A DNA stretch of 64,000 nt from Actinotalea alkalitolerans (GTDB taxonomy: Bacteria > Actinomycetota > Actinomycetes > Actinomycetales > Cellulomonadaceae). Position 1 is the stretch's first letter; each line of letters starts with the position of its first letter. The stretch is taken from assembly GCF_023369855.1 (NCBI RefSeq), contig NZ_JAMBPP010000011.1, positions 62,001 through 126,000 of the forward strand, given 5' to 3'. This document shows, in pieces, positions 1-64,000 of this stretch. A program made the position numbers and the translations under genes. Under the pieces are notes generated by a model that was not told the origin of the DNA, did no database searches, and worked only from the letters and a program-made list of their open reading frames with translations.

Positions 1-288
1 CTGGGTGGCCAGACCGCCGTCGGCGAGGAGTCGGCTGTAGTTCTCACCGCCGACGAACCCGACGGTCGAGGACAGCGGGCTCCCGCGACCGGTCCAGTCC
101 GAGACGCTCACCCATGCCGCCATCAGGACGGGCACCACCAGGAAGAGCCCGAGGATCACGATCATGGGGGAGATGAAGAGCCACCCGGCCGCCGCCTCGC
201 GGCCCCGGACACCGGAGCGACGAGACGGCGACCGCCGTGGGCTGCGGGCAGACGCGCTGGTCGCCTCCGCACTGCGTGTCGTGGACAT
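1..288 (-). CDS. Sugar ABC transporter permease, N-terminal part (cut by window edge)
   Basis: The first 96 codons of a binding-protein-dependent sugar permease of the MalF/UgpA type (inner-membrane channel subunit). After a Ser/Arg-rich cytoplasmic head there is one strong membrane helix (about residues 36-55, GWLFISPMIVILGLFLVV) followed by a typical 'SVSDWTG' periplasmic stretch. The ATG at 288 shares one base with the stop of the upstream binding-protein gene (TGATG), so the two are translationally coupled. The rest, including the EAA loop, lies outside the window. The substrate is unknown; the neighbouring LacI regulator and debranching enzyme suggest an alpha-glucan or maltodextrin-like sugar (inference). 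Confidence 0.85.
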   Translation of the reverse strand, partial: MSTTRSAEATSASARSPRRSPSRRSGVRGREAAAGWLFISPMIVILGLFLVVPVLMAAWVSVSDWTGRGSPLSSTVGFVGGENYSRLLADGGLATQ

Positions 289-1559
289 CAGCCTGCGGAG
301 TCCAGCACGGCCTGCATGTTGGTCTGGACGGACTGCAGCATCGCCTCGACGTCAGCGGTGCGCAGGCCCTCGATCTGGCCGTTGAAGTCGGCGATGACGT
401 CCGAGGCGCCCTGCACGGTCGGCATCCCGACGGCGAACTCGGCGCTGTCGAGGAACGCGGCCTGCTCCGGGAAGGTGCTGCGGAAGTCGTCACCCGCGGA
501 CTCGACCGAGGGCATGACACCGAACGCCTCGGCGAACTCCGCCTGCTGCTCGGTCGCCGTCAGGAACTCGACCAGGTCGATCGCGGCCTCCTGGTTCGAG
601 CTGTCGGCGGCGATCCCCCAGCAGTTGGTGAACTGCAGGGTGCCCTGACCGGCGGGACCGGCGGGCAACGGCGCCACGAGGTAGCTGACGTCCGGGAAGT
701 CGTTGCGCAGGGCACCGGTGATCCAGTTGCCCTCGATGGTCATCGCGGCGCGCCCGCTGCCGAACGCCTCCCCGCCCCACCCGGTGTCGATGTCGGACGG
801 GAAGGCCGCGATGCCGTCGGTGAGCATGCTCTGGACGAAGGTCAGGGCCTCGATGTTCTCGGGACTGTCCGCGATGGCCTCGGTGCCGTCCTCGCTGACC
901 AGTCCGCCTCCGGCCTGGGCCATGAAGGTCCCGACGCGCTGGTACTCGGGCCCGAACGCGAGCCCGACCTGATCGCCGGTGGTGAGCGCCTCAGCCGCTG
1001 ACCGCAGGCTGTCCCAGTCGGTGGGGACGTCGGCCTCGGTGAGACCTGCCTCGGTCCAGGCGTCCTCGTTGATCACGAGGGCGAGGGTCGAGAAGTCCTT
1101 CGGCGCGCAGTAGAACTCACCGTCGACGGTGAAGTTCTCCTGCAGGGACGGGTAGAAGTCGTCTGCCGAGGCGAGCTCGGACGCGTACGGGTGCAGCGAC
1201 CCGTTGGCCACCCAGCCGGCGAGCTGGTCGGTGCTGGCGTAGAAGACGTCGGGCGGGCTGGCGGCCGCGAAGCCCTGGGCGAGCTCCTGGTTGAGGTCCG
1301 AGGCCACGTTGACGCTCGCGGCGATCCCGGACTGCTCGGACCAGGCGGCGACGGCGGCGTTGACGGCGTCCGTCTCGGCGTCGCCGCTCGAGCCGATGAG
1401 CAGCGTCAGTGAGGCCCCGGTGCCGTCCCCGGTGCCGGGCTCAGCCGTCCCCGCGGGTTCGTCGTCGTCGAAGCTCGAGCCTCCGCCGCAGGCGGTCAGG
1501 GCGAGGGCGCCGCCTGCGATCAGGGCGGTGAGGGTGGTGCTGCGTGCGGTGCGACGCAT
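288..1559 (-). CDS. Sugar ABC transporter substrate-binding lipoprotein
   Basis: 423-aa extracellular solute-binding protein of the MalE/UgpB-like family 1. It starts with a lipoprotein signal peptide with lipobox LTAC (Cys24), then a Gly/Ser/Asp-rich linker. The mature part has family hallmarks such as 'DVFYASTDQLAGW' in the N-lobe, 'AMTIEGNWITGAL' in the hinge region and a C-terminal 'DFNGQIEGLRTADVEAMLQSVQ' helix. The ATG at 1559 is preceded by GGAGACACC, a good ribosome site. It lies 62 bp downstream of the LacI gene and overlaps the permease start by one base, so the three probably form one import operon. No second operator was seen in the 62-bp gap. The ligand cannot be read from sequence. 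Confidence 0.93.
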   Translation of the reverse strand: MRRTARSTTLTALIAGGALALTACGGGSSFDDDEPAGTAEPGTGDGTGASLTLLIGSSGDAETDAVNAAVAAWSEQSGIAASVNVASDLNQELAQGFAAASPPDVFYASTDQLAGWVANGSLHPYASELASADDFYPSLQENFTVDGEFYCAPKDFSTLALVINEDAWTEAGLTEADVPTDWDSLRSAAEALTTGDQVGLAFGPEYQRVGTFMAQAGGGLVSEDGTEAIADSPENIEALTFVQSMLTDGIAAFPSDIDTGWGGEAFGSGRAAMTIEGNWITGALRNDFPDVSYLVAPLPAGPAGQGTLQFTNCWGIAADSSNQEAAIDLVEFLTATEQQAEFAEAFGVMPSVESAGDDFRSTFPEQAAFLDSAEFAVGMPTVQGASDVIADFNGQIEGLRTADVEAMLQSVQTNMQAVLDSAG

Positions 1560-1621
1560 GGTGTCTCCTTCGTCGGTGAAGCGAGGGCGTTCGGTCGGTG
1601 GCGTTCGGGCGGTCGTGCGGG

Positions 1622-2713
1622 TCAGGCGGAGGGGGCCGAGGACTCTCGGACCACGAGGCTCGGGCTGAGCAGGACGTGGTGGTCGTTGCCACGGGCTGTG
1701 GTGGTCGAGGGGCCCTGGTGGCGTGCCGAGAGCTGCTCGAGCAGGAGGCTGAGGGACCGGCCGGCCGCCTCGGTGAGTGGCTGTGCGACGCTCGACAGCC
1801 CGACGGCGCGGGCGACGGGCGTGTCGTCGAAGCCGATGACGGCGGGCGACGGAAGGTCTGCGCGGCGGCCGGTCGGGCCGGCGACGGCGGCGGGTGACCG
1901 GGTCACGGCGAGCGCGCCGAGCGCGAGCGAGTCGCTCGCGCAGACGAAGGCGGTCGGCGAGACGTGGGCCAGCAGACGGTGCGCAGCCTGCGCGCCGTTG
2001 GTGACCCCGTCCAGGACACCGACGTCGAGGGCGTCGAGCTCGTGGTCGGGCACCCCGGCGGCCTGGACGGCGCGACGCCAGCCGAGGCGCCGGTCGTCGC
2101 CGGTGTCCGAGCCTGCGGGCCAGCCGAGGAACGCGATCCGCCGGTGCCCCAGCGACTGCAGGTGCTCGACCGCGGCACGTGTCCCGGCGGCGCCGTCGAC
2201 GTCGACCCAGGCGTGCTCGGGGGCGGTGGCCCCGTCGGCCGGTGGGTCCCAGGGTCGTCCGAAGGTGACGAACGGGACGTCGTGGTCGGCGAGCCACCGG
2301 GTGCGTGGATCGCCGTGGTGGGTCGAGGTCAGGACGAAGGCGTCGATCTCGAGGGTGTCGAGCAGCTCGCTGTACTGGCCGATCTCGGCGTGGTCGTCGG
2401 TCGCGGTGAACAGCATGACCCGGTAGCCGCGGAGCTGTGCCTGCTCGGTCAGGGCGTGCAGGAAGCGGTCCAGGACCGCCCCGTTGATCCCGTCGACCGA
2501 GGGCTGGAGGCGCAGGCCGATCACGCGGGATCGACGGGTGCGCAGCTGGCGGGCCGCCCCGTGGGGCCGGTAGCCGACCTCGTCGATCACGCTCTGCACC
2601 CGTTCGAGCGTCTCGGGGCGCACGAGGTGCGGGGCGTTGAGGACGTTCGAGACGGTCTGGCGGGAGACCGCGGCTCGATCGGCGACGGACTGCAGGGTGG
2701 GACGGCCGTCCAC
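1622..2713 (-). CDS. LacI-family transcriptional regulator
   Basis: 363-aa LacI/GalR-type repressor. The N-terminal helix-turn-helix (TLQSVADRAAVSRQTVSNVLN, residues about 6-26) is followed by the hinge and a periplasmic-binding-protein-like sensor domain ending near 'TPVARAVGLSSVAQPL'. I chose the GTG at 2713 because AAGGAGG lies 5 nt upstream and the HTH then begins at the usual distance; an in-frame ATG further upstream would run through the operators. It is the first gene of the sugar import operon and is divergent from the debranching enzyme. Two matching palindromes at 2758-2771 and 2791-2804 are its likely targets, implying autoregulation and control in both directions. The inducer is unknown. 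Confidence 0.93.
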   Translation of the reverse strand: MDGRPTLQSVADRAAVSRQTVSNVLNAPHLVRPETLERVQSVIDEVGYRPHGAARQLRTRRSRVIGLRLQPSVDGINGAVLDRFLHALTEQAQLRGYRVMLFTATDDHAEIGQYSELLDTLEIDAFVLTSTHHGDPRTRWLADHDVPFVTFGRPWDPPADGATAPEHAWVDVDGAAGTRAAVEHLQSLGHRRIAFLGWPAGSDTGDDRRLGWRRAVQAAGVPDHELDALDVGVLDGVTNGAQAAHRLLAHVSPTAFVCASDSLALGALAVTRSPAAVAGPTGRRADLPSPAVIGFDDTPVARAVGLSSVAQPLTEAAGRSLSLLLEQLSARHQGPSTTTARGNDHHVLLSPSLVVRESSAPSA

Positions 2714-2757
2714 AGACGCCTCCTTGCGCTGGGTGCCCCGTTCTCGCCGGGACTGTA

Positions 2758-2771
2758 TTGGAGCGATCAAA
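2758..2771. promoter_or_regulatory. LacI-type operator, site 1
   Basis: TTGGAGCGATCAAA is a 14-bp imperfect palindrome with the central CG typical of LacI-family operators. It fits TTnGAnCGnTCnAA, the same pattern as site 2, and lies 45 bp upstream of the LacI start. Confidence 0.75.
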
Positions 2772-2790
2772 TCGCGTAGTGTTCGCGGCG

Positions 2791-2804
2791 TTGGATCGCT
2801 CAAA
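2791..2804. promoter_or_regulatory. LacI-type operator, site 2
   Basis: TTGGATCGCTCAAA fits TTnGAnCGnTCnAA with 10 of 14 positions symmetric. Its centre is 33 bp from that of site 1, about three helical turns, and it is 105 bp upstream of the divergent glycosidase start. The pair could bind one tetramer or two dimers on the same DNA face. Confidence 0.75.
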
Positions 2805-2909
2805 TGGATATCCACAGCGTGGATCGCCGAGTCGGGGTTGTCAAGAGCAGAGGCCCCGGCCCCAGATCACGACCTGATCACGAACCTGTGCACCGAGGGG
2901 AAGACACCG

Positions 2910-4955
2910 ATGGAGCTGCAACCGCTTCTGCACGACCTGCTCGCCGCGACCATGGCACCCACCCAGGCATGGTCGGGTCACGACGGGCAGATCCGGGCCG
3001 TCGGTGCTCAGGGGGTCTACCAGGGGGACCTGCGCGTGCTGTCCCAGGCCGTGCTCACGGTCGACGGCCACGAGCCCGAGCCCGTCGCGGCGGGACCTGA
3101 CGGCCCGGGCGTGATCCAGGCCGTCTCGCTGCTGCGTTCCGTGGACGAACCCGGCGCCGACCCGACGGTACGACTGCGCCGGACCCGCACGGTCACCCCT
3201 GGCGCGGTCCGCGAGAGGCTCGAGGTGACCACGGGCACCGCAGCACCTGTCGACCTCACCCTGACCCTCACGCTCGCCTGCGACCTGGCGGAGATGGAGC
3301 CTGTCAAGGCCGGTCGCACCGGTCGGCCACAGGTGGCGCACCTCACCGACGACGGCCTGGCATGGAGCGGTGCCGACGCCGCGGTCCATGTCACGGCACC
3401 AGGGGCCCTCATCGGTCTGGAGGACCCCCGTCACCCGGAGCTGAGCTGGCGGATGACCGCTGCTCCCGGCGTCGCGACGACGGTCACCTGGGAGCTCGGT
3501 GCGAGGACCCCGCAGGCCGTGGTCGTCGCCGGACCGCAGGGGGCCACGTGGTCCACCCCGGAGGTGACCAGCGACGACCGTCGCCTGCCGGCACTCGTCG
3601 GGCAGGCGCTGGACGACCTGAGCACCCTGCGGATGAGCGCCGCCTTCGCCCCGACGGACGTCTTCCTCGCCGCCGGCGCACCGTGGTTCTTCACCCTCTT
3701 CGGACGCGACAGCCTCTGGGCGGCGCGGATGATGCTGCCCCTGGGGACCGAGCTCGCGGCCGGGACCCTGCGGACCCTGGCCGCCCGCCAGGGCACGGTC
3801 GTGGACGTCGAGACCGCCGAGCAGCCCGGGAAGATCCTGCACGAGGTGCGCAGCAAGCCGCTCCCGCTCGGTGACGGCGACCGCGTGCTGCCGCCGCTCT
3901 ACTACGGGACGGTCGATGCCACCCCGCTGTTCGTGTGCCTGCTGCACGACGCCTGGCGCTGGGGGATGCCCGCGGAGGAGGTGTCCGCGCTGCTGCCCGC
4001 CATGGAGGCCGCCCTCGGCTGGATGCGCGACCACGGTGACGCCGACGGGGACGGCTTCCTGGAGTACCTCGACGAGGGGGGCCGTGGCCTGGCGAACCAG
4101 GGGTGGAAGGACTCGGGGGACTCGGTGCAGTGGCGTGACGGCCGGCTGGCGACCGGACCCATCGCCCTGTGCGAGGTGCAGGCCTACGCGCACGAGGCAG
4201 CACGGGCCGGCGCGGACCTGCTCGACGCGTTCGGGCGCCCCGGTGCCGAGGCCTGGCGTGCGTGGGCGGCGGACCTCGCGGTGCGGTTCCGTGAGAGCTT
4301 CTGGGTCACCGACGACGAGGGCGCGTACCCGGCGATCGCCCTGGACGCGGACAAGAAGCCCGTGGACACCCTCACCAGCAACATCGGCCACCTGCTGGGG
4401 ACCGGTCTGCTCGACGCCCAGGAGGAGGCGGAGGTGGCGCGGCGCCTCGGCTCGGCGTCGCTCGACTCCGGGTACGGGCTGCGCACCCTGTCGACCGGTG
4501 CGGACGGGTACTGGCCGCTCCGCTACCACGGTGGTGCGGTGTGGACCCACGACACCGCGATCGCGGTCGCGGGACTGGCACGGTCGGGACACACCGCGGT
4601 CGCTGCGGCGCTGGCTGAGGGCCTGCTGGCGGCAGGGAGCGAGGTCGGCTACCGGCTGCCCGAGCTGCACGGCGGCGACGCGCGCGGCACCGTGCCGTCG
4701 GCGGTGCCGTACCCCGCGGCGTGCCGCCCCCAGGCATGGTCGGCCGCGTCGGCCGTCGTCCTGCTGGTCAGCGGGCTCGGACTGGTCCCGGACGTGCCCG
4801 GTGGCACGTTGCAGGTCTCTCCGACGACCCCCTCTCCGTTCGGGGCGACGCGGATCCGCGGGCTGCGGATCGCGGGCCACGCCCTCGACATCGAGGTCGA
4901 CGCCGCCGGGCACCTCGTCGAGGTCAGGACGCAGGCTCCTCTCGGGCTGCGGTGA
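2910..4955 (+). CDS. Glycogen-debranching-type glycosidase (amylo-alpha-1,6-glucosidase family)
   Basis: 681-aa protein of the COG3408-like family. An N-terminal beta domain (about residues 1-200, with '[19 protein letters not shown]') is followed by an alpha/alpha-barrel catalytic domain with '[11 protein letters not shown]' (near 264), 'GKILHEVR' (near 310) and '[13 protein letters not shown]' (near 398). Characterised relatives cleave alpha-1,6 branch glucose or act on related alpha-glucosides; exact specificity cannot be read. The ATG at 2910 has GAGGGGAAG upstream, and upstream in-frame codons would cross the operator region. Divergent from the LacI gene across two operators, so probably co-regulated with the sugar import operon. 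There is no secretion signal, so it should be cytoplasmic. Confidence 0.85.
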
Positions 4956-4981
4956 GCGAGGTCCGGGGGGCGGTTGCGCCG

Positions 4982-4987
4982 TACGAT
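4982..4987 (+). promoter_or_regulatory. Predicted -10 box of a leaderless dxs promoter
   Basis: TACGAT ends 6 nt before the dxs ATG and no Shine-Dalgarno is present, so transcription would start at or next to the start codon. Confidence 0.5.
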
Positions 4988-4993
4988 GTCCGG

Positions 4994-6874
4994 ATGGCCA
5001 TCTTGCCCCGGATCACCTCGCCCGAGGACGTGCGGTCGTTGACGCCCGGCCAGCTCCCCGTGCTCGCGACCGAGATCCGTGACTTCCTCGTGCAGTCCGT
5101 GTCCCGTACCGGTGGGCACCTCGGGCCCAACCTCGGTGTGGTCGAGCTGACCCTGGCGATGCACCGGGTCTTCGAGTCGCCACGCGACACGATGGTCTTC
5201 GACACCGGTCACCAGTCGTACGTCCACAAGCTGCTGACCGGACGGACGGACTTCTCGGCGCTGCGCAAGCGCGGGGGGCTCTCGGGCTACCCGAGCCGCT
5301 CGGAGTCCGAGCACGACGTCGTCGAGAACTCCCACGCGTCGACGGCGCTGTCCTGGGCGGACGGGATCGCCAAGGCCTACGCGGTACGGGGTCGTGCGGA
5401 CCGGCACGTCGTGGCGGTCATCGGTGACGGCGCGCTCACCGGAGGGATGGCCTGGGAGGCCCTGAACAACATCGCCGCCTCGCAGGATCGTCGGCTGGTG
5501 ATCATCGTCAACGACAACGGCCGCTCCTACGACCCGACCATCGGCGGTCTCGCGCACCACCTGGACACCCTGCGGACCACGCGCGGCTACGAGAACTTCC
5601 TGGACTGGGGCAAGCGGACCCTGCGCCGCTCGGGTCCGCCAGGACGCCTCGCCTACGGCGCGCTGCACGGCCTCAAGAAGGGCCTCAAGGACGTCGTCGC
5701 GCCCCAGGGGATGTTCGAGGACCTCGGGCTCAAGTACGTCGGTCCGATCGACGGCCACGACATCGCAGCGGTCGAGCAGTCGCTGCGGCGGGCCAAGGCG
5801 TTCGGCGGGCCGGTGATCGTGCACGTCATGACCGAGAAGGGTCGGGGCTACATCCCCGCCGAGCAGGACGTCGCCGACCGGTTCCACGCCGTGGGTCAGA
5901 TCCACCCCGAGACCGGGCTGCCGGTGGCCCCGTCGCGTTTCGGATGGACCTCGGTGTTCGCCGACGAGATGGTTAAGATCGGTCGGCGCAGGTCCGACGT
6001 GGTCGCGATCACCGCGGCGATGCTGCAGCCCGTCGGCCTGGCGCCCTTCGCGACCGAGTTCCCGTCTCGCGCCTTCGACGTCGGGATCGCCGAGCAGCAC
6101 GCCGCGACCTCGGCGGCCGGCATGGCGTTCGCGGGGCTGCACCCCGTCGTCGCGGTCTACGCGACCTTCCTCAACCGCGCGTTCGACCAGGTGCTGCTCG
6201 ACGTGGCCCTGCACAAGGCCGGGGTCACCTTCGTGCTCGACCGCGCAGGACTGACCGGTGAGGACGGCGCCAGCCACAACGGCATGTGGGACATGGCGAT
6301 GCTGCGGATCGTGCCGGGTCTGCGCCTGGCCGCGCCGCGCGACGAGGCGACGCTCCGCTCCGCCCTGCGCACCGCGGTGGACGTCGACGACGGCCCGAGC
6401 GTCGTGCGCTACCCCAAGGGGCCGCTGCCCGAGCCGATCCCCGCGATCGACACCCTCGACGGTGTGGACGTGCTGGCGCGGCACCCAGGCACCGCCGGCC
6501 TGCCCTCGGTGCTCGTCGTCGGGGTGGGCGCACATGCCTCGACGGCCCTCGAGGTGGGCGCCCTGCTCACGGGTGAGGGCATGACGGTCACCGTGGTCGA
6601 CCCGCGGTGGGTCCTGCCGGTCGAGCCCGCCCTGGTCAAGCTCGCCGGTGAGCACGACCACGTGGTGAGCGTCGAGGACGGCGTGGTCGACGGAGGGGTG
6701 GGCTCGCTGCTCGGTCAGCGCTGCGCCGAGGCAGGTCTCGAGGTCGCGGTGCACTGCTTCGGCATCCCGCTCGCCTTCCTCGACCATGCGACGCCGATCC
6801 AGCTCGTCGAGACGCTCCGCCTGCGCGCCGAGGACATCGCGCACGACGTGCTGCCCGCGCTCCGCCAGGCGTAG
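4994..6874 (+). CDS. dxs: 1-deoxy-D-xylulose-5-phosphate synthase
   Basis: 626 aa, the normal length for Dxs. It condenses pyruvate and glyceraldehyde 3-phosphate with thiamine diphosphate, the first step of the methylerythritol phosphate route to isoprenoids, in the cytosol. Visible hallmarks: '[10 protein letters not shown]' near the N terminus, the ThDP/Mg motif [15 protein letters not shown] (near 143-157) with '[14 protein letters not shown]', the Pyr domain '[18 protein letters not shown]', and a C-terminal transketolase domain. The start is set by family alignment ('[19 protein letters not shown]') and by the TACGAT box just upstream. A perfect hairpin covers its stop codon. The isoprenoid supply is relevant to the UbiA prenyltransferase at 36829. 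Confidence 0.97.
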
Positions 6875-6900
6875 ACCCGCAGGTCGGTCTCGCCTGGCGG
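6862..6900 (+). terminator. Strong hairpin spanning the dxs stop codon
   Basis: CCGCCAGGCG (6862-6871) pairs perfectly with 6891-6900. Inside it AGACC pairs with GGTCT, leaving a single bulged T and an 8-nt loop. The TAG stop (6872-6874) sits in the stem. No U-tract follows, as is usual for actinobacterial hairpin terminators. Confidence 0.7.
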
Positions 6901-6950
6901 GCGGTTCTAACTGGTCTAATCCCGCGCCCTGCGGCATGCGGCATCCTTGG

Positions 6951-6966
6951 TGTGACCGGCATCACG
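6951..6966. promoter_or_regulatory. CRP/GlxR-like site upstream of pflB
   Basis: TGTGACCGGCATCACG matches the CRP/GlxR consensus TGTGA-n6-TCACA except for the last base. It is about 110 bp upstream of the pflB start, in a 200-bp gene-free region that otherwise holds only the dxs hairpin and a possible TAGCGT -10 box at 7032-7037. Confidence 0.6.
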
Positions 6967-7074
6967 ACCGTGGACGAGGTCGGCCCGCAGGTAGGGCCCT
7001 TTGGTCCCAGGTCATCCCATGAGTCCTCGCGTAGCGTCGAGGACACAGGAGCCCGACCCGAGGAGAGCAGCCCG

Positions 7075-9354
7075 ATGGCGATCACCACAGAGCACGGCAC
7101 GGCGGTCACCCCGCAGCCCGAGCGGCCTGTCGACGCATGGCGCGGATACGTCGCCGGCCCGTGGCAGGACGGCATCGACGTCCGAGACTTCATCCAGCGC
7201 AACTACACGCCCTACAACGGGGACGCGGAGTTCCTGGCCGGTCCGACCGAGCGCACGACCGGCATCTGGAACCGGCTGCTGGCCATGTTCCCCGAGGAGC
7301 GCGCCAAGGGCGTCTACGACATCGACGCGAGCACCCCGTCGACGATCACGGCGCACGCACCGGGCTACATCGACGCCGACAACGAGCTGATCGTCGGCCT
7401 GCAGACCGATGCGCCGCTCAAGCGCGCGATCATGCCCTACGGCGGATGGCGCATGGTCGAGGGCGCCCTCAAGACCTACGGCTACGAGGCAGACCCGCAG
7501 ATCGCGAAGATCTTCACCGAGTACCGCAAGACCCACAACTCCGGCGTCTTCGACGTCTACCCGCCCGCAGTGATGGCTGCGCGGCGCTCGCACCTGATCA
7601 CGGGGCTCCCGGACGCCTACGGCCGCGGACGCATCATCGGTGACTACCGCCGTGTCGCCCTGTACGGCGTCGACGCGCTGATCGAGGCGAAGAAGCTCGA
7701 GCGTGCAGAGCTCAACATGGAGCGCTCGACCGAGGACGTCATCCGGGAGCGCGAGGAGAACGCCGAGCAGATCAAGGCACTCGGTGAGCTCAAGGCGATG
7801 GCCGCCTCCTACGGCTACGACATCTCGCGTCCTGCCGGCACGGCTCGTGAGGCCGTGCAGTGGCTCTACTTCGCCTACCTGGGTGCGGTCAAGGAGCAGA
7901 ACGGTGCCGCCATGTCGCTCGGGCGCACCTCGACCTTCCTGGACGTCTACCTGCAGCGTGACCTCGCCGCCGGTGTCATCACCGAGTCCGAGGCCCAGGA
8001 GCTCATCGACGACCTGGTCATCAAGCTGCGGATCGTACGCTTCCTGCGCACCCCCGAGTACGACGCCCTGTTCTCGGGCGACCCGACCTGGGTCACCGAG
8101 TCGATCGGTGGTCTCGGTGAGGACGGGCGGTCGCTGGTCACCAAGACCTCCTTCCGCTACCTGCAGACCCTGTACAACCTGGGCCCGGCCCCTGAGCCGA
8201 ACCTGACGGTCCTGTGGAGCCACAAGCTCCCTGAGGGCTTCAAGCGGTTCTGCGCGCAGGTCTCGATCGACACCTCGGCCATCCAGTACGAGTCGGACGA
8301 CCTGATCCGTCCCGCGTGCGGCGACGACGCGGCGATCGCCTGCTGCGTCTCGGCGATGCGGGTCGGCAAGCAGATGCAGTTCTTCGGCGCTCGGGTCAAC
8401 ATCGCCAAGGCGCTGCTGTACGCGATCAACGGTGGTCGGGACGAGATCTCGGGTACCCAGGTCGCACCGGTCAGCATGCCGATCCAGGGCGAGGTGCTCG
8501 GCTACGACGAGGTCTACGCCGCGTACGACACGCTGCTCGACTGGCTCGCCGAGACCTACGTCGACGCGCTCAACTGCATCCACTGGTCGCACGACAAGTA
8601 CGCCTACGAGCGCATCGAGATGGCCCTGCACGACCGGGCGATCCTGCGCACGCTGGCCTGCGGCATCGCCGGCCTGAGCGTGGCGGCTGACTCGCTCTCC
8701 GCGATGAAGTACGCCACGGTCCGTCCCGTGCGCGACGAGTCAGGACTGGTCGTGGACTACGTGGTCGAGGGTGACTTCCCGACCTTCGGCAACGACGACG
8801 ACCGGGTCGACGAGATCGCCGTCGAGCTGGTGCGCAGCTTCATGGGCAAGATCCGCAAGCAGCCCACCTACCGCGGTGCCCTGCACACGCAGTCGGTCCT
8901 GACGATCACGTCCAACGTCGTCTACGGCAAGCACACCGGCAACACCCCCGACGGGCGTCGCACCGGCGAGCCGTTCGCCCCCGGTGCCAACCCGATGAAC
9001 GGGCGTGACACCCACGGCATGCTCGCCAGCGCCCTCAGCGTGGCGAAGCTGCCCTACGACGACTCGATGGACGGGATCTCCCTGACGTCCACGGTCGTTC
9101 CCTCGGGCCTGGGACGGTCGCGCACCGAGCAGGTCACCAACCTGGTCGGTCTGCTGGACGGGTACACCGTCTCCAACGGGTTCCACGTCAACATCAACGT
9201 GCTCAACCGTGACACGTTGCTCGACGCCATGGAGCACCCGGAGAACTACCCGCAGCTGACCATCCGGGTCTCCGGGTACGCCGTGAACTTCGTCCGGCTC
9301 ACGCGCGAGCAGCAGCTCGACGTGCTGTCGCGGACCTTCCACGGCGGTCTCTGA
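7075..9354 (+). CDS. pflB: Formate C-acetyltransferase (pyruvate formate-lyase)
   Basis: 759 aa, the same size as the E. coli enzyme. It converts pyruvate and CoA to acetyl-CoA and formate by glycyl-radical chemistry and works only without oxygen. The catalytic cysteine pair is present as IACCVS (Cys423-Cys424), and the radical glycine as RVSGYAVNF with Gly734. The ATG at 7075 follows GAGGAGAG. A perfect 17-bp hairpin ends the transcript, and the activase follows 161 bp downstream. A CRP/GlxR-like site lies in the upstream region, suggesting control by cAMP or a related signal (inference). Its presence shows mixed-acid fermentation capacity in this actinomycete. Confidence 0.97.
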
Positions 9355-9363
9355 CACCTCGAC

Positions 9364-9402
9364 CCGAAGGGCGTGGCACCAGGTCGGTGCCACGCCCTTC
9401 GG
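9364..9402 (+). terminator. Perfect 17-bp hairpin after pflB
   Basis: CCGAAGGGCGTGGCACC (9364-9380) pairs with 9386-9402 with no mismatch and a 5-nt loop (AGGTC). It begins 10 nt after the pflB stop. Without a T-run it is a GC-type terminator or an mRNA-stabilising 3' structure separating pflB from pflA. Confidence 0.85.
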
Positions 9403-9515
9403 CGTGCCCGGACCGCTCGGACCTCCCGGGCGGGTGGCGGTCTCAGGGCACGGTCGTCCGACTGCTCGGACATTCGTCCTATGACTTGACGGCCCGCCTG
9501 CGTCAGACTGAGGGC

Positions 9516-10415
9516 ATGGACACCGCGACGACCTCGGCAGGATCCCCGCCAGCAGGACCGGGCGCCCCGATCATCGACCTGGGCGTGCCGCTCGTCGGTG
9601 GTGGCCACGACCGTCCCTCGACCGGGACCTCCGGGCTGACCCTGAGCGAGGCCGACCGGTCGGACCGCTTCGCGCAGATGCGTACCGGAGAGCTGGGGTC
9701 GGTCCACTCCTGGGAGCTGGTCACCGCGGTGGACGGCCCCGGCACCCGGCTGACCACCTTCCTGTCCGGGTGCCCGCTGCAGTGCCTCTACTGCCACAAC
9801 CCCGACACCATGGAGATGCGCCGGGGGGAGCCGGTCACCGCGGCAGAGCTCCTGGCACGGATCACGCGGTACCGGAACATCTTCCAGGTCACCGGCGGTG
9901 GCATCACGATCTCCGGTGGCGAGCCGCTGATGCAGCCCGCCTTCGTCGCGCGGATCCTGCGTGGCGCCAAGGAGCTGGGCATCCACACCGCGGTCGACAC
10001 CTCGGGCTACCTCGGCGCGAACTGCACCGAGGAGATGCTCGAGGACATCGACCTGGTGCTGCTCGACGTGAAGTCCGGTGACCCCGAGACCTACCAGAAG
10101 GTCACCGGGCGTCAGCTGCAGCCGACCCTGGACTTCGGCCGGCGGCTCGCAGCCCGCGGCACGGAGATCTGGGTGCGCTTCGTGCTGGTCCCGGGCCTGA
10201 CCGACGACCCGGCGAACGTCGAGGCGGTCGCCGCGTACGTCGCGTCGCTGCCGACGGTCACCCGCGTCGAGGTCCTCCCCTTCCACCAGATGGGGCGCGA
10301 CAAGTGGGAGAGCCTCGGGCTCAGGTACGAGCTCGAGGACACCCAGGCCCCCTCGCCCGAGCTGGTCGCACGGGTGCGTGAGCAGTTCCGGTCACACGGT
10401 CTCACCGTCTACTGA
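9516..10415 (+). CDS. pflA: Pyruvate formate-lyase activating enzyme (radical SAM)
   Basis: Radical-SAM enzyme that installs the glycyl radical on PflB using S-adenosylmethionine and a 4Fe-4S cluster. The cluster motif is CPLQCLYC (Cys86, Cys90, Cys93), preceded by 'VDGPGTR' and followed by 'TGGGITISGGEPLMQ'. As drawn it is 299 aa, about 50 more than the usual 245; a second ATG at 9678 would give the usual length. I kept the first ATG because CAGACT ends 6 nt before it, as in leaderless genes here, but the N-terminal 54 aa lack recognisable features. Its stop overlaps the stop of the convergent diguanylate cyclase gene by 7 bp. Confidence 0.93.
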   Translation: MDTATTSAGSPPAGPGAPIIDLGVPLVGGGHDRPSTGTSGLTLSEADRSDRFAQMRTGELGSVHSWELVTAVDGPGTRLTTFLSGCPLQCLYCHNPDTMEMRRGEPVTAAELLARITRYRNIFQVTGGGITISGGEPLMQPAFVARILRGAKELGIHTAVDTSGYLGANCTEEMLEDIDLVLLDVKSGDPETYQKVTGRQLQPTLDFGRRLAARGTEIWVRFVLVPGLTDDPANVEAVAAYVASLPTVTRVEVLPFHQMGRDKWESLGLRYELEDTQAPSPELVARVREQFRSHGLTVY

Positions 10416-11602
10416 GCCGGGTCGGTCCCCACGTCGGCGGTCTGGTCGGCGGCGAGGGTGGTGGCGTTCCGCCCGGACGCCTTCGCCTGGTACAGCGCCG
10501 CGTCGGCCCGGCGGAGCAGCGCCTCGACACCCTCGCCGGGACGCCGGAAGCCGACCCCGGCCGACGCCGTCACGCAGTGGTCACGGGTGAGCGGTGCCCA
10601 GTCGTGGTCCGCGATCGCGCGACGGATGCGCTCGACCGCCTCATACGCCTCCCGGCTCCCCGTGGGCCCGACCAGCAGCAGGGCGAACTCCTCCCCGCCG
10701 AAGCGCGCGAAGCGATCGGTGCAGCGCAGCGCGGACCGGACGACCTCGCAGAACTCCTTGAGCACGTCGTCGCCCACGAAGTGCCCGAAGCGGTCGTTGA
10801 CCGACTTGAAGCGGTCGATGTCCAGGATGGCGACCGCGAAGTCCTGACCCGTGCGGTCGGCCCGGTCTCTCTCCTCGACGAGGGCCTGCATGAACGTCCG
10901 CCGGTTCGCCGCACCGGTGAGCTCGTCGACCGCGGCCAGCTCACGGATCCGCTCGAGGGAGGCCGAGAGCTCGGCGTTCTTCGTCGAGAGCTGCTCCCGC
11001 AGCGCGCTGAACCGCGCCCCGATGATCGTCAGCTGGTGGATGCACAGGACGAAGAAGACCCACAGGAGCGTGATGTCCGTCGCCGAGGTCCCGGGGTGCC
11101 CGAACCTGTCGCGCCCCAGCAGCAGTGCGACGCCGATGCCCGCCGCCAGGGCGACGAGAGTCGTGCGGAACTGGCGCGGGCTGAAGTTCATCATCGCGAA
11201 CACGAAGGTGATCAGGACCCCCACCAGGAAGATCACCCACAGGTTCGGGGCGAGCACCAGGTAGAGCAGCTGGATGACCAGGCTCGACACGACCTGGGGG
11301 ACCGCCATGCTCGGATCGGCCAGGCGAAGGTTCCACCCCCTGCGGACCGCGAGGGCGAAGGACAGCGTGGTGGTCATCGTGGTCAGCGTGAACACCACCG
11401 CGATCTGCCACGAGACGGCCCCTGCCGCGGCGAAGGCGAGCACCACGGCGGCCTGCAGGCCGGCGTTGGTCGCGGCGATCAGGGTCATCCGCAAGCGGTG
11501 CACCTGCCGCCGGGCAGCGCGCTGCCCACCCACGTCGTCGGCGCCCGGGTCCGGGACGCCGACCGACGCGGGCGTGTCAGTGTCGGCGATGGCCACGTCC
11601 AC
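10409..11602 (-). CDS. Membrane diguanylate cyclase (GGDEF domain)
   Basis: 397 aa. About six hydrophobic helices (residues about 38-205) form a membrane sensor-like domain of no named family, then a short coiled coil ('FSALREQLSTKNAELSASLERI') leads to a GGDEF domain starting at 'DELTGAANRRTFM'. The active-site motif is GGEEF (near 302), which is a functional variant, and 'ILDIDRFKSVNDRFGH' is intact, so cyclic-di-GMP synthesis from GTP is expected. No RxxD inhibitory site was recognised with confidence. The start is a GTG with a weak ribosome site. It is convergent with pflA; no functional link to fermentation can be shown. Confidence 0.9.
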   Translation of the reverse strand: MDVAIADTDTPASVGVPDPGADDVGGQRAARRQVHRLRMTLIAATNAGLQAAVVLAFAAAGAVSWQIAVVFTLTTMTTTLSFALAVRRGWNLRLADPSMAVPQVVSSLVIQLLYLVLAPNLWVIFLVGVLITFVFAMMNFSPRQFRTTLVALAAGIGVALLLGRDRFGHPGTSATDITLLWVFFVLCIHQLTIIGARFSALREQLSTKNAELSASLERIRELAAVDELTGAANRRTFMQALVEERDRADRTGQDFAVAILDIDRFKSVNDRFGHFVGDDVLKEFCEVVRSALRCTDRFARFGGEEFALLLVGPTGSREAYEAVERIRRAIADHDWAPLTRDHCVTASAGVGFRRPGEGVEALLRRADAALYQAKASGRNATTLAADQTADVGTDPAQ

Positions 11603-11658
11603 TCATCGGCAGGTTGCCCGCCATCCTGATCGTCCGGCCGGGTGGATCCTGGGGCCGG

Positions 11659-13803
11659 TCACCGGTGCGCCGGGACGTCGGCGACACCGGGGGGCAGCAG
11701 CCGCCTGCCGAGCAGCCGCTCGGTGTGACCGGTCCGGTCCAGGTAGGGGCAGATGCCGCCGAGGTGGAAGGGCCATCCCGCGCCGAGGACCATGCAGAGG
11801 TCGATCTGCTCGGGCCCGGAGACGACGCCCTCGTCGAGCATGAGCCCGATCTCCTGGGTGAGCCCGGAGAGCACGGCGTCGCGCACACCTGCCTCGTCGA
11901 GGGCCGCCGGCCCACCAGGGGCTCCGAACGCCTCCTGGATGAGGGGGTCGACGCCCTGCTCGGCGCCACGCCCGTCCGGCTCGGGAACGACCCGACGACC
12001 CTCGTCGGAGAGCTTCTCGAGCCCGGGCGAGAGGGGGAACCGGTCGCCCAGCTCCTCGTGCAGCGAGCCGAGGACGTGCAGCGCCACCGGCAGACCCACC
12101 AGCTGCATCAGGGCGAAGGGCCCCATCGGCAGACCCAGGGGGCGCAGTGCGACGTCGGCGACCGTGACGGGGGTCCCGTTCTCGGCCGCTGCTGCGACCT
12201 CCGCGAGCATGCGCAGCAGCAGGCGGTTGACGACGAAACCCGGTCGGTCGGCCACCCCGACCGCTGTCTTGCGCAGGGACTTCGCGACGGCGAATGCCGT
12301 CGCCACCGCTGCGTCGCTCGACTCCGGTGTGCGCACGACCTCGATCAGCGGCATCTGGGCGACGGGGTTGAAGAAGTGCAGGCCGACAACCCGCTCGGGG
12401 TGGCGCAGGTGGGTCGACATCGCGGTGACCGACAGTGCCGAGGTGTTCGTGGCCAGCACCGTCTCGGCGGAGACGATCTCCTCGAGCTCGGCGAAGACCC
12501 GCTGCTTGAGCGCGAGCACCTCGGTGACCGCCTCGATGACGAGGTCGGCGCCGGCCAGCGTGGTCAGGTCGGTGCTGACGCTGATCGAACCCAGGATGCG
12601 GTTGGCCTCCTGCTCCGAGACGCGTCCCTTGCGCGCCATGCCCTGGACGAGCGAGCGGATCCCGGCCAGACCCGCCTCGACACGCTCGTCGTCGATCTCA
12701 CGCATGACGACCGGGACCCTCAGACGCCGGGACAGCAGGACCGCGAGCTGACCTGCCATCAGTCCCGCACCGACGATCCCCACCGAACGGACCGGACGGG
12801 CCAGGGCTTCGTCAGGAGCGCCTGCGGGGTTGCGGGCCTTGCGCGAGGTCAGGTCGAAGGCGTACAGCCCGGCCCGGAGCTGGTCGGACATGAGGAGCTC
12901 GGTCAGCGCCTCGTCCTCGGCGGCGAACGCGGCGTCGCGGTCCGTGGTCCGGGCAGCGGCGACCAGGTCCAGCGCCCGGTAGGGGGCGGTCTTGGCACCG
13001 TGGAGGCGCCGGTCGAGCTGGTCTCGGGCTGCGTGGATCGTCGCGTCCCAGGTCTCCTGGTCGTCGAGCGGAGGGCGTTCGACGCTGACCCGGCCCGCCA
13101 GGACGTCGGCCGTCCAGGCGATCGACTGCTCGAGGAAGTCAGCCGGGTGCAGCACGGTGTCGACCAGCCCGAGGTCGAGGGCCCCGGCGGCATCGGTCAT
13201 CCGGTTGTTGGCCAGGGGTCGGGTCAGGACGAGCTCGAGGGCGTTGCGCAGACCCACCATGTGCGGCAGCAGGTAGCAGCCCCCCCATCCTGGGACCAGC
13301 CCGAGGAAGACCTCGGGCAGGGCGAGGGCACCGACGTCGGCGGCGACCGTGCGGTAGGTGCAGTTCAGGGCGAGCTCGAGCCCCCCGCCGAGTGCTGCGC
13401 CGTTGACGTAGGCGAAGGTCGGCACGGCCATCTCGCCCAGCAGCCGGAAGGTCGCGTGGCCGAGCTCGGCGATGCCCCGGGCGTCGGACTCCTGGGAGAT
13501 CTGCGCCACACCGGTCAGGTCGGCCCCTGCGGCCAGGTAGTACGGCTTGCCCGTGACGGCGACGGCGGTGATCTCGCCGGCTGCGGCGCGGTGCTGCTGG
13601 GTGGTCAGGACGGTGCGCAGCGCGGTCAGCCCCAGCGGGCCGAAGGTGGTCGGCTTGGTGTGGTCCAGCCCGTTGTCGACCGTGACGAGTGCGAGCGTGC
13701 CCTGCCCCTGGGGGAGGTGGACGTCGCGGACGTGGGCGTGCGCGACGCGTTCGGGGCGCGCGGGGGTCGGGGTGGGTGCGGTGGGCTCGGTGGTCTGGCT
13801 CAT
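11659..13803 (-). CDS. Fatty-acid oxidation multifunctional protein (enoyl-CoA hydratase / 3-hydroxyacyl-CoA dehydrogenase)
   Basis: 714-aa FadB-type enzyme. The N-terminal crotonase domain (about 1-310) shows 'YYLAAGADLTGVAQ' and the oxyanion/active-site segment 'NGAALGGGLELALNC' followed by 'PEVFLGLVPGWGG'. The C-terminal dehydrogenase (about 335-714) has the NAD Rossmann motif GIVGAGLMAGQLA, 'NTSALSVTAM' and 'VVGLHFFNPVAQMPLIEVV'. It hydrates and oxidises acyl-CoA beta-oxidation intermediates in the cytosol. The ATG overlaps the thiolase stop (ATGA), so the two are translated together. The start is fixed by that overlap; a longer in-frame reading would run deep into the thiolase. Confidence 0.95.
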   Translation of the reverse strand: MSQTTEPTAPTPTPARPERVAHAHVRDVHLPQGQGTLALVTVDNGLDHTKPTTFGPLGLTALRTVLTTQQHRAAAGEITAVAVTGKPYYLAAGADLTGVAQISQESDARGIAELGHATFRLLGEMAVPTFAYVNGAALGGGLELALNCTYRTVAADVGALALPEVFLGLVPGWGGCYLLPHMVGLRNALELVLTRPLANNRMTDAAGALDLGLVDTVLHPADFLEQSIAWTADVLAGRVSVERPPLDDQETWDATIHAARDQLDRRLHGAKTAPYRALDLVAAARTTDRDAAFAAEDEALTELLMSDQLRAGLYAFDLTSRKARNPAGAPDEALARPVRSVGIVGAGLMAGQLAVLLSRRLRVPVVMREIDDERVEAGLAGIRSLVQGMARKGRVSEQEANRILGSISVSTDLTTLAGADLVIEAVTEVLALKQRVFAELEEIVSAETVLATNTSALSVTAMSTHLRHPERVVGLHFFNPVAQMPLIEVVRTPESSDAAVATAFAVAKSLRKTAVGVADRPGFVVNRLLLRMLAEVAAAAENGTPVTVADVALRPLGLPMGPFALMQLVGLPVALHVLGSLHEELGDRFPLSPGLEKLSDEGRRVVPEPDGRGAEQGVDPLIQEAFGAPGGPAALDEAGVRDAVLSGLTQEIGLMLDEGVVSGPEQIDLCMVLGAGWPFHLGGICPYLDRTGHTERLLGRRLLPPGVADVPAHR

Positions 13804-15047
13804 GCCTGCTCCCCTGTCGCGAGGTGTCCTGAGTAGTCGGCGTGGTGCGGGTTCTCCCAGATGACGGTGCCTCCCTGGCCGAGCCCCACGCACATCGTGG
13901 TCAGCCCGTACCGGACCTCGGGTCGCTCGGCGAACTGCCGGGCGAGCTGGGTCATCAACCGCACCCCCGAGGAGGCGAGCGGGTGACCGACGGCGATCGC
14001 TCCGCCGTAGGGGTTGACCCGCGGGTCCTCGTCGGTGATGTCGAAGGCGTCGAGGAACGCGAGCACCTGCACCGCGAACGCCTCGTTGATCTCGAACAGG
14101 CCGATGTCCCCGATCTCCAGGCCGGCGCGGGCGAGTGCCTTGTGCGTCGCCGGGACAGGTCCGATGCCCATGACCGCAGGGTCGACCCCGGCGTAGGCGA
14201 AGGAGACCAGCCGCATGCGTGCGGGCAGGCCGAGCCGGTCTGCGGTGCCTGCGTCGGCGAGCAGGCACATCGCTGCACCGTCGGTGAGCGGCGCGGAGGT
14301 CGCTGCGGTCACCCGCCCTCCGGCACGGAAGGGCGTCGTGAGATCACGGATCTGCGCGACGGTGGTCCCTGGTCGAGGCGGTTCGTCCGCGGTGGCCAGT
14401 CCCCATCCGCGCTCCGGGTCGCGGAGGGCGACGGGCACCAGGTCGGGCTCGATCTGCCCGGCGGCCAGGGCGGTCGCGTACTTCTCCTGGCTCGCGACCC
14501 CGAAGTCGTCGGCGCGCTCCCTGGTCAGGGCGGGGTAGCGGTCGTGCAGGTTCTCAGCCGTGCTGCCCATGTTCAGCGCGTCGGTCGCGACCAGGCGCTC
14601 GGACAGGAACCGGGGGTTGGGATCGGCGTCGTGCCCCATCGGGTGGTGGCCCATGTGCTCGACGCCGCCGGCGAGCGTGACGTCCTGGGCCCCGACGGCG
14701 ATCGCCGACGCCGTGGTGGTCACCGCCGTCATCGCACCGGCACACATCCGGTCGACGGCGAAGCCGGGGACGCTGCTGGGCAGACCTGCCAGCACGCCCA
14801 CGGTGCGGCCCAGTGTCAGGCCCTGGTCACCTGACTGCGTGGTGGCGGCGATCGCCACCTCGTCGATCTGGTCGGCCGGCAGGGTCGGATGGCGGCGGAG
14901 CAGCTCACGGACAGCTTTGACCGCCAGGTCGTCCGCCCGGGTGTGGGCGTAGAGGCCGTCGGGTCGGGCACGGCCGAAAGGGGTGCGTACGCCGTCGACG
15001 AAGACGACGTCGCGGACGGTCTGGGGCACGCGCGCTGCGCTGGGCAT
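13800..15047 (-). CDS. Acetyl-CoA acyltransferase (thiolase)
   Basis: 415-aa thiolase that releases acetyl-CoA in the last step of beta-oxidation. The nucleophilic cysteine is in 'DRMCAGAM' (near 100; the family more often has CxS), the histidine in 'YGGAIAVGHPLASSG' (near 354) and the second cysteine in 'TTMCVGLGQG' (near 384). The ATG at 15047 has the strong ribosome site CAGGAGG, and that site can pair with a perfect complement just after the upstream RNase D stop codon. It forms a two-gene operon with the downstream multifunctional protein. The order thiolase-fadB next to RNase D matches Streptomyces as I remember it. Confidence 0.95.
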   Translation of the reverse strand: MPSAARVPQTVRDVVFVDGVRTPFGRARPDGLYAHTRADDLAVKAVRELLRRHPTLPADQIDEVAIAATTQSGDQGLTLGRTVGVLAGLPSSVPGFAVDRMCAGAMTAVTTTASAIAVGAQDVTLAGGVEHMGHHPMGHDADPNPRFLSERLVATDALNMGSTAENLHDRYPALTRERADDFGVASQEKYATALAAGQIEPDLVPVALRDPERGWGLATADEPPRPGTTVAQIRDLTTPFRAGGRVTAATSAPLTDGAAMCLLADAGTADRLGLPARMRLVSFAYAGVDPAVMGIGPVPATHKALARAGLEIGDIGLFEINEAFAVQVLAFLDAFDITDEDPRVNPYGGAIAVGHPLASSGVRLMTQLARQFAERPEVRYGLTTMCVGLGQGGTVIWENPHHADYSGHLATGEQA

Positions 15048-15051
15048 CGAG

Positions 15052-15090
15052 CCTCCTGTGATGGACTGCGGTGTCCGGTCAAGCAGGAGG
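15052..15090 (-). promoter_or_regulatory. Possible ribosome-site-sequestering hairpin before the thiolase
   Basis: In the mRNA sense CCTCCTG follows the RNase D stop directly and is the perfect complement of the thiolase Shine-Dalgarno CAGGAGG. Nested inside are GGAC and GTCC around a 6-nt loop. Translation could depend on upstream ribosomes or a factor opening this structure. Confidence 0.4.
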
Positions 15091-16416
15091 TTACTCGACG
15101 GTAACTAGTGCTGCAGCCAACGTCTCTGCCACGAGCTCGACCTGCCAGGACCTGGCACCTCCGGCCACCAGGGCGTCGGCGACCGACTCCGGACCAGGTT
15201 CGGCCGGAGGGTTCCAGCACAGGCGCCGCAGCAGGTCCGGCTGGAGGAGGTTCTCGACCGGCACGGAGTGGCGGGCAGCGATCTCGCCGACGACGGCTCG
15301 GGCTGCTGCCAGACGAGCTGCCGCAGCAGGGTCGCGGTCGGCCCAGGCCCGCGGGGGCGGGGGGCCGTCGGTGCGCGGACCGCGCGTCGTGGGGAGGTCG
15401 CCCTCCTCGACCGCCAGACCCTCGCGGACCGCCGCGAACCAGTGGTCCGCGCGACGACGCGTGCCCTTGCCGGAGAACAGCCGCAGGCCGGTGAGCTGCG
15501 GGAGGGTCCGGGGGAGCTCGGTCGCGGCCGAGATGATCGCGGCGTCAGGCAGGACGCGTCCGGGGGAGATGTCGCGACGGCGCGCGTCGGCCTCGCGGGC
15601 CTGCCACAGCGACCTCGCCACGGCCAGCCGTCGCCGGTCCCGGATGGTGTGCAGACCAGACATCCGGCGCCAGGGCTCGACGCGTGGCGGGGCGGGCGGG
15701 GCGAGCCGGACGGTCTCGAACTCCTGCCGCGCCCACTCCTCCTTGCCGGCCTCGCGGAGCCTGTCACCGAGCTCACGGCGCAGCTCGATGAGGACCTCGA
15801 CGTCCAGGGCGGCGTACCGGAGCCACTCGCGGGGCAGCGGCCGGGTCGACCAGTCGACGGCCGAGTGCTCCTTGGCGAGCCCCAGCCCGAGCACCTCGGC
15901 GACAACCGCCGCGAGCCCGACGCGCTCCATGCCGAGCAGGCGAGCCGCGAGCTCGGTGTCGAAGACGGATGCGGGTCGCAGCCCCTGCTCGGCGAGGCCT
16001 GGCAGGTCCTGCGACGCCGCGTGCAGCACCCACTCGGCGTCCCCGAGCGCGGTCGTCATGGCCGAGAGGTCCGGCAGGGGGACCGGGTCGATCAGAACGG
16101 TTCCGGCACCGGCCCGACGCATCTGCACCAGGTAGGTCTTCTGCCCGTAGCGGTAGCCCGAGGCGCGCTCGGCGTCGACCGCCACCGGTCCGGTCCCGGC
16201 GGCGAACGCGGCGACCGCGGTGTCCAGCGCGGCAACGCTCTCGACCACGTCCGGCACGCCGTCGGCGGGCTCGCGCAACGCGGTGACCACCGGGCCCTCC
16301 ACGACGGCGACGACCTCACCCGTCCTGGCCCCATCCGCGCGCGGCCGTCCCGCCGGGGTCGTGCCGACCGGATCGACCGCAGGTCCGGACGCGTCGTTGC
16401 GGGGGTCGCTGGGCAT
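15091..16416 (-). CDS. rnd: Ribonuclease D (3'-5' exonuclease with HRDC domain)
   Basis: 441-aa DEDD-family RNase, predicted to trim RNA 3' ends. The exonuclease domain begins at 'PVAVDAERASGYRYGQKTYLVQM' with the first acidic pair (D-A-E), followed by 'HAASQDLPGL', 'VFDTELAARLLG' and 'WLRYAALDVEVL' carrying the later aspartates. A C-terminal HRDC-like region (about 245-420) follows. I place the start at the ATG at 16416 because a TAGCGT box ends 7 nt before it; a GTG 9 nt further upstream would overlap that box. It precedes the thiolase pair and follows the LuxR regulator on the same strand. Confidence 0.9.
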   Translation of the reverse strand: MPSDPRNDASGPAVDPVGTTPAGRPRADGARTGEVVAVVEGPVVTALREPADGVPDVVESVAALDTAVAAFAAGTGPVAVDAERASGYRYGQKTYLVQMRRAGAGTVLIDPVPLPDLSAMTTALGDAEWVLHAASQDLPGLAEQGLRPASVFDTELAARLLGMERVGLAAVVAEVLGLGLAKEHSAVDWSTRPLPREWLRYAALDVEVLIELRRELGDRLREAGKEEWARQEFETVRLAPPAPPRVEPWRRMSGLHTIRDRRRLAVARSLWQAREADARRRDISPGRVLPDAAIISAATELPRTLPQLTGLRLFSGKGTRRRADHWFAAVREGLAVEEGDLPTTRGPRTDGPPPPRAWADRDPAAAARLAAARAVVGEIAARHSVPVENLLQPDLLRRLCWNPPAEPGPESVADALVAGGARSWQVELVAETLAAALVTVE

Positions 16417-16423
16417 GGTGCCC

Positions 16424-16429
16424 ACGCTA
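16424..16429 (-). promoter_or_regulatory. Predicted -10 box of a leaderless RNase D promoter
   Basis: TAGCGT on the minus strand, ending 7 nt before the ATG at 16416, with no ribosome site. Confidence 0.5.
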
Positions 16430-16469
16430 GACGGTCGTGGGGTGAGCGTCCGGCAGGCGTGCCGCGACC

Positions 16470-17018
16470 TCAGGCGAGGAGATCGTGCCGGATCGCGAAG
16501 GCGACCATCTCGGCGCGGTCGCCGGTGCCGACCTTCCTCGAGATGCGCGCGAGGTGGCTCTTGACGGTCAGCGCGGAGAGGTCGAGGTGCTCGCCGATCT
16601 GGCGGTTGCTCCGGCCGTCGGCCACCAGACGCAGGACGCCGATCTCGCGGGCGGTGAGCTCAGGTCCGGTACGCGGCGCCGGGGCCGGGCCGACCACCTG
16701 CCGTGCGGCGATCCGCAGTGCGCCGGGGCTGTCGGACGCCACAGCTCCGCGGACACCACCTCCGAGCAGGCTGAGCAGCTCACGACGCCCCGCGGTGCGG
16801 GTGAGCAGCACGGCGCGGGTCGAACCGCGCCGCCGCAACGTGCGGACGAGGGCAGCCCCGTCACCGTCGGTCAGCTCGTTGACGACGAAGCAGACCGAGC
16901 CGGACTCCGGGGCCGCCGCGCGCGAGGGCTGGGTACCCGTGGTCGTGAGCAGGCGTCGTCCGGCCCGGTCGGTCTCCGGGTCGCGCACCACGCTGGTGCG
17001 GACGTGCTCCACGCTCAC
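16470..17018 (-). CDS. Atypical LuxR-type regulator, WhiI-like by position
   Basis: 182 aa. The C terminus (about 118-175) is a LuxR/NarL helix-turn-helix ('LTAREIGVLRLVADGRSNRQ', 'LSALTVKSHLARISRKVG'). The N-terminal part looks like a shortened receiver domain: the acidic pair is missing, and where the phosphorylated aspartate should lie there is Asn ('CFVVNELTDGDG'), so control by a sensor kinase is unlikely. It lies between RNase D and DUF3000, the position I recall for whiI (SCO6029) in Streptomyces, whose product is also a degenerate receiver protein that partners BldM. Orthology is an inference from position and architecture. Start is a GTG preceded by a G-rich stretch. Confidence 0.8.
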   Translation of the reverse strand: MSVEHVRTSVVRDPETDRAGRRLLTTTGTQPSRAAAPESGSVCFVVNELTDGDGAALVRTLRRRGSTRAVLLTRTAGRRELLSLLGGGVRGAVASDSPGALRIAARQVVGPAPAPRTGPELTAREIGVLRLVADGRSNRQIGEHLDLSALTVKSHLARISRKVGTGDRAEMVAFAIRHDLLA

Positions 17019-17133
17019 TCAGGTTCCCCCCCGTGCTGCGGGCCAATGTGTCCTGAGGGGACTATCGGCAGGACCGTCGCAGCACTTGAGCGACCCGGTC
17101 GCGCGGGTGAGGGCAGGCCTGCGGTCGGTCGCG

Positions 17134-17718
17134 TCAGTGCCGACGGCCCAGAGCGGTGACACCGTCAGGCACGGGCGGCAGACCTGCCGCGGTGCACAGG
17201 AGGGTCGACCATGCGGCGAGGTGCGGGCCGAGGTCGCCGTCGGGCGGTGACCACGAGGCGCGGATCTCGACCTCGACCTCGTCGGGTCGCTCGGCCAGCG
17301 CGCCGAAGGTCTGGGACAGGACCCGCGTCACGGTCCCCCCGAGGGCCCGGTGCTCGGCACGATGGTCCTGCAGGGCGTCCTGGACCCAGGTCCACGCAGC
17401 CTCGCACAGCAGCGGGTCGGCGCCGACCTCCGGGTCCAGCGAGGCCCTGACCAGGGTCACCACCCTGAACGTGCTGTCCCACGCCTCCTGGCCGACCGGG
17501 TCGTGCAGGACCACGATGCGGCCGGTGGCCGGGTCCTCCTCGGTCGCGTCGATCGTGCCGCGCACCCGGATCTCACCGGTGAGGGCGACCGAGAACGGTG
17601 CGATCCGGCCCGGGGCGGGCACCTCGCTCAGGTGGACCTCGGGGCGCAGCCGCTCGTCGCGCAGGGACTGCAGTGCGCGCACGAACTCGGCGGGGACGTC
17701 CGCATCCGCTGTGATCAC
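17134..17718 (-). CDS. DUF3000 family protein
   Basis: 194 aa, matching the actinobacterial DUF3000 family as I remember it ('VPAEFVRALQSLRDERLRPEVHLSEVPAP', then 'GRIVVLHDPVGQEAWDSTFRVVTLVR', and a C terminus with 'EVEIRASWSPPDGDL...LLCTAAGLPPVPDG'). No function is known to me. I chose the GTG at 17718 because TACAGT ends 6 nt before it and the family begins just after; an upstream GTG at 17787 would add residues with no family match. It is divergent from gnd and starts the block that continues with the WhiI-like gene and RNase D. Confidence 0.85.
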   Translation of the reverse strand: MITADADVPAEFVRALQSLRDERLRPEVHLSEVPAPGRIAPFSVALTGEIRVRGTIDATEEDPATGRIVVLHDPVGQEAWDSTFRVVTLVRASLDPEVGADPLLCEAAWTWVQDALQDHRAEHRALGGTVTRVLSQTFGALAERPDEVEVEIRASWSPPDGDLGPHLAAWSTLLCTAAGLPPVPDGVTALGRRH

Positions 17719-17724
17719 GATCGC

Positions 17725-17730
17725 ACTGTA
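17725..17730 (-). promoter_or_regulatory. Predicted -10 box of a leaderless DUF3000 promoter
   Basis: TACAGT on the minus strand, ending 6 nt before the GTG at 17718. Confidence 0.45.
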
Positions 17731-17839
17731 CGACCGGTCGCCGACAGGCAACGGACCGGCGCGCGGACACGTCCGGCCCGATGTCACACCCGCGACTACG
17801 CTGGCCGGGGAACGTCACCGTCGGAGAGGAAACCTGAGG

Positions 17840-19276
17840 ATGTCCGCACGCGCGCAGATCGGTGTCACAGGTCTGGCGGTCATGGGCCGCAACCTTGCTC
17901 GCAACTTCGCTCGCAACGGCTTCACGGTGGCGGTGCACAACCGGTCGTTCGGTCGGACGCAGTCGCTGGTGGCCGACCACGGGCACGAGGGCGAGTTCGT
18001 CGCATCGGAGTCCTTGGAGGACTTCGTGGCCTCGCTCGAGCGGCCGCGCAAGGTGATCGTGATGGTGCAGGCCGGCGGTCCGACCGACGCGGTGATCTCC
18101 TCGCTGGTGCCCCTGCTCGAGGAGGGCGACATCGTCATCGACGCCGGCAACGCCCACTTCCCCGACACCCGGCGGCGTGAGGCCGAGCTCAAGGCCCACG
18201 GCCTGCACTTCGTGGGCACAGGGGTGTCCGGCGGTGAGGAGGGAGCCCTGCTGGGGCCCTCGATCATGCCGGGTGGCTCAGCCGAGTCCTACGAGTGGCT
18301 CGGTCCGATCCTGGAGAAGATCGCCGCCAAGGTCGACGGGGTGCCGTGCTGCACCTACGTGGGACCCGATGGCGCGGGGCACTTCGTGAAGATGGTCCAC
18401 AACGGCATCGAGTACGCCGACATGCAGCTGATCGCCGAGGCCTACGACCTGCTCAAGCAGGGTCTGGGTGCCTCGGCCGCGCAGATCGGTGAGATCTTCG
18501 CGCAGTGGAACAGCGGTGACCTGGAGTCGTTCCTGATCGAGATCACCGCGGAGGTCCTGGCCCAGGTCGACGTCGAGACCGGTGCGGCCTTCGTGGACGT
18601 CGTCCTGGACCGTGCCGAGCAGAAGGGCACGGGCCGGTGGACCGTGCAGAACGCCCTGGACCTGGGGGTGCCGATCACCGGGATCGCCGAGGCGACGTTC
18701 GCCCGCGCGCTGTCCGGCTCGGTGCCCCAGCGGGCGGCGGCCGCGGGGGTGCTGCAGGGTCACGCCGGGCAGTGGGACGTCACCGACCGCGAGGCCTTCA
18801 TCGAGGACGTCAGGCTCGCGCTGTACGCCTCCAAGGTGGTGGCGTACTCGCAAGGGTTCGACCAGATCGCCGCGGCGTCCGCCGAGTTCGGCTGGGACAT
18901 CGACCGGGGGGCGATGGCGCGGATCTGGCGCGGTGGGTGCATCATCCGGGCCCGCTTCCTGGACCGCATCACCGAGGCCTACGAGCGGGACGAGGACCTG
19001 CCGCTGCTGCTGGCCGACGAGTACTTCACCGGTGCGGTGGGCAACGGTGTCCCGGCGTGGCGCCGGGTCGTGTCCCAGGCCGCCCTCAACGGCGTGCCCA
19101 CCCCGGCGTTCTCCTCGTCGTTGGCCTACTACGACGGGGTCCGCGCCCAGCGGCTGCCGGCCAACCTCATCCAGGCCCAGCGTGACTACTTCGGCGCCCA
19201 CACCTACCAGCGCACCGACCGGCCCGGCACCTTCCACGTCCAGTGGACCACCGACCGCACCGAGGTCGAGGCCTGA
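17840..19276 (+). CDS. gnd: 6-phosphogluconate dehydrogenase, NADP-dependent, decarboxylating
   Basis: 478-aa enzyme of the pentose phosphate pathway that turns 6-phosphogluconate into ribulose 5-phosphate, CO2 and NADPH. The N-terminal dinucleotide fold starts with 'GVTGLAVMGRNLARN', followed by 'NRSFGRT' (phosphate contact), 'VSGGEEGALLGPSIMPGG' and the catalytic 'KMVHNGIEYADMQ'. The C-terminal helical domain ends with the usual 'AQRDYFGAHTYQRTD'. The length is that of the long (dimeric) form. ATG at 17840 follows GAGAGGAAACCTGAGG. Only 4 nt separate its stop from the ATP-grasp gene, so gnd probably heads an operon with the ligase and racemase. Confidence 0.97.
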   Translation: MSARAQIGVTGLAVMGRNLARNFARNGFTVAVHNRSFGRTQSLVADHGHEGEFVASESLEDFVASLERPRKVIVMVQAGGPTDAVISSLVPLLEEGDIVIDAGNAHFPDTRRREAELKAHGLHFVGTGVSGGEEGALLGPSIMPGGSAESYEWLGPILEKIAAKVDGVPCCTYVGPDGAGHFVKMVHNGIEYADMQLIAEAYDLLKQGLGASAAQIGEIFAQWNSGDLESFLIEITAEVLAQVDVETGAAFVDVVLDRAEQKGTGRWTVQNALDLGVPITGIAEATFARALSGSVPQRAAAAGVLQGHAGQWDVTDREAFIEDVRLALYASKVVAYSQGFDQIAAASAEFGWDIDRGAMARIWRGGCIIRARFLDRITEAYERDEDLPLLLADEYFTGAVGNGVPAWRRVVSQAALNGVPTPAFSSSLAYYDGVRAQRLPANLIQAQRDYFGAHTYQRTDRPGTFHVQWTTDRTEVEA

Positions 19277-19280
19277 GCCG

Positions 19281-20552
19281 ATGCCCTCTGCTGCTGTCCA
19301 GCTCCCGGACCTGCAGCCGGTCATCCTCGGTGGGGACATCGGCGCCTACAGCCTGGCGCGGACCTTCCACGAGGCCTACGGCACCCGGTCCGTCGTGGTC
19401 TCCACGGTCTCGACCGGCCTGGTCCGGCACTCGCGGATCCTGACCAACGTCGTCGAGCCCGGGATCGACGACGCCGACACCGCGGTCGCGCGCCTGCGCG
19501 CCATCGCGGCCCAGCACGTCGGGCGTCGCCTGATCCTGCTGGGGAGCGCCGACTGGCTGGTCCGGACGATCGTGGAGAACCGTGACCGGCTCGAGGACCT
19601 GTACGTGATCCCGTACACCACCAGGGACCGGCTCGACCTGGTGACCGACAAGGACCACTTCGGTCGGTTGTGCGCGGAGCTGGGTCTCGCGCACCCGACG
19701 ACCGTGGTGCACGACGTCGCAGCGGGCGGGGTGCCCGACACCTCGGGCCTGACGTTCCCGGTGATCGCCAAGACGGCCAACACCGCGGCCTACCACCAGG
19801 TCGAGTTCCCCGGGAAGAGGAAGGTCTTCACCGTCGCGACCCCGCAGGAGCTCGCCGAGCTGCTCGAGCGCATCCGCGCCTCGGGGTACACCGACTCGTT
19901 CGTGATCCAGGACTTCATCCCCGGGGACGACTCGGGCATGCGGATCCTGACCTGCTACAGCGACGCCCGTGGCCGGATGCGCTTCGCGTCCTTCGGTCAC
20001 GTCCTGCTCGAGGAGCACACGCCGGGCGCACTGGGGAACCCGGCGGGCATCATCACCCAGCCCGGGCCCGAGGTCGTCGAGCAGGCCCGGCGCCTGCTCG
20101 AGCACATCGGGTGGACCGGGTACGCGAACTTCGACCTCAAGTACGACCCCCGCGACGGTCGGACGGTCTTCTTCGAGCTCAACCCTCGTCTCGGTCGCAG
20201 CAACTTCTACATCACCGCGGCTGGGCGCAACACCGCTGAGCTGTACGTGCGCGAGCACCTGCAGGGCCTCGACCCGCTCCCCGACGACACCCCAGAGGTG
20301 CTGACCGAGGAGCACCTGTACACGGTGCTGCCACGCCCCCTGCTGCTGCGGTACGTCGCCGACCGGACGCTGCGAGCCCGCGCCCGCCACCTGTTCCGCC
20401 GCCGACACGCCACCAACCCGCTGTGGTATCGCGCCGAGCTCGACCCCCGCCGGGTGGCCTACCTCCTCGTCGCCCAGCTCAACCAGTTCCGCAAGTACCG
20501 CACTCACTACCCCCTGGTCGGGTCGAGCACCCGGTCGGTCGTGCCGCGGTGA
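19281..20552 (+). CDS. ATP-grasp amino-acid ligase, probable D-aspartate (or D-glutamate) ligase for the cell-wall bridge
   Basis: 423-aa ATP-grasp enzyme. It has the fold's lysine-bearing 'FPVIAKTAN' segment, 'SFVIQDFIPGDDSGMRILTCY' for nucleotide binding, and Mg-binding residues in 'DGRTVFFELNPRLGRSNFYIT'. Length and organisation resemble Aslfm, the D-aspartate ligase of Enterococcus faecium, which attaches D-Asp to the Lys side chain of the peptidoglycan precursor. The immediately overlapping racemase gene supports this, since it would supply the D-amino acid. Cellulomonas-type organisms have ornithine bridged by D-Asp or D-Glu. Acceptor and amino acid are inferences; it could be another ATP-grasp carboxylate-amine ligase. 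Confidence 0.75.
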   Translation: MPSAAVQLPDLQPVILGGDIGAYSLARTFHEAYGTRSVVVSTVSTGLVRHSRILTNVVEPGIDDADTAVARLRAIAAQHVGRRLILLGSADWLVRTIVENRDRLEDLYVIPYTTRDRLDLVTDKDHFGRLCAELGLAHPTTVVHDVAAGGVPDTSGLTFPVIAKTANTAAYHQVEFPGKRKVFTVATPQELAELLERIRASGYTDSFVIQDFIPGDDSGMRILTCYSDARGRMRFASFGHVLLEEHTPGALGNPAGIITQPGPEVVEQARRLLEHIGWTGYANFDLKYDPRDGRTVFFELNPRLGRSNFYITAAGRNTAELYVREHLQGLDPLPDDTPEVLTEEHLYTVLPRPLLLRYVADRTLRARARHLFRRRHATNPLWYRAELDPRRVAYLLVAQLNQFRKYRTHYPLVGSSTRSVVPR

Positions 20553-21268
20553 CCGCCGCGCCCGCACCGGTCGGCGTGATCGGAGGGGTCGGTCCGCTCG
20601 CCACGGCGTACTTCCTGGACAAGGTCGTGCGGCTCACGGCGGCCGAAAGGGACCAGGACCACCTGGACATGGTCGTCCTCAACCACGCGACCATCCCGGA
20701 CCGGACCGCCTACATCCTGGGGGAGTCGGCCCAGAACCCCGGCCCGGTCATGGCGCAGGACGCGCGTCGGCTCGAGAGGTTCGGGGTCAGCTTCCTCGTG
20801 CTGCCCTGCAACACGGCCCACTACTTCACCGACGAGATCGTCGCGGCCGTGCAGGTCCCGGTGGTGAGCATCATCGACGAGACCGTCCAGGAGGCCCGTC
20901 GCCGCGTGCCGGACCTCCGGTCGGTCGGTCTGCTCGCGACCTCGGGCACGGCACGGGCCGAGGTCTACCAGCGGGCGTTGGCCGACCACGGGATCGACTG
21001 CGTCCTGCCCCACGAGCAGGACCAGGCCGAGGTCATGCGGATCATCTACGACCAGGTCAAGGCGGGGCGGCGGGTCGACATCGACGCGTTCCGCGGCATC
21101 GTGGGTCGACTGAAGGAGCAGGGAGCCCAGGTCGTGGTGCTGGGGTGCACCGAGCTGTCGGTCGTCGCCGAGGACTTCGACCTGCTGTCCGACGCGACCT
21201 ACGTCGACTCGCTCGACGTGCTCGCGCGTCGGACCATCGAGCGCGCGGGCCACACCGTCCGCGGCTGA
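20549..21268 (+). CDS. Aspartate/glutamate racemase family protein
   Basis: 239-aa cofactor-independent racemase. Both catalytic cysteines are present, in 'VLPCNTAHYF' (near 86) and 'VLGCTELS' (near 197), and the N terminus 'VGVIGGVGPLATAYFLDKV' is typical of the aspartate racemase branch. The GTG at 20549 overlaps the ligase stop (GTGA), so the two are co-translated. Together they would make D-Asp and link it to a carboxyl or amino acceptor, most plausibly in peptidoglycan (inference). The downstream 61 bp to the convergent gene contain a few GC-rich complementary stretches but no clear terminator. Confidence 0.9.
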   Translation: MTAAPAPVGVIGGVGPLATAYFLDKVVRLTAAERDQDHLDMVVLNHATIPDRTAYILGESAQNPGPVMAQDARRLERFGVSFLVLPCNTAHYFTDEIVAAVQVPVVSIIDETVQEARRRVPDLRSVGLLATSGTARAEVYQRALADHGIDCVLPHEQDQAEVMRIIYDQVKAGRRVDIDAFRGIVGRLKEQGAQVVVLGCTELSVVAEDFDLLSDATYVDSLDVLARRTIERAGHTVRG

Positions 21269-21329
21269 TCCTCGCCACGTCGTGCGCAGCGCCGGGTTCG
21301 TGCCGGTGCACCCCGGACGGGCCGGCGTG

Positions 21330-21815
21330 TCAGCCGAGGCGGCTGGTGCCGCTGTACAGGTGGAGCACCGGCACCCTCAGGTGCTCGCGGGCACGCGAGG
21401 CCCAGTCCGTGTGGAAGGTGTCCTCGAGGGCGTGGGGGAGGGTCACCACGATCACCTCGTGCACGTCGTGGGTCGCCAGTGCGGCGCGCAGCGCCGGCAA
21501 CGGGTCGTCCGCGACGACCGCCCCGTCCGCGGTCGCGCCGGCGGCTGCGAAGGCGGCCAGGCTCCACTCGAGCTGTTCCTCGGCGGTGGCCCTGGCCACC
21601 TCGGGCTCGGGCTCGCGCCCCAGCACGGCATCCAGGGCCTCACGCAGCTCGCCCAGGCTCAGGTGGTCGACCAACGAGACGAGCACGTTGCGCTCGGTGT
21701 CGGCGGGGACCAGCACGTGGTACCGGACGTCCTGGTCGTGGTGCAGGGCGGTGATGTGCTCGACGTCGGCGGCCGCCAGGGCGTCCTCGGTCAGCACCAG
21801 GATGATCTCGCTCAC
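21330..21815 (-). CDS. UspA-like hypothetical protein
   Basis: 161 aa, unassigned. The alternation of hydrophobic strands and helices ('EIILVLTEDAL', 'VRYHVLVPADT', 'VHEVIVVTLPHAL', 'LRVPVLHLYSG') resembles a universal-stress-protein fold, but the usual ATP-binding G-x2-G-x9-G motif is not evident. Starts at GTG 21815 with TAGGCT 6 nt upstream, inside the end of the neighbouring gene. It follows the RibD-like reductase by 9 nt yet appears to have its own promoter. No function is proposed. Confidence 0.7.
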   Translation of the reverse strand: MSEIILVLTEDALAAADVEHITALHHDQDVRYHVLVPADTERNVLVSLVDHLSLGELREALDAVLGREPEPEVARATAEEQLEWSLAAFAAAGATADGAVVADDPLPALRAALATHDVHEVIVVTLPHALEDTFHTDWASRAREHLRVPVLHLYSGTSRLG

Positions 21816-21821
21816 GGTGCG

Positions 21822-21827
21822 AGCCTA
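21822..21827 (-). promoter_or_regulatory. Predicted -10 box of a leaderless promoter (UspA-like gene)
   Basis: TAGGCT on the minus strand, ending 6 nt before the GTG at 21815. Confidence 0.45.
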
Positions 21828-22613
21828 GTCGGACGTGACGAGCCAGCGCGCGAGGAGCACCCCGTCGGCGTGCAGGAGGTGGGTCGGTGACGCCCTCACG
21901 GCCGGTCGGTACCAGTCGGTCCCGTCGAGGATCCGGGGGGCGGGCCCGCCGACCAGAACCGGGCTCGTGGTCAGGCACAGCTCGTCGACCAGTCCCTCGC
22001 GCAGGAGCGCCGCGAGCAGGCTGGGGCCGCCCTCGGTCAGGATGCGGGGGTGGTCGCCCTCGGCCAGGGCGTGACGCACGAGGGCCAGGTCCACGGTGTC
22101 CCGGTGGACGTGGAGCCGATCGGCGGGCAGACGGCGGCGCAGGTCGGCCAGGTGGGGCGCCGCCTGCGTGGTGAAGACCCACGGCGCAGGGTGGTCCGCC
22201 AGCAGGTCGGGGGGGAGGTCCCCCGAGGCGGTGACCACGGCGAGCGCAGGATGGTCCGCCTGCCCGCGCGATCCGCGACCGGGCACGAGGGCAGGTGCGG
22301 TCCGCGGTGCACGGTACCCCTCGGAGCGCACCGTGCCCGCACCCACCAGGACGACGTCGGCCAGGGCTCGCAGCGTCGTGAAGACTCGCAGGTCGGCAGG
22401 TCCGTTGATCGAGCCGGACCGGCCGTCGGCGCCGGTCGAGGCGCCGTCCACCGTGCTGATCATGTTGCCGCGGAGCCACGCCCACCTCCCGGAGCCGGAC
22501 GCCCCGGGGTAGGCGTACAGGGCACTGAGCCGTGCCTCGGCGGGGTCCGGACCGATCGGGTCGCCCGAGCCGGCGGGGAGCAGGACCTCGAGGGCCGGTG
22601 GCGGGTGACTCAC
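21825..22613 (-). CDS. RibD C-terminal-like pyrimidine reductase family protein
   Basis: 262 aa, one dihydrofolate-reductase-like domain of the kind found in the reductase half of RibD. Visible elements are 'WLRGNMISTVDGASTG', 'VVLVGAGTVRSEGY', 'ILTEGGPSLLAALLREGLVDELCLTTSPVLVGG'. There is no deaminase domain. Such stand-alone proteins are common in actinobacteria and most are uncharacterised; a role in flavin or deazaflavin metabolism, or an unrelated NADPH reductase, is possible. Start GTG 22613 with TAGCCT 6 nt upstream. Divergent from zapE. Confidence 0.85.
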   Translation of the reverse strand: MSHPPPALEVLLPAGSGDPIGPDPAEARLSALYAYPGASGSGRWAWLRGNMISTVDGASTGADGRSGSINGPADLRVFTTLRALADVVLVGAGTVRSEGYRAPRTAPALVPGRGSRGQADHPALAVVTASGDLPPDLLADHPAPWVFTTQAAPHLADLRRRLPADRLHVHRDTVDLALVRHALAEGDHPRILTEGGPSLLAALLREGLVDELCLTTSPVLVGGPAPRILDGTDWYRPAVRASPTHLLHADGVLLARWLVTSD

Positions 22614-22619
22614 CCGCCG

Positions 22620-22625
22620 AGGCTA
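22620..22625 (-). promoter_or_regulatory. Predicted -10 box of a leaderless promoter (RibD-like gene)
   Basis: TAGCCT on the minus strand, ending 6 nt before the GTG at 22613. It lies 20 bp from the oppositely directed zapE box. Confidence 0.45.
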
Positions 22626-22645
22626 TCCGGTGCGGGAGCAGCACC

Positions 22646-22651
22646 TAGGCT
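22646..22651 (+). promoter_or_regulatory. Predicted -10 box of a leaderless zapE promoter
   Basis: TAGGCT ends 8 nt before the zapE ATG; there is no ribosome site. Confidence 0.45.
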
Positions 22652-22659
22652 GGGCACCC

Positions 22660-23715
22660 ATGAACGTGCCGCACCCGGTGACGTCGCCCCAGGCGCCGCC
22701 GCAGCCCCTGTCCCAGCGGACGCCCGACGTCCCTGCCGGCCAGCTCCTGGCCGGTTTCGTACCGCCGCGGCACTTCGCCGACGCGAGCTTCGACAGCTAC
22801 CACCCCGACCCCGGCCACCCGAGCCAGCAGGAGGCTCGCGACCGGCTGCAGGCGGTGTCCGACGAGCTCCGCCGTCCGCAGCCGACCTCGTGGTGGCGAC
22901 GCGCGCCCCGGACCCCGCCGGTGGCGCTCTACCTCGACGGGGGCTTCGGGGTCGGCAAGACCCACCTCCTGGCGGCCCTCGCGCACGCGGTCGGTCCGCA
23001 GGCCGCGACCTACGGCACCTTCGTGGAGTACACCCATCTGGTGGGGGCGCTGGGCTTCGCCCCCACGGTCAAGGCGCTCTCGCGCCGCAGGCTGGTCTGC
23101 ATCGACGAGTTCGAGCTCGACGACCCCGGGGACACCGTGCTGATGTCACGCCTGCTGCGCGAGCTGGCGGACGCGGGTGTCGCCCTCGCGGCGACCTCCA
23201 ACACGTTGCCCGAGTCGCTCGGCGAGGGGCGCTTCGCCGCCGAGGACTTCCTGCGGGAGATCCAGGCTCTGGCCGCACGCTTCGAGGTGCGTCGGATCGA
23301 CGGCCCCGACTACCGCCACCGCGACGCACCTCGCGCCGAGCGCGGGCTCGAGGACGAGGTCGTCCGCGCGGCCTGCGCGGTCGTCGAGGGTGCCACCTGC
23401 GACGACTTCACGGACGTCACCGCGCACCTGCGCACCGTGCACCCCAGCCGGTACGGGGCGATGCTCGAAGGGGTCCGTGCGGTCGGGCTGGTCGGCGTGG
23501 GGCCTGTCACCGACCAGGCCGACGCGCTGCGTCTGGTCGTCCTGGTCGATCGCCTCTACGACCTGGACGTGCCGGTGCTCCTGGGAGGGCAGGGGACCGA
23601 GGGTCTGTTCAGCGCCACGATGCTCAACGGCGGCTACCGCAAGAAGTACCTGCGGTCCTTGTCCCGGCTCGGCGCGCTCGCCGAGCAGGGTGCGGTGCTC
23701 GCCCGCCAGGGCTGA
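22660..23715 (+). CDS. zapE: Cell division ATPase ZapE (AFG1-like)
   Basis: 351-aa P-loop ATPase of the ZapE/AFG1 family. Walker A is GGFGVGKTH (near 95-103) and Walker B is 'RLVCIDEFELDD' (near 145). The N-terminal 'FVPPRHFADASFDSYHPDPGHPSQQEA' segment and C-terminal 'GLFSATMLNGGYRKKYLRSLSRLGAL' are family signatures. In E. coli ZapE acts on the Z ring; the role in actinobacteria is less clear. Predicted cytoplasmic. Convergent with the polyphosphate kinase gene, separated by 27 bp with no obvious terminator. Confidence 0.92.
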   Translation: MNVPHPVTSPQAPPQPLSQRTPDVPAGQLLAGFVPPRHFADASFDSYHPDPGHPSQQEARDRLQAVSDELRRPQPTSWWRRAPRTPPVALYLDGGFGVGKTHLLAALAHAVGPQAATYGTFVEYTHLVGALGFAPTVKALSRRRLVCIDEFELDDPGDTVLMSRLLRELADAGVALAATSNTLPESLGEGRFAAEDFLREIQALAARFEVRRIDGPDYRHRDAPRAERGLEDEVVRAACAVVEGATCDDFTDVTAHLRTVHPSRYGAMLEGVRAVGLVGVGPVTDQADALRLVVLVDRLYDLDVPVLLGGQGTEGLFSATMLNGGYRKKYLRSLSRLGALAEQGAVLARQG

Positions 23716-23742
23716 CCCTGCACCTCGGACGTGGCGCGGAGC

Positions 23743-24603
23743 TCAGCGGTGGGTCGACGCCTCGAGCCGGGCGAGCTCGACCTGCGGGTCGAAGCCCGCG
23801 GTGGGCCAGGTGAGGTGGAGGTCGTCCAGCGCGCGGGTGACCAGCTCGGTCACGGCCAGCCGCGCGTACCACTTCCGGTCGGCGGGAACCACGTGCCAGG
23901 GTGCGGTGGGGGTCGACGTCCGGTCCAGGACGGCCTGGTACGCCTCGAGGTACTCCGGCCACCGTTCGCGGGCGTCGATGTCGGCCGGGTCGTACTTCCA
24001 GTGCTTGTCAAGACGCTCGAGCCGTCGCCGCAACCGTTCTGCCTGCTCGTCCGGTGAGACGGCCAGGAGGACCTTGACGATCGTCGTCCCGGCCGCGGCG
24101 ACCTCCTCCTCGAAGGCGTTGATCTCGTCGTACCGTGGCTCCCACCCGGAGCGGGGCACGAGCTCCTCGACCCGCACGATCAGCACGTCCTCGTAGTGCG
24201 AGCGGTCGAAGACGCCGATGTACCCGGGGCGCGGCAGGGATCGCCGGACGCGCTCGAGGTAGTGCTCGGCAGCCTCCTGCGGGGTCGGCGCCGCGAAGGA
24301 GCGCAGCGCGACACCCTGCGGATCGACCATGCCGAGCACGTGCCGGACGACACCTCCCTTGCCCGAGGTGTCCATGCCCTGCAGGATCAGCAGCACCGAT
24401 CGGTCACCGCCGCTGCGCCCGTGCGCGAAGAGCCGTTCCTGCAGGTCGGACATGATCTCGCCGCGGTCGCCGGTCGCCGCACGGCCCTCCTTCTTGCCTG
24501 CTGACCAGCCCGGCGTCGCGGAGTGGTCGAGGCCCGCGAGGTCGAACCCGGGGGTGACCCGCAGCGCCGCCGCCGGCGACATCTCCCAGTGGTCGGCCGT
24601 CAT
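23743..24603 (-). CDS. ppk2: Polyphosphate kinase 2 family protein
   Basis: 286 aa. PPK2 enzymes transfer phosphate between polyphosphate and nucleotides. The P-loop is GMDTSGKGG (near 75-83), and family residues appear in 'FDRSHYEDVLIVRV' and 'DKHWKYDPADIDARERW'. Without alignment I cannot decide whether it prefers NDP, NMP or polyphosphate synthesis. The ATG at 24603 is one base after the treZ stop (TGAGATG), so it is the last gene of the glgX-treY-treZ operon. That links polyphosphate-driven nucleotide recharging with glycogen-to-trehalose conversion. Confidence 0.93.
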   Translation of the reverse strand: MTADHWEMSPAAALRVTPGFDLAGLDHSATPGWSAGKKEGRAATGDRGEIMSDLQERLFAHGRSGGDRSVLLILQGMDTSGKGGVVRHVLGMVDPQGVALRSFAAPTPQEAAEHYLERVRRSLPRPGYIGVFDRSHYEDVLIVRVEELVPRSGWEPRYDEINAFEEEVAAAGTTIVKVLLAVSPDEQAERLRRRLERLDKHWKYDPADIDARERWPEYLEAYQAVLDRTSTPTAPWHVVPADRKWYARLAVTELVTRALDDLHLTWPTAGFDPQVELARLEASTHR

Positions 24604-24604
24604 C

Positions 24605-26416
24605 TCAGAGCACCCGTGCGACGGTCGCCGACCGACCGGGAACGGTGACCGCCCCGTCGAGGGTGGTCGTCGCGGCCTCGTCCCACGCGGTCAGCACCTC
24701 GACCGGGGAACCGGGCGACAGCGGCACGGTCACCGCGTCGTGGCCGAGCACGAGGACCACCCGCAGCCCACCGCGGTGCACCACGAGCCAGGAGTCGTCA
24801 TCGGCACGGTCGACCGCGACGGCCGTGAGGTCCCCGGAGGTGAGATCCGGCTCGCTGCGCCGCAGGGCGATCAGCGCGCGGTACCAGTCGAGCATCCGCC
24901 GGTGCTCCTGGACCGCGGGCTCGGTCCAGTCCAGCAGGCTGTCGTGCACCGTCGAGGGCGCCTGGGGGTCGGGCACCGTCACCGGGCCCGAGTAGAGGTC
25001 GGTCCACCCGTGGCCGCCGAACTCGGCCGTCCGGCCCTCGCGGATCGATCGCACCAGGTCGGGCTCGGCGTGGTCGGTGAAGTACTGCCACCGGGTCCGC
25101 GCTCCCCACTCCTCACCCATGAAGAGCATCGGGGTGAAGGGTGAGGTCAGCACCAGCGCGGCGCTGATCGCGAGGCCACCGGCATCCAGCCGCTCGGAGG
25201 GCCTGTCGCCCAGCGCCCGGTTGCCGACCTGGTCATGGTCCTGGGCGAAGACGACGAACCGTCGGCCGTCGGTCGTCGGGGGCACGGGGGTCCCCCAGGT
25301 CGCGCCACGGAAGGTCGAGAAGGTGCCGTCGTGCAGGAAGACCGAGGTCAGGGTCTTGGCCAGCGCCTCGACCGTCCCGAAGTCCACGTAGTACCCGTGC
25401 CGCTCGCCCGTGACCAGGGCGTGCACCGCGTGATGGACGTCGTCGGCCCACTGGGCGGTCATCCCCAGACCGCCCTCGGCGCGGGGCGTGACCATCCGGA
25501 CGTCGTTGAGGTCGGACTCGGCGATCAGGGACAGCGGGCGCCCCACGGTGCTCGACAGCTGGTCGGCGGCGGCGGACATGTCGGCGAGCAGGTGGACGGG
25601 GGAGTCGTCCACCAGGGCGTGCACCGCGTCGACCCGCAGCGCGTCGACGTGGAAGTCGCGCAGCCAGTGCCGGACGTTGTCCAGCACGAACTGTCGGACC
25701 TCGGCGGCGTCCGGCCCGTCGAGGTTGACCGCCTGGCCCCAGGGCGTGTGGTGCCGGTCGGTGAAGTACGGGCCGAAGACGCTGAGGTAGTTGCCCGACG
25801 GCCCGAGGTGGTTGTAGACCACGTCGAGGCACACGGCCAGCCCGCGCTGGTGGGCGGCGTCGACGAACCGCTGGAGGGCTGCCGGCCCGCCGTAGGGCTC
25901 GTGCACCGCGAACAGCGCGACGCCGTCGTACCCCCAGCCGTGCACGCCGGGGAACGCCGCGACCGGCATGAGCTCGACGACGTCCACGCCGAGGTCGACC
26001 AGGTGGTCGAGACGGTGGACGGCTGCGTCGAGCGTCCCCTCGGGGGTGAACGTCCCCAGGTGGAGCTCGTAGATCACCGCACCGCGGACGTCGCGTCCCT
26101 CCCAGCTCGCGTCGGACCACTGGTGCGCGCGAGGGTCGAACGTGCGGCTCGCGGCGTGCACCCCCTGGGGCTGCCAGAGGGTGCGCGGGTCGGGTCGTGG
26201 TGCGCCGCCGTCGACCGCGAACGCGTAGTCCGTGCCGTGGGACAGGTGTCGTCCGGAGACCCACCACCCGTCGGCCCCTCGCTGCATGGCTGTCGTCTCA
26301 CCGGTGCCAGGCAGGTGCAGGTCGACCCTGGCCGCCGCGGGTGCCCACACCGCGGGCGCCCAGCCCTGGTCGGTCCACCCGTGCCGGGTGACCTGGACGG
26401 GTGAGTCGTCAGTCAT
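24605..26416 (-). CDS. treZ: Malto-oligosyltrehalose trehalohydrolase
   Basis: 603-aa GH13 enzyme that releases trehalose from maltooligosyltrehalose made by TreY. Catalytic aspartate is in 'FHVDALRVDAVHAL', the acid glutamate in 'LSLIAESDLND', and the third carboxylate in 'VFAQDHDQVGN'. An N-terminal CBM48-like domain (about 1-100, 'FAVDGGAPRPDPRTLWQPQGVHA') and 'YELHLGTFTPEGTLDAAVHRLDHL' are typical. The ATG at 26416 overlaps the end of treY by 8 bp. Cytosolic; works with GlgX and TreY to make trehalose from glycogen. Confidence 0.95.
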   Translation of the reverse strand: MTDDSPVQVTRHGWTDQGWAPAVWAPAAARVDLHLPGTGETTAMQRGADGWWVSGRHLSHGTDYAFAVDGGAPRPDPRTLWQPQGVHAASRTFDPRAHQWSDASWEGRDVRGAVIYELHLGTFTPEGTLDAAVHRLDHLVDLGVDVVELMPVAAFPGVHGWGYDGVALFAVHEPYGGPAALQRFVDAAHQRGLAVCLDVVYNHLGPSGNYLSVFGPYFTDRHHTPWGQAVNLDGPDAAEVRQFVLDNVRHWLRDFHVDALRVDAVHALVDDSPVHLLADMSAAADQLSSTVGRPLSLIAESDLNDVRMVTPRAEGGLGMTAQWADDVHHAVHALVTGERHGYYVDFGTVEALAKTLTSVFLHDGTFSTFRGATWGTPVPPTTDGRRFVVFAQDHDQVGNRALGDRPSERLDAGGLAISAALVLTSPFTPMLFMGEEWGARTRWQYFTDHAEPDLVRSIREGRTAEFGGHGWTDLYSGPVTVPDPQAPSTVHDSLLDWTEPAVQEHRRMLDWYRALIALRRSEPDLTSGDLTAVAVDRADDDSWLVVHRGGLRVVLVLGHDAVTVPLSPGSPVEVLTAWDEAATTTLDGAVTVPGRSATVARVL

Positions 26417-29012
26417 CGATCCTCCGTGCGGCAGACGGGGTGCTCGTCGTCGAGGTGTGGTCCGGCTGCTGCGGTGCGGCGCCGGCGTCCTGGTCGGGTA
26501 CCAGCAGGCAGACCGGGAGGTCGTCGAGCAGGTCGACCAGCCGGACGAGGCCACCACGGATCGCCCGCCCGGTCAGCACGCACGTCCAGCCCCCCTCGGG
26601 CAGCGCCACCGTGTGGTCACGCCACCCGCCGTACCGGTCCAGCGACAGCGCGAGCCGGGTGGCCACCACCAGCGCTCGCGGTGACCCGTCCACCGTGCGT
26701 GCGTAGGCCAGGGCGTTGCCCGAGGAGCAGGGCAGCGGGACGTACCCCGCCTCCTCCCCGGTGAACGCGTCCGCGTGGTCACGGCGGACCCTCAGGGCGC
26801 GAGCGGTCACCAGCAGCTTCTCGTCCGCCAGGCCGCGGGGGGTCTCGCCGTCGTCCAGCCGGGCCAGACGCGCAGCCAGGCCGTCGAAGTCGACCGGGCG
26901 ACGGTTGTCCGGGTCGACCAGTGCCACGGCCGGGATCTCCGTGCCCTGGTAGACGTCGGCGACCCCCGGCAGCGTCAGCTGGACGAGCTTGGTGCCCAGC
27001 GTCGCGGCACGAACACCGGGCGCCGCGCGGCGCACCCAGGTCTCGACGAGACGGACGACCTCGGGGTGGGCCACCACCTGCTCGGCGAAGCCCAGCACCG
27101 CCTGCTCGTAGGCGGGCTCTTGGGCGGTCCAGGACGTGTGGGACTTCGCCTCCCGGATGGCCTTGGTGAGGTACTCGGTGAGGCGGGCCACCTCGAGGGG
27201 CCCGTCCTCGGTCCAGGTGCCGGCGAGGGTCTGCCACAGGATGTTCTCGGTGCGACCGTCCAGCAGCGACGGGCGCAGCTCGGTGGTGACCGCCCGGAGG
27301 GCGTCCACCAGCTCCGACCACTCGACGGGGAGCTCGGACAGCACGCCGAGACGGGCCCGGACGTCCTCGCTGCGCTTGGTGTCGTGCGTCGAGAGACCGG
27401 TCATCGCGACCGGTGAGTGCTGCTGGGCACGGGCGGCCCAGGAGTGGAGCTCCTCGGTGCTGATCGCGAACCGCTCGGGAGCGCCACCCACCTCGCTCAG
27501 GCTGACCAGGTGCGTCCACCGGTAGAACGCGGTGTCCTCGACCCCCTTGGCCATCACCGCGCCACAGGTCTGCTGGAAGCGCACGATGAGCTCGGCCCGT
27601 CGTGCCTCGTGGGTGCGTCCCGCCGAGCCCACCTCGCGACCGATCAGCAGGTCGGCGAGCACCTCGAGGGTCTCCACACGGTCGTCGACCAGATGCGAGC
27701 GCGCGGCCTCGACGCATGCCGCGAACGCGACAGCCGAGTCGGGGTGGACCTGCTGACCGGGGACGACGTAGTACCGGTACCGATCGGCCGCCACGAGCAG
27801 CTCGACCAGGCAGTCGTGCAGGGACCGCCAGGTGTGGTCGCGCAGCCGCAGGTCGTCACGGCAGATGTCGGCAGCCAGGTCGGCGAGCCGGTGCACCTCG
27901 GCGTACAGCGGACCGTTGACGATCTCGCGCTTGGCCGCGTCGATCATCGCCGGCAGCGCGTCGGTCGTGTCGCCGGTCAGGCGGTGCATCACCGCCCCCA
28001 GCTCGGCCGCGCCCCCCGGGTCGACGAAGGAAGCCTGGATCCGCCACATCGCCTCGTAACCGGTGGTGCCGGCGGTGGCCCAGTCCTCGGGCAGGTCCTC
28101 GGTCGGGGAGAGGATCTTCTCGACCACGACCCAGGCCTCGTCTGTGGCCGCAGCGAGGCGTTCGAGATAGCCCTGGGGGTCGGCCAGACCGTCAGGGTGG
28201 TCGATGCGCAGGCCGTCGATCGTCCCGTCGGCCAGCAGGCCGGTGACGAGCTCGTGCGTGGCGTCGAAGACCTCGGGGTCCTCGACCCGGACGGCCGCCA
28301 GGGTGCCGACGTCGAAGAACCGCCGGTAGTTGAGCTCCTCGTCGGCGACCTTCCAGTACGCGAGCCGGTAGTGCTGACGGTCCACGAGCTCGGCCATCGG
28401 GAGGTGCTCGGTCCCCGGGCGTACCGGGAAGAGGTGGTCGTAGTAGCGCAGCACGGGCTGGGGGAGGTCGCCCTGCCCCGGCACGACGCACTCGTCGATG
28501 CTGAGCTCGTCACCGGCCAGCACCGCGCCGATCCGACGACCGAGGACGGGCATCAGGAGGGCCCCGTCACCCGCCGACCAGTCGACGTCGAACCACGACG
28601 CGTACGGGGACTCCGCGCCCAGGGCCAGGACCGACCACAGGGCCCGGTTGTGCCACACCGGGGTGGGCACGGCCATGTGGTTGGGCACGATGTCCAGGAC
28701 GAGCCCCATCCCGGCGGCGTGCGCAGCTGCCGCGAGCCGGTCGAGCGCCGGGCGACCGCCCAGCACCGGGGAGATCTCGTGGTGGTCGACGACGTCGTAC
28801 CCGTGCGTGGACCCCGGGGCCGCGGTCAGGATCGGTGAGAGGTACAGGTGGGACACGCCGAGGGCGGCCAGGTAGCCGACCTGCGCCGCCGCGTCCTGGA
28901 GGGTGAACTCGGCGTTGAGCTGCAGGCGGTACGTCGAGACCGGGACCCGTCGCTCAGTCGGCGGCCGACGACGGGCCGGTCCTGGCCGTGGGGTGGTGTC
29001 GGGGCTCGTCAT
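26409..29012 (-). CDS. treY: (1->4)-alpha-D-glucan 1-alpha-D-glucosylmutase (maltooligosyltrehalose synthase)
   Basis: 867-aa GH13 enzyme that turns the reducing end of a maltodextrin into a trehalose unit. The typical start 'RRVPVSTYRLQLNAEFTLQDAA' and the catalytic residues in 'IDGLRIDHPDGL', 'WVVVEKIL' and 'GLSTHDTKRSEDVRARL' are present. I use the ATG at 29012, 7 nt after the glgX stop; a GTG at 29027 overlapping glgX would add 5 residues, and neither has a clear ribosome site. It sits between glgX and treZ in the same operon. The last 40 or so residues are a low-complexity tail beyond the usual family end. Confidence 0.95.
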   Translation of the reverse strand: MTSPDTTPRPGPARRRPPTERRVPVSTYRLQLNAEFTLQDAAAQVGYLAALGVSHLYLSPILTAAPGSTHGYDVVDHHEISPVLGGRPALDRLAAAAHAAGMGLVLDIVPNHMAVPTPVWHNRALWSVLALGAESPYASWFDVDWSAGDGALLMPVLGRRIGAVLAGDELSIDECVVPGQGDLPQPVLRYYDHLFPVRPGTEHLPMAELVDRQHYRLAYWKVADEELNYRRFFDVGTLAAVRVEDPEVFDATHELVTGLLADGTIDGLRIDHPDGLADPQGYLERLAAATDEAWVVVEKILSPTEDLPEDWATAGTTGYEAMWRIQASFVDPGGAAELGAVMHRLTGDTTDALPAMIDAAKREIVNGPLYAEVHRLADLAADICRDDLRLRDHTWRSLHDCLVELLVAADRYRYYVVPGQQVHPDSAVAFAACVEAARSHLVDDRVETLEVLADLLIGREVGSAGRTHEARRAELIVRFQQTCGAVMAKGVEDTAFYRWTHLVSLSEVGGAPERFAISTEELHSWAARAQQHSPVAMTGLSTHDTKRSEDVRARLGVLSELPVEWSELVDALRAVTTELRPSLLDGRTENILWQTLAGTWTEDGPLEVARLTEYLTKAIREAKSHTSWTAQEPAYEQAVLGFAEQVVAHPEVVRLVETWVRRAAPGVRAATLGTKLVQLTLPGVADVYQGTEIPAVALVDPDNRRPVDFDGLAARLARLDDGETPRGLADEKLLVTARALRVRRDHADAFTGEEAGYVPLPCSSGNALAYARTVDGSPRALVVATRLALSLDRYGGWRDHTVALPEGGWTCVLTGRAIRGGLVRLVDLLDDLPVCLLVPDQDAGAAPQQPDHTSTTSTPSAARRIDD

Positions 29013-29019
29013 CCGCGCG

Positions 29020-31137
29020 TCAGCCACCGTTGACCGGTCGGGTCAGGACCAAGGTGCTCCGGCCGGTGACCTCGACACCGGTGCCGGCGAGCACCTCGGC
29101 GCCGCGGTCCAGGGTGTGGTCGGTGTCGAGCACGCAGGTCCAGGCCTCGCCGAACTCGGCCGGAGGCAGCGTGAACTCGATGGACTCGCCGTGCGCGTTG
29201 TAGATCACCAGGAAGCTGTCGTCCACGACTCGCTCACCCCGGGGGTCCGGCTCGGCGATGGCCTCCCCGTTGAGGAAGACCATCACCGAACGGGCGTGGC
29301 CCTCGTGCCAGTCGGCGTCGGACATGTGCTCACCGGAGTTGTTGAACCAGGCGATGTCGCCCAGCCCCGACTCGCCGCCGTGCTCGGCGCTGCCGAAGAA
29401 GAACCGCCGTCGGCGCAGCACCGGGTGGTCGCGGCGCAGGTGGACCAGACCACGGGTGAACTCCAGGTGACCCTGCGCCGCGTCGTCGAGGTCCCAGTCG
29501 ACCCACGTCACCTCGTTGTCCTGGCAGTAGCCGTTGTTGTTGCCGCCCTGGGTGCGGCCGAGCTCGTCGCCGTGCGAGATCATCGGCACTCCCTGGGACA
29601 GCAGCAGCGTCGTCAGGAAGTTGCGCTGCTGGCGCCAGCGCAGGGCGGTGATCTCAGGGTCCGTCGTCGGACCCTCGACCCCATGGTTCCAGGACCGGTT
29701 GTGGCTCTCGCCGTCCTGGTTGTCCTCGCCGTTGGCCTCGTTGTGCTTCTCGTTGTAGGTGACCATGTCGGCCAGGGTGAAGCCGTCGTGGGCCGTCACG
29801 AAGTTGATCGACGCGATGGGCTTGCGACCGGTGTGCTCGTAGAGGTCGGAGGACCCCGACAACCGGCTCGCGAACTCCGCCAGGGTGGCCGGCTCGCCGC
29901 GCCAGAAGTCACGGACCGTGTCGCGGTACTTGCCGTTCCACTCGCTCCACAGGGGCGGGAAGCCGCCGACCTGGTAGCCACCGTCGCCGACGTCCCAGGG
30001 CTCGGCGATGAGCTTGACCTGGCTGATGACCGGATCCTGCTGGACCAGGTCGAAGAAGGCCGAGAGACGGTCCACCTCGTGGAACTGGCGGGCGAGGGTC
30101 GAGGCGAGGTCGAAGCGGAAGCCGTCGACGTGCATCTCGGTGACCCAGTACCGCAGCGAGTCCATGAGCAGCTGGAGCACGTGCGGGTTGCGCATGAGCA
30201 GCGAGTTGCCGGTGCCGGTGGTGTCGAAGTAGTGCGCCTGGTCGTCGTCGACGAGGCGGTAGTAGGCGGCGTTGTCGATCCCGCGGAAGCACAGCGTGGG
30301 CCCGAAGTGGTTCCCCTCGGCTGTGTGGTTGTAGACCACGTCGAGGATGACCTCGATACCGGCCTCGTGCAGGGCCTTGACCATCTGCTTGAACTCCTGG
30401 ACCTGCTGGCCGGGGTTCACCGAGGACGCGTAGCCGTTGTGCGGGGCGAAGAACCCGATCGTGTTGTAGCCCCAGTAGTTGGACAGCCCCTTCTCCTGGA
30501 GCGTGGGGTCGTTGACGAACTGGTGCACGGGCATCAGCTCGATCGCGGTGATCCCCAGCTCGACGAGGTGGTCGATGATCGCCGGGTGCGCCATGCCGGC
30601 GTAGGTGCCGCGCAGCTCTTCCGGGACCCCGGGGTGCTGCTGGGTCAGCCCCTTGACGTGGGCCTCGTAGATGACGCTCTCGTGGTACTCCAGGTTCGGC
30701 GGACGGTCGTGGCCCCAGTCGAAGTAGGGGTTGATGACCACCGAGGTCATCGTGTGCCCGGCCGAGTCGTCGGTGTTCAGGCTGTCGGGGTCGCCGAAGT
30801 CGTAGGAGAACAGTGCCTGGTGGCCGTCGATCTGGCCGTCCACGGCCTTGGCGTAGGGGTCGAGCAGCAGCTTGGCCGGGTTGCAGCGGTGGCCGTTGCT
30901 CGGCTCGTAGGGGCCGTGGACCCGGTACCCGTAGCGCTGGCCGGGCTGCACGCTCGGCAGGTAGACGTGCCACACGAACGCGTCGACCTCGGGGACGTCG
31001 ACACGCTCCTCGGTGCCGTCGTCGTGGATGAGGCACAGCTCGACGCGTTCGGCGACCTCGGAGAAGAGCGCGAAGTTCGTGCCTGTCCCGTCGAAGGTCG
31101 CGCCGAGGGGGTAGGGCTTACCAGGCCAGATCTGCAT
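29020..31137 (-). CDS. glgX: Glycogen debranching enzyme GlgX
   Basis: 705-aa GH13 isoamylase-type debrancher that removes short alpha-1,6 branches from glycogen limit dextrin. An N-terminal CBM48 domain ('[22 protein letters not shown]', about 10-110) precedes the catalytic barrel with '[13 protein letters not shown]', '[15 protein letters not shown]' and '[13 protein letters not shown]'. First gene of the operon glgX-treY-treZ-ppk2 and so supplies linear maltodextrins to TreY. Start ATG 31137. The 125-bp upstream region contains a weak CRP/GlxR-like match at 31193-31208. Confidence 0.96.
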
Positions 31138-31192
31138 GGGCCAAGAGTGCCAGCACGAGGGCCGGAGTGCGCAGTGTGACCACCGTCGAGCC

Positions 31193-31208
31193 TGTGGGGA
31201 GCGTCACG
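31193..31208. promoter_or_regulatory. Weak CRP/GlxR-like site upstream of glgX
   Basis: TGTGGGGAGCGTCACG keeps TGTG and TCAC at the right distance but has two mismatches to TGTGA-n6-TCACA. It lies 55 bp before the glgX start. Confidence 0.25.
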
Positions 31209-31262
31209 CCGAGGCTGTGGGCCGGAGCCCGACAGGCCTGAACCGCGCCCCGCGCGCCGTGG

Positions 31263-31697
31263 TCACTCACGGACGACGGCACCTCCGGCCTGGGTCCAGG
31301 TCAGGATCCCGCCCTCGAGGTGCGCGGCGTCCGTGAACCCCGACTCCCGCATGATCGCCAGGGCCTGGTCCGAACGGTTGCCGCTGCGGCAGTAGACGGC
31401 GTATGCGAGGTCGGTGTCCAGCGCGGCGACCTGCTGGGGGAACTCCCCGGAGCTCAGGTCGAGGTTCACCGCGCCCGGGAGGTGCCCCTCGGCGAACTCG
31501 GCCGGCGTCCGGACGTCGAGCACGACCGTGCCCTCCCGCGCCACGAGCTCGGCGAACTCGGACGCGTCCAGGTCCGTCGCGCCCTGCGCCGCCGGCGTGG
31601 CAGGCCCGCTGCTGCATGCGGTGGGTCCCAGCAGCAGGGCGACGGTCGTGGCGAGCGTGATGGCGATCCCGCGAGGGGACGGGCGAGCTGGGCGCAT
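31263..31697 (-). CDS. Rhodanese-like lipoprotein
   Basis: 144 aa. A lipoprotein signal peptide (hydrophobic segment, then GPTAC with Cys28) precedes one rhodanese domain with 'VVLDVRTPAEFAEGHLPGAVN' and the active-site loop CRSGNRS (Cys103). It should be anchored outside the membrane and carry persulfide sulfur. The start is uncertain: the ATG at 31697 is used, but an in-frame ATG lies inside the operator palindrome 18 nt upstream. That palindrome (31706-31723) is the best CsoR/CstR-type site in the window. It follows the DsrE gene on the same strand after 56 bp but evidently has its own regulated promoter. Confidence 0.9.
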   Translation of the reverse strand: MRPARPSPRGIAITLATTVALLLGPTACSSGPATPAAQGATDLDASEFAELVAREGTVVLDVRTPAEFAEGHLPGAVNLDLSSGEFPQQVAALDTDLAYAVYCRSGNRSDQALAIMRESGFTDAAHLEGGILTWTQAGGAVVRE

Positions 31698-31705
31698 GCT
31701 GGGAG

Positions 31706-31723
31706 CATACCCCATGGGGTATG
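31706..31723. promoter_or_regulatory. CsoR/CstR-type operator before the rhodanese lipoprotein
   Basis: CATACCCCATGGGGTATG is a perfect 18-bp palindrome with the A/T-flanked C-tract/G-tract layout of CsoR-superfamily operators. It ends 8 bp upstream of the gene start used here, so a bound repressor would block transcription or initiation. Three related sites occur elsewhere in the window, each in front of a sulfur-handling or Cys-rich gene. Confidence 0.75.
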
Positions 31724-31753
31724 TGGCGGGTGCGGGTGGCTCGATCTGTCTGC

Positions 31754-32254
31754 CTAGATGAAGAGCAGCTGCGCCCCAGCGGTCTTCTCGATGAAGTCGG
31801 TCGCCGAGATGATGCCCTCGACACCCTCGTAGAGGTCGGCGTCGCTGAGCTTGTTCATGTCGGCCGAGAGTCGGCACGCCCACAGGTGACCGCCGGCAGC
31901 GACGATCTGCTCGAGGAACTCGGGCACGTCGGGGACGTCGAGGTCGGCGATCGTCTTCTTCATCTGCTTGGTCGCCATCGCGGTCATGCCCGGGAGAGGG
32001 GTCAGCCCCATCGGCATGTGGGTCGCGGTGTTGCCCACCGGGGTGAACTTGAGATCACCCATGCGGGACCTGGTGATCATGTCGAAGCCCCAGAAGGTGA
32101 AGAACAGGTGGGTCTCGATCCCCTCACCGAGGGCCGCGTTGCCGAGGATCAGCCCGGGGTAGGCCATGTCGAGGTTGCCCTTGGAGCAGATGATCGCGAG
32201 CTTGCGGCCCTCGTCAGCGCTGTCGTCGAAGTTGGGCACGATCGGTGCGGACAT
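31754..32254 (-). CDS. DsrE/DsrF-family sulfur carrier protein
   Basis: 166 aa, DsrE2-like. The N-terminal 'KLAIICSKGNLDMAYPGLILGNAAL' has the conserved cysteine and is followed by 'THLFFTFWGFDMI', a hydrophobic signature of peripheral-membrane DsrE-like proteins; a second cysteine lies in 'GGHLWACRLSADMNK'. Such proteins pass persulfide sulfur between partners. ATG 32254 has GAGAGGA upstream. Third gene of the operon SQR-TusE-DsrE. The DsrE domain of the fusion at 57314 has the same layout, including 'VSMFFTFWGLNALRR'. Confidence 0.9.
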   Translation of the reverse strand: MSAPIVPNFDDSADEGRKLAIICSKGNLDMAYPGLILGNAALGEGIETHLFFTFWGFDMITRSRMGDLKFTPVGNTATHMPMGLTPLPGMTAMATKQMKKTIADLDVPDVPEFLEQIVAAGGHLWACRLSADMNKLSDADLYEGVEGIISATDFIEKTAGAQLLFI

Positions 32255-32309
32255 CGGTGGTCCTCTCGGGTGGGCGTGCAGTGGTGGGTCGACGGAGGCG
32301 GAAGAGTCT

Positions 32310-32624
32310 TCAGACGCAGCCGCGGGGCTTGGGCAGGCCCGCGATGTAGGCCATCTTCTTGGCCGGCTTCTTCGGGAAGAGCGCGAACTGCTCCTTGGTC
32401 GGCACGCCGGCGACGGTGGCGACCCGCCGGGTCGTGGCCGTCTCGCCCTGGGTCGCGAAGTCCTCCCGCAGGAACCGGATGAGCCGCCAGTGCGCCTCGG
32501 TCAGCTCCATGCCGATGTTGCTCGCGAGCACGGTGCCCAGGGCCTCGTCCCACTCGGAGGGCTCGGTCATGAATCCCTCGGCGTCGACGTGGACCTGGCG
32601 GCCGCCGATCTCGGTCACGGTCAT
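32310..32624 (-). CDS. TusE/DsrC-family sulfur relay protein
   Basis: 104 aa. It has the family pattern 'VHVDAEGFMTEPSEWDEALGTVLASN', 'LTEAHWRLIRFLRED' and the penultimate cysteine of the flexible C-terminal arm (Cys103 in 'KPRGCV'). The second arm cysteine of true DsrC, 11 residues earlier, is Ala here, so it is TusE-like: able to carry a persulfide but not to form the DsrC trisulfide. ATG 32624 follows GAGAGGAAACACCC. It lies 12 nt after the SQR stop and would accept sulfur produced by SQR or DsrE. Confidence 0.92.
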   Translation of the reverse strand: MTVTEIGGRQVHVDAEGFMTEPSEWDEALGTVLASNIGMELTEAHWRLIRFLREDFATQGETATTRRVATVAGVPTKEQFALFPKKPAKKMAYIAGLPKPRGCV

Positions 32625-32636
32625 GGGTGTTTCCTC

Positions 32637-33923
32637 TCAGTCGAGCCCGGCCGGGACGGCAGGCGGCGTCGTGGTGGTCGTGGCGGACACGGCCGGCGGG
32701 GCCTTCTTGCCGACCATCGACATGTGCGCGGTCACCGGCAGGTGCCGTCCGGGCAGCAGGACGTGCCAGTAGATCCAGCGGAAGGCGACCTTGCCCCAGT
32801 GGTTGAGCCGGGTCTCCTTGAGCAGGCTCATCGGCCCGACGACCGGCAGCGGGTAGACGCCCGTGAGCGGCTCGGTCTCGTAGTTGAAGTCGATGAGCAG
32901 CCCTCGGCCGTGGCCTGTCTCGATGAAGCAGTTGGCGTGGCCGTCGAAGCGTTCGGGCATCGGCCTGCCGTCGACGTGGGCCAGGAAGTTCGGCACGAAG
33001 ACGTCGGCGGCGAAGTGCGCGACCGAGCCCGCCTTGGAGGCAGGGATGTTCGTGGCGTCACCGATCGCGAAGATGGTGTCGTACCGGGTCGAGAGGAGGG
33101 TGTGCTTGTCGACAGGTACGTAGTTGAGGTCGTCGCCGAGGCCCGAGCGCCCGATGAAGTCGGCACCCATGTTGAGGGGCACCGTGACCAGCAGGTCGAA
33201 CGGGATCTCGCGTCCGTCGTAGGCGGTGAGCGTCCGGGCCTCGGTGTCCACCTGCTCGACGACGAAGTCGGGCTCGATCGCGATGCCACGCCGGGTGAGC
33301 ATGTCACCCAGCCGCTGGGAGGAGATCGGCTTGGTGAACGCACCGGGCAGCGGCGTGACGTAGGTGATCTCGACCTCGTCCCGGATGCCGCGGCCGGTGA
33401 ACCAGGCGTCGGCGAGGAAGGTGAACTCGAGCGGGGCGACCGGGCACTTGATCGGCATCTCGGTGATGTGCACGACCATCCGGCCGCCCGGCCACGTGGC
33501 GAGCGTGGCCGCCAGGGCGTTCGCACCGGTGTAGGTGTAGTACTCGTGGACCGAGTCACCCATCCCCTCGGCCATCCCCGGGGTCTCCTCGGGTCGGGGG
33601 GTGGTGCCCGTCGCGATGACGAGGTAGTCGTAGCCGAGCTCTGAGCCGTCCTCCAGCCGGACGAGGCGGGCCTCGGGGTCGACCCGGTCGACGGCTGCGG
33701 GGACCAGGCGCACCCCACGGGTCAGGGTGGGGCGCAACGGCTTGGCGACGTCGCTCGGCCGCAGGCCGCCGAACGGCAGGAAGAGGAAGCCCGGCTGGTA
33801 GAAGTGGGTCGGTGACGGCTCGACGACGGTGATCGTCCACTCGTCGTCGGGCAGTCGAGGTCGCAGCTTGTTGACCACCATCGTGCCGGCCGTGCCGGCA
33901 CCGAGGACCACCAGGTTCCGCAT
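32637..33923 (-). CDS. sqr: Sulfide:quinone oxidoreductase family flavoprotein
   Basis: 428-aa FAD enzyme of the SQR family, predicted to oxidise sulfide to protein- or thiol-bound persulfide with electrons going to quinone at the cytoplasmic membrane. The FAD motif 'LVVLGAGTAGTMVVNKL' opens the protein; cysteines occur in 'PIKCPVAPLEFTF' (active-site position) and 'HANCFIETG', and 'FAIGDATNIPASKAGSVAHF' binds FAD. The C terminus carries a hydrophobic 'HWGKVAFRWIYWHVLLPGRHLP' stretch suited to membrane contact. First gene of the SQR-TusE-DsrE operon. Upstream are a TAGCGT -10-like box at 33993-33998 and a degenerate CsoR/CstR-type site at 34036-34051. It could also be a related flavocytochrome-type enzyme. 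Confidence 0.9.
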   Translation of the reverse strand: MRNLVVLGAGTAGTMVVNKLRPRLPDDEWTITVVEPSPTHFYQPGFLFLPFGGLRPSDVAKPLRPTLTRGVRLVPAAVDRVDPEARLVRLEDGSELGYDYLVIATGTTPRPEETPGMAEGMGDSVHEYYTYTGANALAATLATWPGGRMVVHITEMPIKCPVAPLEFTFLADAWFTGRGIRDEVEITYVTPLPGAFTKPISSQRLGDMLTRRGIAIEPDFVVEQVDTEARTLTAYDGREIPFDLLVTVPLNMGADFIGRSGLGDDLNYVPVDKHTLLSTRYDTIFAIGDATNIPASKAGSVAHFAADVFVPNFLAHVDGRPMPERFDGHANCFIETGHGRGLLIDFNYETEPLTGVYPLPVVGPMSLLKETRLNHWGKVAFRWIYWHVLLPGRHLPVTAHMSMVGKKAPPAVSATTTTTPPAVPAGLD

Positions 33924-34035
33924 CGGAAGCTCCTTCGCCCACCTCGTCCCGGCGACGGTGCCGGGCAGGGCGCTGATGAACGCCCACCTCCGACGCTAGG
34001 GGGCGTCGACGCAGCCCGACAGGGACGTTCGTCGC

Positions 34036-34051
34036 ATACGGTAGGGGGTAT
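34036..34051. promoter_or_regulatory. CsoR/CstR-type operator (one good half) before SQR
   Basis: On the minus strand this reads ATACCCCCTACCGTAT: a strong ATACCCC half and a weak partner, with outer ATAC/GTAT symmetric. It is followed by GCGACGAACGTCC, which matches 11 of 13 bases next to the site at 59900. In both cases 37 bp separate the site from a TAnnGT -10-like box. Confidence 0.5.
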
Positions 34052-34086
34052 CTCTGGTGCGGGGCGGCAGCCGCGGGGTCCCGGTC

Positions 34087-35130
34087 TCAGCGTGCGAGGC
34101 GTTCGACCACCGCGCCGAACAGGCGGGGCGCACGGTGCGCCACCGGGACGACCGCTCCTCGCAGCGGCGAGGCGGCCCAGGCCACCAGGCCCGAGGTGAG
34201 CACCCGGTAGTCCCGGGTCGCGGACACCCACGCCCGCTCGTAGCCCGAAGGGTCGTCCAGGAACCGGATCGCCGCGGCGGCCTGCGCGAGGCCCACGCGC
34301 AGACCCTCCCCGGTCAGCGCGTCCACGTACCCCGAGGCGTCCCCCACCAGCCGCACCCGACCTGACGTCCGACGGCTCGTCCGCTGACGCAGCGGACCTG
34401 CACCCTTGACCCCGGTGGCCGGCTGAGCGTCGTGAAGGTGGCGGGCGAGCGCAGGGAACGAGGTGAGCGCGGCAGCGAAGTCGACCCGTGGCGGACCCAG
34501 CAGCGCCACGCCCACGAGGTCGGCCGCGACCGGGGTGACGTAGGCCTCGACGTCGCGGCCCCAGTGCACCTCGACCAGGTCGGTCCAGGGGGCGACCTCG
34601 AAGTGGCGACGCAGACCGAACCGACGAGGAGCGCGCAGGGACCCGACGGCGCGACCCGGGGACTCGAGACCGACCAGGCGGCGCACCGTGGAGTGCAGGC
34701 CGTCACAGGCCAGCAGCCAGCGCGCACGCACCCCGGCCGCCTCGACCCCGTGCGGCCACTGCTCGACCGACACGACGCGCCGCTCGAGCCGCTCCACCCC
34801 GAGCTCCACGCTGCGTCGGTCCAGCGCAGCGTGCAGGACGGTCCGACGCACCCCGCGGCCGGGTCCGGTGGCGAACGGGTGGTCGGCGTGCCGGCGCGCG
34901 TCCCGGTAGCTGATGCCCCGGAGCACATGGCCCGGCGGGTCGAGCCCCAGACCGAGCAGGGCCGTGAGGGTCCCGGGCATGAGCCCCTCACCGCAGGCCT
35001 TGTCCACCGGTCCGCGCCGCGGCTCGACCACCACCACGCTCAGACCCGCGAGCCGGGCACCGATCGCGCTCGCCAGGCCGACCGGACCACCGCCGACGAC
35101 CACGACGTCGGCGTCCAGGTCTGCGCTCAC
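34087..35130 (-). CDS. FAD-dependent oxidoreductase of the phenolic-lipid cluster (SrsC-like hydroxylase or reductase)
   Basis: 347-aa flavoprotein related to aromatic-ring hydroxylases and geranylgeranyl reductases. FAD motif 'DVVVVGGGPVGLASAIGARLAGLSVVVVE' is at the N terminus, followed by 'DKACGEGLMPGTLTAL', and the second FAD contact 'RVRLVGDASGYVDALTGEGLRVGL' near residue 260. The GTG at 35130 overlaps the methyltransferase stop (GTGA). In Streptomyces griseus the srsABC operon has the same three activities, where SrsC hydroxylates a methylated alkylresorcinol to a hydroquinone; that parallel is my basis for the role. It might instead reduce a prenyl chain. Confidence 0.82.
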   Translation of the reverse strand: MSADLDADVVVVGGGPVGLASAIGARLAGLSVVVVEPRRGPVDKACGEGLMPGTLTALLGLGLDPPGHVLRGISYRDARRHADHPFATGPGRGVRRTVLHAALDRRSVELGVERLERRVVSVEQWPHGVEAAGVRARWLLACDGLHSTVRRLVGLESPGRAVGSLRAPRRFGLRRHFEVAPWTDLVEVHWGRDVEAYVTPVAADLVGVALLGPPRVDFAAALTSFPALARHLHDAQPATGVKGAGPLRQRTSRRTSGRVRLVGDASGYVDALTGEGLRVGLAQAAAAIRFLDDPSGYERAWVSATRDYRVLTSGLVAWAASPLRGAVVPVAHRAPRLFGAVVERLAR

Positions 35131-35690
35131 GGGCGTCGCGGGTCGAGGTCGCGCGGCCCACCGCCGGAGGGCTCGGCCAGGGCCAGCCCGAGCGCCCGCT
35201 CCTCGGCGGGGATGCGGAACCGGAGCAGGAGCACCGCGTTCAGGACGGTGAAGGCCACGGCTGTCACCCAGGCGGTGTGCACCAGCGGCAGGGCGACACC
35301 CTCGACCACGACCGCCACGTAGTTCGGGTGCCGCAGCCATCGGTAGGGGCCGCCGGTGACCAGGGGGAGCCCGGGGACCACGATCACCCGGGTGTTCCAC
35401 CGCGGACCCAAGGTCGTGATGCACCACCACCGCAGGGCCTGGCTCCCCAGAGCCAGCACCAGGGCGGCCCAGCCGAGCGCAGGGACGAACGGGCGGTCGG
35501 TGACCAGGACCTCCACGACGCAGGCCACCAGCAGACCGGCGTGCAGCACGACCATCGCCGGGAAATGACCCCTGCCGGCCTCGACGCCGCCGCGGTCGAA
35601 GGACCAGCGTGCGTTGCGGGACGAGACCACGAGCTCGGCCAGTCGCTCCAGGGCGACCGCGGCGACCAGGACGACGAAGAGTGTCTGCAT
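35127..35690 (-). CDS. Isoprenylcysteine carboxyl-methyltransferase family protein (SrsB-like)
   Basis: 187-aa integral membrane methyltransferase with about four helices and the family's SAM-binding C-terminal part 'TGGPYRWLRHPNYVAVVVEGVALPLV'. Bacterial members next to type III PKS genes O-methylate the polyketide rather than protein cysteines. The ATG at 35690 shares one base with the PKS stop (TGATG), and its own stop overlaps the flavoprotein start, so the three genes form a tight operon. Confidence 0.88.
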   Translation of the reverse strand: MQTLFVVLVAAVALERLAELVVSSRNARWSFDRGGVEAGRGHFPAMVVLHAGLLVACVVEVLVTDRPFVPALGWAALVLALGSQALRWWCITTLGPRWNTRVIVVPGLPLVTGGPYRWLRHPNYVAVVVEGVALPLVHTAWVTAVAFTVLNAVLLLRFRIPAEERALGLALAEPSGGGPRDLDPRRP

Positions 35691-36772
35691 CAGCCAGGGC
35701 CCTCCTGCGGTTGGTGGAGCAGGACGATCTCCGCGCCGACCCCCGGGCCGAACGCGAACATCACGCCGACGTCGCCCGGCTCGAGGTCGCCACCGTCCAG
35801 GGTGTCGGCCAGCACGTGCAGCACCGAGGAGGAGGACAGGTTCCCCACGCGGTCCAGCGAGCTCCAGCTGCGCGCGAACGCCTCGTCGGCGACACCGAGA
35901 GCCCGGGCTGCGGCCTCGAGGATCCGTGGCCCCCCGGTGTGGGCCACCCAGGTCGTGACATCGCCCAGGGTGAGGTCGTGCTCCGCGAGGAGAGTCACGA
36001 CGTCCTGGCGGAGATGCTCCTCGATGACCTCGGGCATCCCCGCGGACAGCACGATCCGGAAGCCGCTCCCGCCGATGTCCCAGCCCAGGCTCCCCGCACT
36101 GTCGGGGTAGATCACGCTGCGGCTGCCCAGCACACGTGGTCCGGCAGTTCGCCCGGAGACCGCGCGCTCCTCGCCGACCATGACCACGGCGGCCGCGCCG
36201 TCGCCGAACAACCCGCTCGAGACCAGGTTCGCCAGCGAGTCGTCCCCCTGCTGGACGGTCAGTGAGCAGAGCTCGACCGACAGGAGCACCGCGACGTCCT
36301 GGGGGTGTCCGGTCAGGTAGTCGTGGACCCGGGCGACACCGGCCGAGCCACCGGCACACCCCCACCCGAACGACGGCAGCCGTCGCACGTCGCGCCGCAG
36401 ACCCAGCCGCTCGACCAGCAGCGAGTCGATCGAAGGGGCCGAGACCCCGGTGACCGACGTGAACAGCAGGAAGTCGACCTCCTCGGCGAGGATGTCGGCG
36501 TCGGCCAGGGCCTGGCGCACCGCGTGCTCGGCCAGGTCCGCCCCGAGCGCGATGAACAGGTCGTTGGCCTGGTCGAAGGAGGTCAGGCCGGCGTACTTCT
36601 CGAGCGGCAGCACGAGATGACGGGTGCTCACACCGCTCGCACGGTGAAGACGGTCCAGCACCGTGCGGCGTCCAGGGTCCTCGGTCAGCAACGGGCCGAT
36701 CACGGCCGAGATCTCCGCCTGGTCGTACACGTGCGGCGGGAGGGCGGGCGACACTGCGGCCAAACGCGACAT
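35690..36772 (-). CDS. Type III polyketide synthase
   Basis: 360-aa chalcone/stilbene synthase-like enzyme. The complete Cys-His-Asn triad is visible: Cys139 in 'GWGCAGGSAG', His278 in 'WVAHTGG', Asn311 in 'DRVGNLSS'. It would extend a fatty acyl or other CoA starter with malonyl-CoA to a resorcinol, resorcylic acid or pyrone. I chose ATG 36772 because CACGAT ends 6 nt before it; a GTG 21 nt upstream is the alternative. It heads the operon PKS-methyltransferase-flavoprotein and is divergent from a UbiA prenyltransferase, 56 bp away. Confidence 0.93.
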   Translation of the reverse strand: MSRLAAVSPALPPHVYDQAEISAVIGPLLTEDPGRRTVLDRLHRASGVSTRHLVLPLEKYAGLTSFDQANDLFIALGADLAEHAVRQALADADILAEEVDFLLFTSVTGVSAPSIDSLLVERLGLRRDVRRLPSFGWGCAGGSAGVARVHDYLTGHPQDVAVLLSVELCSLTVQQGDDSLANLVSSGLFGDGAAAVVMVGEERAVSGRTAGPRVLGSRSVIYPDSAGSLGWDIGGSGFRIVLSAGMPEVIEEHLRQDVVTLLAEHDLTLGDVTTWVAHTGGPRILEAAARALGVADEAFARSWSSLDRVGNLSSSSVLHVLADTLDGGDLEPGDVGVMFAFGPGVGAEIVLLHQPQEGPG

Positions 36773-36815
36773 CTCGGCATCGTGCCACGTCACCTGTGTT
36801 CGGGCGCGGCGTTGC

Positions 36816-36821
36816 TAGCGT
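36816..36821 (+). promoter_or_regulatory. Predicted -10 box of a leaderless promoter (UbiA gene)
   Basis: TAGCGT ends 7 nt before the GTG at 36829. The opposing PKS box (CACGAT, minus strand, 36779-36784) is only 31 bp away, so the two promoters are back to back. Confidence 0.45.
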
Positions 36822-36828
36822 CGGACTC

Positions 36829-37731
36829 GTGGACCCCCTCGCTCCGAACGCCCACCGGCGCAGCCCGTGGCCCGGGGCCCACGTCGGACGTGCCCTGCAG
36901 GGTCTGGCCCTCGCCGCGCACGCCGGGCCGACGCTGCTCGTGACCGGGCTGACCGGTGCGCTCGCGATCGGGGTCGGAGCACCCGGGGGGACCGCCGTGC
37001 TGGTCACCGCAGCGGTGCTCGCCGGACAGCTCTCGGTCGGGTGGTCCAACGACTGGCTCGACGCCGGCCGCGACGCGCTGGTGGAACGGTCGGAGAAGCC
37101 CGTCGTGGCCGGGCTGATCCGCCCCGGGACGCTGCGGACGGCTGCCCTCGTGGCTGCCGCCGGCTGCGTGGTGCTCTCCCTGGCCACCGGCCTGGTGCCC
37201 GGGACGGTCCACCTGGTGGCGGTGGCCGGCGCCTGGGCCTACAACCTGCGCCTCAAGAACACGGCCGCGTCGTGGCTGCCCTACGCGGTCTCCTTCGGGC
37301 TGCTCCCGGTCTTCATCGTCCTCGCCCTGCCCGGACGGCCGGTCCCACCGTGGTGGGTGGTGCTCGGTGCGTCCCTGCTGGGTGTCGGGGCGCACGTCGC
37401 GAACGTGCTCCCCGACCTCGAGGACGATGCGGCCACCGGTGTCCGGGGGCTCCCGCACCGGTGGGGTCGTGCACGGTCGACCGTGCTCGCGCTCTCGGTG
37501 CTGGTCGCGGCCGTCGGGGTGATCGTCCTGGGACCGCCGCCACCGGTGACCCCGGCCGGCTGGTCGGGGGCCGGGGCGGCACTCCTCCTGGCCGGGGCGG
37601 GAGCAGCGGCCGCGCACCGTGACGGGCGCAGCCGCCTGCCCTTCGCGCTGAGCATGGCCGTCGCGGCGGTCTGCGTGGTGCTCCTCGTGCTCGCCGGACC
37701 CGAGCTGGTCCCCGAGGCGCGAGCGACGTAG
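36829..37731 (+). CDS. UbiA-family prenyltransferase
   Basis: 300-aa membrane protein with about eight or nine helices. Both Asp-rich motifs of the family are present: NDWLDAGRD (near 66-74) for the prenyl diphosphate and 'DLEDDAATG' (near 194). 'KPVVAGLI' and 'GAWAYNLRLKNTAASWLPYAVSFGLLP' are typical. It would attach a polyprenyl chain to an aromatic or other acceptor. Being divergent from the type III PKS operon, an alkylresorcinol- or quinone-type acceptor is plausible, though it may equally serve another pathway. Start GTG 36829, leaderless by the upstream TAGCGT. Confidence 0.9.
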   Translation: MDPLAPNAHRRSPWPGAHVGRALQGLALAAHAGPTLLVTGLTGALAIGVGAPGGTAVLVTAAVLAGQLSVGWSNDWLDAGRDALVERSEKPVVAGLIRPGTLRTAALVAAAGCVVLSLATGLVPGTVHLVAVAGAWAYNLRLKNTAASWLPYAVSFGLLPVFIVLALPGRPVPPWWVVLGASLLGVGAHVANVLPDLEDDAATGVRGLPHRWGRARSTVLALSVLVAAVGVIVLGPPPPVTPAGWSGAGAALLLAGAGAAAAHRDGRSRLPFALSMAVAAVCVVLLVLAGPELVPEARAT

Positions 37732-37745
37732 AGGAGGACACCTGC

Positions 37746-39374
37746 TCAGGACTGGACCGCCACCTCGACCGCGTGCCAACCCGTGGCGCCGTCGGGCACC
37801 ACGCCGGTCACGGTCCCGGTCTGCACGGCGCCGGTCGCATCGGTGGCCCGTGAGCGCAGGGTGTGGGCACCGGGGGTGGCGTCCCAGGTGAACGACCACT
37901 GGCGCCACGTGTCGATCGACGCCTCGTCGGCGAGCTGTGCCGTGAGCCACGGTCCGTCGTCGACCTGGACCTCGACACCGGTGATGCCTGTGTGCTGGGC
38001 CCAGGCCGTCCCACCGACAGCCACCGGACCGGGGGGCACCGGGACCCCGGGACGTGGCACCTCGATCCGTGAGGAGGTCTTGACCGGTCCCTCGGCGGAC
38101 CAGCCCCGGTCCGTCCAGTAGGCGGTGCGATCGGCGAACCGGGTCACCTCGAGGTCGACCACCCACTTGGTGGCCGAGACGTAGCCGTACAGCCCGGGGA
38201 CGACCATGCGCACCGGGAACCCGTGCGCGGCCGGGAGCGGTGCGTCGTTCATCGCCACCGCCAGGACCGCGTCCCTGCTGTCGGTCAGCACGCCGAGCGG
38301 TGTCGAGGCGGTGAAGCCGTCCACGCTGGTCGAGAGCACCATGTCCGCCTCGGGGAGCGGGACGGCTCGCTCGAGCAGGGTGCGCAGCGGATGGCCCAGC
38401 CACTTGGCGTTCCCGATGAGCGAGCCGCCGACAGGGTTGGAGACGCAGACCAGGGTCACGTAGCTCTCGACCATCTCCAGCTCGAGGAGCTCGTCGAAGG
38501 TCAGCAGGATCTCGTTCTGCACCAGGCCGTGGATCCGCAGGGTCCAGGTCGCCGGGTCAACCTGAGGCACGGTGAGGGCCGTGTCGATCCGGTAGAAGTC
38601 GGCGACGTCCGTCACGAAGTCCACGACCCCCGGGGTGGTGGACTGCACCCCTGGCGGCAGGGGAGGTGCCGGCCGCGACGGCGCCGGCAGGCGGATGAGG
38701 TCCCGTGCGGCACCGGCCGCGCGGCCGACCGAGCCGGCCACGGCCCCGGCAGCCGCGCTGAGCGCGGCGGCAGCGGTCACGACGACCGCTGCCCCCAGGA
38801 AGCGTCGACGATCGAGCTCCACCCCAGGATCGGGATCAGCTTCGGCAGGGTTGGCCGCGCCGCCCACGCCGGCGGGCGACGGGGTCGCGGTGGCCGGGAC
38901 CTCGATGCGTCGCACCAGCGCGAGCAGTGCGACGACCCCGGCGGCAGCCCCCACCAGGCTCGGCAGCGGGCTGGTGATCACCGCGTCCGGTCGCGTCCAT
39001 GCCGCCACGGCCCCGACCGCGCCGAGTGCGACCACAGCGGCGACGCCCGCGGCCGGGCGGGAACGGGCGAGCAGCCCTGCTCCGGCGGCGAGCGCGGCCA
39101 GGACCAGTCCCATCCCCACGAAGAGGGCGACCTTGTCCTGCGTGCCGAAGGCCGCGATGGCTGCGTCCTTGAGCCAGGCGGGGGTCCGGTCCACGAAGGC
39201 GTCACCGACGGCGACCAGTGGCGCCGAGCCCGGCGACACCGCGACCGCGACCAGCTGCGCGACCCCGAGGGTGAGGCCCGCGGACAGCACGCCGGCCAGT
39301 GCGGCCCGACGTCGCGCCGGTCCCTGTCCGGGGCGCGCCGAGGTGAGCGGGCGTTGTCCGGTCGTGGTGCGCAC
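37746..39374 (-). CDS. Membrane-anchored molybdopterin-dependent oxidoreductase (sulfite-oxidase fold)
   Basis: 542 aa. The N-terminal third has four hydrophobic helices, then 'DRRRFLGAAVVVTAAAALSAA', a Tat-like twin-arginine segment, which suggests the catalytic part is outside the membrane. The Mo-cofactor domain (about 275-430) has the ligand cysteine in 'YVTLVCVSNPVGGSLIGNAKWLG', 'HGFPVRMVVPGLYGYVSATKWVVDLEV' and a C-terminal Mo-co dimerisation domain with 'GTAWAQHTGITGVEVQVDDGPW'. Substrate unknown; sulfite, or oxidised protein Met as in YedY-type enzymes, are options. GTG 39374 is chosen because CAGGCT ends 6 nt upstream. Confidence 0.88.
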   Translation of the reverse strand: MRTTTGQRPLTSARPGQGPARRRAALAGVLSAGLTLGVAQLVAVAVSPGSAPLVAVGDAFVDRTPAWLKDAAIAAFGTQDKVALFVGMGLVLAALAAGAGLLARSRPAAGVAAVVALGAVGAVAAWTRPDAVITSPLPSLVGAAAGVVALLALVRRIEVPATATPSPAGVGGAANPAEADPDPGVELDRRRFLGAAVVVTAAAALSAAAGAVAGSVGRAAGAARDLIRLPAPSRPAPPLPPGVQSTTPGVVDFVTDVADFYRIDTALTVPQVDPATWTLRIHGLVQNEILLTFDELLELEMVESYVTLVCVSNPVGGSLIGNAKWLGHPLRTLLERAVPLPEADMVLSTSVDGFTASTPLGVLTDSRDAVLAVAMNDAPLPAAHGFPVRMVVPGLYGYVSATKWVVDLEVTRFADRTAYWTDRGWSAEGPVKTSSRIEVPRPGVPVPPGPVAVGGTAWAQHTGITGVEVQVDDGPWLTAQLADEASIDTWRQWSFTWDATPGAHTLRSRATDATGAVQTGTVTGVVPDGATGWHAVEVAVQS

Positions 39375-39448
39375 AGGTCGAGCCTGAGCCCTGGTGGCCG
39401 TCCTGTCACCCCCGCGGTCGTGTCGGTGGTGGGCGGCACGATGGGCAG

Positions 39449-39742
39449 ATGGACCCAGCGACGCAGATCGGCGGCACCCAGGCACCTGCGGGCGCCGTGG
39501 TCAGGGGGGCCGGGTTCGTCCACCAGGTGGACCTGCCGGGCTGGTCAGCCCGCTCGTCGTGGGGCTACGACCCGGTCTACGAGGGCTACTGGCTGCGGGT
39601 CTGGGACGTGGACCACGCCGCGCGGCCCGCGGTGGAGGTCGCCCCGTCCCAGCTGATCAGCACGGTCGCAGGTCTGGCCCGCGTGATGGCCCGGGCGCTG
39701 GACATCGACGACGGCACCGCGTTCCTCGCGCTGACGGCCTGA
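39449..39742 (+). CDS. Small hypothetical protein, 97 aa
   Basis: No family recognised. It has no signal peptide or membrane segment; the middle 'GFVHQVDLPGWSARSSWGYDPVYEGYWLRVWDVDH' is rich in aromatic residues and the C terminus 'LISTVAGLARVMARALDID' is helical. ATG 39449 has CACGAT 6 nt upstream and no ribosome site, consistent with a leaderless transcript. Divergent from the molybdenum enzyme and convergent with the 87-aa gene. Confidence 0.65.
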   Translation: MDPATQIGGTQAPAGAVVRGAGFVHQVDLPGWSARSSWGYDPVYEGYWLRVWDVDHAARPAVEVAPSQLISTVAGLARVMARALDIDDGTAFLALTA

Positions 39743-39746
39743 GGTC

Positions 39747-40010
39747 TCAGGCGCCGACCGTGACCGGTGCCGAACGGTTCGCCGGTGCCTGCCAGGTGGT
39801 CTGGCCGGCCCGTCGGACGTCGTGGAAGGGGATGACCTGCTGCTCCAGGACCCGCCGGCCGTGGGGGCGCGCTGCCCGCAACCGGTCGACGACGTCGTCC
39901 GGGACGTCGCGGTACTCGAACGAGGCCCACGAGCTGCCGCTCGGGGTCGCGTAGCGGACCTTGAGCACACGGGTGTGGTCGTCGTAGTCGGTCGACCGGA
40001 GGAAGAGCAT
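39747..40010 (-). CDS. Small hypothetical protein, KTSC-like, 87 aa
   Basis: The pattern 'LRSTDYDDHTRVLKVRYATP...ASFEYRDVPDDVVDRLRAARPHGRRVLEQQV' resembles the small KTSC domain (a possible RNA- or DNA-binding module), but the match is weak. Convergent with the 97-aa gene, 4 bp apart. It is followed upstream by the NADH dehydrogenase gene on the same strand. Confidence 0.6.
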   Translation of the reverse strand: MLFLRSTDYDDHTRVLKVRYATPSGSSWASFEYRDVPDDVVDRLRAARPHGRRVLEQQVIPFHDVRRAGQTTWQAPANRSAPVTVGA

Positions 40011-40037
40011 GCCTCCACTGTCCGGCCTGCCGGAGGC

Positions 40038-41450
40038 TCATCTGTAGGTCGCTGGTCCCTGCGCCGGTCGGGGAGCGGGTGACTCCGTGGGTGCGCGCAC
40101 GTCCGACGGGCCCGCCGCGGAACGCCGGAGCTCCTCGTAGTCCTGGAGCGCGGTCCGCGCCAGGACCTGCTGCAGGGTCGCGGTGCGCTCCGACCGGCCC
40201 CGCCCCACGAAGCTCACCGCCCAGTGCAGCAGGGTCGTGAGGCGGTTCTTGAAGCCGATCAGGTAGATCAGGTGAACCACGAGCCACAGCAACCACGCCA
40301 CGAACCCGGCCACGTGCCACCTCCCGACGCTGGCCACGGCGTAGAAACGCGAGACCGTGGCCATGCTGCCCTTGTCGTGGTACCGGAAGGGCTGCCCGGT
40401 CGGCTCGTCGCGCAGTCGACGGCGGATCTGGTCGGCGGCGTGCTGGGCGCTCTGCATCGCGACCTGTGCGACCCCGGGCAGCTCGTCGAGGGCCATCATG
40501 TCGCCGACGACGAAGACCTCGGGGTGACCGGGCAGCGTGCAGTCCGGCTCGACGAGCACCCGGCCCGCGCGATCGGTCGACGAGCCCGCCGCCTGCGCGA
40601 GCTGGGCCCCCAGGGGCGAGGCGGCAACCCCCGCTGCCCACACCTTGCACCGCGACCGGATCCGTGTCGGTGCTCCGTGGGCGTCCAGGAGGTCCACACC
40701 GTCGGAGTCGACACCGACGACCTTCATCCCGAGCTGCAGCTCGACCCCGAGAGCCTCGAGCTGCCCGGCAGCCTTGCCCGAGAGACCCTCGCCGAAGCCG
40801 TTCAGCACCTGGGGCACGGCGTCGACCAGCACGATGCGGGCCGTGCGGGGATCGATGTGCCGGAAGTTGCCCCGCAGCGCTCGGTGCGCCAGCTCGGCGA
40901 TCTGCCCGGCCATCTCGACACCGGTCGGACCAGCACCCACCACCACGAAGGTCAGCAGCTCCGCGACGGTCTCGGGGTCCTGGGTGACCTCCGCGAGCTC
41001 GAAGGCACCGAAGATCCGCCCGCGGAGCTCGAGGGCGTCGTCGATGCTCTTCATCCCGGGTGCGTACCTGGCGAACTGGTCGTTGCCGAAGTACGACTGG
41101 CCGGCGCCGGCCGCCACGATGAGGCTGTCGTAGGCGGTCCGCACCTCACCCGCGGGTGAGGTCGAGGTCACGATCCTGGTCGGGAGGTCGATCTCGGTGA
41201 CGGTCCCGAGCAGCACACGTGCGTTCCTCTGCCTGCGCAGCACCTCGCGGGTTGCCGGCGCGACCTCCCCTTCCGAGAGCACGCCCGTGGCGACCTGGTA
41301 GAGCAACGGCTGGAAGAGGTGGTGCCCGGTGCTGGCGATCACCGTCACCCGCACCTGCTCGCGGGCGAGGGCCTTGGCGGCGAACAGGCCGCCGAACCCT
41401 GACCCGATGATCACGACGTGGTGAGGCGCGGACTCACGGAGGCTGGTCAT
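40038..41450 (-). CDS. Type II NADH dehydrogenase (NADH:quinone oxidoreductase)
   Basis: 470-aa two-dinucleotide-binding-domain flavoprotein. FAD motif 'HVVIIGSGFGGLFAAKAL' at the N terminus, NADH motif 'FVVVGAGPTGVEMAGQIAEL' near 165, and 'VFVVGDMMAL' near 305. The quinone/membrane-binding part follows with 'HDKGSMATVSRFYAVASVG' and a hydrophobic 'FVAWLLWLVVHLIYLIGFKNR' segment near 400. It would feed electrons from NADH into the quinone pool without pumping protons. ATG 41450 is set by the family start; 28 bp separate its stop from the 87-aa gene. Confidence 0.93.
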   Translation of the reverse strand: MTSLRESAPHHVVIIGSGFGGLFAAKALAREQVRVTVIASTGHHLFQPLLYQVATGVLSEGEVAPATREVLRRQRNARVLLGTVTEIDLPTRIVTSTSPAGEVRTAYDSLIVAAGAGQSYFGNDQFARYAPGMKSIDDALELRGRIFGAFELAEVTQDPETVAELLTFVVVGAGPTGVEMAGQIAELAHRALRGNFRHIDPRTARIVLVDAVPQVLNGFGEGLSGKAAGQLEALGVELQLGMKVVGVDSDGVDLLDAHGAPTRIRSRCKVWAAGVAASPLGAQLAQAAGSSTDRAGRVLVEPDCTLPGHPEVFVVGDMMALDELPGVAQVAMQSAQHAADQIRRRLRDEPTGQPFRYHDKGSMATVSRFYAVASVGRWHVAGFVAWLLWLVVHLIYLIGFKNRLTTLLHWAVSFVGRGRSERTATLQQVLARTALQDYEELRRSAAGPSDVRAPTESPAPRPAQGPATYR

Positions 41451-41549
41451 CGTCGGTTCCCCACGGTCGGCGGCAGCGATCAGGGGACCAGCGTCACCCG
41501 CGCGGCGTCCTCGCGCCACCTCGGCCCCGCGTGGTCCGCGGCGAGTCGT

Positions 41550-42431
41550 TCAGCCGGCGTCGGTGGTCTCGATGGTCGCGGTCATCGAGTGGGTCGCCCC
41601 GGGGGCCAGGCGGACACCTGCTGCGCGGACGTTGCAGGTCTCCACGCACACGAACTCGGTCCACTCGTGGTCGCCCATGTCCGGCAGGCGACCGGCCTTC
41701 GTGACCCACGGGTTCCACACGACGGTCGCCTCCGAGCCGGTCTTGCTCACCCGGAGGGTCCGTCCGCCTGGCTCGTGCACCACGGCCGTGGCACGCGTGC
41801 TCGGGTAGAGACGATCGGTCTCGTCCCGGAGACGGATCGACGGTGCGTCGTCGGTGCGGGTCTGCTCGTCGATGCTGCGGTCGACGTAAGGCGCCCCGTG
41901 CAGACCGGTGACCTCGATCTCGCGCACGTCGGGGACCGCGAGGTAGGTGTGCAGCGCCTCCTCGAAGTCGAAGGGCTCATGCCCACGGTTGGTCACGTCC
42001 AGGCGCAGCGAGAGCGCCGCACCGACCTGGATCGTCACCCTCGCCTCGAAGCGGTGGGGCCACCGCGGGTCCGCAGGGCGGTCCTGGTCGGTCAGCCGCA
42101 GCACGAGCTCGACGGACGCCCCGTCGTCCTGCGCGGCGATCAGCGTCCACGGGGTGGTGCGGGCGAAGCCGTGCGCGGGGGCGTCGGCGTCCTGCGGGTG
42201 CTCGGCGAACCAGGGGAAGCAGATCGGGACCCCTCCGCGGATCGCACGCCCCGGCTCGAACCGGCTGCTCCGGCTCGTCCAGAGCACCGGGGGGTGTTCC
42301 GCAGGCGTCCACGACGTGATGTGCGCGCCCTGCAGGTAGACCTCTGCCCGGGCAGCGGGCGAGTCGACCCGCAGGACGGGGAGTCCCCCCTGTCCGGCCT
42401 CGAGCGTGACGGCGGGTGGCAGCTCGGGCAT
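41550..42431 (-). CDS. D-hexose-6-phosphate mutarotase (YeaD-like)
   Basis: 293-aa galactose-mutarotase-like protein of the glucose-6-phosphate 1-epimerase branch. Signatures are 'YLQGAHITSWTPAEHPPVLWTS', 'RGGVPICFPWF', 'HGFARTTPW' and a catalytic-region 'FDFEEALHTYLAV'. Interconverts anomers of hexose 6-phosphates in the cytosol. ATG 42431 has CAGGAGGAGT just upstream, one of the stronger ribosome sites in the window. It is divergent from the penicillin-binding protein gene with a 219-bp gap that contains an 8-bp tandem repeat. Confidence 0.9.
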   Translation of the reverse strand: MPELPPAVTLEAGQGGLPVLRVDSPAARAEVYLQGAHITSWTPAEHPPVLWTSRSSRFEPGRAIRGGVPICFPWFAEHPQDADAPAHGFARTTPWTLIAAQDDGASVELVLRLTDQDRPADPRWPHRFEARVTIQVGAALSLRLDVTNRGHEPFDFEEALHTYLAVPDVREIEVTGLHGAPYVDRSIDEQTRTDDAPSIRLRDETDRLYPSTRATAVVHEPGGRTLRVSKTGSEATVVWNPWVTKAGRLPDMGDHEWTEFVCVETCNVRAAGVRLAPGATHSMTATIETTDAG

Positions 42432-42612
42432 GACTCCTCCTGGATGTGGGTGACCGACCAGGGACGGCTCCGACGACCGTCCCGTCGGGCGACGCTACCG
42501 GTCCGGCGCGAGGGCCAGGGGCCGTGGACGTGCCGCGAACACACCCTCGAACCGGGGTGGGCCGCGGTCCGTGTGCGCCAGGATGGGTGGGCAACCGGGC
42601 GGGTGCTCGGCG

Positions 42613-42650
42613 AGCAGGGGAGCAGGGGAGCAGGGGAGCAGGGGAGCAGG
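42613..42650 (+). repeat. 8-bp tandem repeat AGCAGGGG, 4.75 copies
   Basis: Four perfect AGCAGGGG units plus AGCAGG end exactly at an in-frame ATG (42651) of the penicillin-binding lipoprotein. Each unit contains a purine-rich ribosome-site-like stretch. Copy number could vary by slippage. Confidence 0.9.
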
Positions 42651-42707
42651 ATGACGGTGCGGGGACGGTACATCGGCGCGCGAGGGCGGCGCGCCCACGC
42701 CAGGAGC

Positions 42708-44600
42708 ATGCGCGCACCGGCACTCACGCTGGCCACGGTGCTCGCGGTCGGGGGAGGGCTGGTCGGTTGCACCGCCGGCCCGCCGCAGCCCGGACCGGTC
42801 GCCGAGGCGCTCGCCGAGGGGATCGCCGGAGGCGACCTGTCGGCCGTGCCCCTGACCGGTGCCACGGCGCAGGAGGCGACCGAGACGCTCTCGCTCGCCC
42901 TGGCGGGTCTCGAACCGCTGCGACCAGCCGTGCAGGTCCAGGACGTCACGGTCGACGAGACGGGAGCTGTCGCGACGGCAGCCTTGGCCTACACCTGGGA
43001 CGTCGACGACGGCGAGCGGGACTGGACCTACGGCACCACGGCGCGGATGGACCTCGTCGAGGACGCGTGGGTGGTGCGCTGGAGCACCTTCGTGCTCGCT
43101 CCCGACCTGCTCGAGGGTGAGGTGCTCACCGTGCGGCGGGAGTCGGCCGAGCGAGCACCCGTGCTCGGTGCCGGAGGGATGGTCCTGGTCGAGGAGCGCC
43201 CGGTGCTCCGGCTGGGCCTGGACAAGACGAGGATCGAAACGGCGGTCTGGGACGACGCGGCACGTCAGGTCGCCGCGGTCCTGGGTCTCGAACCCGAGCC
43301 CTACGCGCAGCGCGTCGCCTCGGCGGGTGAACGGGCGTTCGTCGAGGGCCTGGTGGTCCGTGAGCACGACCCGGGTGTCGACCTCGTGGCCTTCGCCGCG
43401 GTGCCCGGTGCGCTCGAGGTGGCCGACAGCCTGCCGCTGGCACCGACACGTCGTTTCGCACGGCCGATCCTGGGGACGGCCGGTCCGGCGACCGCGGAGA
43501 TCGTCGAGGCCTCCGGCGGTCAGGTCCAGCCGGGGGACGTCGCGGGCCTGTCGGGTCTGCAGCGGCAGTACGACGAGCAGCTCCGTGGACGGCCCGGTCT
43601 GACGATCCTGGCGACCTCGGAGGCGACCGGAGCCGAACGAGGGCTGTTCCACCAGGAGCCGGTCGCGGGTGAGGCGCTCGTCACGACGCTGGACCCAGAG
43701 CTCCAGGACGCGGCCGAGACCATCCTGGAACCGGTCGGTCCGGCGAGCGCCGTCGTGGCCGTCCGGGCGTCGACCGGTGAGGTTCTCGCGGCGGCGAGCG
43801 GACCCGGCGGTGAGGGCTACTCGACCGCGACGCTGGGCACCTACGCACCGGGCTCGGTCTTCAAGGTGGTCAGCTCCCTGGCCCTGCTCCGCGCCGGGAT
43901 CGCGCCCGACGACGTCGTGCCGTGCCCGACGACGATCGAGGTGGACGGGCGGTCCTTCGCGAACTTCCCCGGCTACCCGGTGGAGGCGAACGGGTCGATC
44001 ACGCTCCGGACGGCTCTGGCGCACTCGTGCAACACCGCGTTCATCGGGTCGCGTGACCGTGCCACGCAGGAGGCGCTCGCTGACGCGGCCGGATCACTGG
44101 GTCTGGGCGGCGAGGGCGACCTGGGGCTGCCCGTGTTCCTGGGTGACGTCCCCGTCGAGGCCTCCGGGACGGACCACGCGGCCTCCATGATCGGTCAGGG
44201 CCGGGTGCAGGTCTCACCCCTGGCGATGGCAGGAGTCGCCGCCTCGGCCGCTGCCGGTCGGACCGTCGTGCCGTGGGTCGTCGGTGAGGGGGCACCGCAG
44301 CCCGACCCGTCGACGACACCCCTTGCCGTGGACGAGGCCGCCGCCCTCCGCGACATGATGCGGGCCGTGGTCACCGAGGGGGGCGCGACGTTCCTGGTCG
44401 ACACCCCCGGCCCGGAGGTGCTCGCCAAGACCGGCACGGCCCAGTTCGGGTCGGGTCCAGAGCTGCGCAACCACGCGTGGATGATCGCCGTCCAGGGTGA
44501 CCTGGCGATCGCCGTCTTCGTCGAGGAGGGCGACTACGGATCGACCACGGCCGGCCCGTTGCTCGAGCAGCTGCTCGCGGTCGCCGGACCGTGGACCTAG
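42708..44600 (+). CDS. Penicillin-binding transpeptidase lipoprotein
   Basis: 630-aa class B-type penicillin-binding protein. The lipobox is LVGC (Cys21), so it is lipid-anchored rather than helix-anchored. An NTF2-like MecA_N domain (about 30-150) and dimerisation domain precede the transpeptidase, which has all three motifs: S383-x-x-K (GSVFK), S440-C-N and K574-T-G. It should cross-link peptidoglycan at the outer face of the membrane. I use ATG 42708; an in-frame ATG at 42651, next to the tandem repeat, would lengthen the signal peptide by 19 residues and has the better ribosome site. Its TAG stop overlaps the opposite gene's stop as CTAG. Confidence 0.92.
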   Translation: MRAPALTLATVLAVGGGLVGCTAGPPQPGPVAEALAEGIAGGDLSAVPLTGATAQEATETLSLALAGLEPLRPAVQVQDVTVDETGAVATAALAYTWDVDDGERDWTYGTTARMDLVEDAWVVRWSTFVLAPDLLEGEVLTVRRESAERAPVLGAGGMVLVEERPVLRLGLDKTRIETAVWDDAARQVAAVLGLEPEPYAQRVASAGERAFVEGLVVREHDPGVDLVAFAAVPGALEVADSLPLAPTRRFARPILGTAGPATAEIVEASGGQVQPGDVAGLSGLQRQYDEQLRGRPGLTILATSEATGAERGLFHQEPVAGEALVTTLDPELQDAAETILEPVGPASAVVAVRASTGEVLAAASGPGGEGYSTATLGTYAPGSVFKVVSSLALLRAGIAPDDVVPCPTTIEVDGRSFANFPGYPVEANGSITLRTALAHSCNTAFIGSRDRATQEALADAAGSLGLGGEGDLGLPVFLGDVPVEASGTDHAASMIGQGRVQVSPLAMAGVAASAAAGRTVVPWVVGEGAPQPDPSTTPLAVDEAAALRDMMRAVVTEGGATFLVDTPGPEVLAKTGTAQFGSGPELRNHAWMIAVQGDLAIAVFVEEGDYGSTTAGPLLEQLLAVAGPWT

Positions 44601-45244
44601 GAGCCAGGACCTGACCGCCGGCCGCCGCCATGACGCTCGGAGCGGCGCAGGGCGAGAACCACGACGAGCGGCCACACCGCCTGGGTGCCGGCGAGCAGAC
44701 GTTCGAGGGCGCCGGTCGCAGCGCCCCGGAGCGGAGTCATGCCCTGGAGCTCGAGCACGAACACCACGAGCAGGCCGACGAGCGACGACGTCGCCACGCG
44801 GGCGGTCCGTGCGCTGAGCACGCCCTGTCCCGATGATCGCCATGCCCCCGCCGGCCACGCCGAGAGCGCGCCGAAGGCGATCGCGGCCGCGGCGCCGTGG
44901 GCGGCCGGCTGCAGGTCCACAGGGAGTGCCGCGACCCCCGCCGTGGCGACCCCGCCCAGCGCCAGGAGCAGGCGGCCGGCCGTCGGGAACGGACGCAGCC
45001 CCGACGCGGTCACCACGTGGCAGAGCCCGGTCACGGCGAGGCCCGCACCCATCACCCACGGGGCTGACGCCGTGCTCGCGGCCAGCGCGCTGATGGTCTC
45101 GCCCACCCCGTCGAAGCGGTCCTGCATCGCAGCGGCCACCGTCCACCCCCCGATCATGGCGATCGGGGCGGTGGCCGCCGACACCAGGGCCCAGGTCGCC
45201 ACCTCCCGGTCAGCACGAGCGGCGTGGACCCGTCCCGACGTCAC
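44597..45244 (-). CDS. DUF998-like membrane protein
   Basis: 215 aa with six hydrophobic segments ('LVSAATAPIAMIGGWTVAAAM', 'APWVMGAGLAVTGLCHVV', 'LLLALGGVATAGVAAL', 'HGAAAAIAFGALSAW', 'ATSSLVGLLVVFVLEL', 'AVWPLVVVLALRRS'). The 'DGVGETISALAAS' stretch after the first helix and 'GLRPFPTAGR' are reminiscent of DUF998, whose function I do not know. GTG 45244 is preceded by GAGGTCGGACCG. An in-frame ATG at 45400 would overlap the divergent 72-aa gene and is less likely. Confidence 0.75.
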   Translation of the reverse strand: MTSGRVHAARADREVATWALVSAATAPIAMIGGWTVAAAMQDRFDGVGETISALAASTASAPWVMGAGLAVTGLCHVVTASGLRPFPTAGRLLLALGGVATAGVAALPVDLQPAAHGAAAAIAFGALSAWPAGAWRSSGQGVLSARTARVATSSLVGLLVVFVLELQGMTPLRGAATGALERLLAGTQAVWPLVVVLALRRSERHGGGRRSGPGS

Positions 45245-45310
45245 CGGTCCGACCTCGCGTACGGACGCTCCGCCCTGGACACGGTGACCGCGCAGGAGGA
45301 TCGTGCAGAG

Positions 45311-45529
45311 ATGGGTGAGGTCAGGGCACTTCCTCTCGCAGCGACGACCGCGATCTCCGACGTCCGCGGCCAGCACCGCGCTCTGCAGGTCACCTGGCAC
45401 GAGGACGACGACGTCTTCGTGGTCAGCGTGTGGCGGTTCGGCCGGTGCACCGCGACCGTCAGGCTCGCACCGGCGGATGCCGCGGCGCTCATCAGCACGC
45501 TCGCGGACGGGCTCGCGCGACGCGGCTGA
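45311..45529 (+). CDS. Small hypothetical protein, 72 aa
   Basis: Compact protein with an actinobacterial look ('LQVTWHEDDDVFVVSVWRFGRCTATVRLAPADAAALISTLADGL'): three predicted strands followed by a helix. I recall similar proteins annotated only as hypothetical. AGGAGGA lies about 12 nt before the ATG. Its last 38 bp overlap the 3' end of the convergent nitroreductase gene. Confidence 0.7.
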   Translation: MGEVRALPLAATTAISDVRGQHRALQVTWHEDDDVFVVSVWRFGRCTATVRLAPADAAALISTLADGLARRG

Positions 45530-46211
45530 CGTCGGCTCCTGGCCCGGCCTTCTCGTCCGGGTGCTGACGGCGTCCAGGATCCTCGCCCGTGACGGGCGTG
45601 GTGGACCACTGCCCTCGACGGACGACCTCGTGCAGCGGTGTGCGCCTGCGGGTGGTCACCGAGCCCGTCGGGCGGGACTGGTCGGCAGGATGACCGATCG
45701 TGATCGCACCGATGGGGGTGAGGTCATCGGGTACCGTGAACTCGGCGCGCAGCAGGTGCTCGCGGTCGGGAGGGATGCCGAAGAAGCAGGCGCCCAGGTG
45801 CTCGTCGACGGCCGTCTGGAGGATCAGCAGGGCGGCCATCCCGGTGTCGATGTGCCAGTACGGCACCGACCACCGGGGCTCCGCCGGTTCGTCGCGGACC
45901 TTGTCGGGTGCGGCGTACCGCTCGACGTAGGCCGCACGGCAGGACATCGGGACGACGACCACGGGCGCGGTCCGCATCCCGCGCAGCCACCTGCCGGGGT
46001 GCTGTGCTCGGTGCTCAGGGGTGGTCGCGCGCCAGAACCGGTCGACATCGGCCGGGCGGTCCAGGACGAGGAACGCCCACCCCTGGCTGAACCCGGCGCT
46101 CGGTGCCCTGAGCGCGTTCTGGAGCATCCGGTCGACGACTGCCGGGGGAACCGGATCGGCGGAGTAGCTGCGCACCATGCGACGTCGGCTCACGACCTGC
46201 TGGAACTCCAT
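45492..46211 (-). CDS. Nitroreductase family protein
   Basis: 239-aa FMN-dependent oxidoreductase fold. 'RRRMVRSYSADPVPPAVVDRMLQNALRAPSAGFSQGW' is the FMN-binding start, and 'ACFFGIPPDREHLLRAEF...PIGAITIGHPA' the later family block. Relatives reduce nitro compounds, quinones or flavin-like cofactors. The family normally stops about where 'RRRTPLHEVVRRGQW' ends; here the frame continues for some 37 extra residues into the convergent 72-aa gene. Start ATG 46211, with a weak ribosome site. Confidence 0.88.
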   Translation of the reverse strand: MEFQQVVSRRRMVRSYSADPVPPAVVDRMLQNALRAPSAGFSQGWAFLVLDRPADVDRFWRATTPEHRAQHPGRWLRGMRTAPVVVVPMSCRAAYVERYAAPDKVRDEPAEPRWSVPYWHIDTGMAALLILQTAVDEHLGACFFGIPPDREHLLRAEFTVPDDLTPIGAITIGHPADQSRPTGSVTTRRRTPLHEVVRRGQWSTTPVTGEDPGRRQHPDEKAGPGADVSRVARARPRAC

Positions 46212-46282
46212 GCGGCTGATCCTGTCACCGCGTGGAGGGCGGCGCGGACCGGCGCCGCCGTCGGGTGAGTGCCTGCTGGGCC

Positions 46283-46288
46283 TAGGGT
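46283..46288 (+). promoter_or_regulatory. Predicted -10 box of a leaderless promoter (methyltransferase-like gene)
   Basis: TAGGGT ends 7 nt before the ATG at 46296. Confidence 0.5.
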
Positions 46289-46295
46289 CGGCGCC

Positions 46296-47054
46296 ATGCA
46301 CCCTCGTCGCGACAGGTCCAGCAGCTCACGGCGACGCCTGGAGGAGCTCGACCGGCGGGCCACACCGATCGGTGAGGTGAGCCTGCGTCGGCGGTGGGAC
46401 CCGATGTTCGGTCGCGAGGTCCACGAGGTCAAGCTCGATGACGACTTCCTGATGTCGAGCCTGTTCACGGTGGCCGAGGTCGAGGTCGCTGCCCTCGCGC
46501 TGGAGATGCTCCCGCAGGATCCTGGCACCCTCGACGTCGTCGTGGGCGGGCTGGGGCTGGGGTTCACCGCGCTGCGGGTCCTGGAGTCGCCCGCGGTCGC
46601 CTCGCTCGTCGTGGTCGACGCCCTCGAGGCGGTCATCGACTGGCACCGGGACGGGCTGGTGCCCGCCGGCGTGGTCCTGACGGGCGATGCCCGGTGCCGT
46701 CTGGTGCACGGGGACTTCTTCGCCATGGCCGGTGGTGCGGGTCTCGACCCCGATCACCCCGCGCGCCGCGTGCACGCGATCGTGGTCGACATCGACCACT
46801 CGCCGCGTCACCTGCTCGACCCCGCGAGCGCCGGCTTCTACGAGCTCGCAGGTATGCGTGCCCTTGCGGCGCACCTGCACCCGGGCGGGGTGTTCTCGCT
46901 CTGGTCCAACGATCCTCCGGACGGCGAGTACCAGTCGGCGCTCGAGCAGGTCTTCGTCGACGTCCGCGCCGAGGTGGTCAGGTTCGACAACCCGCTGCAG
47001 GGGCGGGAGTCGACCAACACGGTGTACCTGGCGCGGGCGGCACCGGGCACCTGA
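46296..47054 (+). CDS. Spermidine-synthase-like SAM-fold protein
   Basis: 252 aa with the Rossmann methyltransferase/spermidine synthase core: 'DVVVGGLGLGFTALRVLES' (cofactor loop), 'SLVVVDALEAVIDWHRDGL' (acidic residue after strand 2) and 'VHAIVVDIDHSPRHLLDP' where polyamine synthases have their catalytic D-x-D/E. The C terminus 'LHPGGVFSLWSNDPPDGEYQSALEQVF' also fits. Stand-alone proteins of this kind are often annotated as spermidine synthase without proof; substrate unknown. Confidence 0.78.
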   Translation: MHPRRDRSSSSRRRLEELDRRATPIGEVSLRRRWDPMFGREVHEVKLDDDFLMSSLFTVAEVEVAALALEMLPQDPGTLDVVVGGLGLGFTALRVLESPAVASLVVVDALEAVIDWHRDGLVPAGVVLTGDARCRLVHGDFFAMAGGAGLDPDHPARRVHAIVVDIDHSPRHLLDPASAGFYELAGMRALAAHLHPGGVFSLWSNDPPDGEYQSALEQVFVDVRAEVVRFDNPLQGRESTNTVYLARAAPGT

Positions 47055-47119
47055 GTGCTGCTCCGCGGGTGTGGTGGTGCGCGGGTGCGGTCGTGACCCG
47101 GGTTGGTCAGACTGACCAC

Positions 47120-48229
47120 GTGCGCTCCATGGGGATCGAGGAAGAGCTGCTCCTGATCGACGGTGCGACCGGGCGGCCGATCGCCCGTGCGGGCGATGCG
47201 GTCAGGCACGCGACGCAGGGCGAGCCGGAGGGCGGTGCGGCCGTGGGCGGCTCGGTCGACGGCGAGCTCCAGCTGGAGCAGCTCGAGATCGACACCCCGC
47301 CGCAGACCGATCTCGGCGCGCTGTCGTCACAGCTGCGGGCCTGGCGAGGGCGGGCGGTCCAGGCGGGTCGGGACGTCGGCGCGCAGGTGGCGGCACTGGG
47401 GACCTCACCGCTCCCGGTGCGACCGACGCTCGCACCGTCACCGCGGTTCCTGCGGATCGCCGAGCGGTTCGGTCTGACCGCGAGGGAGGAGCTCATCTCG
47501 GGGTGTCATGTCCACGTCTCGGTCGACTCCCTCGAGGAGGCCGTGGGGGTGATCGACCGGATCCGGATCTGGTTGCCCGCCCTGCTGGCCCTCAGCGCCA
47601 ACTCGCCCTTCTGGCAGGGGCAGGACTCGGGGTACGCGAGCTTCCGGTCCCAGGTCTGGCTGAGGTGGCCCTCCGCGGGCCCGAGCGAGCTGTTCGGCTC
47701 GGCTGACGGGTATCGGCGGGCCGTCGAGGAGATGATCGCGACCGGGGTGGTGCTGGACGAGAAGATGGTCTACCTCGATGCGCGCGCCTCGAGCCGGTAC
47801 CCGACCGTGGAGGTCCGGGCGGCTGACGTCTGCCTCGAGGTCGAGGACGCGGTGCTGGTGGCCGGGTTGTGTCGCGGTCTGGTCGAGACCGCGGCCCACG
47901 AGTGGCAGGCAGGTGAGCCTGCCGCGCCTGTCACGACGTCGCTGCTGCGGCTCGCCCGCTGGCAGGCGGGTCGCGATGGGCTCGACGGCGAGCTGCTGGA
48001 CCCGTGGCGCAGCACCCCTCGTCCCGCGCGGGACGTGGTCGAGGCGATGCTCGAGCACGTGCGGCCGGCCCTGGCGCGGACCGGTGACGAGGAGGCGGTC
48101 GAGACGCGGTTCGAGCAGGTGCTGAGCCGGGGGACGGGAGCGCGCCGTCAGCGCGAGGTCTTCGCACGGAGCGGCGACCTGTCCGCGGTGGTGGCGGATG
48201 CCGTCCGGGTGACGGCGGGCCACCGCTGA
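47120..48229 (+). CDS. Carboxylate-amine ligase, glutamate-cysteine ligase family 2 (YbdK-like)
   Basis: 369 aa. 'MGIEEELLLID' at the N terminus, 'LEQLEIDTPPQTDLGAL', 'HVHVSVDSLEEAVGVIDRIRIWLPALLALSANSPFWQGQDSGYASFRSQVW' and 'SRYPTVEVRAADVCLEVEDAVLVAGLCRGLV' are the signatures of this ATP-dependent family. Members have weak glutamate-cysteine ligase activity in vitro; the true role in actinobacteria is not settled and could relate to ergothioneine or mycothiol-linked thiol chemistry. GTG 47120 has CAGACT 6 nt upstream; an in-frame ATG lies 9 nt further on. Confidence 0.9.
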   Translation: MRSMGIEEELLLIDGATGRPIARAGDAVRHATQGEPEGGAAVGGSVDGELQLEQLEIDTPPQTDLGALSSQLRAWRGRAVQAGRDVGAQVAALGTSPLPVRPTLAPSPRFLRIAERFGLTAREELISGCHVHVSVDSLEEAVGVIDRIRIWLPALLALSANSPFWQGQDSGYASFRSQVWLRWPSAGPSELFGSADGYRRAVEEMIATGVVLDEKMVYLDARASSRYPTVEVRAADVCLEVEDAVLVAGLCRGLVETAAHEWQAGEPAAPVTTSLLRLARWQAGRDGLDGELLDPWRSTPRPARDVVEAMLEHVRPALARTGDEEAVETRFEQVLSRGTGARRQREVFARSGDLSAVVADAVRVTAGHR

Positions 48230-48325
48230 GGTGTGCGGGGCGCGGTGTGTCACGGGCGCCGACGGGGCACCCGCCGATCGGCAGGGCCTCGACCACGACC
48301 GCGTGTCAGCGAGCATGATGGACCG

Positions 48326-48655
48326 ATGGACACCCCGTCGGAGCTCTTGATGATCCAGGTCGAGCAGGCCGGTGCGCGCTCCTGGTGGGCGTCCCTGGTC
48401 GCCACGCTCACCGCTGTGCCCGGCTACCGCCTGCATCGGCTGGTGGCCGTCGTCGACGGCTCTCCTCGCTACGTGAGCGCGACGTTCATGGCCCCGGTGA
48501 TCGGTGCGGTCCGGTGGGACGAGGAGGCGGTCCCGGGCCTGACGCGGTGCCTGACGGACCTCTGCGCCGAGATCGAGACCGACGGGTGGGTCCGGACCGG
48601 TCGGGACGCGCAGCTGTGGGAGGTGCGCTACGCCCGGCCGGGTCCCGGCTCCTGA
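48326..48655 (+). CDS. Small hypothetical protein, 109 aa
   Basis: No family recognised. Soluble, with 'ARSWWASLVATLTAVPGYRLHRLVAVVDGSPRYVSATFMAPV' suggesting an alpha-beta fold, and an acidic C-terminal half ending in 'DAQLWEVRYARPG'. ATG 48326 has CATGAT 6 nt upstream, as in leaderless genes nearby. Convergent with the 38-aa Cys-rich gene. Confidence 0.6.
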   Translation: MDTPSELLMIQVEQAGARSWWASLVATLTAVPGYRLHRLVAVVDGSPRYVSATFMAPVIGAVRWDEEAVPGLTRCLTDLCAEIETDGWVRTGRDAQLWEVRYARPGPGS

Positions 48656-48668
48656 CCGGGACGGCCCG

Positions 48669-48785
48669 TCAGCGGCAGGTGCACTGCTGGGGTCGGGGTA
48701 CCCCGGCCATGACGGCATCGACGTGCATCCCGCAGCCGCTCCAGGTGACCTTTCCACATCGCGAGCATCGGGCCGGACTGCACAT
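48669..48785 (-). CDS. 38-aa Cys-rich (zinc-ribbon-like) peptide
   Basis: Thirty-eight codons on the minus strand. Cysteines fall at positions 2, 7, 10, 18, 35 and 37: 'CSPARCSRC', 'SGCGMH' and 'QQCTC', an arrangement that could bind one zinc or act in thiol chemistry. The ATG at 48785 has a near-ideal ribosome site (AAGGAGA, 7 nt spacer). I recall very similar short peptides (M-C-x-P-x-x-C-x-x-C-G-K-x-T-W-x-G-C-G-x-H) in many actinobacteria, without a known function. A CsoR/CstR-type operator 36 bp upstream ties it to the sulfur regulon. Confidence 0.85.
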   Translation of the reverse strand: MCSPARCSRCGKVTWSGCGMHVDAVMAGVPRPQQCTCR

Positions 48786-48821
48786 GTCGTGTCTCCTTGA
48801 TCGATCGGTGATAGGAGAACA

Positions 48822-48837
48822 ATACCCCGGGGGGTAT
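48822..48837. promoter_or_regulatory. CsoR/CstR-type operator before the 38-aa peptide
   Basis: ATACCCCGGGGGGTAT: arms ATACCCC and GGGGTAT are perfect inverted repeats with a GG centre. It is 36 bp upstream of the 38-aa gene (minus strand), while the glutaminase gene on the other side has its own box 69 bp away. Confidence 0.75.
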
Positions 48838-48905
48838 CTATCTGTCATGCGGGGTGACGGCCGCGGGTGTCGTGCCGAGGAGGGGCGGCCCCGACGCCGG
48901 ACGAC

Positions 48906-48911
48906 TAGGGT
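48906..48911 (+). promoter_or_regulatory. Predicted -10 box of a leaderless glsA promoter
   Basis: TAGGGT ends 7 nt before the GTG at 48919; there is no ribosome site. Confidence 0.5.
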
Positions 48912-48918
48912 CGCCCGG

Positions 48919-49944
48919 GTGGGCACCGCGAAGAGGTCGACCAAGAAGCAGCAGGCGTCGACCACCGGTCGGTTGCCGGATCCGGGCACGATCCGGCGGC
49001 ACGTCGAGGACGCGTACGCGACGTGCCGTGACGACCACGGAGGCCAGGTCGCCGACTACATCCCGGGCCTCGCGCAGACCCCCGCCGATCTCTTCGGGAT
49101 CTGCTTCGCGGCGGTGGACGGTCAGGTCTACGAGCAGGGCGACGTCGAGGTGCCGTTCTCGATCCAGAGCATCTCCAAGCCCTTCGTCTACGCCTTGGTG
49201 TGCGAGGCGGTCGGCCACACCGAGGCCCGCGAGCGTCTCGGCGTCAACGGCACCGGTCTACCCTTCGACTCCGTGATGGCCGTCGAGCTGCACGAGGAAC
49301 GGACGATGAACCCGCTGGTCAACGCCGGGGCCATCGCGACGACGAGCCTGGTCCCTGGAGACACCGTCGAGGACAAGTGGCAGCTCGTCCTGCGAGGCCT
49401 GTCGCGGTTCGCCGGGCGCGACCTCGAGCTCGACGAGGAGATCCTCGCCTCGGAGTCCGAGTCCAACCGACGGAACAGGGGGATCGCCCACCTGCTGCGG
49501 GGCTACGACCAGCTCTACTTCGACCCGGACGGCACCACCGAGGTCTACACCCGGCAGTGCTCGATCGCCGTGACCGTGCACGACCTCGCGATCATGGCGG
49601 CCACCCTCGCCGACGGTGGGGTCAACCCGGTGACCGGCGAACGCGTCGTGGACGCGGGGACCTCGCGGCGGGTCCTGGCGGTCATGGCCACTGCAGGCAT
49701 GTACGAGAGATCCGGCGACTGGTTGTACGAGGTCGGCCTGCCCGGCAAGAGCGGGGTCAGCGGCGGCATCGTCACCGTCTCGCCGGGCAAGGGCGGGCTG
49801 GGGACGTTCTCCCCGCCGCTGGACGACGCGGGCAACAGCGTGCGTGGGCAACGGGCCACGAGGGAGCTCTCCGAGCGGCTCGGTCTCAACCTGTTCGCTT
49901 CGGGCGAGCCCATCGTGGACGGCGACATGGACGACCCTCGCTGA
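48919..49944 (+). CDS. glsA: Glutaminase A
   Basis: 341-aa serine-dependent glutaminase (beta-lactamase-like fold) that hydrolyses glutamine to glutamate and ammonia. Catalytic Ser and Lys are in 'FSIQSISKPFVYAL' (S-x-x-K), with 'MNPLVNAGAIATTSL', 'ESESNRRNRGIAHLL' and 'GLPGKSGVSGGIVTVSPG' also conserved. The N-terminal 25 residues ('GTAKRSTKKQQAS...') are a basic extension. GTG 48919 is preferred to an upstream ATG at 48846 because of the TAGGGT box and the usual family start. Convergent with the AGCS symporter. Confidence 0.94.
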   Translation: MGTAKRSTKKQQASTTGRLPDPGTIRRHVEDAYATCRDDHGGQVADYIPGLAQTPADLFGICFAAVDGQVYEQGDVEVPFSIQSISKPFVYALVCEAVGHTEARERLGVNGTGLPFDSVMAVELHEERTMNPLVNAGAIATTSLVPGDTVEDKWQLVLRGLSRFAGRDLELDEEILASESESNRRNRGIAHLLRGYDQLYFDPDGTTEVYTRQCSIAVTVHDLAIMAATLADGGVNPVTGERVVDAGTSRRVLAVMATAGMYERSGDWLYEVGLPGKSGVSGGIVTVSPGKGGLGTFSPPLDDAGNSVRGQRATRELSERLGLNLFASGEPIVDGDMDDPR

Positions 49945-49953
49945 GGTCGGGTC

Positions 49954-51489
49954 TCACGAGGTGGTGTCAGAGCGGACGAGCTCACCCGCACGACGGTCGG
50001 CCCAGTACTCGGCCAGCTCTCGTCGGACCACCGGGAACAGCAGGTAGAGACCGAGGATGTTGATGAACGCGCACAGGAAGAGCATCGCGTCGGCCAGGGC
50101 GACCACGTCACCCAGGGTCACGACCGAGCCCAGCGCCGTGCAGGTGACGAAGACGACCTGGAAGGTGCGCTCGGTCCGTGGGGTCCGTCCGAAGATCGTC
50201 GTCCACGCCTTCTGGGAGTAGTAGGCCCAGGTGATCAGCGTCGAGAAGGCGAAGAGCGCGACGGCGACGGCCAGGACGTAGGGGAACCAGGGGAGCACCG
50301 TGGCGAACGCGTCCGAGGTGAGCGTCACGCCGTCGCCCGGCCCGGGGCCGCCGGCCGCGACCTCCGCACGACCGTCGAGCCAGGACTGCGGGCGGGCGAT
50401 GATGATGGCCAGGGCGGTGAAGGTGCAGACCACCACCGTGTCGATGAACGGCTCGAGCGCCGCGACGAACCCCTCGGTCACCGGGCGGCGGGTGCGGACC
50501 GTCGAGTGGGCGATGGGCGCGGAGCCGATGCCTGCCTCGTTGGAGAACGCGGCACGCTGGAAGCCGATGATGATGACACCGACGATGCCACCGCCGACCC
50601 CCTGCGGGGAGAAGGCGCCGGCGAGGATCTCCCCGAAGGCAGGTCCGATCTGCTGCGCGTTGACCACCAGGACCGCGGAGCAGGACGCGAGGTAGACGAT
50701 GGCCATCGCCGGGACCAGCTTGCTGGTGACCCGGGCGATCGACTTGATGCCCCCGATGATCACGACGGCGACCCCGGTCGCGAGCAGGATGCCGAAGAGC
50801 AGAGCCGCTCCGTCGCCCCCCAGAACCCCGTCCTCGCCGCCCGTGACGTTGCGTGCCTGGGCGTAGGTCTGGTTGGACTGGAACATGTTGCCGCCCACGG
50901 CGCCGAAGAAGAAGATCGCCACGGCGTAGACGCCGGTCAGGACCTTGGCGGGCAGCCGGCCGAACCGGGCGAAGGCGATCGGGAGGTAGCGGAACGGGCC
51001 GCCGGTCACGGTGCCGTCCTCGTGCTCCTCGCGGTACTTCACCCCGAGCGTGCACTCGACGAACTTGGTGCACATGCCCAGCAGCCCGGCCAGGATCATC
51101 CACAGGGTCGCCCCCGCACCACCGATCGTGACGGCGATCGCGACCCCTGCGATGTTCCCCAGGCCCACCGTGCCCGAGACGGCCGAGGACAACGCCTGGA
51201 AGTGGCTCACCTCACCGGGGTCGTCCTTGCGGCCGTACCTGCCTCGCACCAGCGCCAGCGCGTGGCCCATGCCGCGGAACTGGATACCGCGCAGGGCGAC
51301 CGTGAAGAAGATCGCAGCGGCGATGAGCCAGGCGATGAGGATCGGGAACCCCACCGGGCCCAGCCGGACCTCGGAGAAGATGACGCCGGACACTGCGGCG
51401 GCGATCGGCTCGAACCACGAGTTGATCGCCTCCTCGATGCGGCTCACGGTCGATCCGGGGGCGGCGCTCGTCACCAGGGCTCGTGTCAT
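49954..51489 (-). CDS. Sodium:alanine symporter (AGCS family)
   Basis: 511-aa membrane transporter with about ten helices. Family signatures include 'HFQALSSAVSGTVGLGNIAGVAIAVTIGGAGATLWMILAGLLGMCTKFVE', 'TGGPFRYL', 'AVGGNMFQSNQTYAQ' and 'FQRAAFSNEAGIGSAPIAHS'. Imports alanine or glycine (some relatives glutamine) with Na+. ATG 51489; a perfect CRP/GlxR-like site lies 18 bp upstream, where binding would overlap the promoter. The neighbour glsA makes an amino-acid catabolism theme possible. Confidence 0.94.
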   Translation of the reverse strand: MTRALVTSAAPGSTVSRIEEAINSWFEPIAAAVSGVIFSEVRLGPVGFPILIAWLIAAAIFFTVALRGIQFRGMGHALALVRGRYGRKDDPGEVSHFQALSSAVSGTVGLGNIAGVAIAVTIGGAGATLWMILAGLLGMCTKFVECTLGVKYREEHEDGTVTGGPFRYLPIAFARFGRLPAKVLTGVYAVAIFFFGAVGGNMFQSNQTYAQARNVTGGEDGVLGGDGAALLFGILLATGVAVVIIGGIKSIARVTSKLVPAMAIVYLASCSAVLVVNAQQIGPAFGEILAGAFSPQGVGGGIVGVIIIGFQRAAFSNEAGIGSAPIAHSTVRTRRPVTEGFVAALEPFIDTVVVCTFTALAIIIARPQSWLDGRAEVAAGGPGPGDGVTLTSDAFATVLPWFPYVLAVAVALFAFSTLITWAYYSQKAWTTIFGRTPRTERTFQVVFVTCTALGSVVTLGDVVALADAMLFLCAFINILGLYLLFPVVRRELAEYWADRRAGELVRSDTTS

Positions 51490-51507
51490 CGGAGCAGTTC
51501 ACACGAC

Positions 51508-51523
51508 TGTGACCGGAGTCACA
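51508..51523. promoter_or_regulatory. CRP/GlxR-like site before the AGCS symporter
   Basis: TGTGACCGGAGTCACA has perfect TGTGA/TCACA arms with a 6-bp spacer. An overlapping TCACA-n4-TGTGA palindrome covers 51499-51512. It shares TGTGACCGG with the pflB site at 6951. Confidence 0.7.
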
Positions 51524-51546
51524 AGTGGAGGCGAGCCTCGGTGAGA

Positions 51547-52389
51547 TCAGCGCCCCCGACCGTAGCGGCGCATCGTGAGCGGCCCGAACACCCCGACGAG
51601 CACCGCCGACCACACCAGCACCATGAGCACCTCGGCGCTGGTCGCGGTACCGGCCATCAGGCCGCGCTCGGCCGTCACGAGGTGGGAGATCGGGTTGACC
51701 TCGACGAAGGCCTGGAGCCATCCGGGCATCGTCGCAGGGTCCACGAAGATGTTGCTGCCGAAGGTGAACGGCGTGATGACCATCATGCTCACGCCCATGA
51801 CGGCGTTGGGCGTGCGGAGCACGAGGCTCAGGAACGTCCAGATCCAGCCGAACGAGAAAGCGAACAGCAGCAGGAGCGCGACCGCAGCGACCACCCCGGC
51901 AAGGCCGCCGGTCGGCCGGAACCCGATGATCAGGCCCAGGCCCAGGATCACCGTCGAGGCGATCGTGAACCGGAAGGCGTCACCCAGGAGCATCCCGACC
52001 AGGGCCGAGGGGCGCCAGATCGGCAACGACCGGAAGCGGTCGAAGACCCCCTTCTGGATGTCGGTGTTGAGGGTCACCCCGGTGTACATCGTGATCATGA
52101 TGACCCCCTGCACGAGGATCCCCGGGAGCAGGAACTGGATGTAGTCGCGGGGGCTGCCCGCGAGCGCTCCGCCGAAGAGGTAGGTGAAGAGCAGGGTGAT
52201 CATCACCGGGAAGACGGTGACGTCGAACAGCTGCTCGGGGACGTGCTTGATCTTGAGCAGGGCGCGCCACCCGAAGGCCATCGAGGTGGACAGCGGTCCG
52301 GGGCGGGGCGGGCGCGTGCCCGTGGAGAGCGCCGAGTGCACGGCCTGCACGTCGGTGCGGAGCGTGGGGGTCTCCTTCTCGAGCGTCAT
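51547..52389 (-). CDS. ABC-2 type exporter permease (DrrB-like)
   Basis: 280 aa with six membrane helices from about residue 55 on; '[48 protein letters not shown]' is typical of the daunorubicin-type permeases. The N terminus is a 40-residue cytoplasmic segment. ATG 52389 overlaps the ATPase stop (ATGA). Works with the upstream ATPase as a drug or lipid exporter; substrate unknown. The divergent PadR gene beyond the ATPase is its probable regulator. Confidence 0.92.
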
Positions 52390-53369
52390 GCTGCTCCCTC
52401 CGTGAGGTCGGTGGCGGGCTCGTCCCCGCTCTGGGCGAGATGACCGGTCAGGGCGAGGAAGACCTCGTCGAGGCTTGGTTGACCGAGGGAGAACTGGGCG
52501 ACGGTGATGCCCTGCGCCTCGAGCTCGGAGATCGCCCGCATCGCAGGGGCCGACGACTCGACCGTTGCTGACAGCGCTGCCGGGTCGGAGGCTACGAGCA
52601 CCTCGGCGCCCAGGGCGCGGGCGACGATCTCGGCGGCCCGGGGTCGGTCCTCGGGGTGGCGCACGCGCACATGGAGGGCACCCGAGCCCACCGAGGCCTT
52701 GAGCTGGCCCGGGGTGCCCTCGGCGATCACCCGCCCGGTGTCGATCACCGAGATCCTGTCGGCGAGCTGGTCGGCCTCGTCCAGGTACTGGGTGGTGAGC
52801 AGGACGGTCGTCCCGGCGCCCACCATCGCGCGGATGATGTCCCACACCTGGTTGCGGCTGCGGGGGTCCAGGCCGGTCGTCGGCTCGTCGAGGAAGATCA
52901 GCTCGGGGGTCACGACGATGCTCGCCGCGATGTCGATGCGGCGGCGCATCCCGCCGGAGTACTTCTTGACCAGCCGGTCGCTCGCCTCGCTGAGCCCGAA
53001 GGCGTCGAGCAGCTCGGCAGCCCGACGGCGTGCCCCGCTGCGGGAGTAGCCGAGCAGGCGTGCGACCAGGACGAGGTTCTCCAGGCCGGTGAGGTCCTCG
53101 TCCACCGAGGCGAACTGCCCGGTGAGGGCCACGGCGCTGCGCACCTCGTCGGCCTGGTGCACGACGTCCTTGCCCAGGACCCTGGCCGTCCCGCCGTCGG
53201 GCCGCAGCAGGGTCGCGAGCATCCGGATGGTGGTCGTCTTGCCCGCTCCGTTGGGTCCCAGGAAACCGTGCACCCCGCCTCGTTCCACCTGCAGGTCGAT
53301 GCCGTCCACCGCGGGGGTGCCGTTGTAGGTCTTGACCAGCTTCTCGGTCTCGATCGCCAGGTCGGTCAT
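52386..53369 (-). CDS. ABC-2 type exporter ATPase (DrrA-like)
   Basis: 327 aa. Walker [10 protein letters not shown] (near 38-46), signature '[16 protein letters not shown]', Walker B '[13 protein letters not shown]', and the H-loop position is Gln ('[11 protein letters not shown]'), as is normal in this subfamily. A C-terminal DrrA extension ('[23 protein letters not shown]') is present. ATG 53369 follows GAGGAG; an in-frame ATG 27 nt upstream lacks one. Divergent from the PadR regulator with an 84-bp gap. Confidence 0.95.
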
Positions 53370-53424
53370 GGCACTCCTCGCACGTCGGTCTGTCAACGGG
53401 TGGTGGGCCCAAGGACCCCTTCTC

Positions 53425-53437
53425 TTCCGAATAGGAA
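53425..53437. promoter_or_regulatory. Candidate PadR operator in the exporter/regulator gap
   Basis: TTCCGAATAGGAA: inverted TTCC/GGAA arms with a 5-bp centre, 4 bp upstream of the padR-like gene's TAGGAT box and 56 bp from the ATPase start. Placement suits autorepression and repression of the exporter. Confidence 0.45.
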
Positions 53438-53440
53438 CAC

Positions 53441-53446
53441 TAGGAT
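53441..53446 (+). promoter_or_regulatory. Predicted -10 box of a leaderless promoter (PadR gene)
   Basis: TAGGAT ends 7 nt before the ATG at 53454. Confidence 0.5.
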
Positions 53447-53453
53447 CGTCTCG

Positions 53454-54140
53454 ATGACCGACGCAACGGAATTGCCCGACGGATCGGGACCGGACGCCCG
53501 GCTGAGCCCGACGGCCTACGCGCTCCTGGGGCTGCTGGCGTTCACCGAGCGGAGCGACGTCGGGCTGACCGGGTACGAGATCAAGCAGATGGCCGACCGC
53601 ACGCTGCGCTTCTACTGGGTCTCACCGGCGATGAGCCAGGTCTACTCCGAGATGGGGCGCCTGGTCCGAGCGGGCATGGTCGCCGCGCAGCACGATGCCG
53701 CCGGCGCGCGCCCGACCACCCGGTACGTGATCACCGACGACGGGCGGGTCGCCGTGCGGACGTGGATGGACCGCACCGCGGTCGGCTTCCCGGTGCTCAA
53801 GCACCCGGTGGCCCTGCGTCTGCTGATGGGCCATCTGAGCACCCCCGAGGCGATGCGGGCCATGCTCGAGGAGTACCGGGCGTCGTTGGCCGTAAGGCGG
53901 GCCGAGCTGCAGGGCGTCCGTGACCAGCTGGGCGACCGCGAGGAGGTGAGGTACCCGGCCATGGTCGCCGACTGGGGGCTGGACTACTACGACGCCGAGG
54001 CACGGATCGTGACGTCGCTCGCCGACCGTGCCGGGCAGGTGCCTGGTGTCAGTACGACGGCGAGAACGCCCGCACCCGGTGCCACCGAGGACCGTACCGA
54101 CGGTGGAGCACCGGCGAGTCCACCTCCGCCAGGGAGGTGA
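53454..54140 (+). CDS. PadR-family transcriptional regulator
   Basis: 228 aa. N-terminal winged helix ('[30 protein letters not shown]', '[24 protein letters not shown]', '[16 protein letters not shown]', about 16-108) and a C-terminal helical dimerisation region ('[34 protein letters not shown]') place it in the PadR/AphA-type group. The last 35 residues are a Pro/Ala/Thr-rich tail that overlaps the opposite-strand 102-aa gene by 92 bp. Being divergent from the DrrAB-like exporter, it probably represses it and responds to exported compounds. Confidence 0.92.
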
Positions 54141-54357
54141 CGGTCGCCCTGACACGCCGCGCGATCGAGGTCGCGTCCTGGTCGCCGTCGGCCAGGAACC
54201 GGACGGTGACCCTCGCCTGGCCGCGGACCACGGAGATCTCGCAGGCCTCGACCGTCGTGCGCTCTCGCGCCGCCGTGGCCGCCGTCGGCAGCACCGTCGA
54301 CGGGTCGGTCCCCGGTCGCAGCATCCCGACGGCAAGGGTCACACGGTAGGAGGGCAC
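54049..54357 (-). CDS. Hypothetical protein, 102 aa
   Basis: Reads 'YRVTLAVGMLRPGTDPSTVLPTAATAARERTTVEACEI', then '[36 protein letters not shown]' and a basic end '[10 protein letters not shown]'. The alternating pattern looks like a small alpha-beta protein, and I recall similar actinobacterial hypotheticals. GTG 54357 is the natural start; an in-frame extension further upstream would run antisense to the whole FNT gene. It overlaps the low-complexity end of the PadR gene. Confidence 0.6.
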   Translation of the reverse strand: MPSYRVTLAVGMLRPGTDPSTVLPTAATAARERTTVEACEISVVRGQARVTVRFLADGDQDATSIARRVRATVTSLAEVDSPVLHRRYGPRWHRVRAFSPSY

Positions 54358-54438
54358 GCCCCGAAGCGTAGGTCTGCGGAGCCGTCTGGGCCGATCGGCC
54401 GGTCTCGAGGGACCCTCGGGCGTGGGAACGTATCGCCC

Positions 54439-55296
54439 ATGACCTCCGACCCGTATCAGCTGTTCCCCGGCAAGCACTTCATCAGCACGGTCCTCGAGGC
54501 GCTCGAGACGAAGACCGCGATGTCGGGCGAGCTCGCGCGGCGCTACCTCCAGCGGGCCGCGATGGCCGGGATCATCATCGGGCTGCTGTACGTCGCGCAC
54601 TACGGCGTCGTGGCTGCCTTCGACACGGTGGTCGTGGGCGGCTCGTCGCTGCGCGAGCTCGGGCGTCTGGCAGGGGCACTGACCTTCGGCTGGGCTCTGG
54701 TGTTCATCTACTACTCCAAGTCCGAGCTCCTCACCTCGAACATGATGGTCGTGTCGATCGGTGCCTACTACCGGCGGACGAGCTGGGCCAAGGCGCTGCG
54801 CCTGCTCGGCCTGTGCTTCCTCGGCAACTTCCTGGGTGGACTGCTCATCGCAGCGCTCGTGCGGTTCAGCACCCTGACCGACGGCGCCACCTTCACGGAG
54901 ATGCAGGCCTCGGTCGACCACAAGCTCGAGTTCATCACGGCGGGTGCCGGCGGGTGGGGCGACCTGTTCGTCCGGGCCGTCCTGTGCAACTTCGCGATCA
55001 ACCTGGCGATGCTGCTGATCTACAACGGCCTGATCAAGGACGACCTGACGAAGAGCCTGGTGATGATCATCGCGGTGTTCATCTTCGCCTTCCTGGGCCT
55101 CGAGCACTCGGTGGCCAACACGGTGCTGTTCACCGTCGTCGGCCTCCAGGACGGCATCCACCTGGGTCTCGCCGGGGCCAACGTGGCGATCGCGCTGCTC
55201 GGCAACTTCATCGGCGGTGGGCTGCTCATCGGCCTGTACTACGCCTACGCCAACGACGACGCGCGCTACCTGCGCAAGCGCTCGACGCACTCCTGA
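54439..55296 (+). CDS. Formate/nitrite transporter (FNT) family channel
   Basis: 285-aa membrane protein with six helices. It has FNT features such as 'KTAMSGELARRYLQRAAMAGIIIGLLYVAHYGVV', 'SKSELLTSNMMVV', 'LCNFAINLAML' and 'FAFLGLEHSVANTVLFTVV' with the conserved pore His. Could pass formate, nitrite or hydrosulfide. It is not linked to pflB, which is 45 kb away. ATG 54439 has no clear ribosome site; TATCGC lies 2 nt before it. Confidence 0.87.
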   Translation: MTSDPYQLFPGKHFISTVLEALETKTAMSGELARRYLQRAAMAGIIIGLLYVAHYGVVAAFDTVVVGGSSLRELGRLAGALTFGWALVFIYYSKSELLTSNMMVVSIGAYYRRTSWAKALRLLGLCFLGNFLGGLLIAALVRFSTLTDGATFTEMQASVDHKLEFITAGAGGWGDLFVRAVLCNFAINLAMLLIYNGLIKDDLTKSLVMIIAVFIFAFLGLEHSVANTVLFTVVGLQDGIHLGLAGANVAIALLGNFIGGGLLIGLYYAYANDDARYLRKRSTHS

Positions 55297-55298
55297 CC

Positions 55299-57203
55299 TC
55301 AGCGCGGAGCGTCGTCGAGCACCTCGTAGCGGTTCTTCCCTCGCGCCTTGGCGCGGTACATCGCGGCGTCCGCGCGGTGGAGCACCTCGTCGACGGTCGC
55401 CGGGGCGGGTTCGTCCCGTGCGGGGGGCCTGGCATACGTGATGCCGATGCTCGCCGTGACGTGATGGGCACGGCCCCGGACATGGACCACCGGGGCGAGC
55501 GCCTCGGTGACCCGGCGCGCGATCTCCACGGCCAGCTCCCGCACGGACGTCCCCCCCGCAGCGCGCGGTGAGGTGCCCTCCCGGTCCCAGGGCTCGACGA
55601 CGATCACGAACTCGTCCCCGCCGACACGGGCCACGACGTCATCGGGTCGCAGCGCGTGCTGCAGCCGCAGGGCGGTCTCCTGCAGGACGATGTCACCGGC
55701 CGAGTGCCCCCCGGAGTCGTTGACCTCCTTGAACCCGTCGAGGTCGATGAACAGCACGGCGACCTCCTGACCGTCGACGTGCGCCCGGCTCAGGGCGGCT
55801 TCGAGCGTGGTGACCAGGAGCGCCCTGTTCGGCAGGCCCGTGAGGCTGTCGTGCAGGGCCGCATGGGTCAACCTGTCCTCGGCATGCACCAGGTCGCTGA
55901 CGTCGCGGATCACGGCGAGCATCTCGACGACGCTGCCCTCGGAGTCCCGGCGGAACGGCGTCACCCGGTGGTTGAGCCAGCACCAGCGATCGTCGACCTC
56001 CCGGGCGCGGTAGCGGCTCTGCAGGGTGTGGCCGTCCTGGAGGTGCAAGGCCTCGCCGTAGAGGCCGGCCAGCTCGGACAGGTCGTCAGGGTGGACCAGG
56101 GCGAGCAGGCCCGGGATCCCCAGGGTCATCAGGTCCTCGACCGCCGAACCGAGGATCTCCTTGCCCGGTGACACGTACAGCAGTCGACCTTCGCTCACCT
56201 CGGTGACCACGGTGATGTCGGGGCTGGCCGCGAGGACCGCGTCGGAGAAGGCGCTGGCACGTCGGGCCGTGGACTGCGCGTGCTCGAGGTCCGTCATGTC
56301 CAGGTGGCTCCCGCGCACCCTCGTGGGGCGACCGTCGTCGTCGTGCTCCACCTCCAGGGCCGCCCGGATCACACGCTCGGACGAGTCGTCGGCGCGCAGG
56401 ATGCGGAACTCGACGTCGTGACGACCCGCCGTCGTGAGAGCCGTCGCCCACACGGCGCGAGCCCGGGCCCGGTCGCTCTCGACCACGAGCTCGGCGCAGC
56501 GCTCAGGGGTCAGCGAGCCTGGTTCGGCGCCCCACAGGGCGCACAGCTCGTCCGAGAACCTCCAGGTGCCCGTCGTGGTGTCGAGGTCGAACCCACCGAG
56601 CCGACCGAGCAGCTGGGCCTCACGGAGCTTGTGGCGTTCCTCGACCAGCGCGCGCGTCGCGGCGCGCTCGGACGTGACGTCCGTGAGGGCTGCCACCGCT
56701 CCGAGGACCTCGCCGTCGGGCCCGGTCATCCGGCTCGCCCGGACGACGACCTCGCGGTGAGGTCCTCGGACGGGGCCGACCAGGACGTCCAGGGGTTCGA
56801 GGTCCTCGCCGCGCAGCGCCCGGACCAGCGGGTACCGGTCGGCCGGGAGGGGTCGACCTGACGGGTGGAGGACGTCGATCAACGGTTCGAGGTCAGCGGT
56901 GTGTAGGCCGCCGAGCCCGGACTGCAGACCGAACAGCTCGCGCTCGGCGCGGTTGCTGACGTTGATCACCCCGTGGGCGTCGCACGAGACGATGCCCACC
57001 TCGATCGTCTCGAGCAGGGCATCGGTGAAGCTGGTCCGGCGGGCGAGCTCGGCACTGGTCGCCGCGAGCTCGGCATGTGCGGCCGCCAGCTCGCCGGGGG
57101 CATGGTCGAGGGCCTCCGCAGGGCGGGGCCGGCGTTGGGTGGGCAGCAGCACGCGCAGGAGGGGGGAGAGTCGCTGCCGCAGGACGGTACGTCGGACCAG
57201 CAC
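55299..57203 (-). CDS. PAS-domain diguanylate cyclase
   Basis: 634 aa, no membrane helix. After a basic head and a short coiled coil come three PAS-type sensor domains: about 55-175 ('DALLETIEVGIVSCDAHGVINVSNRAERELFG'), about 190-310 ('FDLDTTTGTWRFSDELCALWG', PAS fold 3 type) and about 318-445 ('DAVLAASPDITVVTEVSEGRLLYVSPG'). The GGDEF domain begins at 'DSLTGLPNRALL' with an intact 'VGGDEF' and 'FIDLDGFKEVND'. It should make c-di-GMP in response to a cytoplasmic signal. No EAL domain. ATG/GTG start at 57203 has a weak ribosome site. Confidence 0.92.
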   Translation of the reverse strand: MLVRRTVLRQRLSPLLRVLLPTQRRPRPAEALDHAPGELAAAHAELAATSAELARRTSFTDALLETIEVGIVSCDAHGVINVSNRAERELFGLQSGLGGLHTADLEPLIDVLHPSGRPLPADRYPLVRALRGEDLEPLDVLVGPVRGPHREVVVRASRMTGPDGEVLGAVAALTDVTSERAATRALVEERHKLREAQLLGRLGGFDLDTTTGTWRFSDELCALWGAEPGSLTPERCAELVVESDRARARAVWATALTTAGRHDVEFRILRADDSSERVIRAALEVEHDDDGRPTRVRGSHLDMTDLEHAQSTARRASAFSDAVLAASPDITVVTEVSEGRLLYVSPGKEILGSAVEDLMTLGIPGLLALVHPDDLSELAGLYGEALHLQDGHTLQSRYRAREVDDRWCWLNHRVTPFRRDSEGSVVEMLAVIRDVSDLVHAEDRLTHAALHDSLTGLPNRALLVTTLEAALSRAHVDGQEVAVLFIDLDGFKEVNDSGGHSAGDIVLQETALRLQHALRPDDVVARVGGDEFVIVVEPWDREGTSPRAAGGTSVRELAVEIARRVTEALAPVVHVRGRAHHVTASIGITYARPPARDEPAPATVDEVLHRADAAMYRAKARGKNRYEVLDDAPR

Positions 57204-57313
57204 GGGACCTCCCTGTTCGCGTCGGCCCCTGCGACGACGTCCCCGACAGACGGGACGTCCCTCTCCCTATCGGCACACAGCCGCTCGACCTGAGCGAGAG
57301 CTACCCGGCCTGA

Positions 57314-59824
57314 TCAGATGAAGAACGCACCGTTGGACCTGTCGGCCTCACCGAGGAACGTGGCCACCCCGCCCAGCTCGACCCCCTCCACGAGGTCCTC
57401 GGGAGCGATCCCGAGCAGGTCCATGGTCATCGTGCAGCCGACGAGGCGGACCCCGGAGGCCTGGGCCGAGGCGATGAGCTCGGGCAGGCTGGGCACGTTG
57501 TTGTCCCGCATGACCTTCTTCATCAGCCCGGTGCCCGCCCCGAGCATGTGCAGCGTCGAGAGCTTCAGGTGGTCGGCCCCGGAAGGGAGCATCGCGGAGA
57601 ACATCCGGTTCATCACCGACCGTGGCCGGGCGGGCGGGTCCTGGCGACGTAGGGCGTTGAGCCCCCAGAAGGTGAAGAACATCGAGACCTCGTCGCCCAT
57701 CGCGACGGCGCCGTTGGCCAGGATGAACGCGGCGAGGACCTTGTCGAGCTCGCCCGAGAAGACGACGAAGGACTTCATGCCCTGCTGGTCCGGCGTGCCC
57801 GGTTCGGGCGCCGCTCCGGGGAGCTGGGACGAGGTGCCCTTGCGGATCCGGGCCGCGTAGCCGGGACCCTCGGGGGTCAGCGAGAGCACGGTGTGCCCGT
57901 TGCGTGAGGCCCACGCCGGCGCGTCGAGCCGGAAGCCCGGGTCCGAGACGTGCGCCACGACCTCGTCGCCGTCGGCCAGCGTCCGGATGGTGTCCTGGAG
58001 CTTCATGATGGGGCCCGGGCAGGCCAGGCCGGTGCAGTCGAGGTCGACCAGCACCCCCGTGGAGACCGACGGTGCGGGGGACGCTGCACGGACGGGAGCG
58101 GGGGCGGTCTCGGCGTAGGAGATCACCGGCGTGGGGGAGTCGACCTCACTCGGCGTGACGTCGTGGAACGCCCGGAAGGTGGCCATCCCGCCCGAGAGCG
58201 TCCGGACGTCGGTGAAGCCGCGCTGCACCAGCGCGCGGTAGGCCAGGTAGCTCCGGAACCCCACGGCGCAGTACAGGCGCAGGGGTGTGGCCCGGTCCCA
58301 GTCCGCCTGGGCCGACCGGAGCTCCTCGAGCGGGACGTTCTCGGCACCCGGGAGGTGCCAGAGAGAGAACTCCTGCGGTCCACGCACGTCGATGACCCGG
58401 GCGCCGTCGGTGGCCTGGGGGTAGTCGCGGGCGTGCCACAGCTCGAGGTCGCCTCGCAGGGTGTTCGACGCGACGAAACCGATCATGTTGACAGGGTCCT
58501 TGGCCGAGCCGAAGGGCGGCGCGTAGGCCAGCTCGAGCGTCTCGAGGTCCTCGACCGTCATGCCCGCCCGGAGCGCGGTCGCCAGGACGTCGAGCCGCTT
58601 GTCGACACCGTCGAAGCCGGCGATCTGGGCCCCGAGGATACGTCCGGTGCCGGGCGAGAAGAGCAGCTTCATGTGCATCATCGCCGTCCCGGGGTAGTAC
58701 CCGGCATGCCCGTGCGGATGGGTCTGGACCGCGGCGTAGGGCACCCCCGCTGCGAGGAGCTGCTTCTCCGAGGCGCCCGTGCCGCCGGCCACCATGTCGA
58801 AGACCTTCACGACCGACGTCCCCTGGGTCGAGTCGTAGACGGTGTCCCGTCCGCAGATGTTGTCGGCGGCGACCCGACCCTGGCGGTTCGCCGGCCCGGC
58901 GAGCGGGATGAGCCACGTCTCGGGCAGCACGGTGTGCTCGACCTCGACGGCGTCGCCGGCCGCGTAGATGTGAGGGTCTGACGTGCGCATGTGGTGGTCG
59001 ACGGCGATCCCGCCCCGGGGACCGATCTCCAGGCCGGCGGCGACCGCCAGCTCGGTGCTGGGGCGCACCCCGGCGGCGAGCATCACCAGGTCGGTGGTCA
59101 GGACGGTGCCGTTCTTCAGCTCGACGGCGACCCTCCCGTCCGGTGTCTCGACGAAGGCTGCGGCAGCAGTCCCCAGGTGCAGCCCGATGCCGTGCGCGCG
59201 CAGGTAGTTCTCCATGGTCGTGGTGATCTCGCGGTCCAGCGGGGGCATGATCTGGTCGGCCATCTCCACGACCTCGACCTGGACGCCTCGACCGTGCAGG
59301 TTCTCTGCCATCTCGAGGCCGATGTACCCCGCGCCGATCACCACCGCGTGGGAGACGCCACCCGTGCGAGCGCCGTCCCCGGCGCCGTCGACCGCGGCCT
59401 TGATCGTGTCCATGTCCCCGATGCGGCGCAGGACGTGGACCGCGGGGAGGTCGATGCCCGGCAGGGGTGGTCGGACGGGCGTGGCGCCGGGCGCCAGGGC
59501 GAGGGTGTCGTAGGACTCGACGGAGACCTCACCCGAGTCGACCGAGCGCACCGTGACCGTGCGCGCCTCCCGGTCGATCCCCACGACCTCCATGCCCACG
59601 CGCACGTCGATCGCGAGCGATCCCTGCAGGCTCTGCGGTGTCTGGAGCATGAGCCGGCTGCGATCGGTGATGACCTCGCCGACGTGGTAGGGCAGGCCGC
59701 AGTTCGCGAACGAGACGTGGTGGCTGCGCTCGAGCACGACGATCTCGGCGTGCTCGTCCAGGCGACGAGCTCGTGCGGCGATGGACATCCCTGCGGCGAC
59801 CCCGCCGACGACGACGATCTTCAT
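57314..59824 (-). CDS. Four-domain sulfur enzyme: CoA-disulfide-reductase-like / rhodanese / TusA / DsrE
   Basis: 836 aa. (1) About 1-450: FAD/NAD disulfide reductase with 'IVVVGGVAAGMSIAARAR' and active-site Cys42 in 'FANCGLPYHVG', as in CoA-disulfide reductases and NADH-dependent persulfide reductases. (2) About 465-555: rhodanese with 'VIDVRGPQEFSLWHLPGAENVP' and Cys in 'LYCAVGFRS'. (3) About 595-665: TusA with 'DCTGLACPGPIMKLQD'. (4) About 685-836: DsrE2-like with 'VSMFFTFWGLNALRR' and Cys in 'VGCTMTMDL'. Such fusions pass and reduce sulfane sulfur within one chain. Upstream are TACGGT (59857-59862) and a CsoR/CstR-type operator (59900-59915). Confidence 0.93.
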   Translation of the reverse strand: MKIVVVGGVAAGMSIAARARRLDEHAEIVVLERSHHVSFANCGLPYHVGEVITDRSRLMLQTPQSLQGSLAIDVRVGMEVVGIDREARTVTVRSVDSGEVSVESYDTLALAPGATPVRPPLPGIDLPAVHVLRRIGDMDTIKAAVDGAGDGARTGGVSHAVVIGAGYIGLEMAENLHGRGVQVEVVEMADQIMPPLDREITTTMENYLRAHGIGLHLGTAAAAFVETPDGRVAVELKNGTVLTTDLVMLAAGVRPSTELAVAAGLEIGPRGGIAVDHHMRTSDPHIYAAGDAVEVEHTVLPETWLIPLAGPANRQGRVAADNICGRDTVYDSTQGTSVVKVFDMVAGGTGASEKQLLAAGVPYAAVQTHPHGHAGYYPGTAMMHMKLLFSPGTGRILGAQIAGFDGVDKRLDVLATALRAGMTVEDLETLELAYAPPFGSAKDPVNMIGFVASNTLRGDLELWHARDYPQATDGARVIDVRGPQEFSLWHLPGAENVPLEELRSAQADWDRATPLRLYCAVGFRSYLAYRALVQRGFTDVRTLSGGMATFRAFHDVTPSEVDSPTPVISYAETAPAPVRAASPAPSVSTGVLVDLDCTGLACPGPIMKLQDTIRTLADGDEVVAHVSDPGFRLDAPAWASRNGHTVLSLTPEGPGYAARIRKGTSSQLPGAAPEPGTPDQQGMKSFVVFSGELDKVLAAFILANGAVAMGDEVSMFFTFWGLNALRRQDPPARPRSVMNRMFSAMLPSGADHLKLSTLHMLGAGTGLMKKVMRDNNVPSLPELIASAQASGVRLVGCTMTMDLLGIAPEDLVEGVELGGVATFLGEADRSNGAFFI

Positions 59825-59899
59825 GGCTGGTGTTCCTGTCCTCGGTGTGTCCTGCGACCGTACGAGGCGGGGCGGGACTCTCCCCAGGACTTCCGTCGC

Positions 59900-59915
59900 A
59901 TACCCCTGCGGGTAT
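59900..59915. promoter_or_regulatory. CsoR/CstR-type operator before the four-domain sulfur enzyme
   Basis: ATACCCCTGCGGGTAT: ATACCC/GGGTAT arms are perfect with a 4-bp centre. It lies 75 bp upstream of the gene start and 37 bp from a TACGGT -10-like box, the same distance as at the SQR promoter. Confidence 0.7.
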
Positions 59916-59977
59916 AGGCAGCCGTGGGGGGTCGGCCAGCACGCGAGGGGGCATCGTTGACCGATCAGGTCACGAGC

Positions 59978-62287
59978 TCATCGGTGGTGCTGCGTGAGCC
60001 AGTCCTCGAGCTCGTCGGCGGGCAGAGGTCTGCTGTGGACGTATCCCTGGCTCTCGTCGCACCCGGACTCGCGGAGTGCGACAAGGGTCTGCTCGTCCTC
60101 GACACCTTCGGCGACCAGCCGTAGCCCGAGGCGATGGGCGAGCTCGACCGTCGCGGTGACGATCGCTGCGGTCCGGGGGTCCTCGAGCACCCGGGAGGTG
60201 AAGGACTGGTCGAGCTTGAGCTCGACCGCGGGCAACGTCTGGAGGTACGTCAAGGACGAGTACCCCGTGCCGTAGTCGTCGATGCTGAGCCCTACCCCAC
60301 GGGCCGCGATGTCCTGGGCGGCCCGAAGACCACCCGGGGCGTCGACCATGAGGGTCGTCTCGGTGACCTCGACGACCAGCAGCGAGGGGTCCAGGCCCGT
60401 GGACGCGAGGACCTCGTCGAGCAGGGTCGTCAGCGCGTCGTCGATCAGGAAGCTCGTCGAGACGTTGACCGCGACGCGGATGCGTCGCCCCGGCTGCTGC
60501 CACCGGGCGGCCTGCCGGGTGGCCTGCCACATCACGTGGGTGGTGAGGGACGGCATGAGCCCGTGCTGCTCGACCAGGTGGAGGAAGGCCCCCGGGGCGA
60601 GCAGCCCGTGCACCGGGTGCTCCCACCGCACCAGCGCCTCGAACCCCGTGATGCTCCCCGTGCCCATGCAGACCTGGGGCTGGTAGTGGACGACGAACTG
60701 CCCGTGGGCGCCGGCGTCAGGACCGAGGGCGCCTCGCAGCTCTTCGACCCGGACGGCGCGCTGCCGGACCTGCAGGTCGACCTCTTCGTCGTACCGGGAG
60801 ACACCCGCGCCGGTCGACTTGGCGGCGAACATCGCGACGTCGGCCCGACGCAGGAGCTCGCCGTCGGCGAGCTCACCGTGGGCGACCGCCACACCGACGC
60901 TGACCGGTGCAGCGAGACGGAAGCCGCCCACGTCGACAGGCCGGGCGGCCTCGGCGACGAGCTGCTCGGCCAGGACGCCCCCTCGTTCCTCGTCGCCGGG
61001 GAGGAGCACCGCGAACTCGTCCCCGCCCAGTCGGGCGAAGAGGGCGTCGGCAGGGACGCGCGCGCCCAGACGTGCGGCGGCGGACCGCAGCAGGAGATCA
61101 CCCACGCCGTGGCCGTACCGGTCGTTGACCTCCTTGAACCGGTCGAGGTCCACGACGAGCAGGCACACCTGGCCGGACTCCCGTGCTGCCCGGGTGAGGT
61201 GCCTCATCAGCTCCCGGCGGTTGGCCGTACCGGTGAGGTCGTCGGTGCGCGCCTCCAGACGGGAGCGCGAGAGCTGGGAGAGCTCCCTGACCAGGAGTCC
61301 GGTGCGGGCGACGACCCCCAGCACCGCAAGCAGGCCGAACACGGTCGCGGCGTTCGCGGTGTCCTCGGTCAGCGCGGAGGCCACCGATGGTCGGACGGCG
61401 CGCCCGCCGATCAGGACGAGGACGGTCACGCTGGCCATCAGGATCCCCGTCGACCCGAGGGTCGTGCTCTGGGCGCTCGCCTCGTTCGGGGTGGTCGCGG
61501 CGGGACTGAGCAGCGTGCACCACACGAGAGCAGCACCCGCGAGGACCCACGCCACCAGCGACCAGGTGACACCGGCCCGCGCGACACCCGCAGCCAGGTC
61601 CACGGACTCGCCGGCGGCGATGACGCCGATGGCGGCCACCACGCCCCACAGCCTGCGGTCACGCCAGAGCCCGCTCAAGGAGGCGACGGTCAGGACGGTG
61701 CCCACGAGGACCACCGCGGCACCGAGCCGCAGAAGAGACCCCTGCACCTGCCACCACGGCATCGAGGTCATCGCATGGCCGGTCCACCACAGCAGCAGGT
61801 TCCCGACGGCGACCGCGGCGAGCACCGCGCTGATGCCGTTGAGCCTGTCGCCCGGTGCCGCGGTCGTTCCCGTGAAGCGGTTCCAGCGCACCAGACCGGG
61901 GTAGACGGCGAAGGTGGCGGCGAGCGCGGCGGCGCCCGACACGGTCCCGGGGAGCTCGTCGGGGAGCCGGGCCGTGGGAGCCAGGACGAGGAGGACGTCG
62001 AGCACCAGCTGTGCGACGGCGCCGAAGGTCATCAGGGCGAAGGCACGGGACCAGCTGCGCCAGAGGTCACGCTCGCCCACTCGGCTGACGCTCGAGGTCC
62101 GGACTCGCCCGCGCAGCGTCCGCCAGGCGCCGAGCAGCACGAGCACGGCGAGGCAGCCGTGGAGTGGCGCACCACCTTCTGCTGGGACGGCGGCCAGGAC
62201 CAGCACCGTCGCGCTGAGAGCCGTGAGGGCTACGGGCCGGACCAGGGCGCGGCGGCGAGTCGCTGCTGCCCGCGCCGACCTGCTCAT
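59978..62287 (-). CDS. Membrane GGDEF-EAL protein (c-di-GMP turnover)
   Basis: 769 aa. The first 330 residues form about nine or ten membrane helices with no recognised sensor motif. The GGDEF domain has 'DDLTGTANRRELM' and 'LGGDEFAVLL', so synthesis is possible. The EAL domain follows ('GFEALVRWEHP', 'EVTETTLM', 'DDYGTGYSSLTYLQ', 'KLDQSFTSRV', 'EGVEDEQT') and keeps the metal and catalytic residues as far as seen. Net direction cannot be predicted. Start at 62287; AAGCGCTT, a small palindrome, lies about 38 bp upstream. Confidence 0.93.
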   Translation of the reverse strand: MSRSARAAATRRRALVRPVALTALSATVLVLAAVPAEGGAPLHGCLAVLVLLGAWRTLRGRVRTSSVSRVGERDLWRSWSRAFALMTFGAVAQLVLDVLLVLAPTARLPDELPGTVSGAAALAATFAVYPGLVRWNRFTGTTAAPGDRLNGISAVLAAVAVGNLLLWWTGHAMTSMPWWQVQGSLLRLGAAVVLVGTVLTVASLSGLWRDRRLWGVVAAIGVIAAGESVDLAAGVARAGVTWSLVAWVLAGAALVWCTLLSPAATTPNEASAQSTTLGSTGILMASVTVLVLIGGRAVRPSVASALTEDTANAATVFGLLAVLGVVARTGLLVRELSQLSRSRLEARTDDLTGTANRRELMRHLTRAARESGQVCLLVVDLDRFKEVNDRYGHGVGDLLLRSAAARLGARVPADALFARLGGDEFAVLLPGDEERGGVLAEQLVAEAARPVDVGGFRLAAPVSVGVAVAHGELADGELLRRADVAMFAAKSTGAGVSRYDEEVDLQVRQRAVRVEELRGALGPDAGAHGQFVVHYQPQVCMGTGSITGFEALVRWEHPVHGLLAPGAFLHLVEQHGLMPSLTTHVMWQATRQAARWQQPGRRIRVAVNVSTSFLIDDALTTLLDEVLASTGLDPSLLVVEVTETTLMVDAPGGLRAAQDIAARGVGLSIDDYGTGYSSLTYLQTLPAVELKLDQSFTSRVLEDPRTAAIVTATVELAHRLGLRLVAEGVEDEQTLVALRESGCDESQGYVHSRPLPADELEDWLTQHHR

Positions 62288-62353
62288 GCCTTCCTATCGA
62301 CCACGGGAGACGGCGCGTGAGTGCAAGCGCTTCCCGCAGCGCGCGGCCGAGCG

Positions 62354-63178
62354 CTAGAACGGGTGGAGGAGCCGGTGGACGAACTGCCGGGTGCGCTCCT
62401 GCTGCGGGGCCCGCAGGACGAGGTCCGGGTCGCCGTGCTCGACGATCGTGCCGCCGTCGACGAAGGCGACCTCGTGCGCGACCTCACGGGCGAACTGCAG
62501 CTCATGGGTCACGATGACCATCGTCCAGCCCTCGTGCGCGAGCTCCTTGATCAGCCCGAGCACGTCACCGACGAGCTCGGGGTCCAGGGCCGACGTCGGC
62601 TCGTCGAAGAGCAGCAGGGCGGGCTGCAGGGCGAGGGCCCGCACGATCCCGACGCGTTGCTGCTGGCCCCCGGAGAGCTCGAAGGGGTACGCGTCGCGCT
62701 TCTGGGCAAGACCCACCCGGTCGAGCAACCCCTCGGCGTCGGCCACGGCCTCGGTCCGTGGACGACGCTGGACCACGACCGGGCCCTCGATCACGTTCTC
62801 CAGGACGGTCTTGTGGGGGAAGAGGTTGTAGTGCTGGAAGACCATCGCGGACCGGTCGCGCAGGGCGGCCAGCTGCCGCCGGGTGGGCCTGCTCGCGAAG
62901 TCGACCGAGACGTCCTCGCCCACGGCGAGCGTCCCGCCGTCGGCGATCTCCAACCCGTTCAGGCACCGCAGGACGGTCGTCTTGCCCGAGCCCGAGGGCC
63001 CGATCAGGGCCAGCACCTTGCCCCGGTCGAGGGAGAGGTCCACCGACCGCAGGACCTCGGTCGAGCCGAAGCTCTTGCGCAACCCGCGCACCCGGAGGAG
63101 GGGTCGGCCCCCCTCGTCCTCGGCACCGGCCCCGGCGGGCGGCTCGAGCGACCCGTGCGCCGCGTCAGTGGGCGACAT
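62354..63178 (-). CDS. Polar amino-acid ABC transporter ATPase
   Basis: 274 aa. Walker A GPSGSGKTT (near 60-68), 'FQHYNLFPHKTVLENV' Q-loop segment, signature LSGGQQQRVGIVRAL, Walker B 'LLLFDEPTSALDPELV' and switch His in 'VTHELQFAREV', all in the GlnQ/HisP arrangement. The start overlaps the permease end by 14 bp. Last gene of the binding protein-permease-ATPase operon. Confidence 0.95.
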   Translation of the reverse strand: MSPTDAAHGSLEPPAGAGAEDEGGRPLLRVRGLRKSFGSTEVLRSVDLSLDRGKVLALIGPSGSGKTTVLRCLNGLEIADGGTLAVGEDVSVDFASRPTRRQLAALRDRSAMVFQHYNLFPHKTVLENVIEGPVVVQRRPRTEAVADAEGLLDRVGLAQKRDAYPFELSGGQQQRVGIVRALALQPALLLFDEPTSALDPELVGDVLGLIKELAHEGWTMVIVTHELQFAREVAHEVAFVDGGTIVEHGDPDLVLRAPQQERTRQFVHRLLHPF

Positions 63179-63833
63179 AGCGGTCCAACCTCTTCTCGAG
63201 GGATCCCTGGACCGTGGACAGGGCCAGGCAGATCACCCAGTAGACCCCGGCGGCCTCCAGGTACAGCAGCATGAACTCCTGGCTGAAGGCCGCCACCTGC
63301 TGCGCCTGGCGGAACAGCTCGGTGACCAGGATCAACGAGGCCAGGGAGGTGTCCTTCACGAGGCTGATGAAGGTGTTCGAGAGCGGTGGGACCGAGACCC
63401 TCGCGGCCTGGGGCAGGATGATCCGACGCAACGCGAGCCGGTGCGACATGCCGATCATGTAGGCCGCCTCCCACTGCCCCTTGGGCACCGAGAGGATCGC
63501 TGCCCGGATCACCTCGGCCGCGTACCCTCCCACGTTGATCGAGAAGGCGATCACCGCGCTGGGCCACGGGCTGATCACCACACCGATCGACGGCAGCCCG
63601 TAGAAGATCACGAAGAGCTGCACGAGCAACGGGGTGCCGCGGACCACCGAGATGTACCCACGGGCGACGCCCGACAACCACCACCGCGACGACAACCGCA
63701 TCAGTGCGAGCACGAGCGCCAGCACGAGTCCCAGCGCGAAGGACATCAGGGCGAGCGGGATCGTCCCCCGGACCGCCCCGAGGGTGATCGGCCACAACGA
63801 CTCCACGAGCAGGTCCCAGGTCGCCTGGCTCAC
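63165..63833 (-). CDS. Polar amino-acid ABC transporter permease
   Basis: 222 aa with five membrane helices. The EAA-type loop is 'SVPKGQWEAAYMIGMSHRLALRRIILPQAARVSVPPLSNTFISLVKDTSLASLI', a hallmark of HisQ/GlnP-type permeases, and 'YISVVRGTPLLVQLFVIFYGLP' is typical near the N terminus. GTG 63833 begins the family-length protein. Thirty bp separate it from the binding-protein stop. Confidence 0.95.
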   Translation of the reverse strand: MSQATWDLLVESLWPITLGAVRGTIPLALMSFALGLVLALVLALMRLSSRWWLSGVARGYISVVRGTPLLVQLFVIFYGLPSIGVVISPWPSAVIAFSINVGGYAAEVIRAAILSVPKGQWEAAYMIGMSHRLALRRIILPQAARVSVPPLSNTFISLVKDTSLASLILVTELFRQAQQVAAFSQEFMLLYLEAAGVYWVICLALSTVQGSLEKRLDRYVAH

Positions 63834-63863
63834 CGCGCCGGTCCCGGTCCGATGGCCACCGGC

Positions 63864-64000
63864 TCAGCTCGAGACGTCGGTGCCGAAGTACTTCTCGGAG
63901 ATCTCGGCGAGGGTGCCGTCCTGCGCGAGGCTCGCCAGCGCCTCGCTGACGGCGTCCGCGAGCGAGGTGCTGCCCTGGGCGAAGGCGAAGGCGCTGAGCG
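63864..64000 (-). CDS. Polar amino-acid ABC transporter binding protein, C-terminal end (cut by window edge)
   Basis: The last 45 codons read 'LSAFAFAQGSTSLADAVSEALASLAQDGTLAEISEKYFGTDVSS', ending in TGA. 'DGTLAEISEKYFG' is the typical end of type 3 extracellular solute-binding proteins. It is the first gene of the transporter operon; the start lies outside the window. Ligand not determined. Confidence 0.88.
   Translation of the reverse strand, partial: LSAFAFAQGSTSLADAVSEALASLAQDGTLAEISEKYFGTDVSS

Follow-up and report, generated by a model that had tools for sequence, protein, structure and literature searches.

Candidate operators of a CstR-type repressor and a probable dispersed persulfide regulon in Actinotalea alkalitolerans

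A 16-bp inverted repeat that recurs ahead of sulfur-handling genes in the genome of Actinotalea alkalitolerans is very probably the operator of a CstR-type repressor running a dispersed persulfide regulon. Eight operator-led units, or nine with the probable SQR-TusE-DsrE2 unit, lie on four contigs and include two neighbour pairs. According to the available excerpts of the papers cited below, the CstR-type systems compared here steer one operon (Staphylococcus aureus) or a small cluster (Streptomyces coelicolor), whereas the present set is spread genome-wide. The dispersed sites thereby offer a ready list of candidate sulfide-oxidation players in Actinobacteria.

Candidate operators and the genes that follow them

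In the window, the whole 64-kb stretch of DNA analysed, an earlier note had described four inverted repeats, each just upstream of a gene that handles sulfane sulfur or is rich in cysteine. All four repeats were recovered at the positions given there, and their number exceeds chance as judged by dinucleotide shuffles. The exact pattern ATACCCN4GGGTAT occurs three times in the window versus never in 100 shuffles, and ATACC-N6-GGTAT with at most one mismatch occurs four times against a shuffle mean of 0.06, a count of four being reached by no shuffle. The identities given to the downstream genes were upheld as well, namely a rhodanese, a Cys peptide, a four-domain enzyme and an SQR-TusE-DsrE unit.

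The first 16-bp CstR-type candidate operator, ATACCCCATGGGGTAT (31707..31722), is separated by 9 bp from the start codon of RhdLP, a rhodanese-domain lipoprotein (31263..31697, minus strand; PF00581, 9.9e-21) with active-site C103 and a lipobox-like start that was called by eye. Its orthologue is preceded by a site in 11 of 19 genus genomes, once with one mismatch, the denominator being all 19 genomes, gene-bearing or not. A second candidate operator, ATACCCCTGCGGGTAT (59900..59915), has 75 bp downstream the gene of an 836-aa fusion of CoA-disulfide-reductase-like, rhodanese, TusA and DsrE_2 parts (57314..59824, minus strand; Pfam domains Pyr_redox-rhodanese-TusA-DrsE_2), which carries the cysteines C42, C519, C602 (in a CPxP motif) and C797. 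The orthologue of this fusion follows a site in 7/19 genus genomes (3 exact, 4 with one mismatch). The third, ATACCCCGGGGGGTAT (48822..48837), has 36 bp downstream the gene of the 38-aa Cys-rich microprotein Cys38, MCSPARCSRCGKVTWSGCGMHVDAVMAGVPRPQQCTCR (48669..48785, minus strand), with the Shine-Dalgarno sequence AAGGAGA. A glutaminase gene (48919-49944, plus strand) was rejected as the target of this site, a pairing unique to this window among the listed genus sites.

The fourth site, ATACCCCCTACCGTAT (34036..34051, minus strand), is weaker, with two mismatches to ATACCCN4GGGTAT. It starts 128 bp ahead of a type III sulfide:quinone oxidoreductase (SQR) gene (32637..33923, minus strand; NF049943, 610.9 bits versus a cut-off of 525). 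The same unit contains a TusE/DsrC-like sulfur carrier with a single C-terminal Cys103 (32310..32624, minus strand; TIGR03342 above cut-off, PF04358 2.2e-29) and a DsrE2-like sulfur carrier with a DrsE_2 domain (31754..32254, minus strand; PF13686, 7.1e-28). Taken alone, this site is at chance level, because one-mismatch matches to ATACC-N6-GGTAT number 4 genome-wide versus 3 for the reversed control. Eight other SQR genes of the genus have a site at -93 to -182 (4 exact, 4 with one mismatch), in a count drawn from site-centred loci, which SQR genes lacking a site escape. Position thus suggests that the fourth site is probably an operator of SQR.

The motif is non-random in the whole genome as well: a scan of its 4.37 Mb that allowed up to two mismatches gave 10 sites, and none for the reversed-pattern control. 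Exact ATACC-N6-GGTAT likewise has 10 sites, eight of them ahead of sulfur or thiol genes when the Cys peptide is included: PDO-TauE, CoADR-rhodanese, two thioredoxins, rhodaneses, the four-domain enzyme and the Cys peptide. Five regulon sites lie beyond the window, besides those inside it. The remaining two of the ten were dropped as regulon members. One (G000:C30:139360) overlaps the 5' end of a tRNA-Gln gene, identified by eye from the sequence and its CTG anticodon; the other (G000:C33:208687) has no sulfur gene nearby.

Across the 19 genus genomes, 111 distinct exact sites were found and all classified, the one-mismatch sites being classified in part. A reference regulon class gene lies near 84 of them, "near" meaning within 250 bp (460 for cstR) and 8 of the 84 being the sites of A. 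alkalitolerans itself, from which the classes were defined; 9 belong to tRNA-Gln and 18 to other loci.

The candidate regulator and its proposed signal

The earlier note had proposed an unlinked CstR-like repressor and had seen no CsoR-family gene in the window, and the genome agrees on both counts. It contains two PF02583 genes, both on other contigs, and one of them sits between two of the sites. The latter gene, with the two conserved cysteines, encodes the candidate CstR, a protein of 87 aa (PF02583, the CsoR-family fold: 3e-22, 79.2 bits, cut-off 22.8). It belongs to a rhodanese-cstR-methyltransferase operon that is itself preceded by one of the same operators, an autoregulatory placement.

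C35 and C64 of this protein are invariant in 17/17 genus orthologues, its own gene counted. The conserved cysteines of S. aureus CstR are C31 and C60; the sequence used for comparison here was 7mq1, with two cysteines of which C35 and C64 align. This entry, labelled csoR by its depositors and which we take to be pneumococcal CstR, is also the best solved-structure match (4.1e-10), only narrowly ahead of the CsoR entry 2hh7 (7.2e-10). The position four residues before the second cysteine, where CsoR has its copper-ligand histidine, is glycine in all 17 CstR orthologues, and the CsoR paralogue of the same genome keeps the histidine. The 87-aa protein consequently lacks the Cys-His-Cys site of a copper CsoR, and its sites are 16 bp long, not the 17-bp TAC-N9-GTA found before copZA/csoR. 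As would fit the CstR branch, the operators precede rhodanese, PDO, TauE, CoADR or SQR genes and the regulator's own operon. Judged from these sequence features, the regulator of the sites is most likely a CstR-type repressor that senses persulfide.

The circuit may operate as follows. Reduced CstR would bind the 16-bp palindromes (TAC-N8-GTA) at or near presumed promoters and repress the units, taken to be continuous operons. Persulfide or polysulfide accumulating during sulfide oxidation would modify C35 and C64, and CstR would leave the DNA. Its release would induce the eight units, with SQR-TusE-DsrE2 probably as a ninth: the CoADR-rhodanese-TusA-DsrE enzyme, CoADR-rhodanese, the lipoprotein rhodanese, two thioredoxin units, the cstR operon, Cys38, and a rhodanese-PDO-TauE unit that would convert persulfide to sulfite for export.

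That persulfide is the signal is suggested by analogy with the S. coelicolor counterpart ScCsoR (SCO0620), which binds ATACCn6GGTAT (16 bp) and leaves it upon exposure to polysulfide, a response that needs Cys37 and Cys66 (PMC7533328). An unlikely variant is that CstR binds the sites and answers mainly to another thiol stress (nitroxyl, electrophiles or disulfide stress), with sulfide as one input. The thioredoxin units in the regulon would suit such a role, and nitroxyl directly cross-links S. aureus CstR (PMC5480029, available excerpt), but the targets are mostly sulfane-sulfur handlers (SQR, PDO, TusA, DsrE, rhodaneses and TauE), and the polysulfide response of the Streptomyces protein also points to persulfide.

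As far as the excerpt of PMC7533328 goes, the persulfide-responsive circuit proposed here resembles that of ScCsoR in its CsoR-like two-Cys repressor, its 16-bp operator and its targets (PDO, TauE, rhodanese and the regulator itself). It differs in extent: there, four genes share one region; here, the units number eight or nine and occupy four contigs. The additional members are the four-domain fusion, CoADR-rhodanese, two thioredoxin units, Cys38 and probably SQR-TusE-DsrE2, and cstR, unlike its counterpart, stands apart from the PDO unit. S. aureus CstR belongs to the same CsoR-family branch and likewise targets sulfide/persulfide detoxification genes; its authors conclude that it likely has a single operon under direct control, in contrast to the dispersed set found here (PMC5480029, same excerpt).

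The Cys38 microprotein

Cys38 appears to be a new and conserved member of the candidate CstR regulon. All 15 intact copies in the genus lie in an operator-led unit. A search by protein patterns only, with operators unused, recovered 80 loci (of 86 matches, near-duplicates such as L203/L205 and L219/L220/L222 being kept), and in 46 of the 80 an exact operator lies between -115 and -30; because the 11 peptides in alignment A1 had been taken from near-operator loci, the search favours the CSPARC subtype. An operator with at most one mismatch lies within 2.3 kb upstream in 77/80, strand continuity not being required locus by locus in such far-site counts. With the 11 genus genomes already counted set aside, the figures are 40/69 for the exact near site and 66/69 for any site with up to one mismatch within 2.3 kb. 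The link is looser for more divergent plasmid copies, where an operator is present in the unit in 9/12, directly upstream in 7/12 and absent in 3/12; these 12 loci were hand-picked from overlapping lists of 84 and 69 records, and two of the 12 (L278 and L314) share protein accessions.

The 38-aa ORF is very unlikely to encode a leader peptide that responds to Cys, or to lie next to the operator by chance, instead of specifying a working protein. Cys-responsive leader ORFs exist in mycobacteria and provide a precedent; Cys38 is short and Cys-rich, and other genes follow it in several genomes. Against this, it stands alone in the window, tail to tail with the next gene. Moreover, nine residues (C2, C7, C10, W15, G17, C18, G19, H21 and C35) are invariant in 80/80 relatives, several of them being part of the search patterns, and pN is below pS in 80/80 comparisons with relatives found by protein similarity.

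Cys38 matched no family of Pfam or NCBIfam at E 0.01; its best hit among PDB sequences was a 13-residue RPB10 segment (E 0.04), and Foldseek gave no match to the predicted structure with E up to 0.001. The prediction itself reached pLDDT 82 and pTM 0.45; because of this pTM and the lack of a significant fold match, no fold is assigned. A literature search found nothing on the protein: the string KVTWSGCG was without match, and topic matches look unrelated.

The most tentative proposal made here is that Cys38 would carry or buffer sulfane sulfur as a zinc-ribbon-like thiol protein. Its wider form is possible, if somewhat doubtful: Cys38 could be a microprotein dedicated to sulfane sulfur, carrying or buffering persulfide in a fold like a zinc ribbon or through its many thiols, and a core CstR output across Actinobacteria, plasmids included, overlooked as too short to name or often to annotate, within a scheme in which a one-base spacer difference (16-bp versus 17-bp sites) splits the persulfide and copper regulons. 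The regulon wiring gives this widespread tiny protein without a named family a pathway and hence a test.

Operator spacing and copper control

In a survey of 200 genomes of the family, the exact 16-bp site is present in 137/149 CstR-positive versus 3/51 CstR-negative genomes (Fisher 4.7e-31, which overstates independence within a single family; positivity threshold 1e-14, chosen after a two-peaked distribution was seen). The reversed control pattern has a match in 1/200, and 12/149 CstR-positive genomes have no exact 16-bp site. The three CstR-negative genomes with an exact site are G005, G015 and G084. The contig of G015 starts within the rhodanese gene found ahead of cstR in the genus, and its cstR may thus be unassembled.

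No comparable association with CstR is seen for the 17-bp site, which occurs in 119/149 CstR-positive versus 42/51 CstR-negative genomes. In the A. alkalitolerans genome it precedes copper genes in both cases, namely csoR, with copZ-like and copA-like genes next, and a second CopA-like gene. Among the 28 17-bp loci listed (L280-L307), 18 lie no more than 500 bp from a csoR, copA-like or copZ-like gene; nine others are leaders of tRNA-Gln genes, and one fell into no class. Copper as the signal is argued against because the CsoR paralogue goes with a 17-bp site and a set of genes of its own. That the 16-bp sites are those of the copper sensor CsoR, in a copper regulon touching sulfur genes by accident, is highly improbable: the operators do look alike (S. 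lividans CsoR ATATACCCCTNAGGGGTATAT; PMC3902906, available excerpt), and in the CstR-less G005 a 16-bp site precedes a probable copper ATPase gene and lies about 110 bp from a site of 17 bp, but the copper genes named above carry 17-bp sites, only the 16-bp frequency changes with CstR, and the targets are sulfur genes.

A one-base spacer code (16-bp TAC-N8-GTA versus 17-bp TAC-N9-GTA) may keep the CstR and CsoR regulons apart, CsoR staying separate through a palindrome one base longer. This difference would explain in simple terms how cross-talk is avoided between two paralogous repressors whose half sites are nearly identical. In the excerpt of PMC3902906, S. lividans CsoR likewise uses a TAC/GTA inverted repeat around G tracts with near-identical half sites, but with TAC-N9-GTA (17 bp) at copper genes, whereas TAC-N8-GTA (16 bp) precedes sulfur genes here. 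Repeat spacing also matters for Thermus thermophilus TTHA1953, a thiol-sensing repressor of the CsoR family with a link to sulfur oxidation, where one base more or less costs about 10- to 15-fold; its operator TACNNTACNNNNGTANNGTA, unlike the sites described here, has no continuous G tract (PMC10318464, available excerpt).

The repeat also occurs outside these regulons: all 19 tRNA-Gln genes found in the genus, that of the CstR-less G005 included, have an ATACCCC leader upstream (GTACCCC in one), and the repeat spacing of these leaders shifts between 16 and 17 bp.

Operator-like repeats and the genes behind them

Four G-tract inverted repeats had been reported before sulfane-sulfur genes, and all four are present, at 31707-31722 (rhodanese), 34036-34051 (SQR), 48822-48837 (the 38-aa Cys-rich peptide Cys38) and 59900-59915 (a four-domain enzyme). 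Exact ATACCCN4GGGTAT occurs three times in the window and never in 100 shuffles, and ATACC-N6-GGTAT with at most one mismatch occurs four times, against a shuffle mean of 0.06. The gene identities in the earlier note also stand: Pfam and NCBIfam profile searches return a rhodanese-domain protein, TusE/DsrC, DsrE2, an 836-aa protein that combines Pyr_redox, rhodanese, TusA and DrsE_2 domains, and an SQR (32637-33923) scoring over the cut-off of the type III model. This SQR also exceeds the cut-off of the NCBIfam selenoprotein subtype of type III SQR, despite which its reading frame runs through uninterrupted on ordinary codons.

At up to two mismatches, the motif has 10 sites in the 4.37 Mb genome, and the same motif written backwards has none. 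Outside the window, sites precede a thioredoxin gene followed by two small ones (C2:140804), thioredoxin-DUF302 (C11:314136), rhodanese-PDO-TauE (C31:65413; the name PDO rests on its lactamase and rhodanese domains), CoADR-rhodanese (C33:163234) and rhodanese-cstR-methyltransferase (C33:164603); the remaining three leading sites are the strong ones of the window. One site coincides with the 5' end of tRNA-Gln, not a sulfur gene, and for one an evident target gene was not found. The cstR/CoADR-rhodanese cluster (L013:4502-10620) is flanked by nadB-like and nadC-like genes, named by eye, the latter still adjoining it in many genomes of the genus.

The SQR site is one of four extra genome matches gained when one mismatch to ATACC-N6-GGTAT is allowed; since the reversed control gives three, it is by itself no better than chance. 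Its position lends it support as a predicted operator: eight other SQR genes of the genus have a site at -93 to -182, exact in four and with one mismatch in four, although these loci were fetched around sites and so tell placement, not frequency.

The regulator

A PF02583 profile search of the genome returned two genes, on contigs C34 and C33. The C34 gene has the copper-site His and a 17-bp site (TAC-N9-GTA), stands ahead of copZ-like and copA-like genes, named by eye, and scores 139.7 bits against the RicR copper-repressor model, under that model's cut-off of 175; on these features, it is the copper-type CsoR. The unlinked CstR-like repressor that had been postulated finds its candidate on C33, in a CsoR-family gene with the CstR-type Cys/His pattern. 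Its 87-aa product has C35, C64 and Gly at the CsoR His position, a pattern invariant in 17/17 genus orthologues, its own gene counted. The top solved-structure match is 7mq1 (4.1e-10), deposited under the name csoR, which we take to be the pneumococcal CstR structure; as it barely precedes the CsoR entry 2hh7 (7.2e-10), the assignment rests on the Cys/His pattern and gene set, not on this ranking.

The chain from regulator through operator to gene set is read from sequence, the operator function being predicted; we infer the effector, repression, promoter position and role of Cys38. The available parts of the published accounts describe likely direct control of one operon by CstR in S. aureus (PMC5480029) and a four-gene circuit in S. 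coelicolor (PMC7533328). Here, a sensor of this kind appears to govern a dispersed set, with extra enzymes and an unnamed microprotein.

Distribution across genus and family

The genus sample comprised 19 genomes, probably Actinotalea plus a few Cellulomonas-named members, 17 of which carry CstR (67-100 % identity). They hold 111 distinct exact 16-bp sites (ATACC-N6-GGTAT): 84 near a reference regulon gene (within 250 bp, or 460 bp for cstR), eight of these being the sites of the own genome from which the classes were defined, 9 at tRNA-Gln and 18 elsewhere. Ten proteins adjoining unassigned or one-mismatch sites were scanned; six are of thiol/sulfur type or close to it (DsbD-like, YgaP-like membrane domain, TusA, glutaredoxin, VKOR, CMD), and the other four comprise an SDR, a Pyr_redox protein, a 4Fe-4S protein and a small protein whose SHOCT match falls below threshold. 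G006 (A. lenta), G014 and G016 carry additional sites (L076, L080, L114, L117, L119, L127, L129, L136) in front of genes for DsbD-like, YgaP-like, CMD, 4Fe-4S and glutaredoxin proteins, which suggests a larger predicted regulon in these three genomes.

Among 200 family genomes, 149 have CstR (E below 1e-14) and 51 do not. The exact 16-bp site occurs in 137/149 of the former versus 3/51 of the latter, the 17-bp site in 119/149 versus 42/51. Among 28 listed matches to the 17-bp site (L280-L307), 18 lie no more than 500 bp from CsoR, CopA-like (34-40 % identity) or CopZ-like genes, nine are tRNA-Gln leaders and one (L284) lies beside an unclassified 66-aa protein; both 17-bp sites of the own genome are at copper genes. 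Given this split of sites and gene sets, one spacer base separates two regulons in this sample. The difference fits the sites given in the available parts of reports on S. lividans CsoR (TAC-N9-GTA; PMC3902906) and the S. coelicolor persulfide sensor (ATACCn6GGTAT; PMC7533328). A one-base spacer rule was not found stated in the accessible portions of the literature searched on these operators, which is a weak argument for its being new.

All 19 tRNA-Gln genes found in the 19 genus genomes (L016:7361-7376, L177-L195) follow a leader that reads ATACCCC, or GTACCCC in one case. This leader is the complement of the 5' end of the tRNA that it precedes, and together they resemble an operator 16 or 17 bp long, independently of CstR.

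The Cys38 peptide

The most novel part of this circuit is Cys38 (48669-48785, minus strand), which has a good Shine-Dalgarno sequence and stands alone in the window. It has no Pfam or NCBIfam match in profile searches, and a literature string search found no paper. Compared with relatives found by protein similarity, pN is 0.20 and pS 0.63, pN being lower in 80/80 comparisons.

The genus search gave 17 matches in 15 genomes. Each of the 15 intact copies belongs to a unit led by an operator: eight stand directly behind the operator, four after a thioredoxin unit and three after CoADR-rhodanese in the cstR region. A partial copy in G015 has no site nearby. The own genome has a decayed second copy (L017, about 7219-7325, minus strand), with an in-frame stop and a non-standard start, adjoining the operator of the rhodanese-PDO-TauE unit.

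A wider search used protein patterns, and the 80 loci listed among its matches include Cellulomonas, Georgenia, Kineosporia, Isoptericola, Sinomonas, Gordonia, Cryobacterium and Microcella. An exact site lies at -115 to -30 in 46 of these, 31 more have a site with at most one mismatch within 2.3 kb upstream, and three have none. Those 46 exact sites fall in 6,880 bases; all 719,526 bases of the listed loci hold 100 exact sites and no reversed motif. C2, C7, C10, W15, G17, C18, G19, H21 and C35 are invariant in 80/80 listed, partly through the search itself, whose patterns contain several of these residues.

Twelve plasmid loci were hand-picked from two search listings. In seven the site lies immediately upstream, with one mismatch in one of them, two have it farther upstream in the unit and three have none; in 6/12 the fetched stretch also includes an annotated metal-sensitive (CsoR-family) regulator. 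A contig labelled as a Proteobacteria MAG (BP9.bin99; L205) shares the peptide and similar neighbours with the Actinomycetes MAG BP9.bin26 (L203), from the same sample series, and is possibly misbinned.
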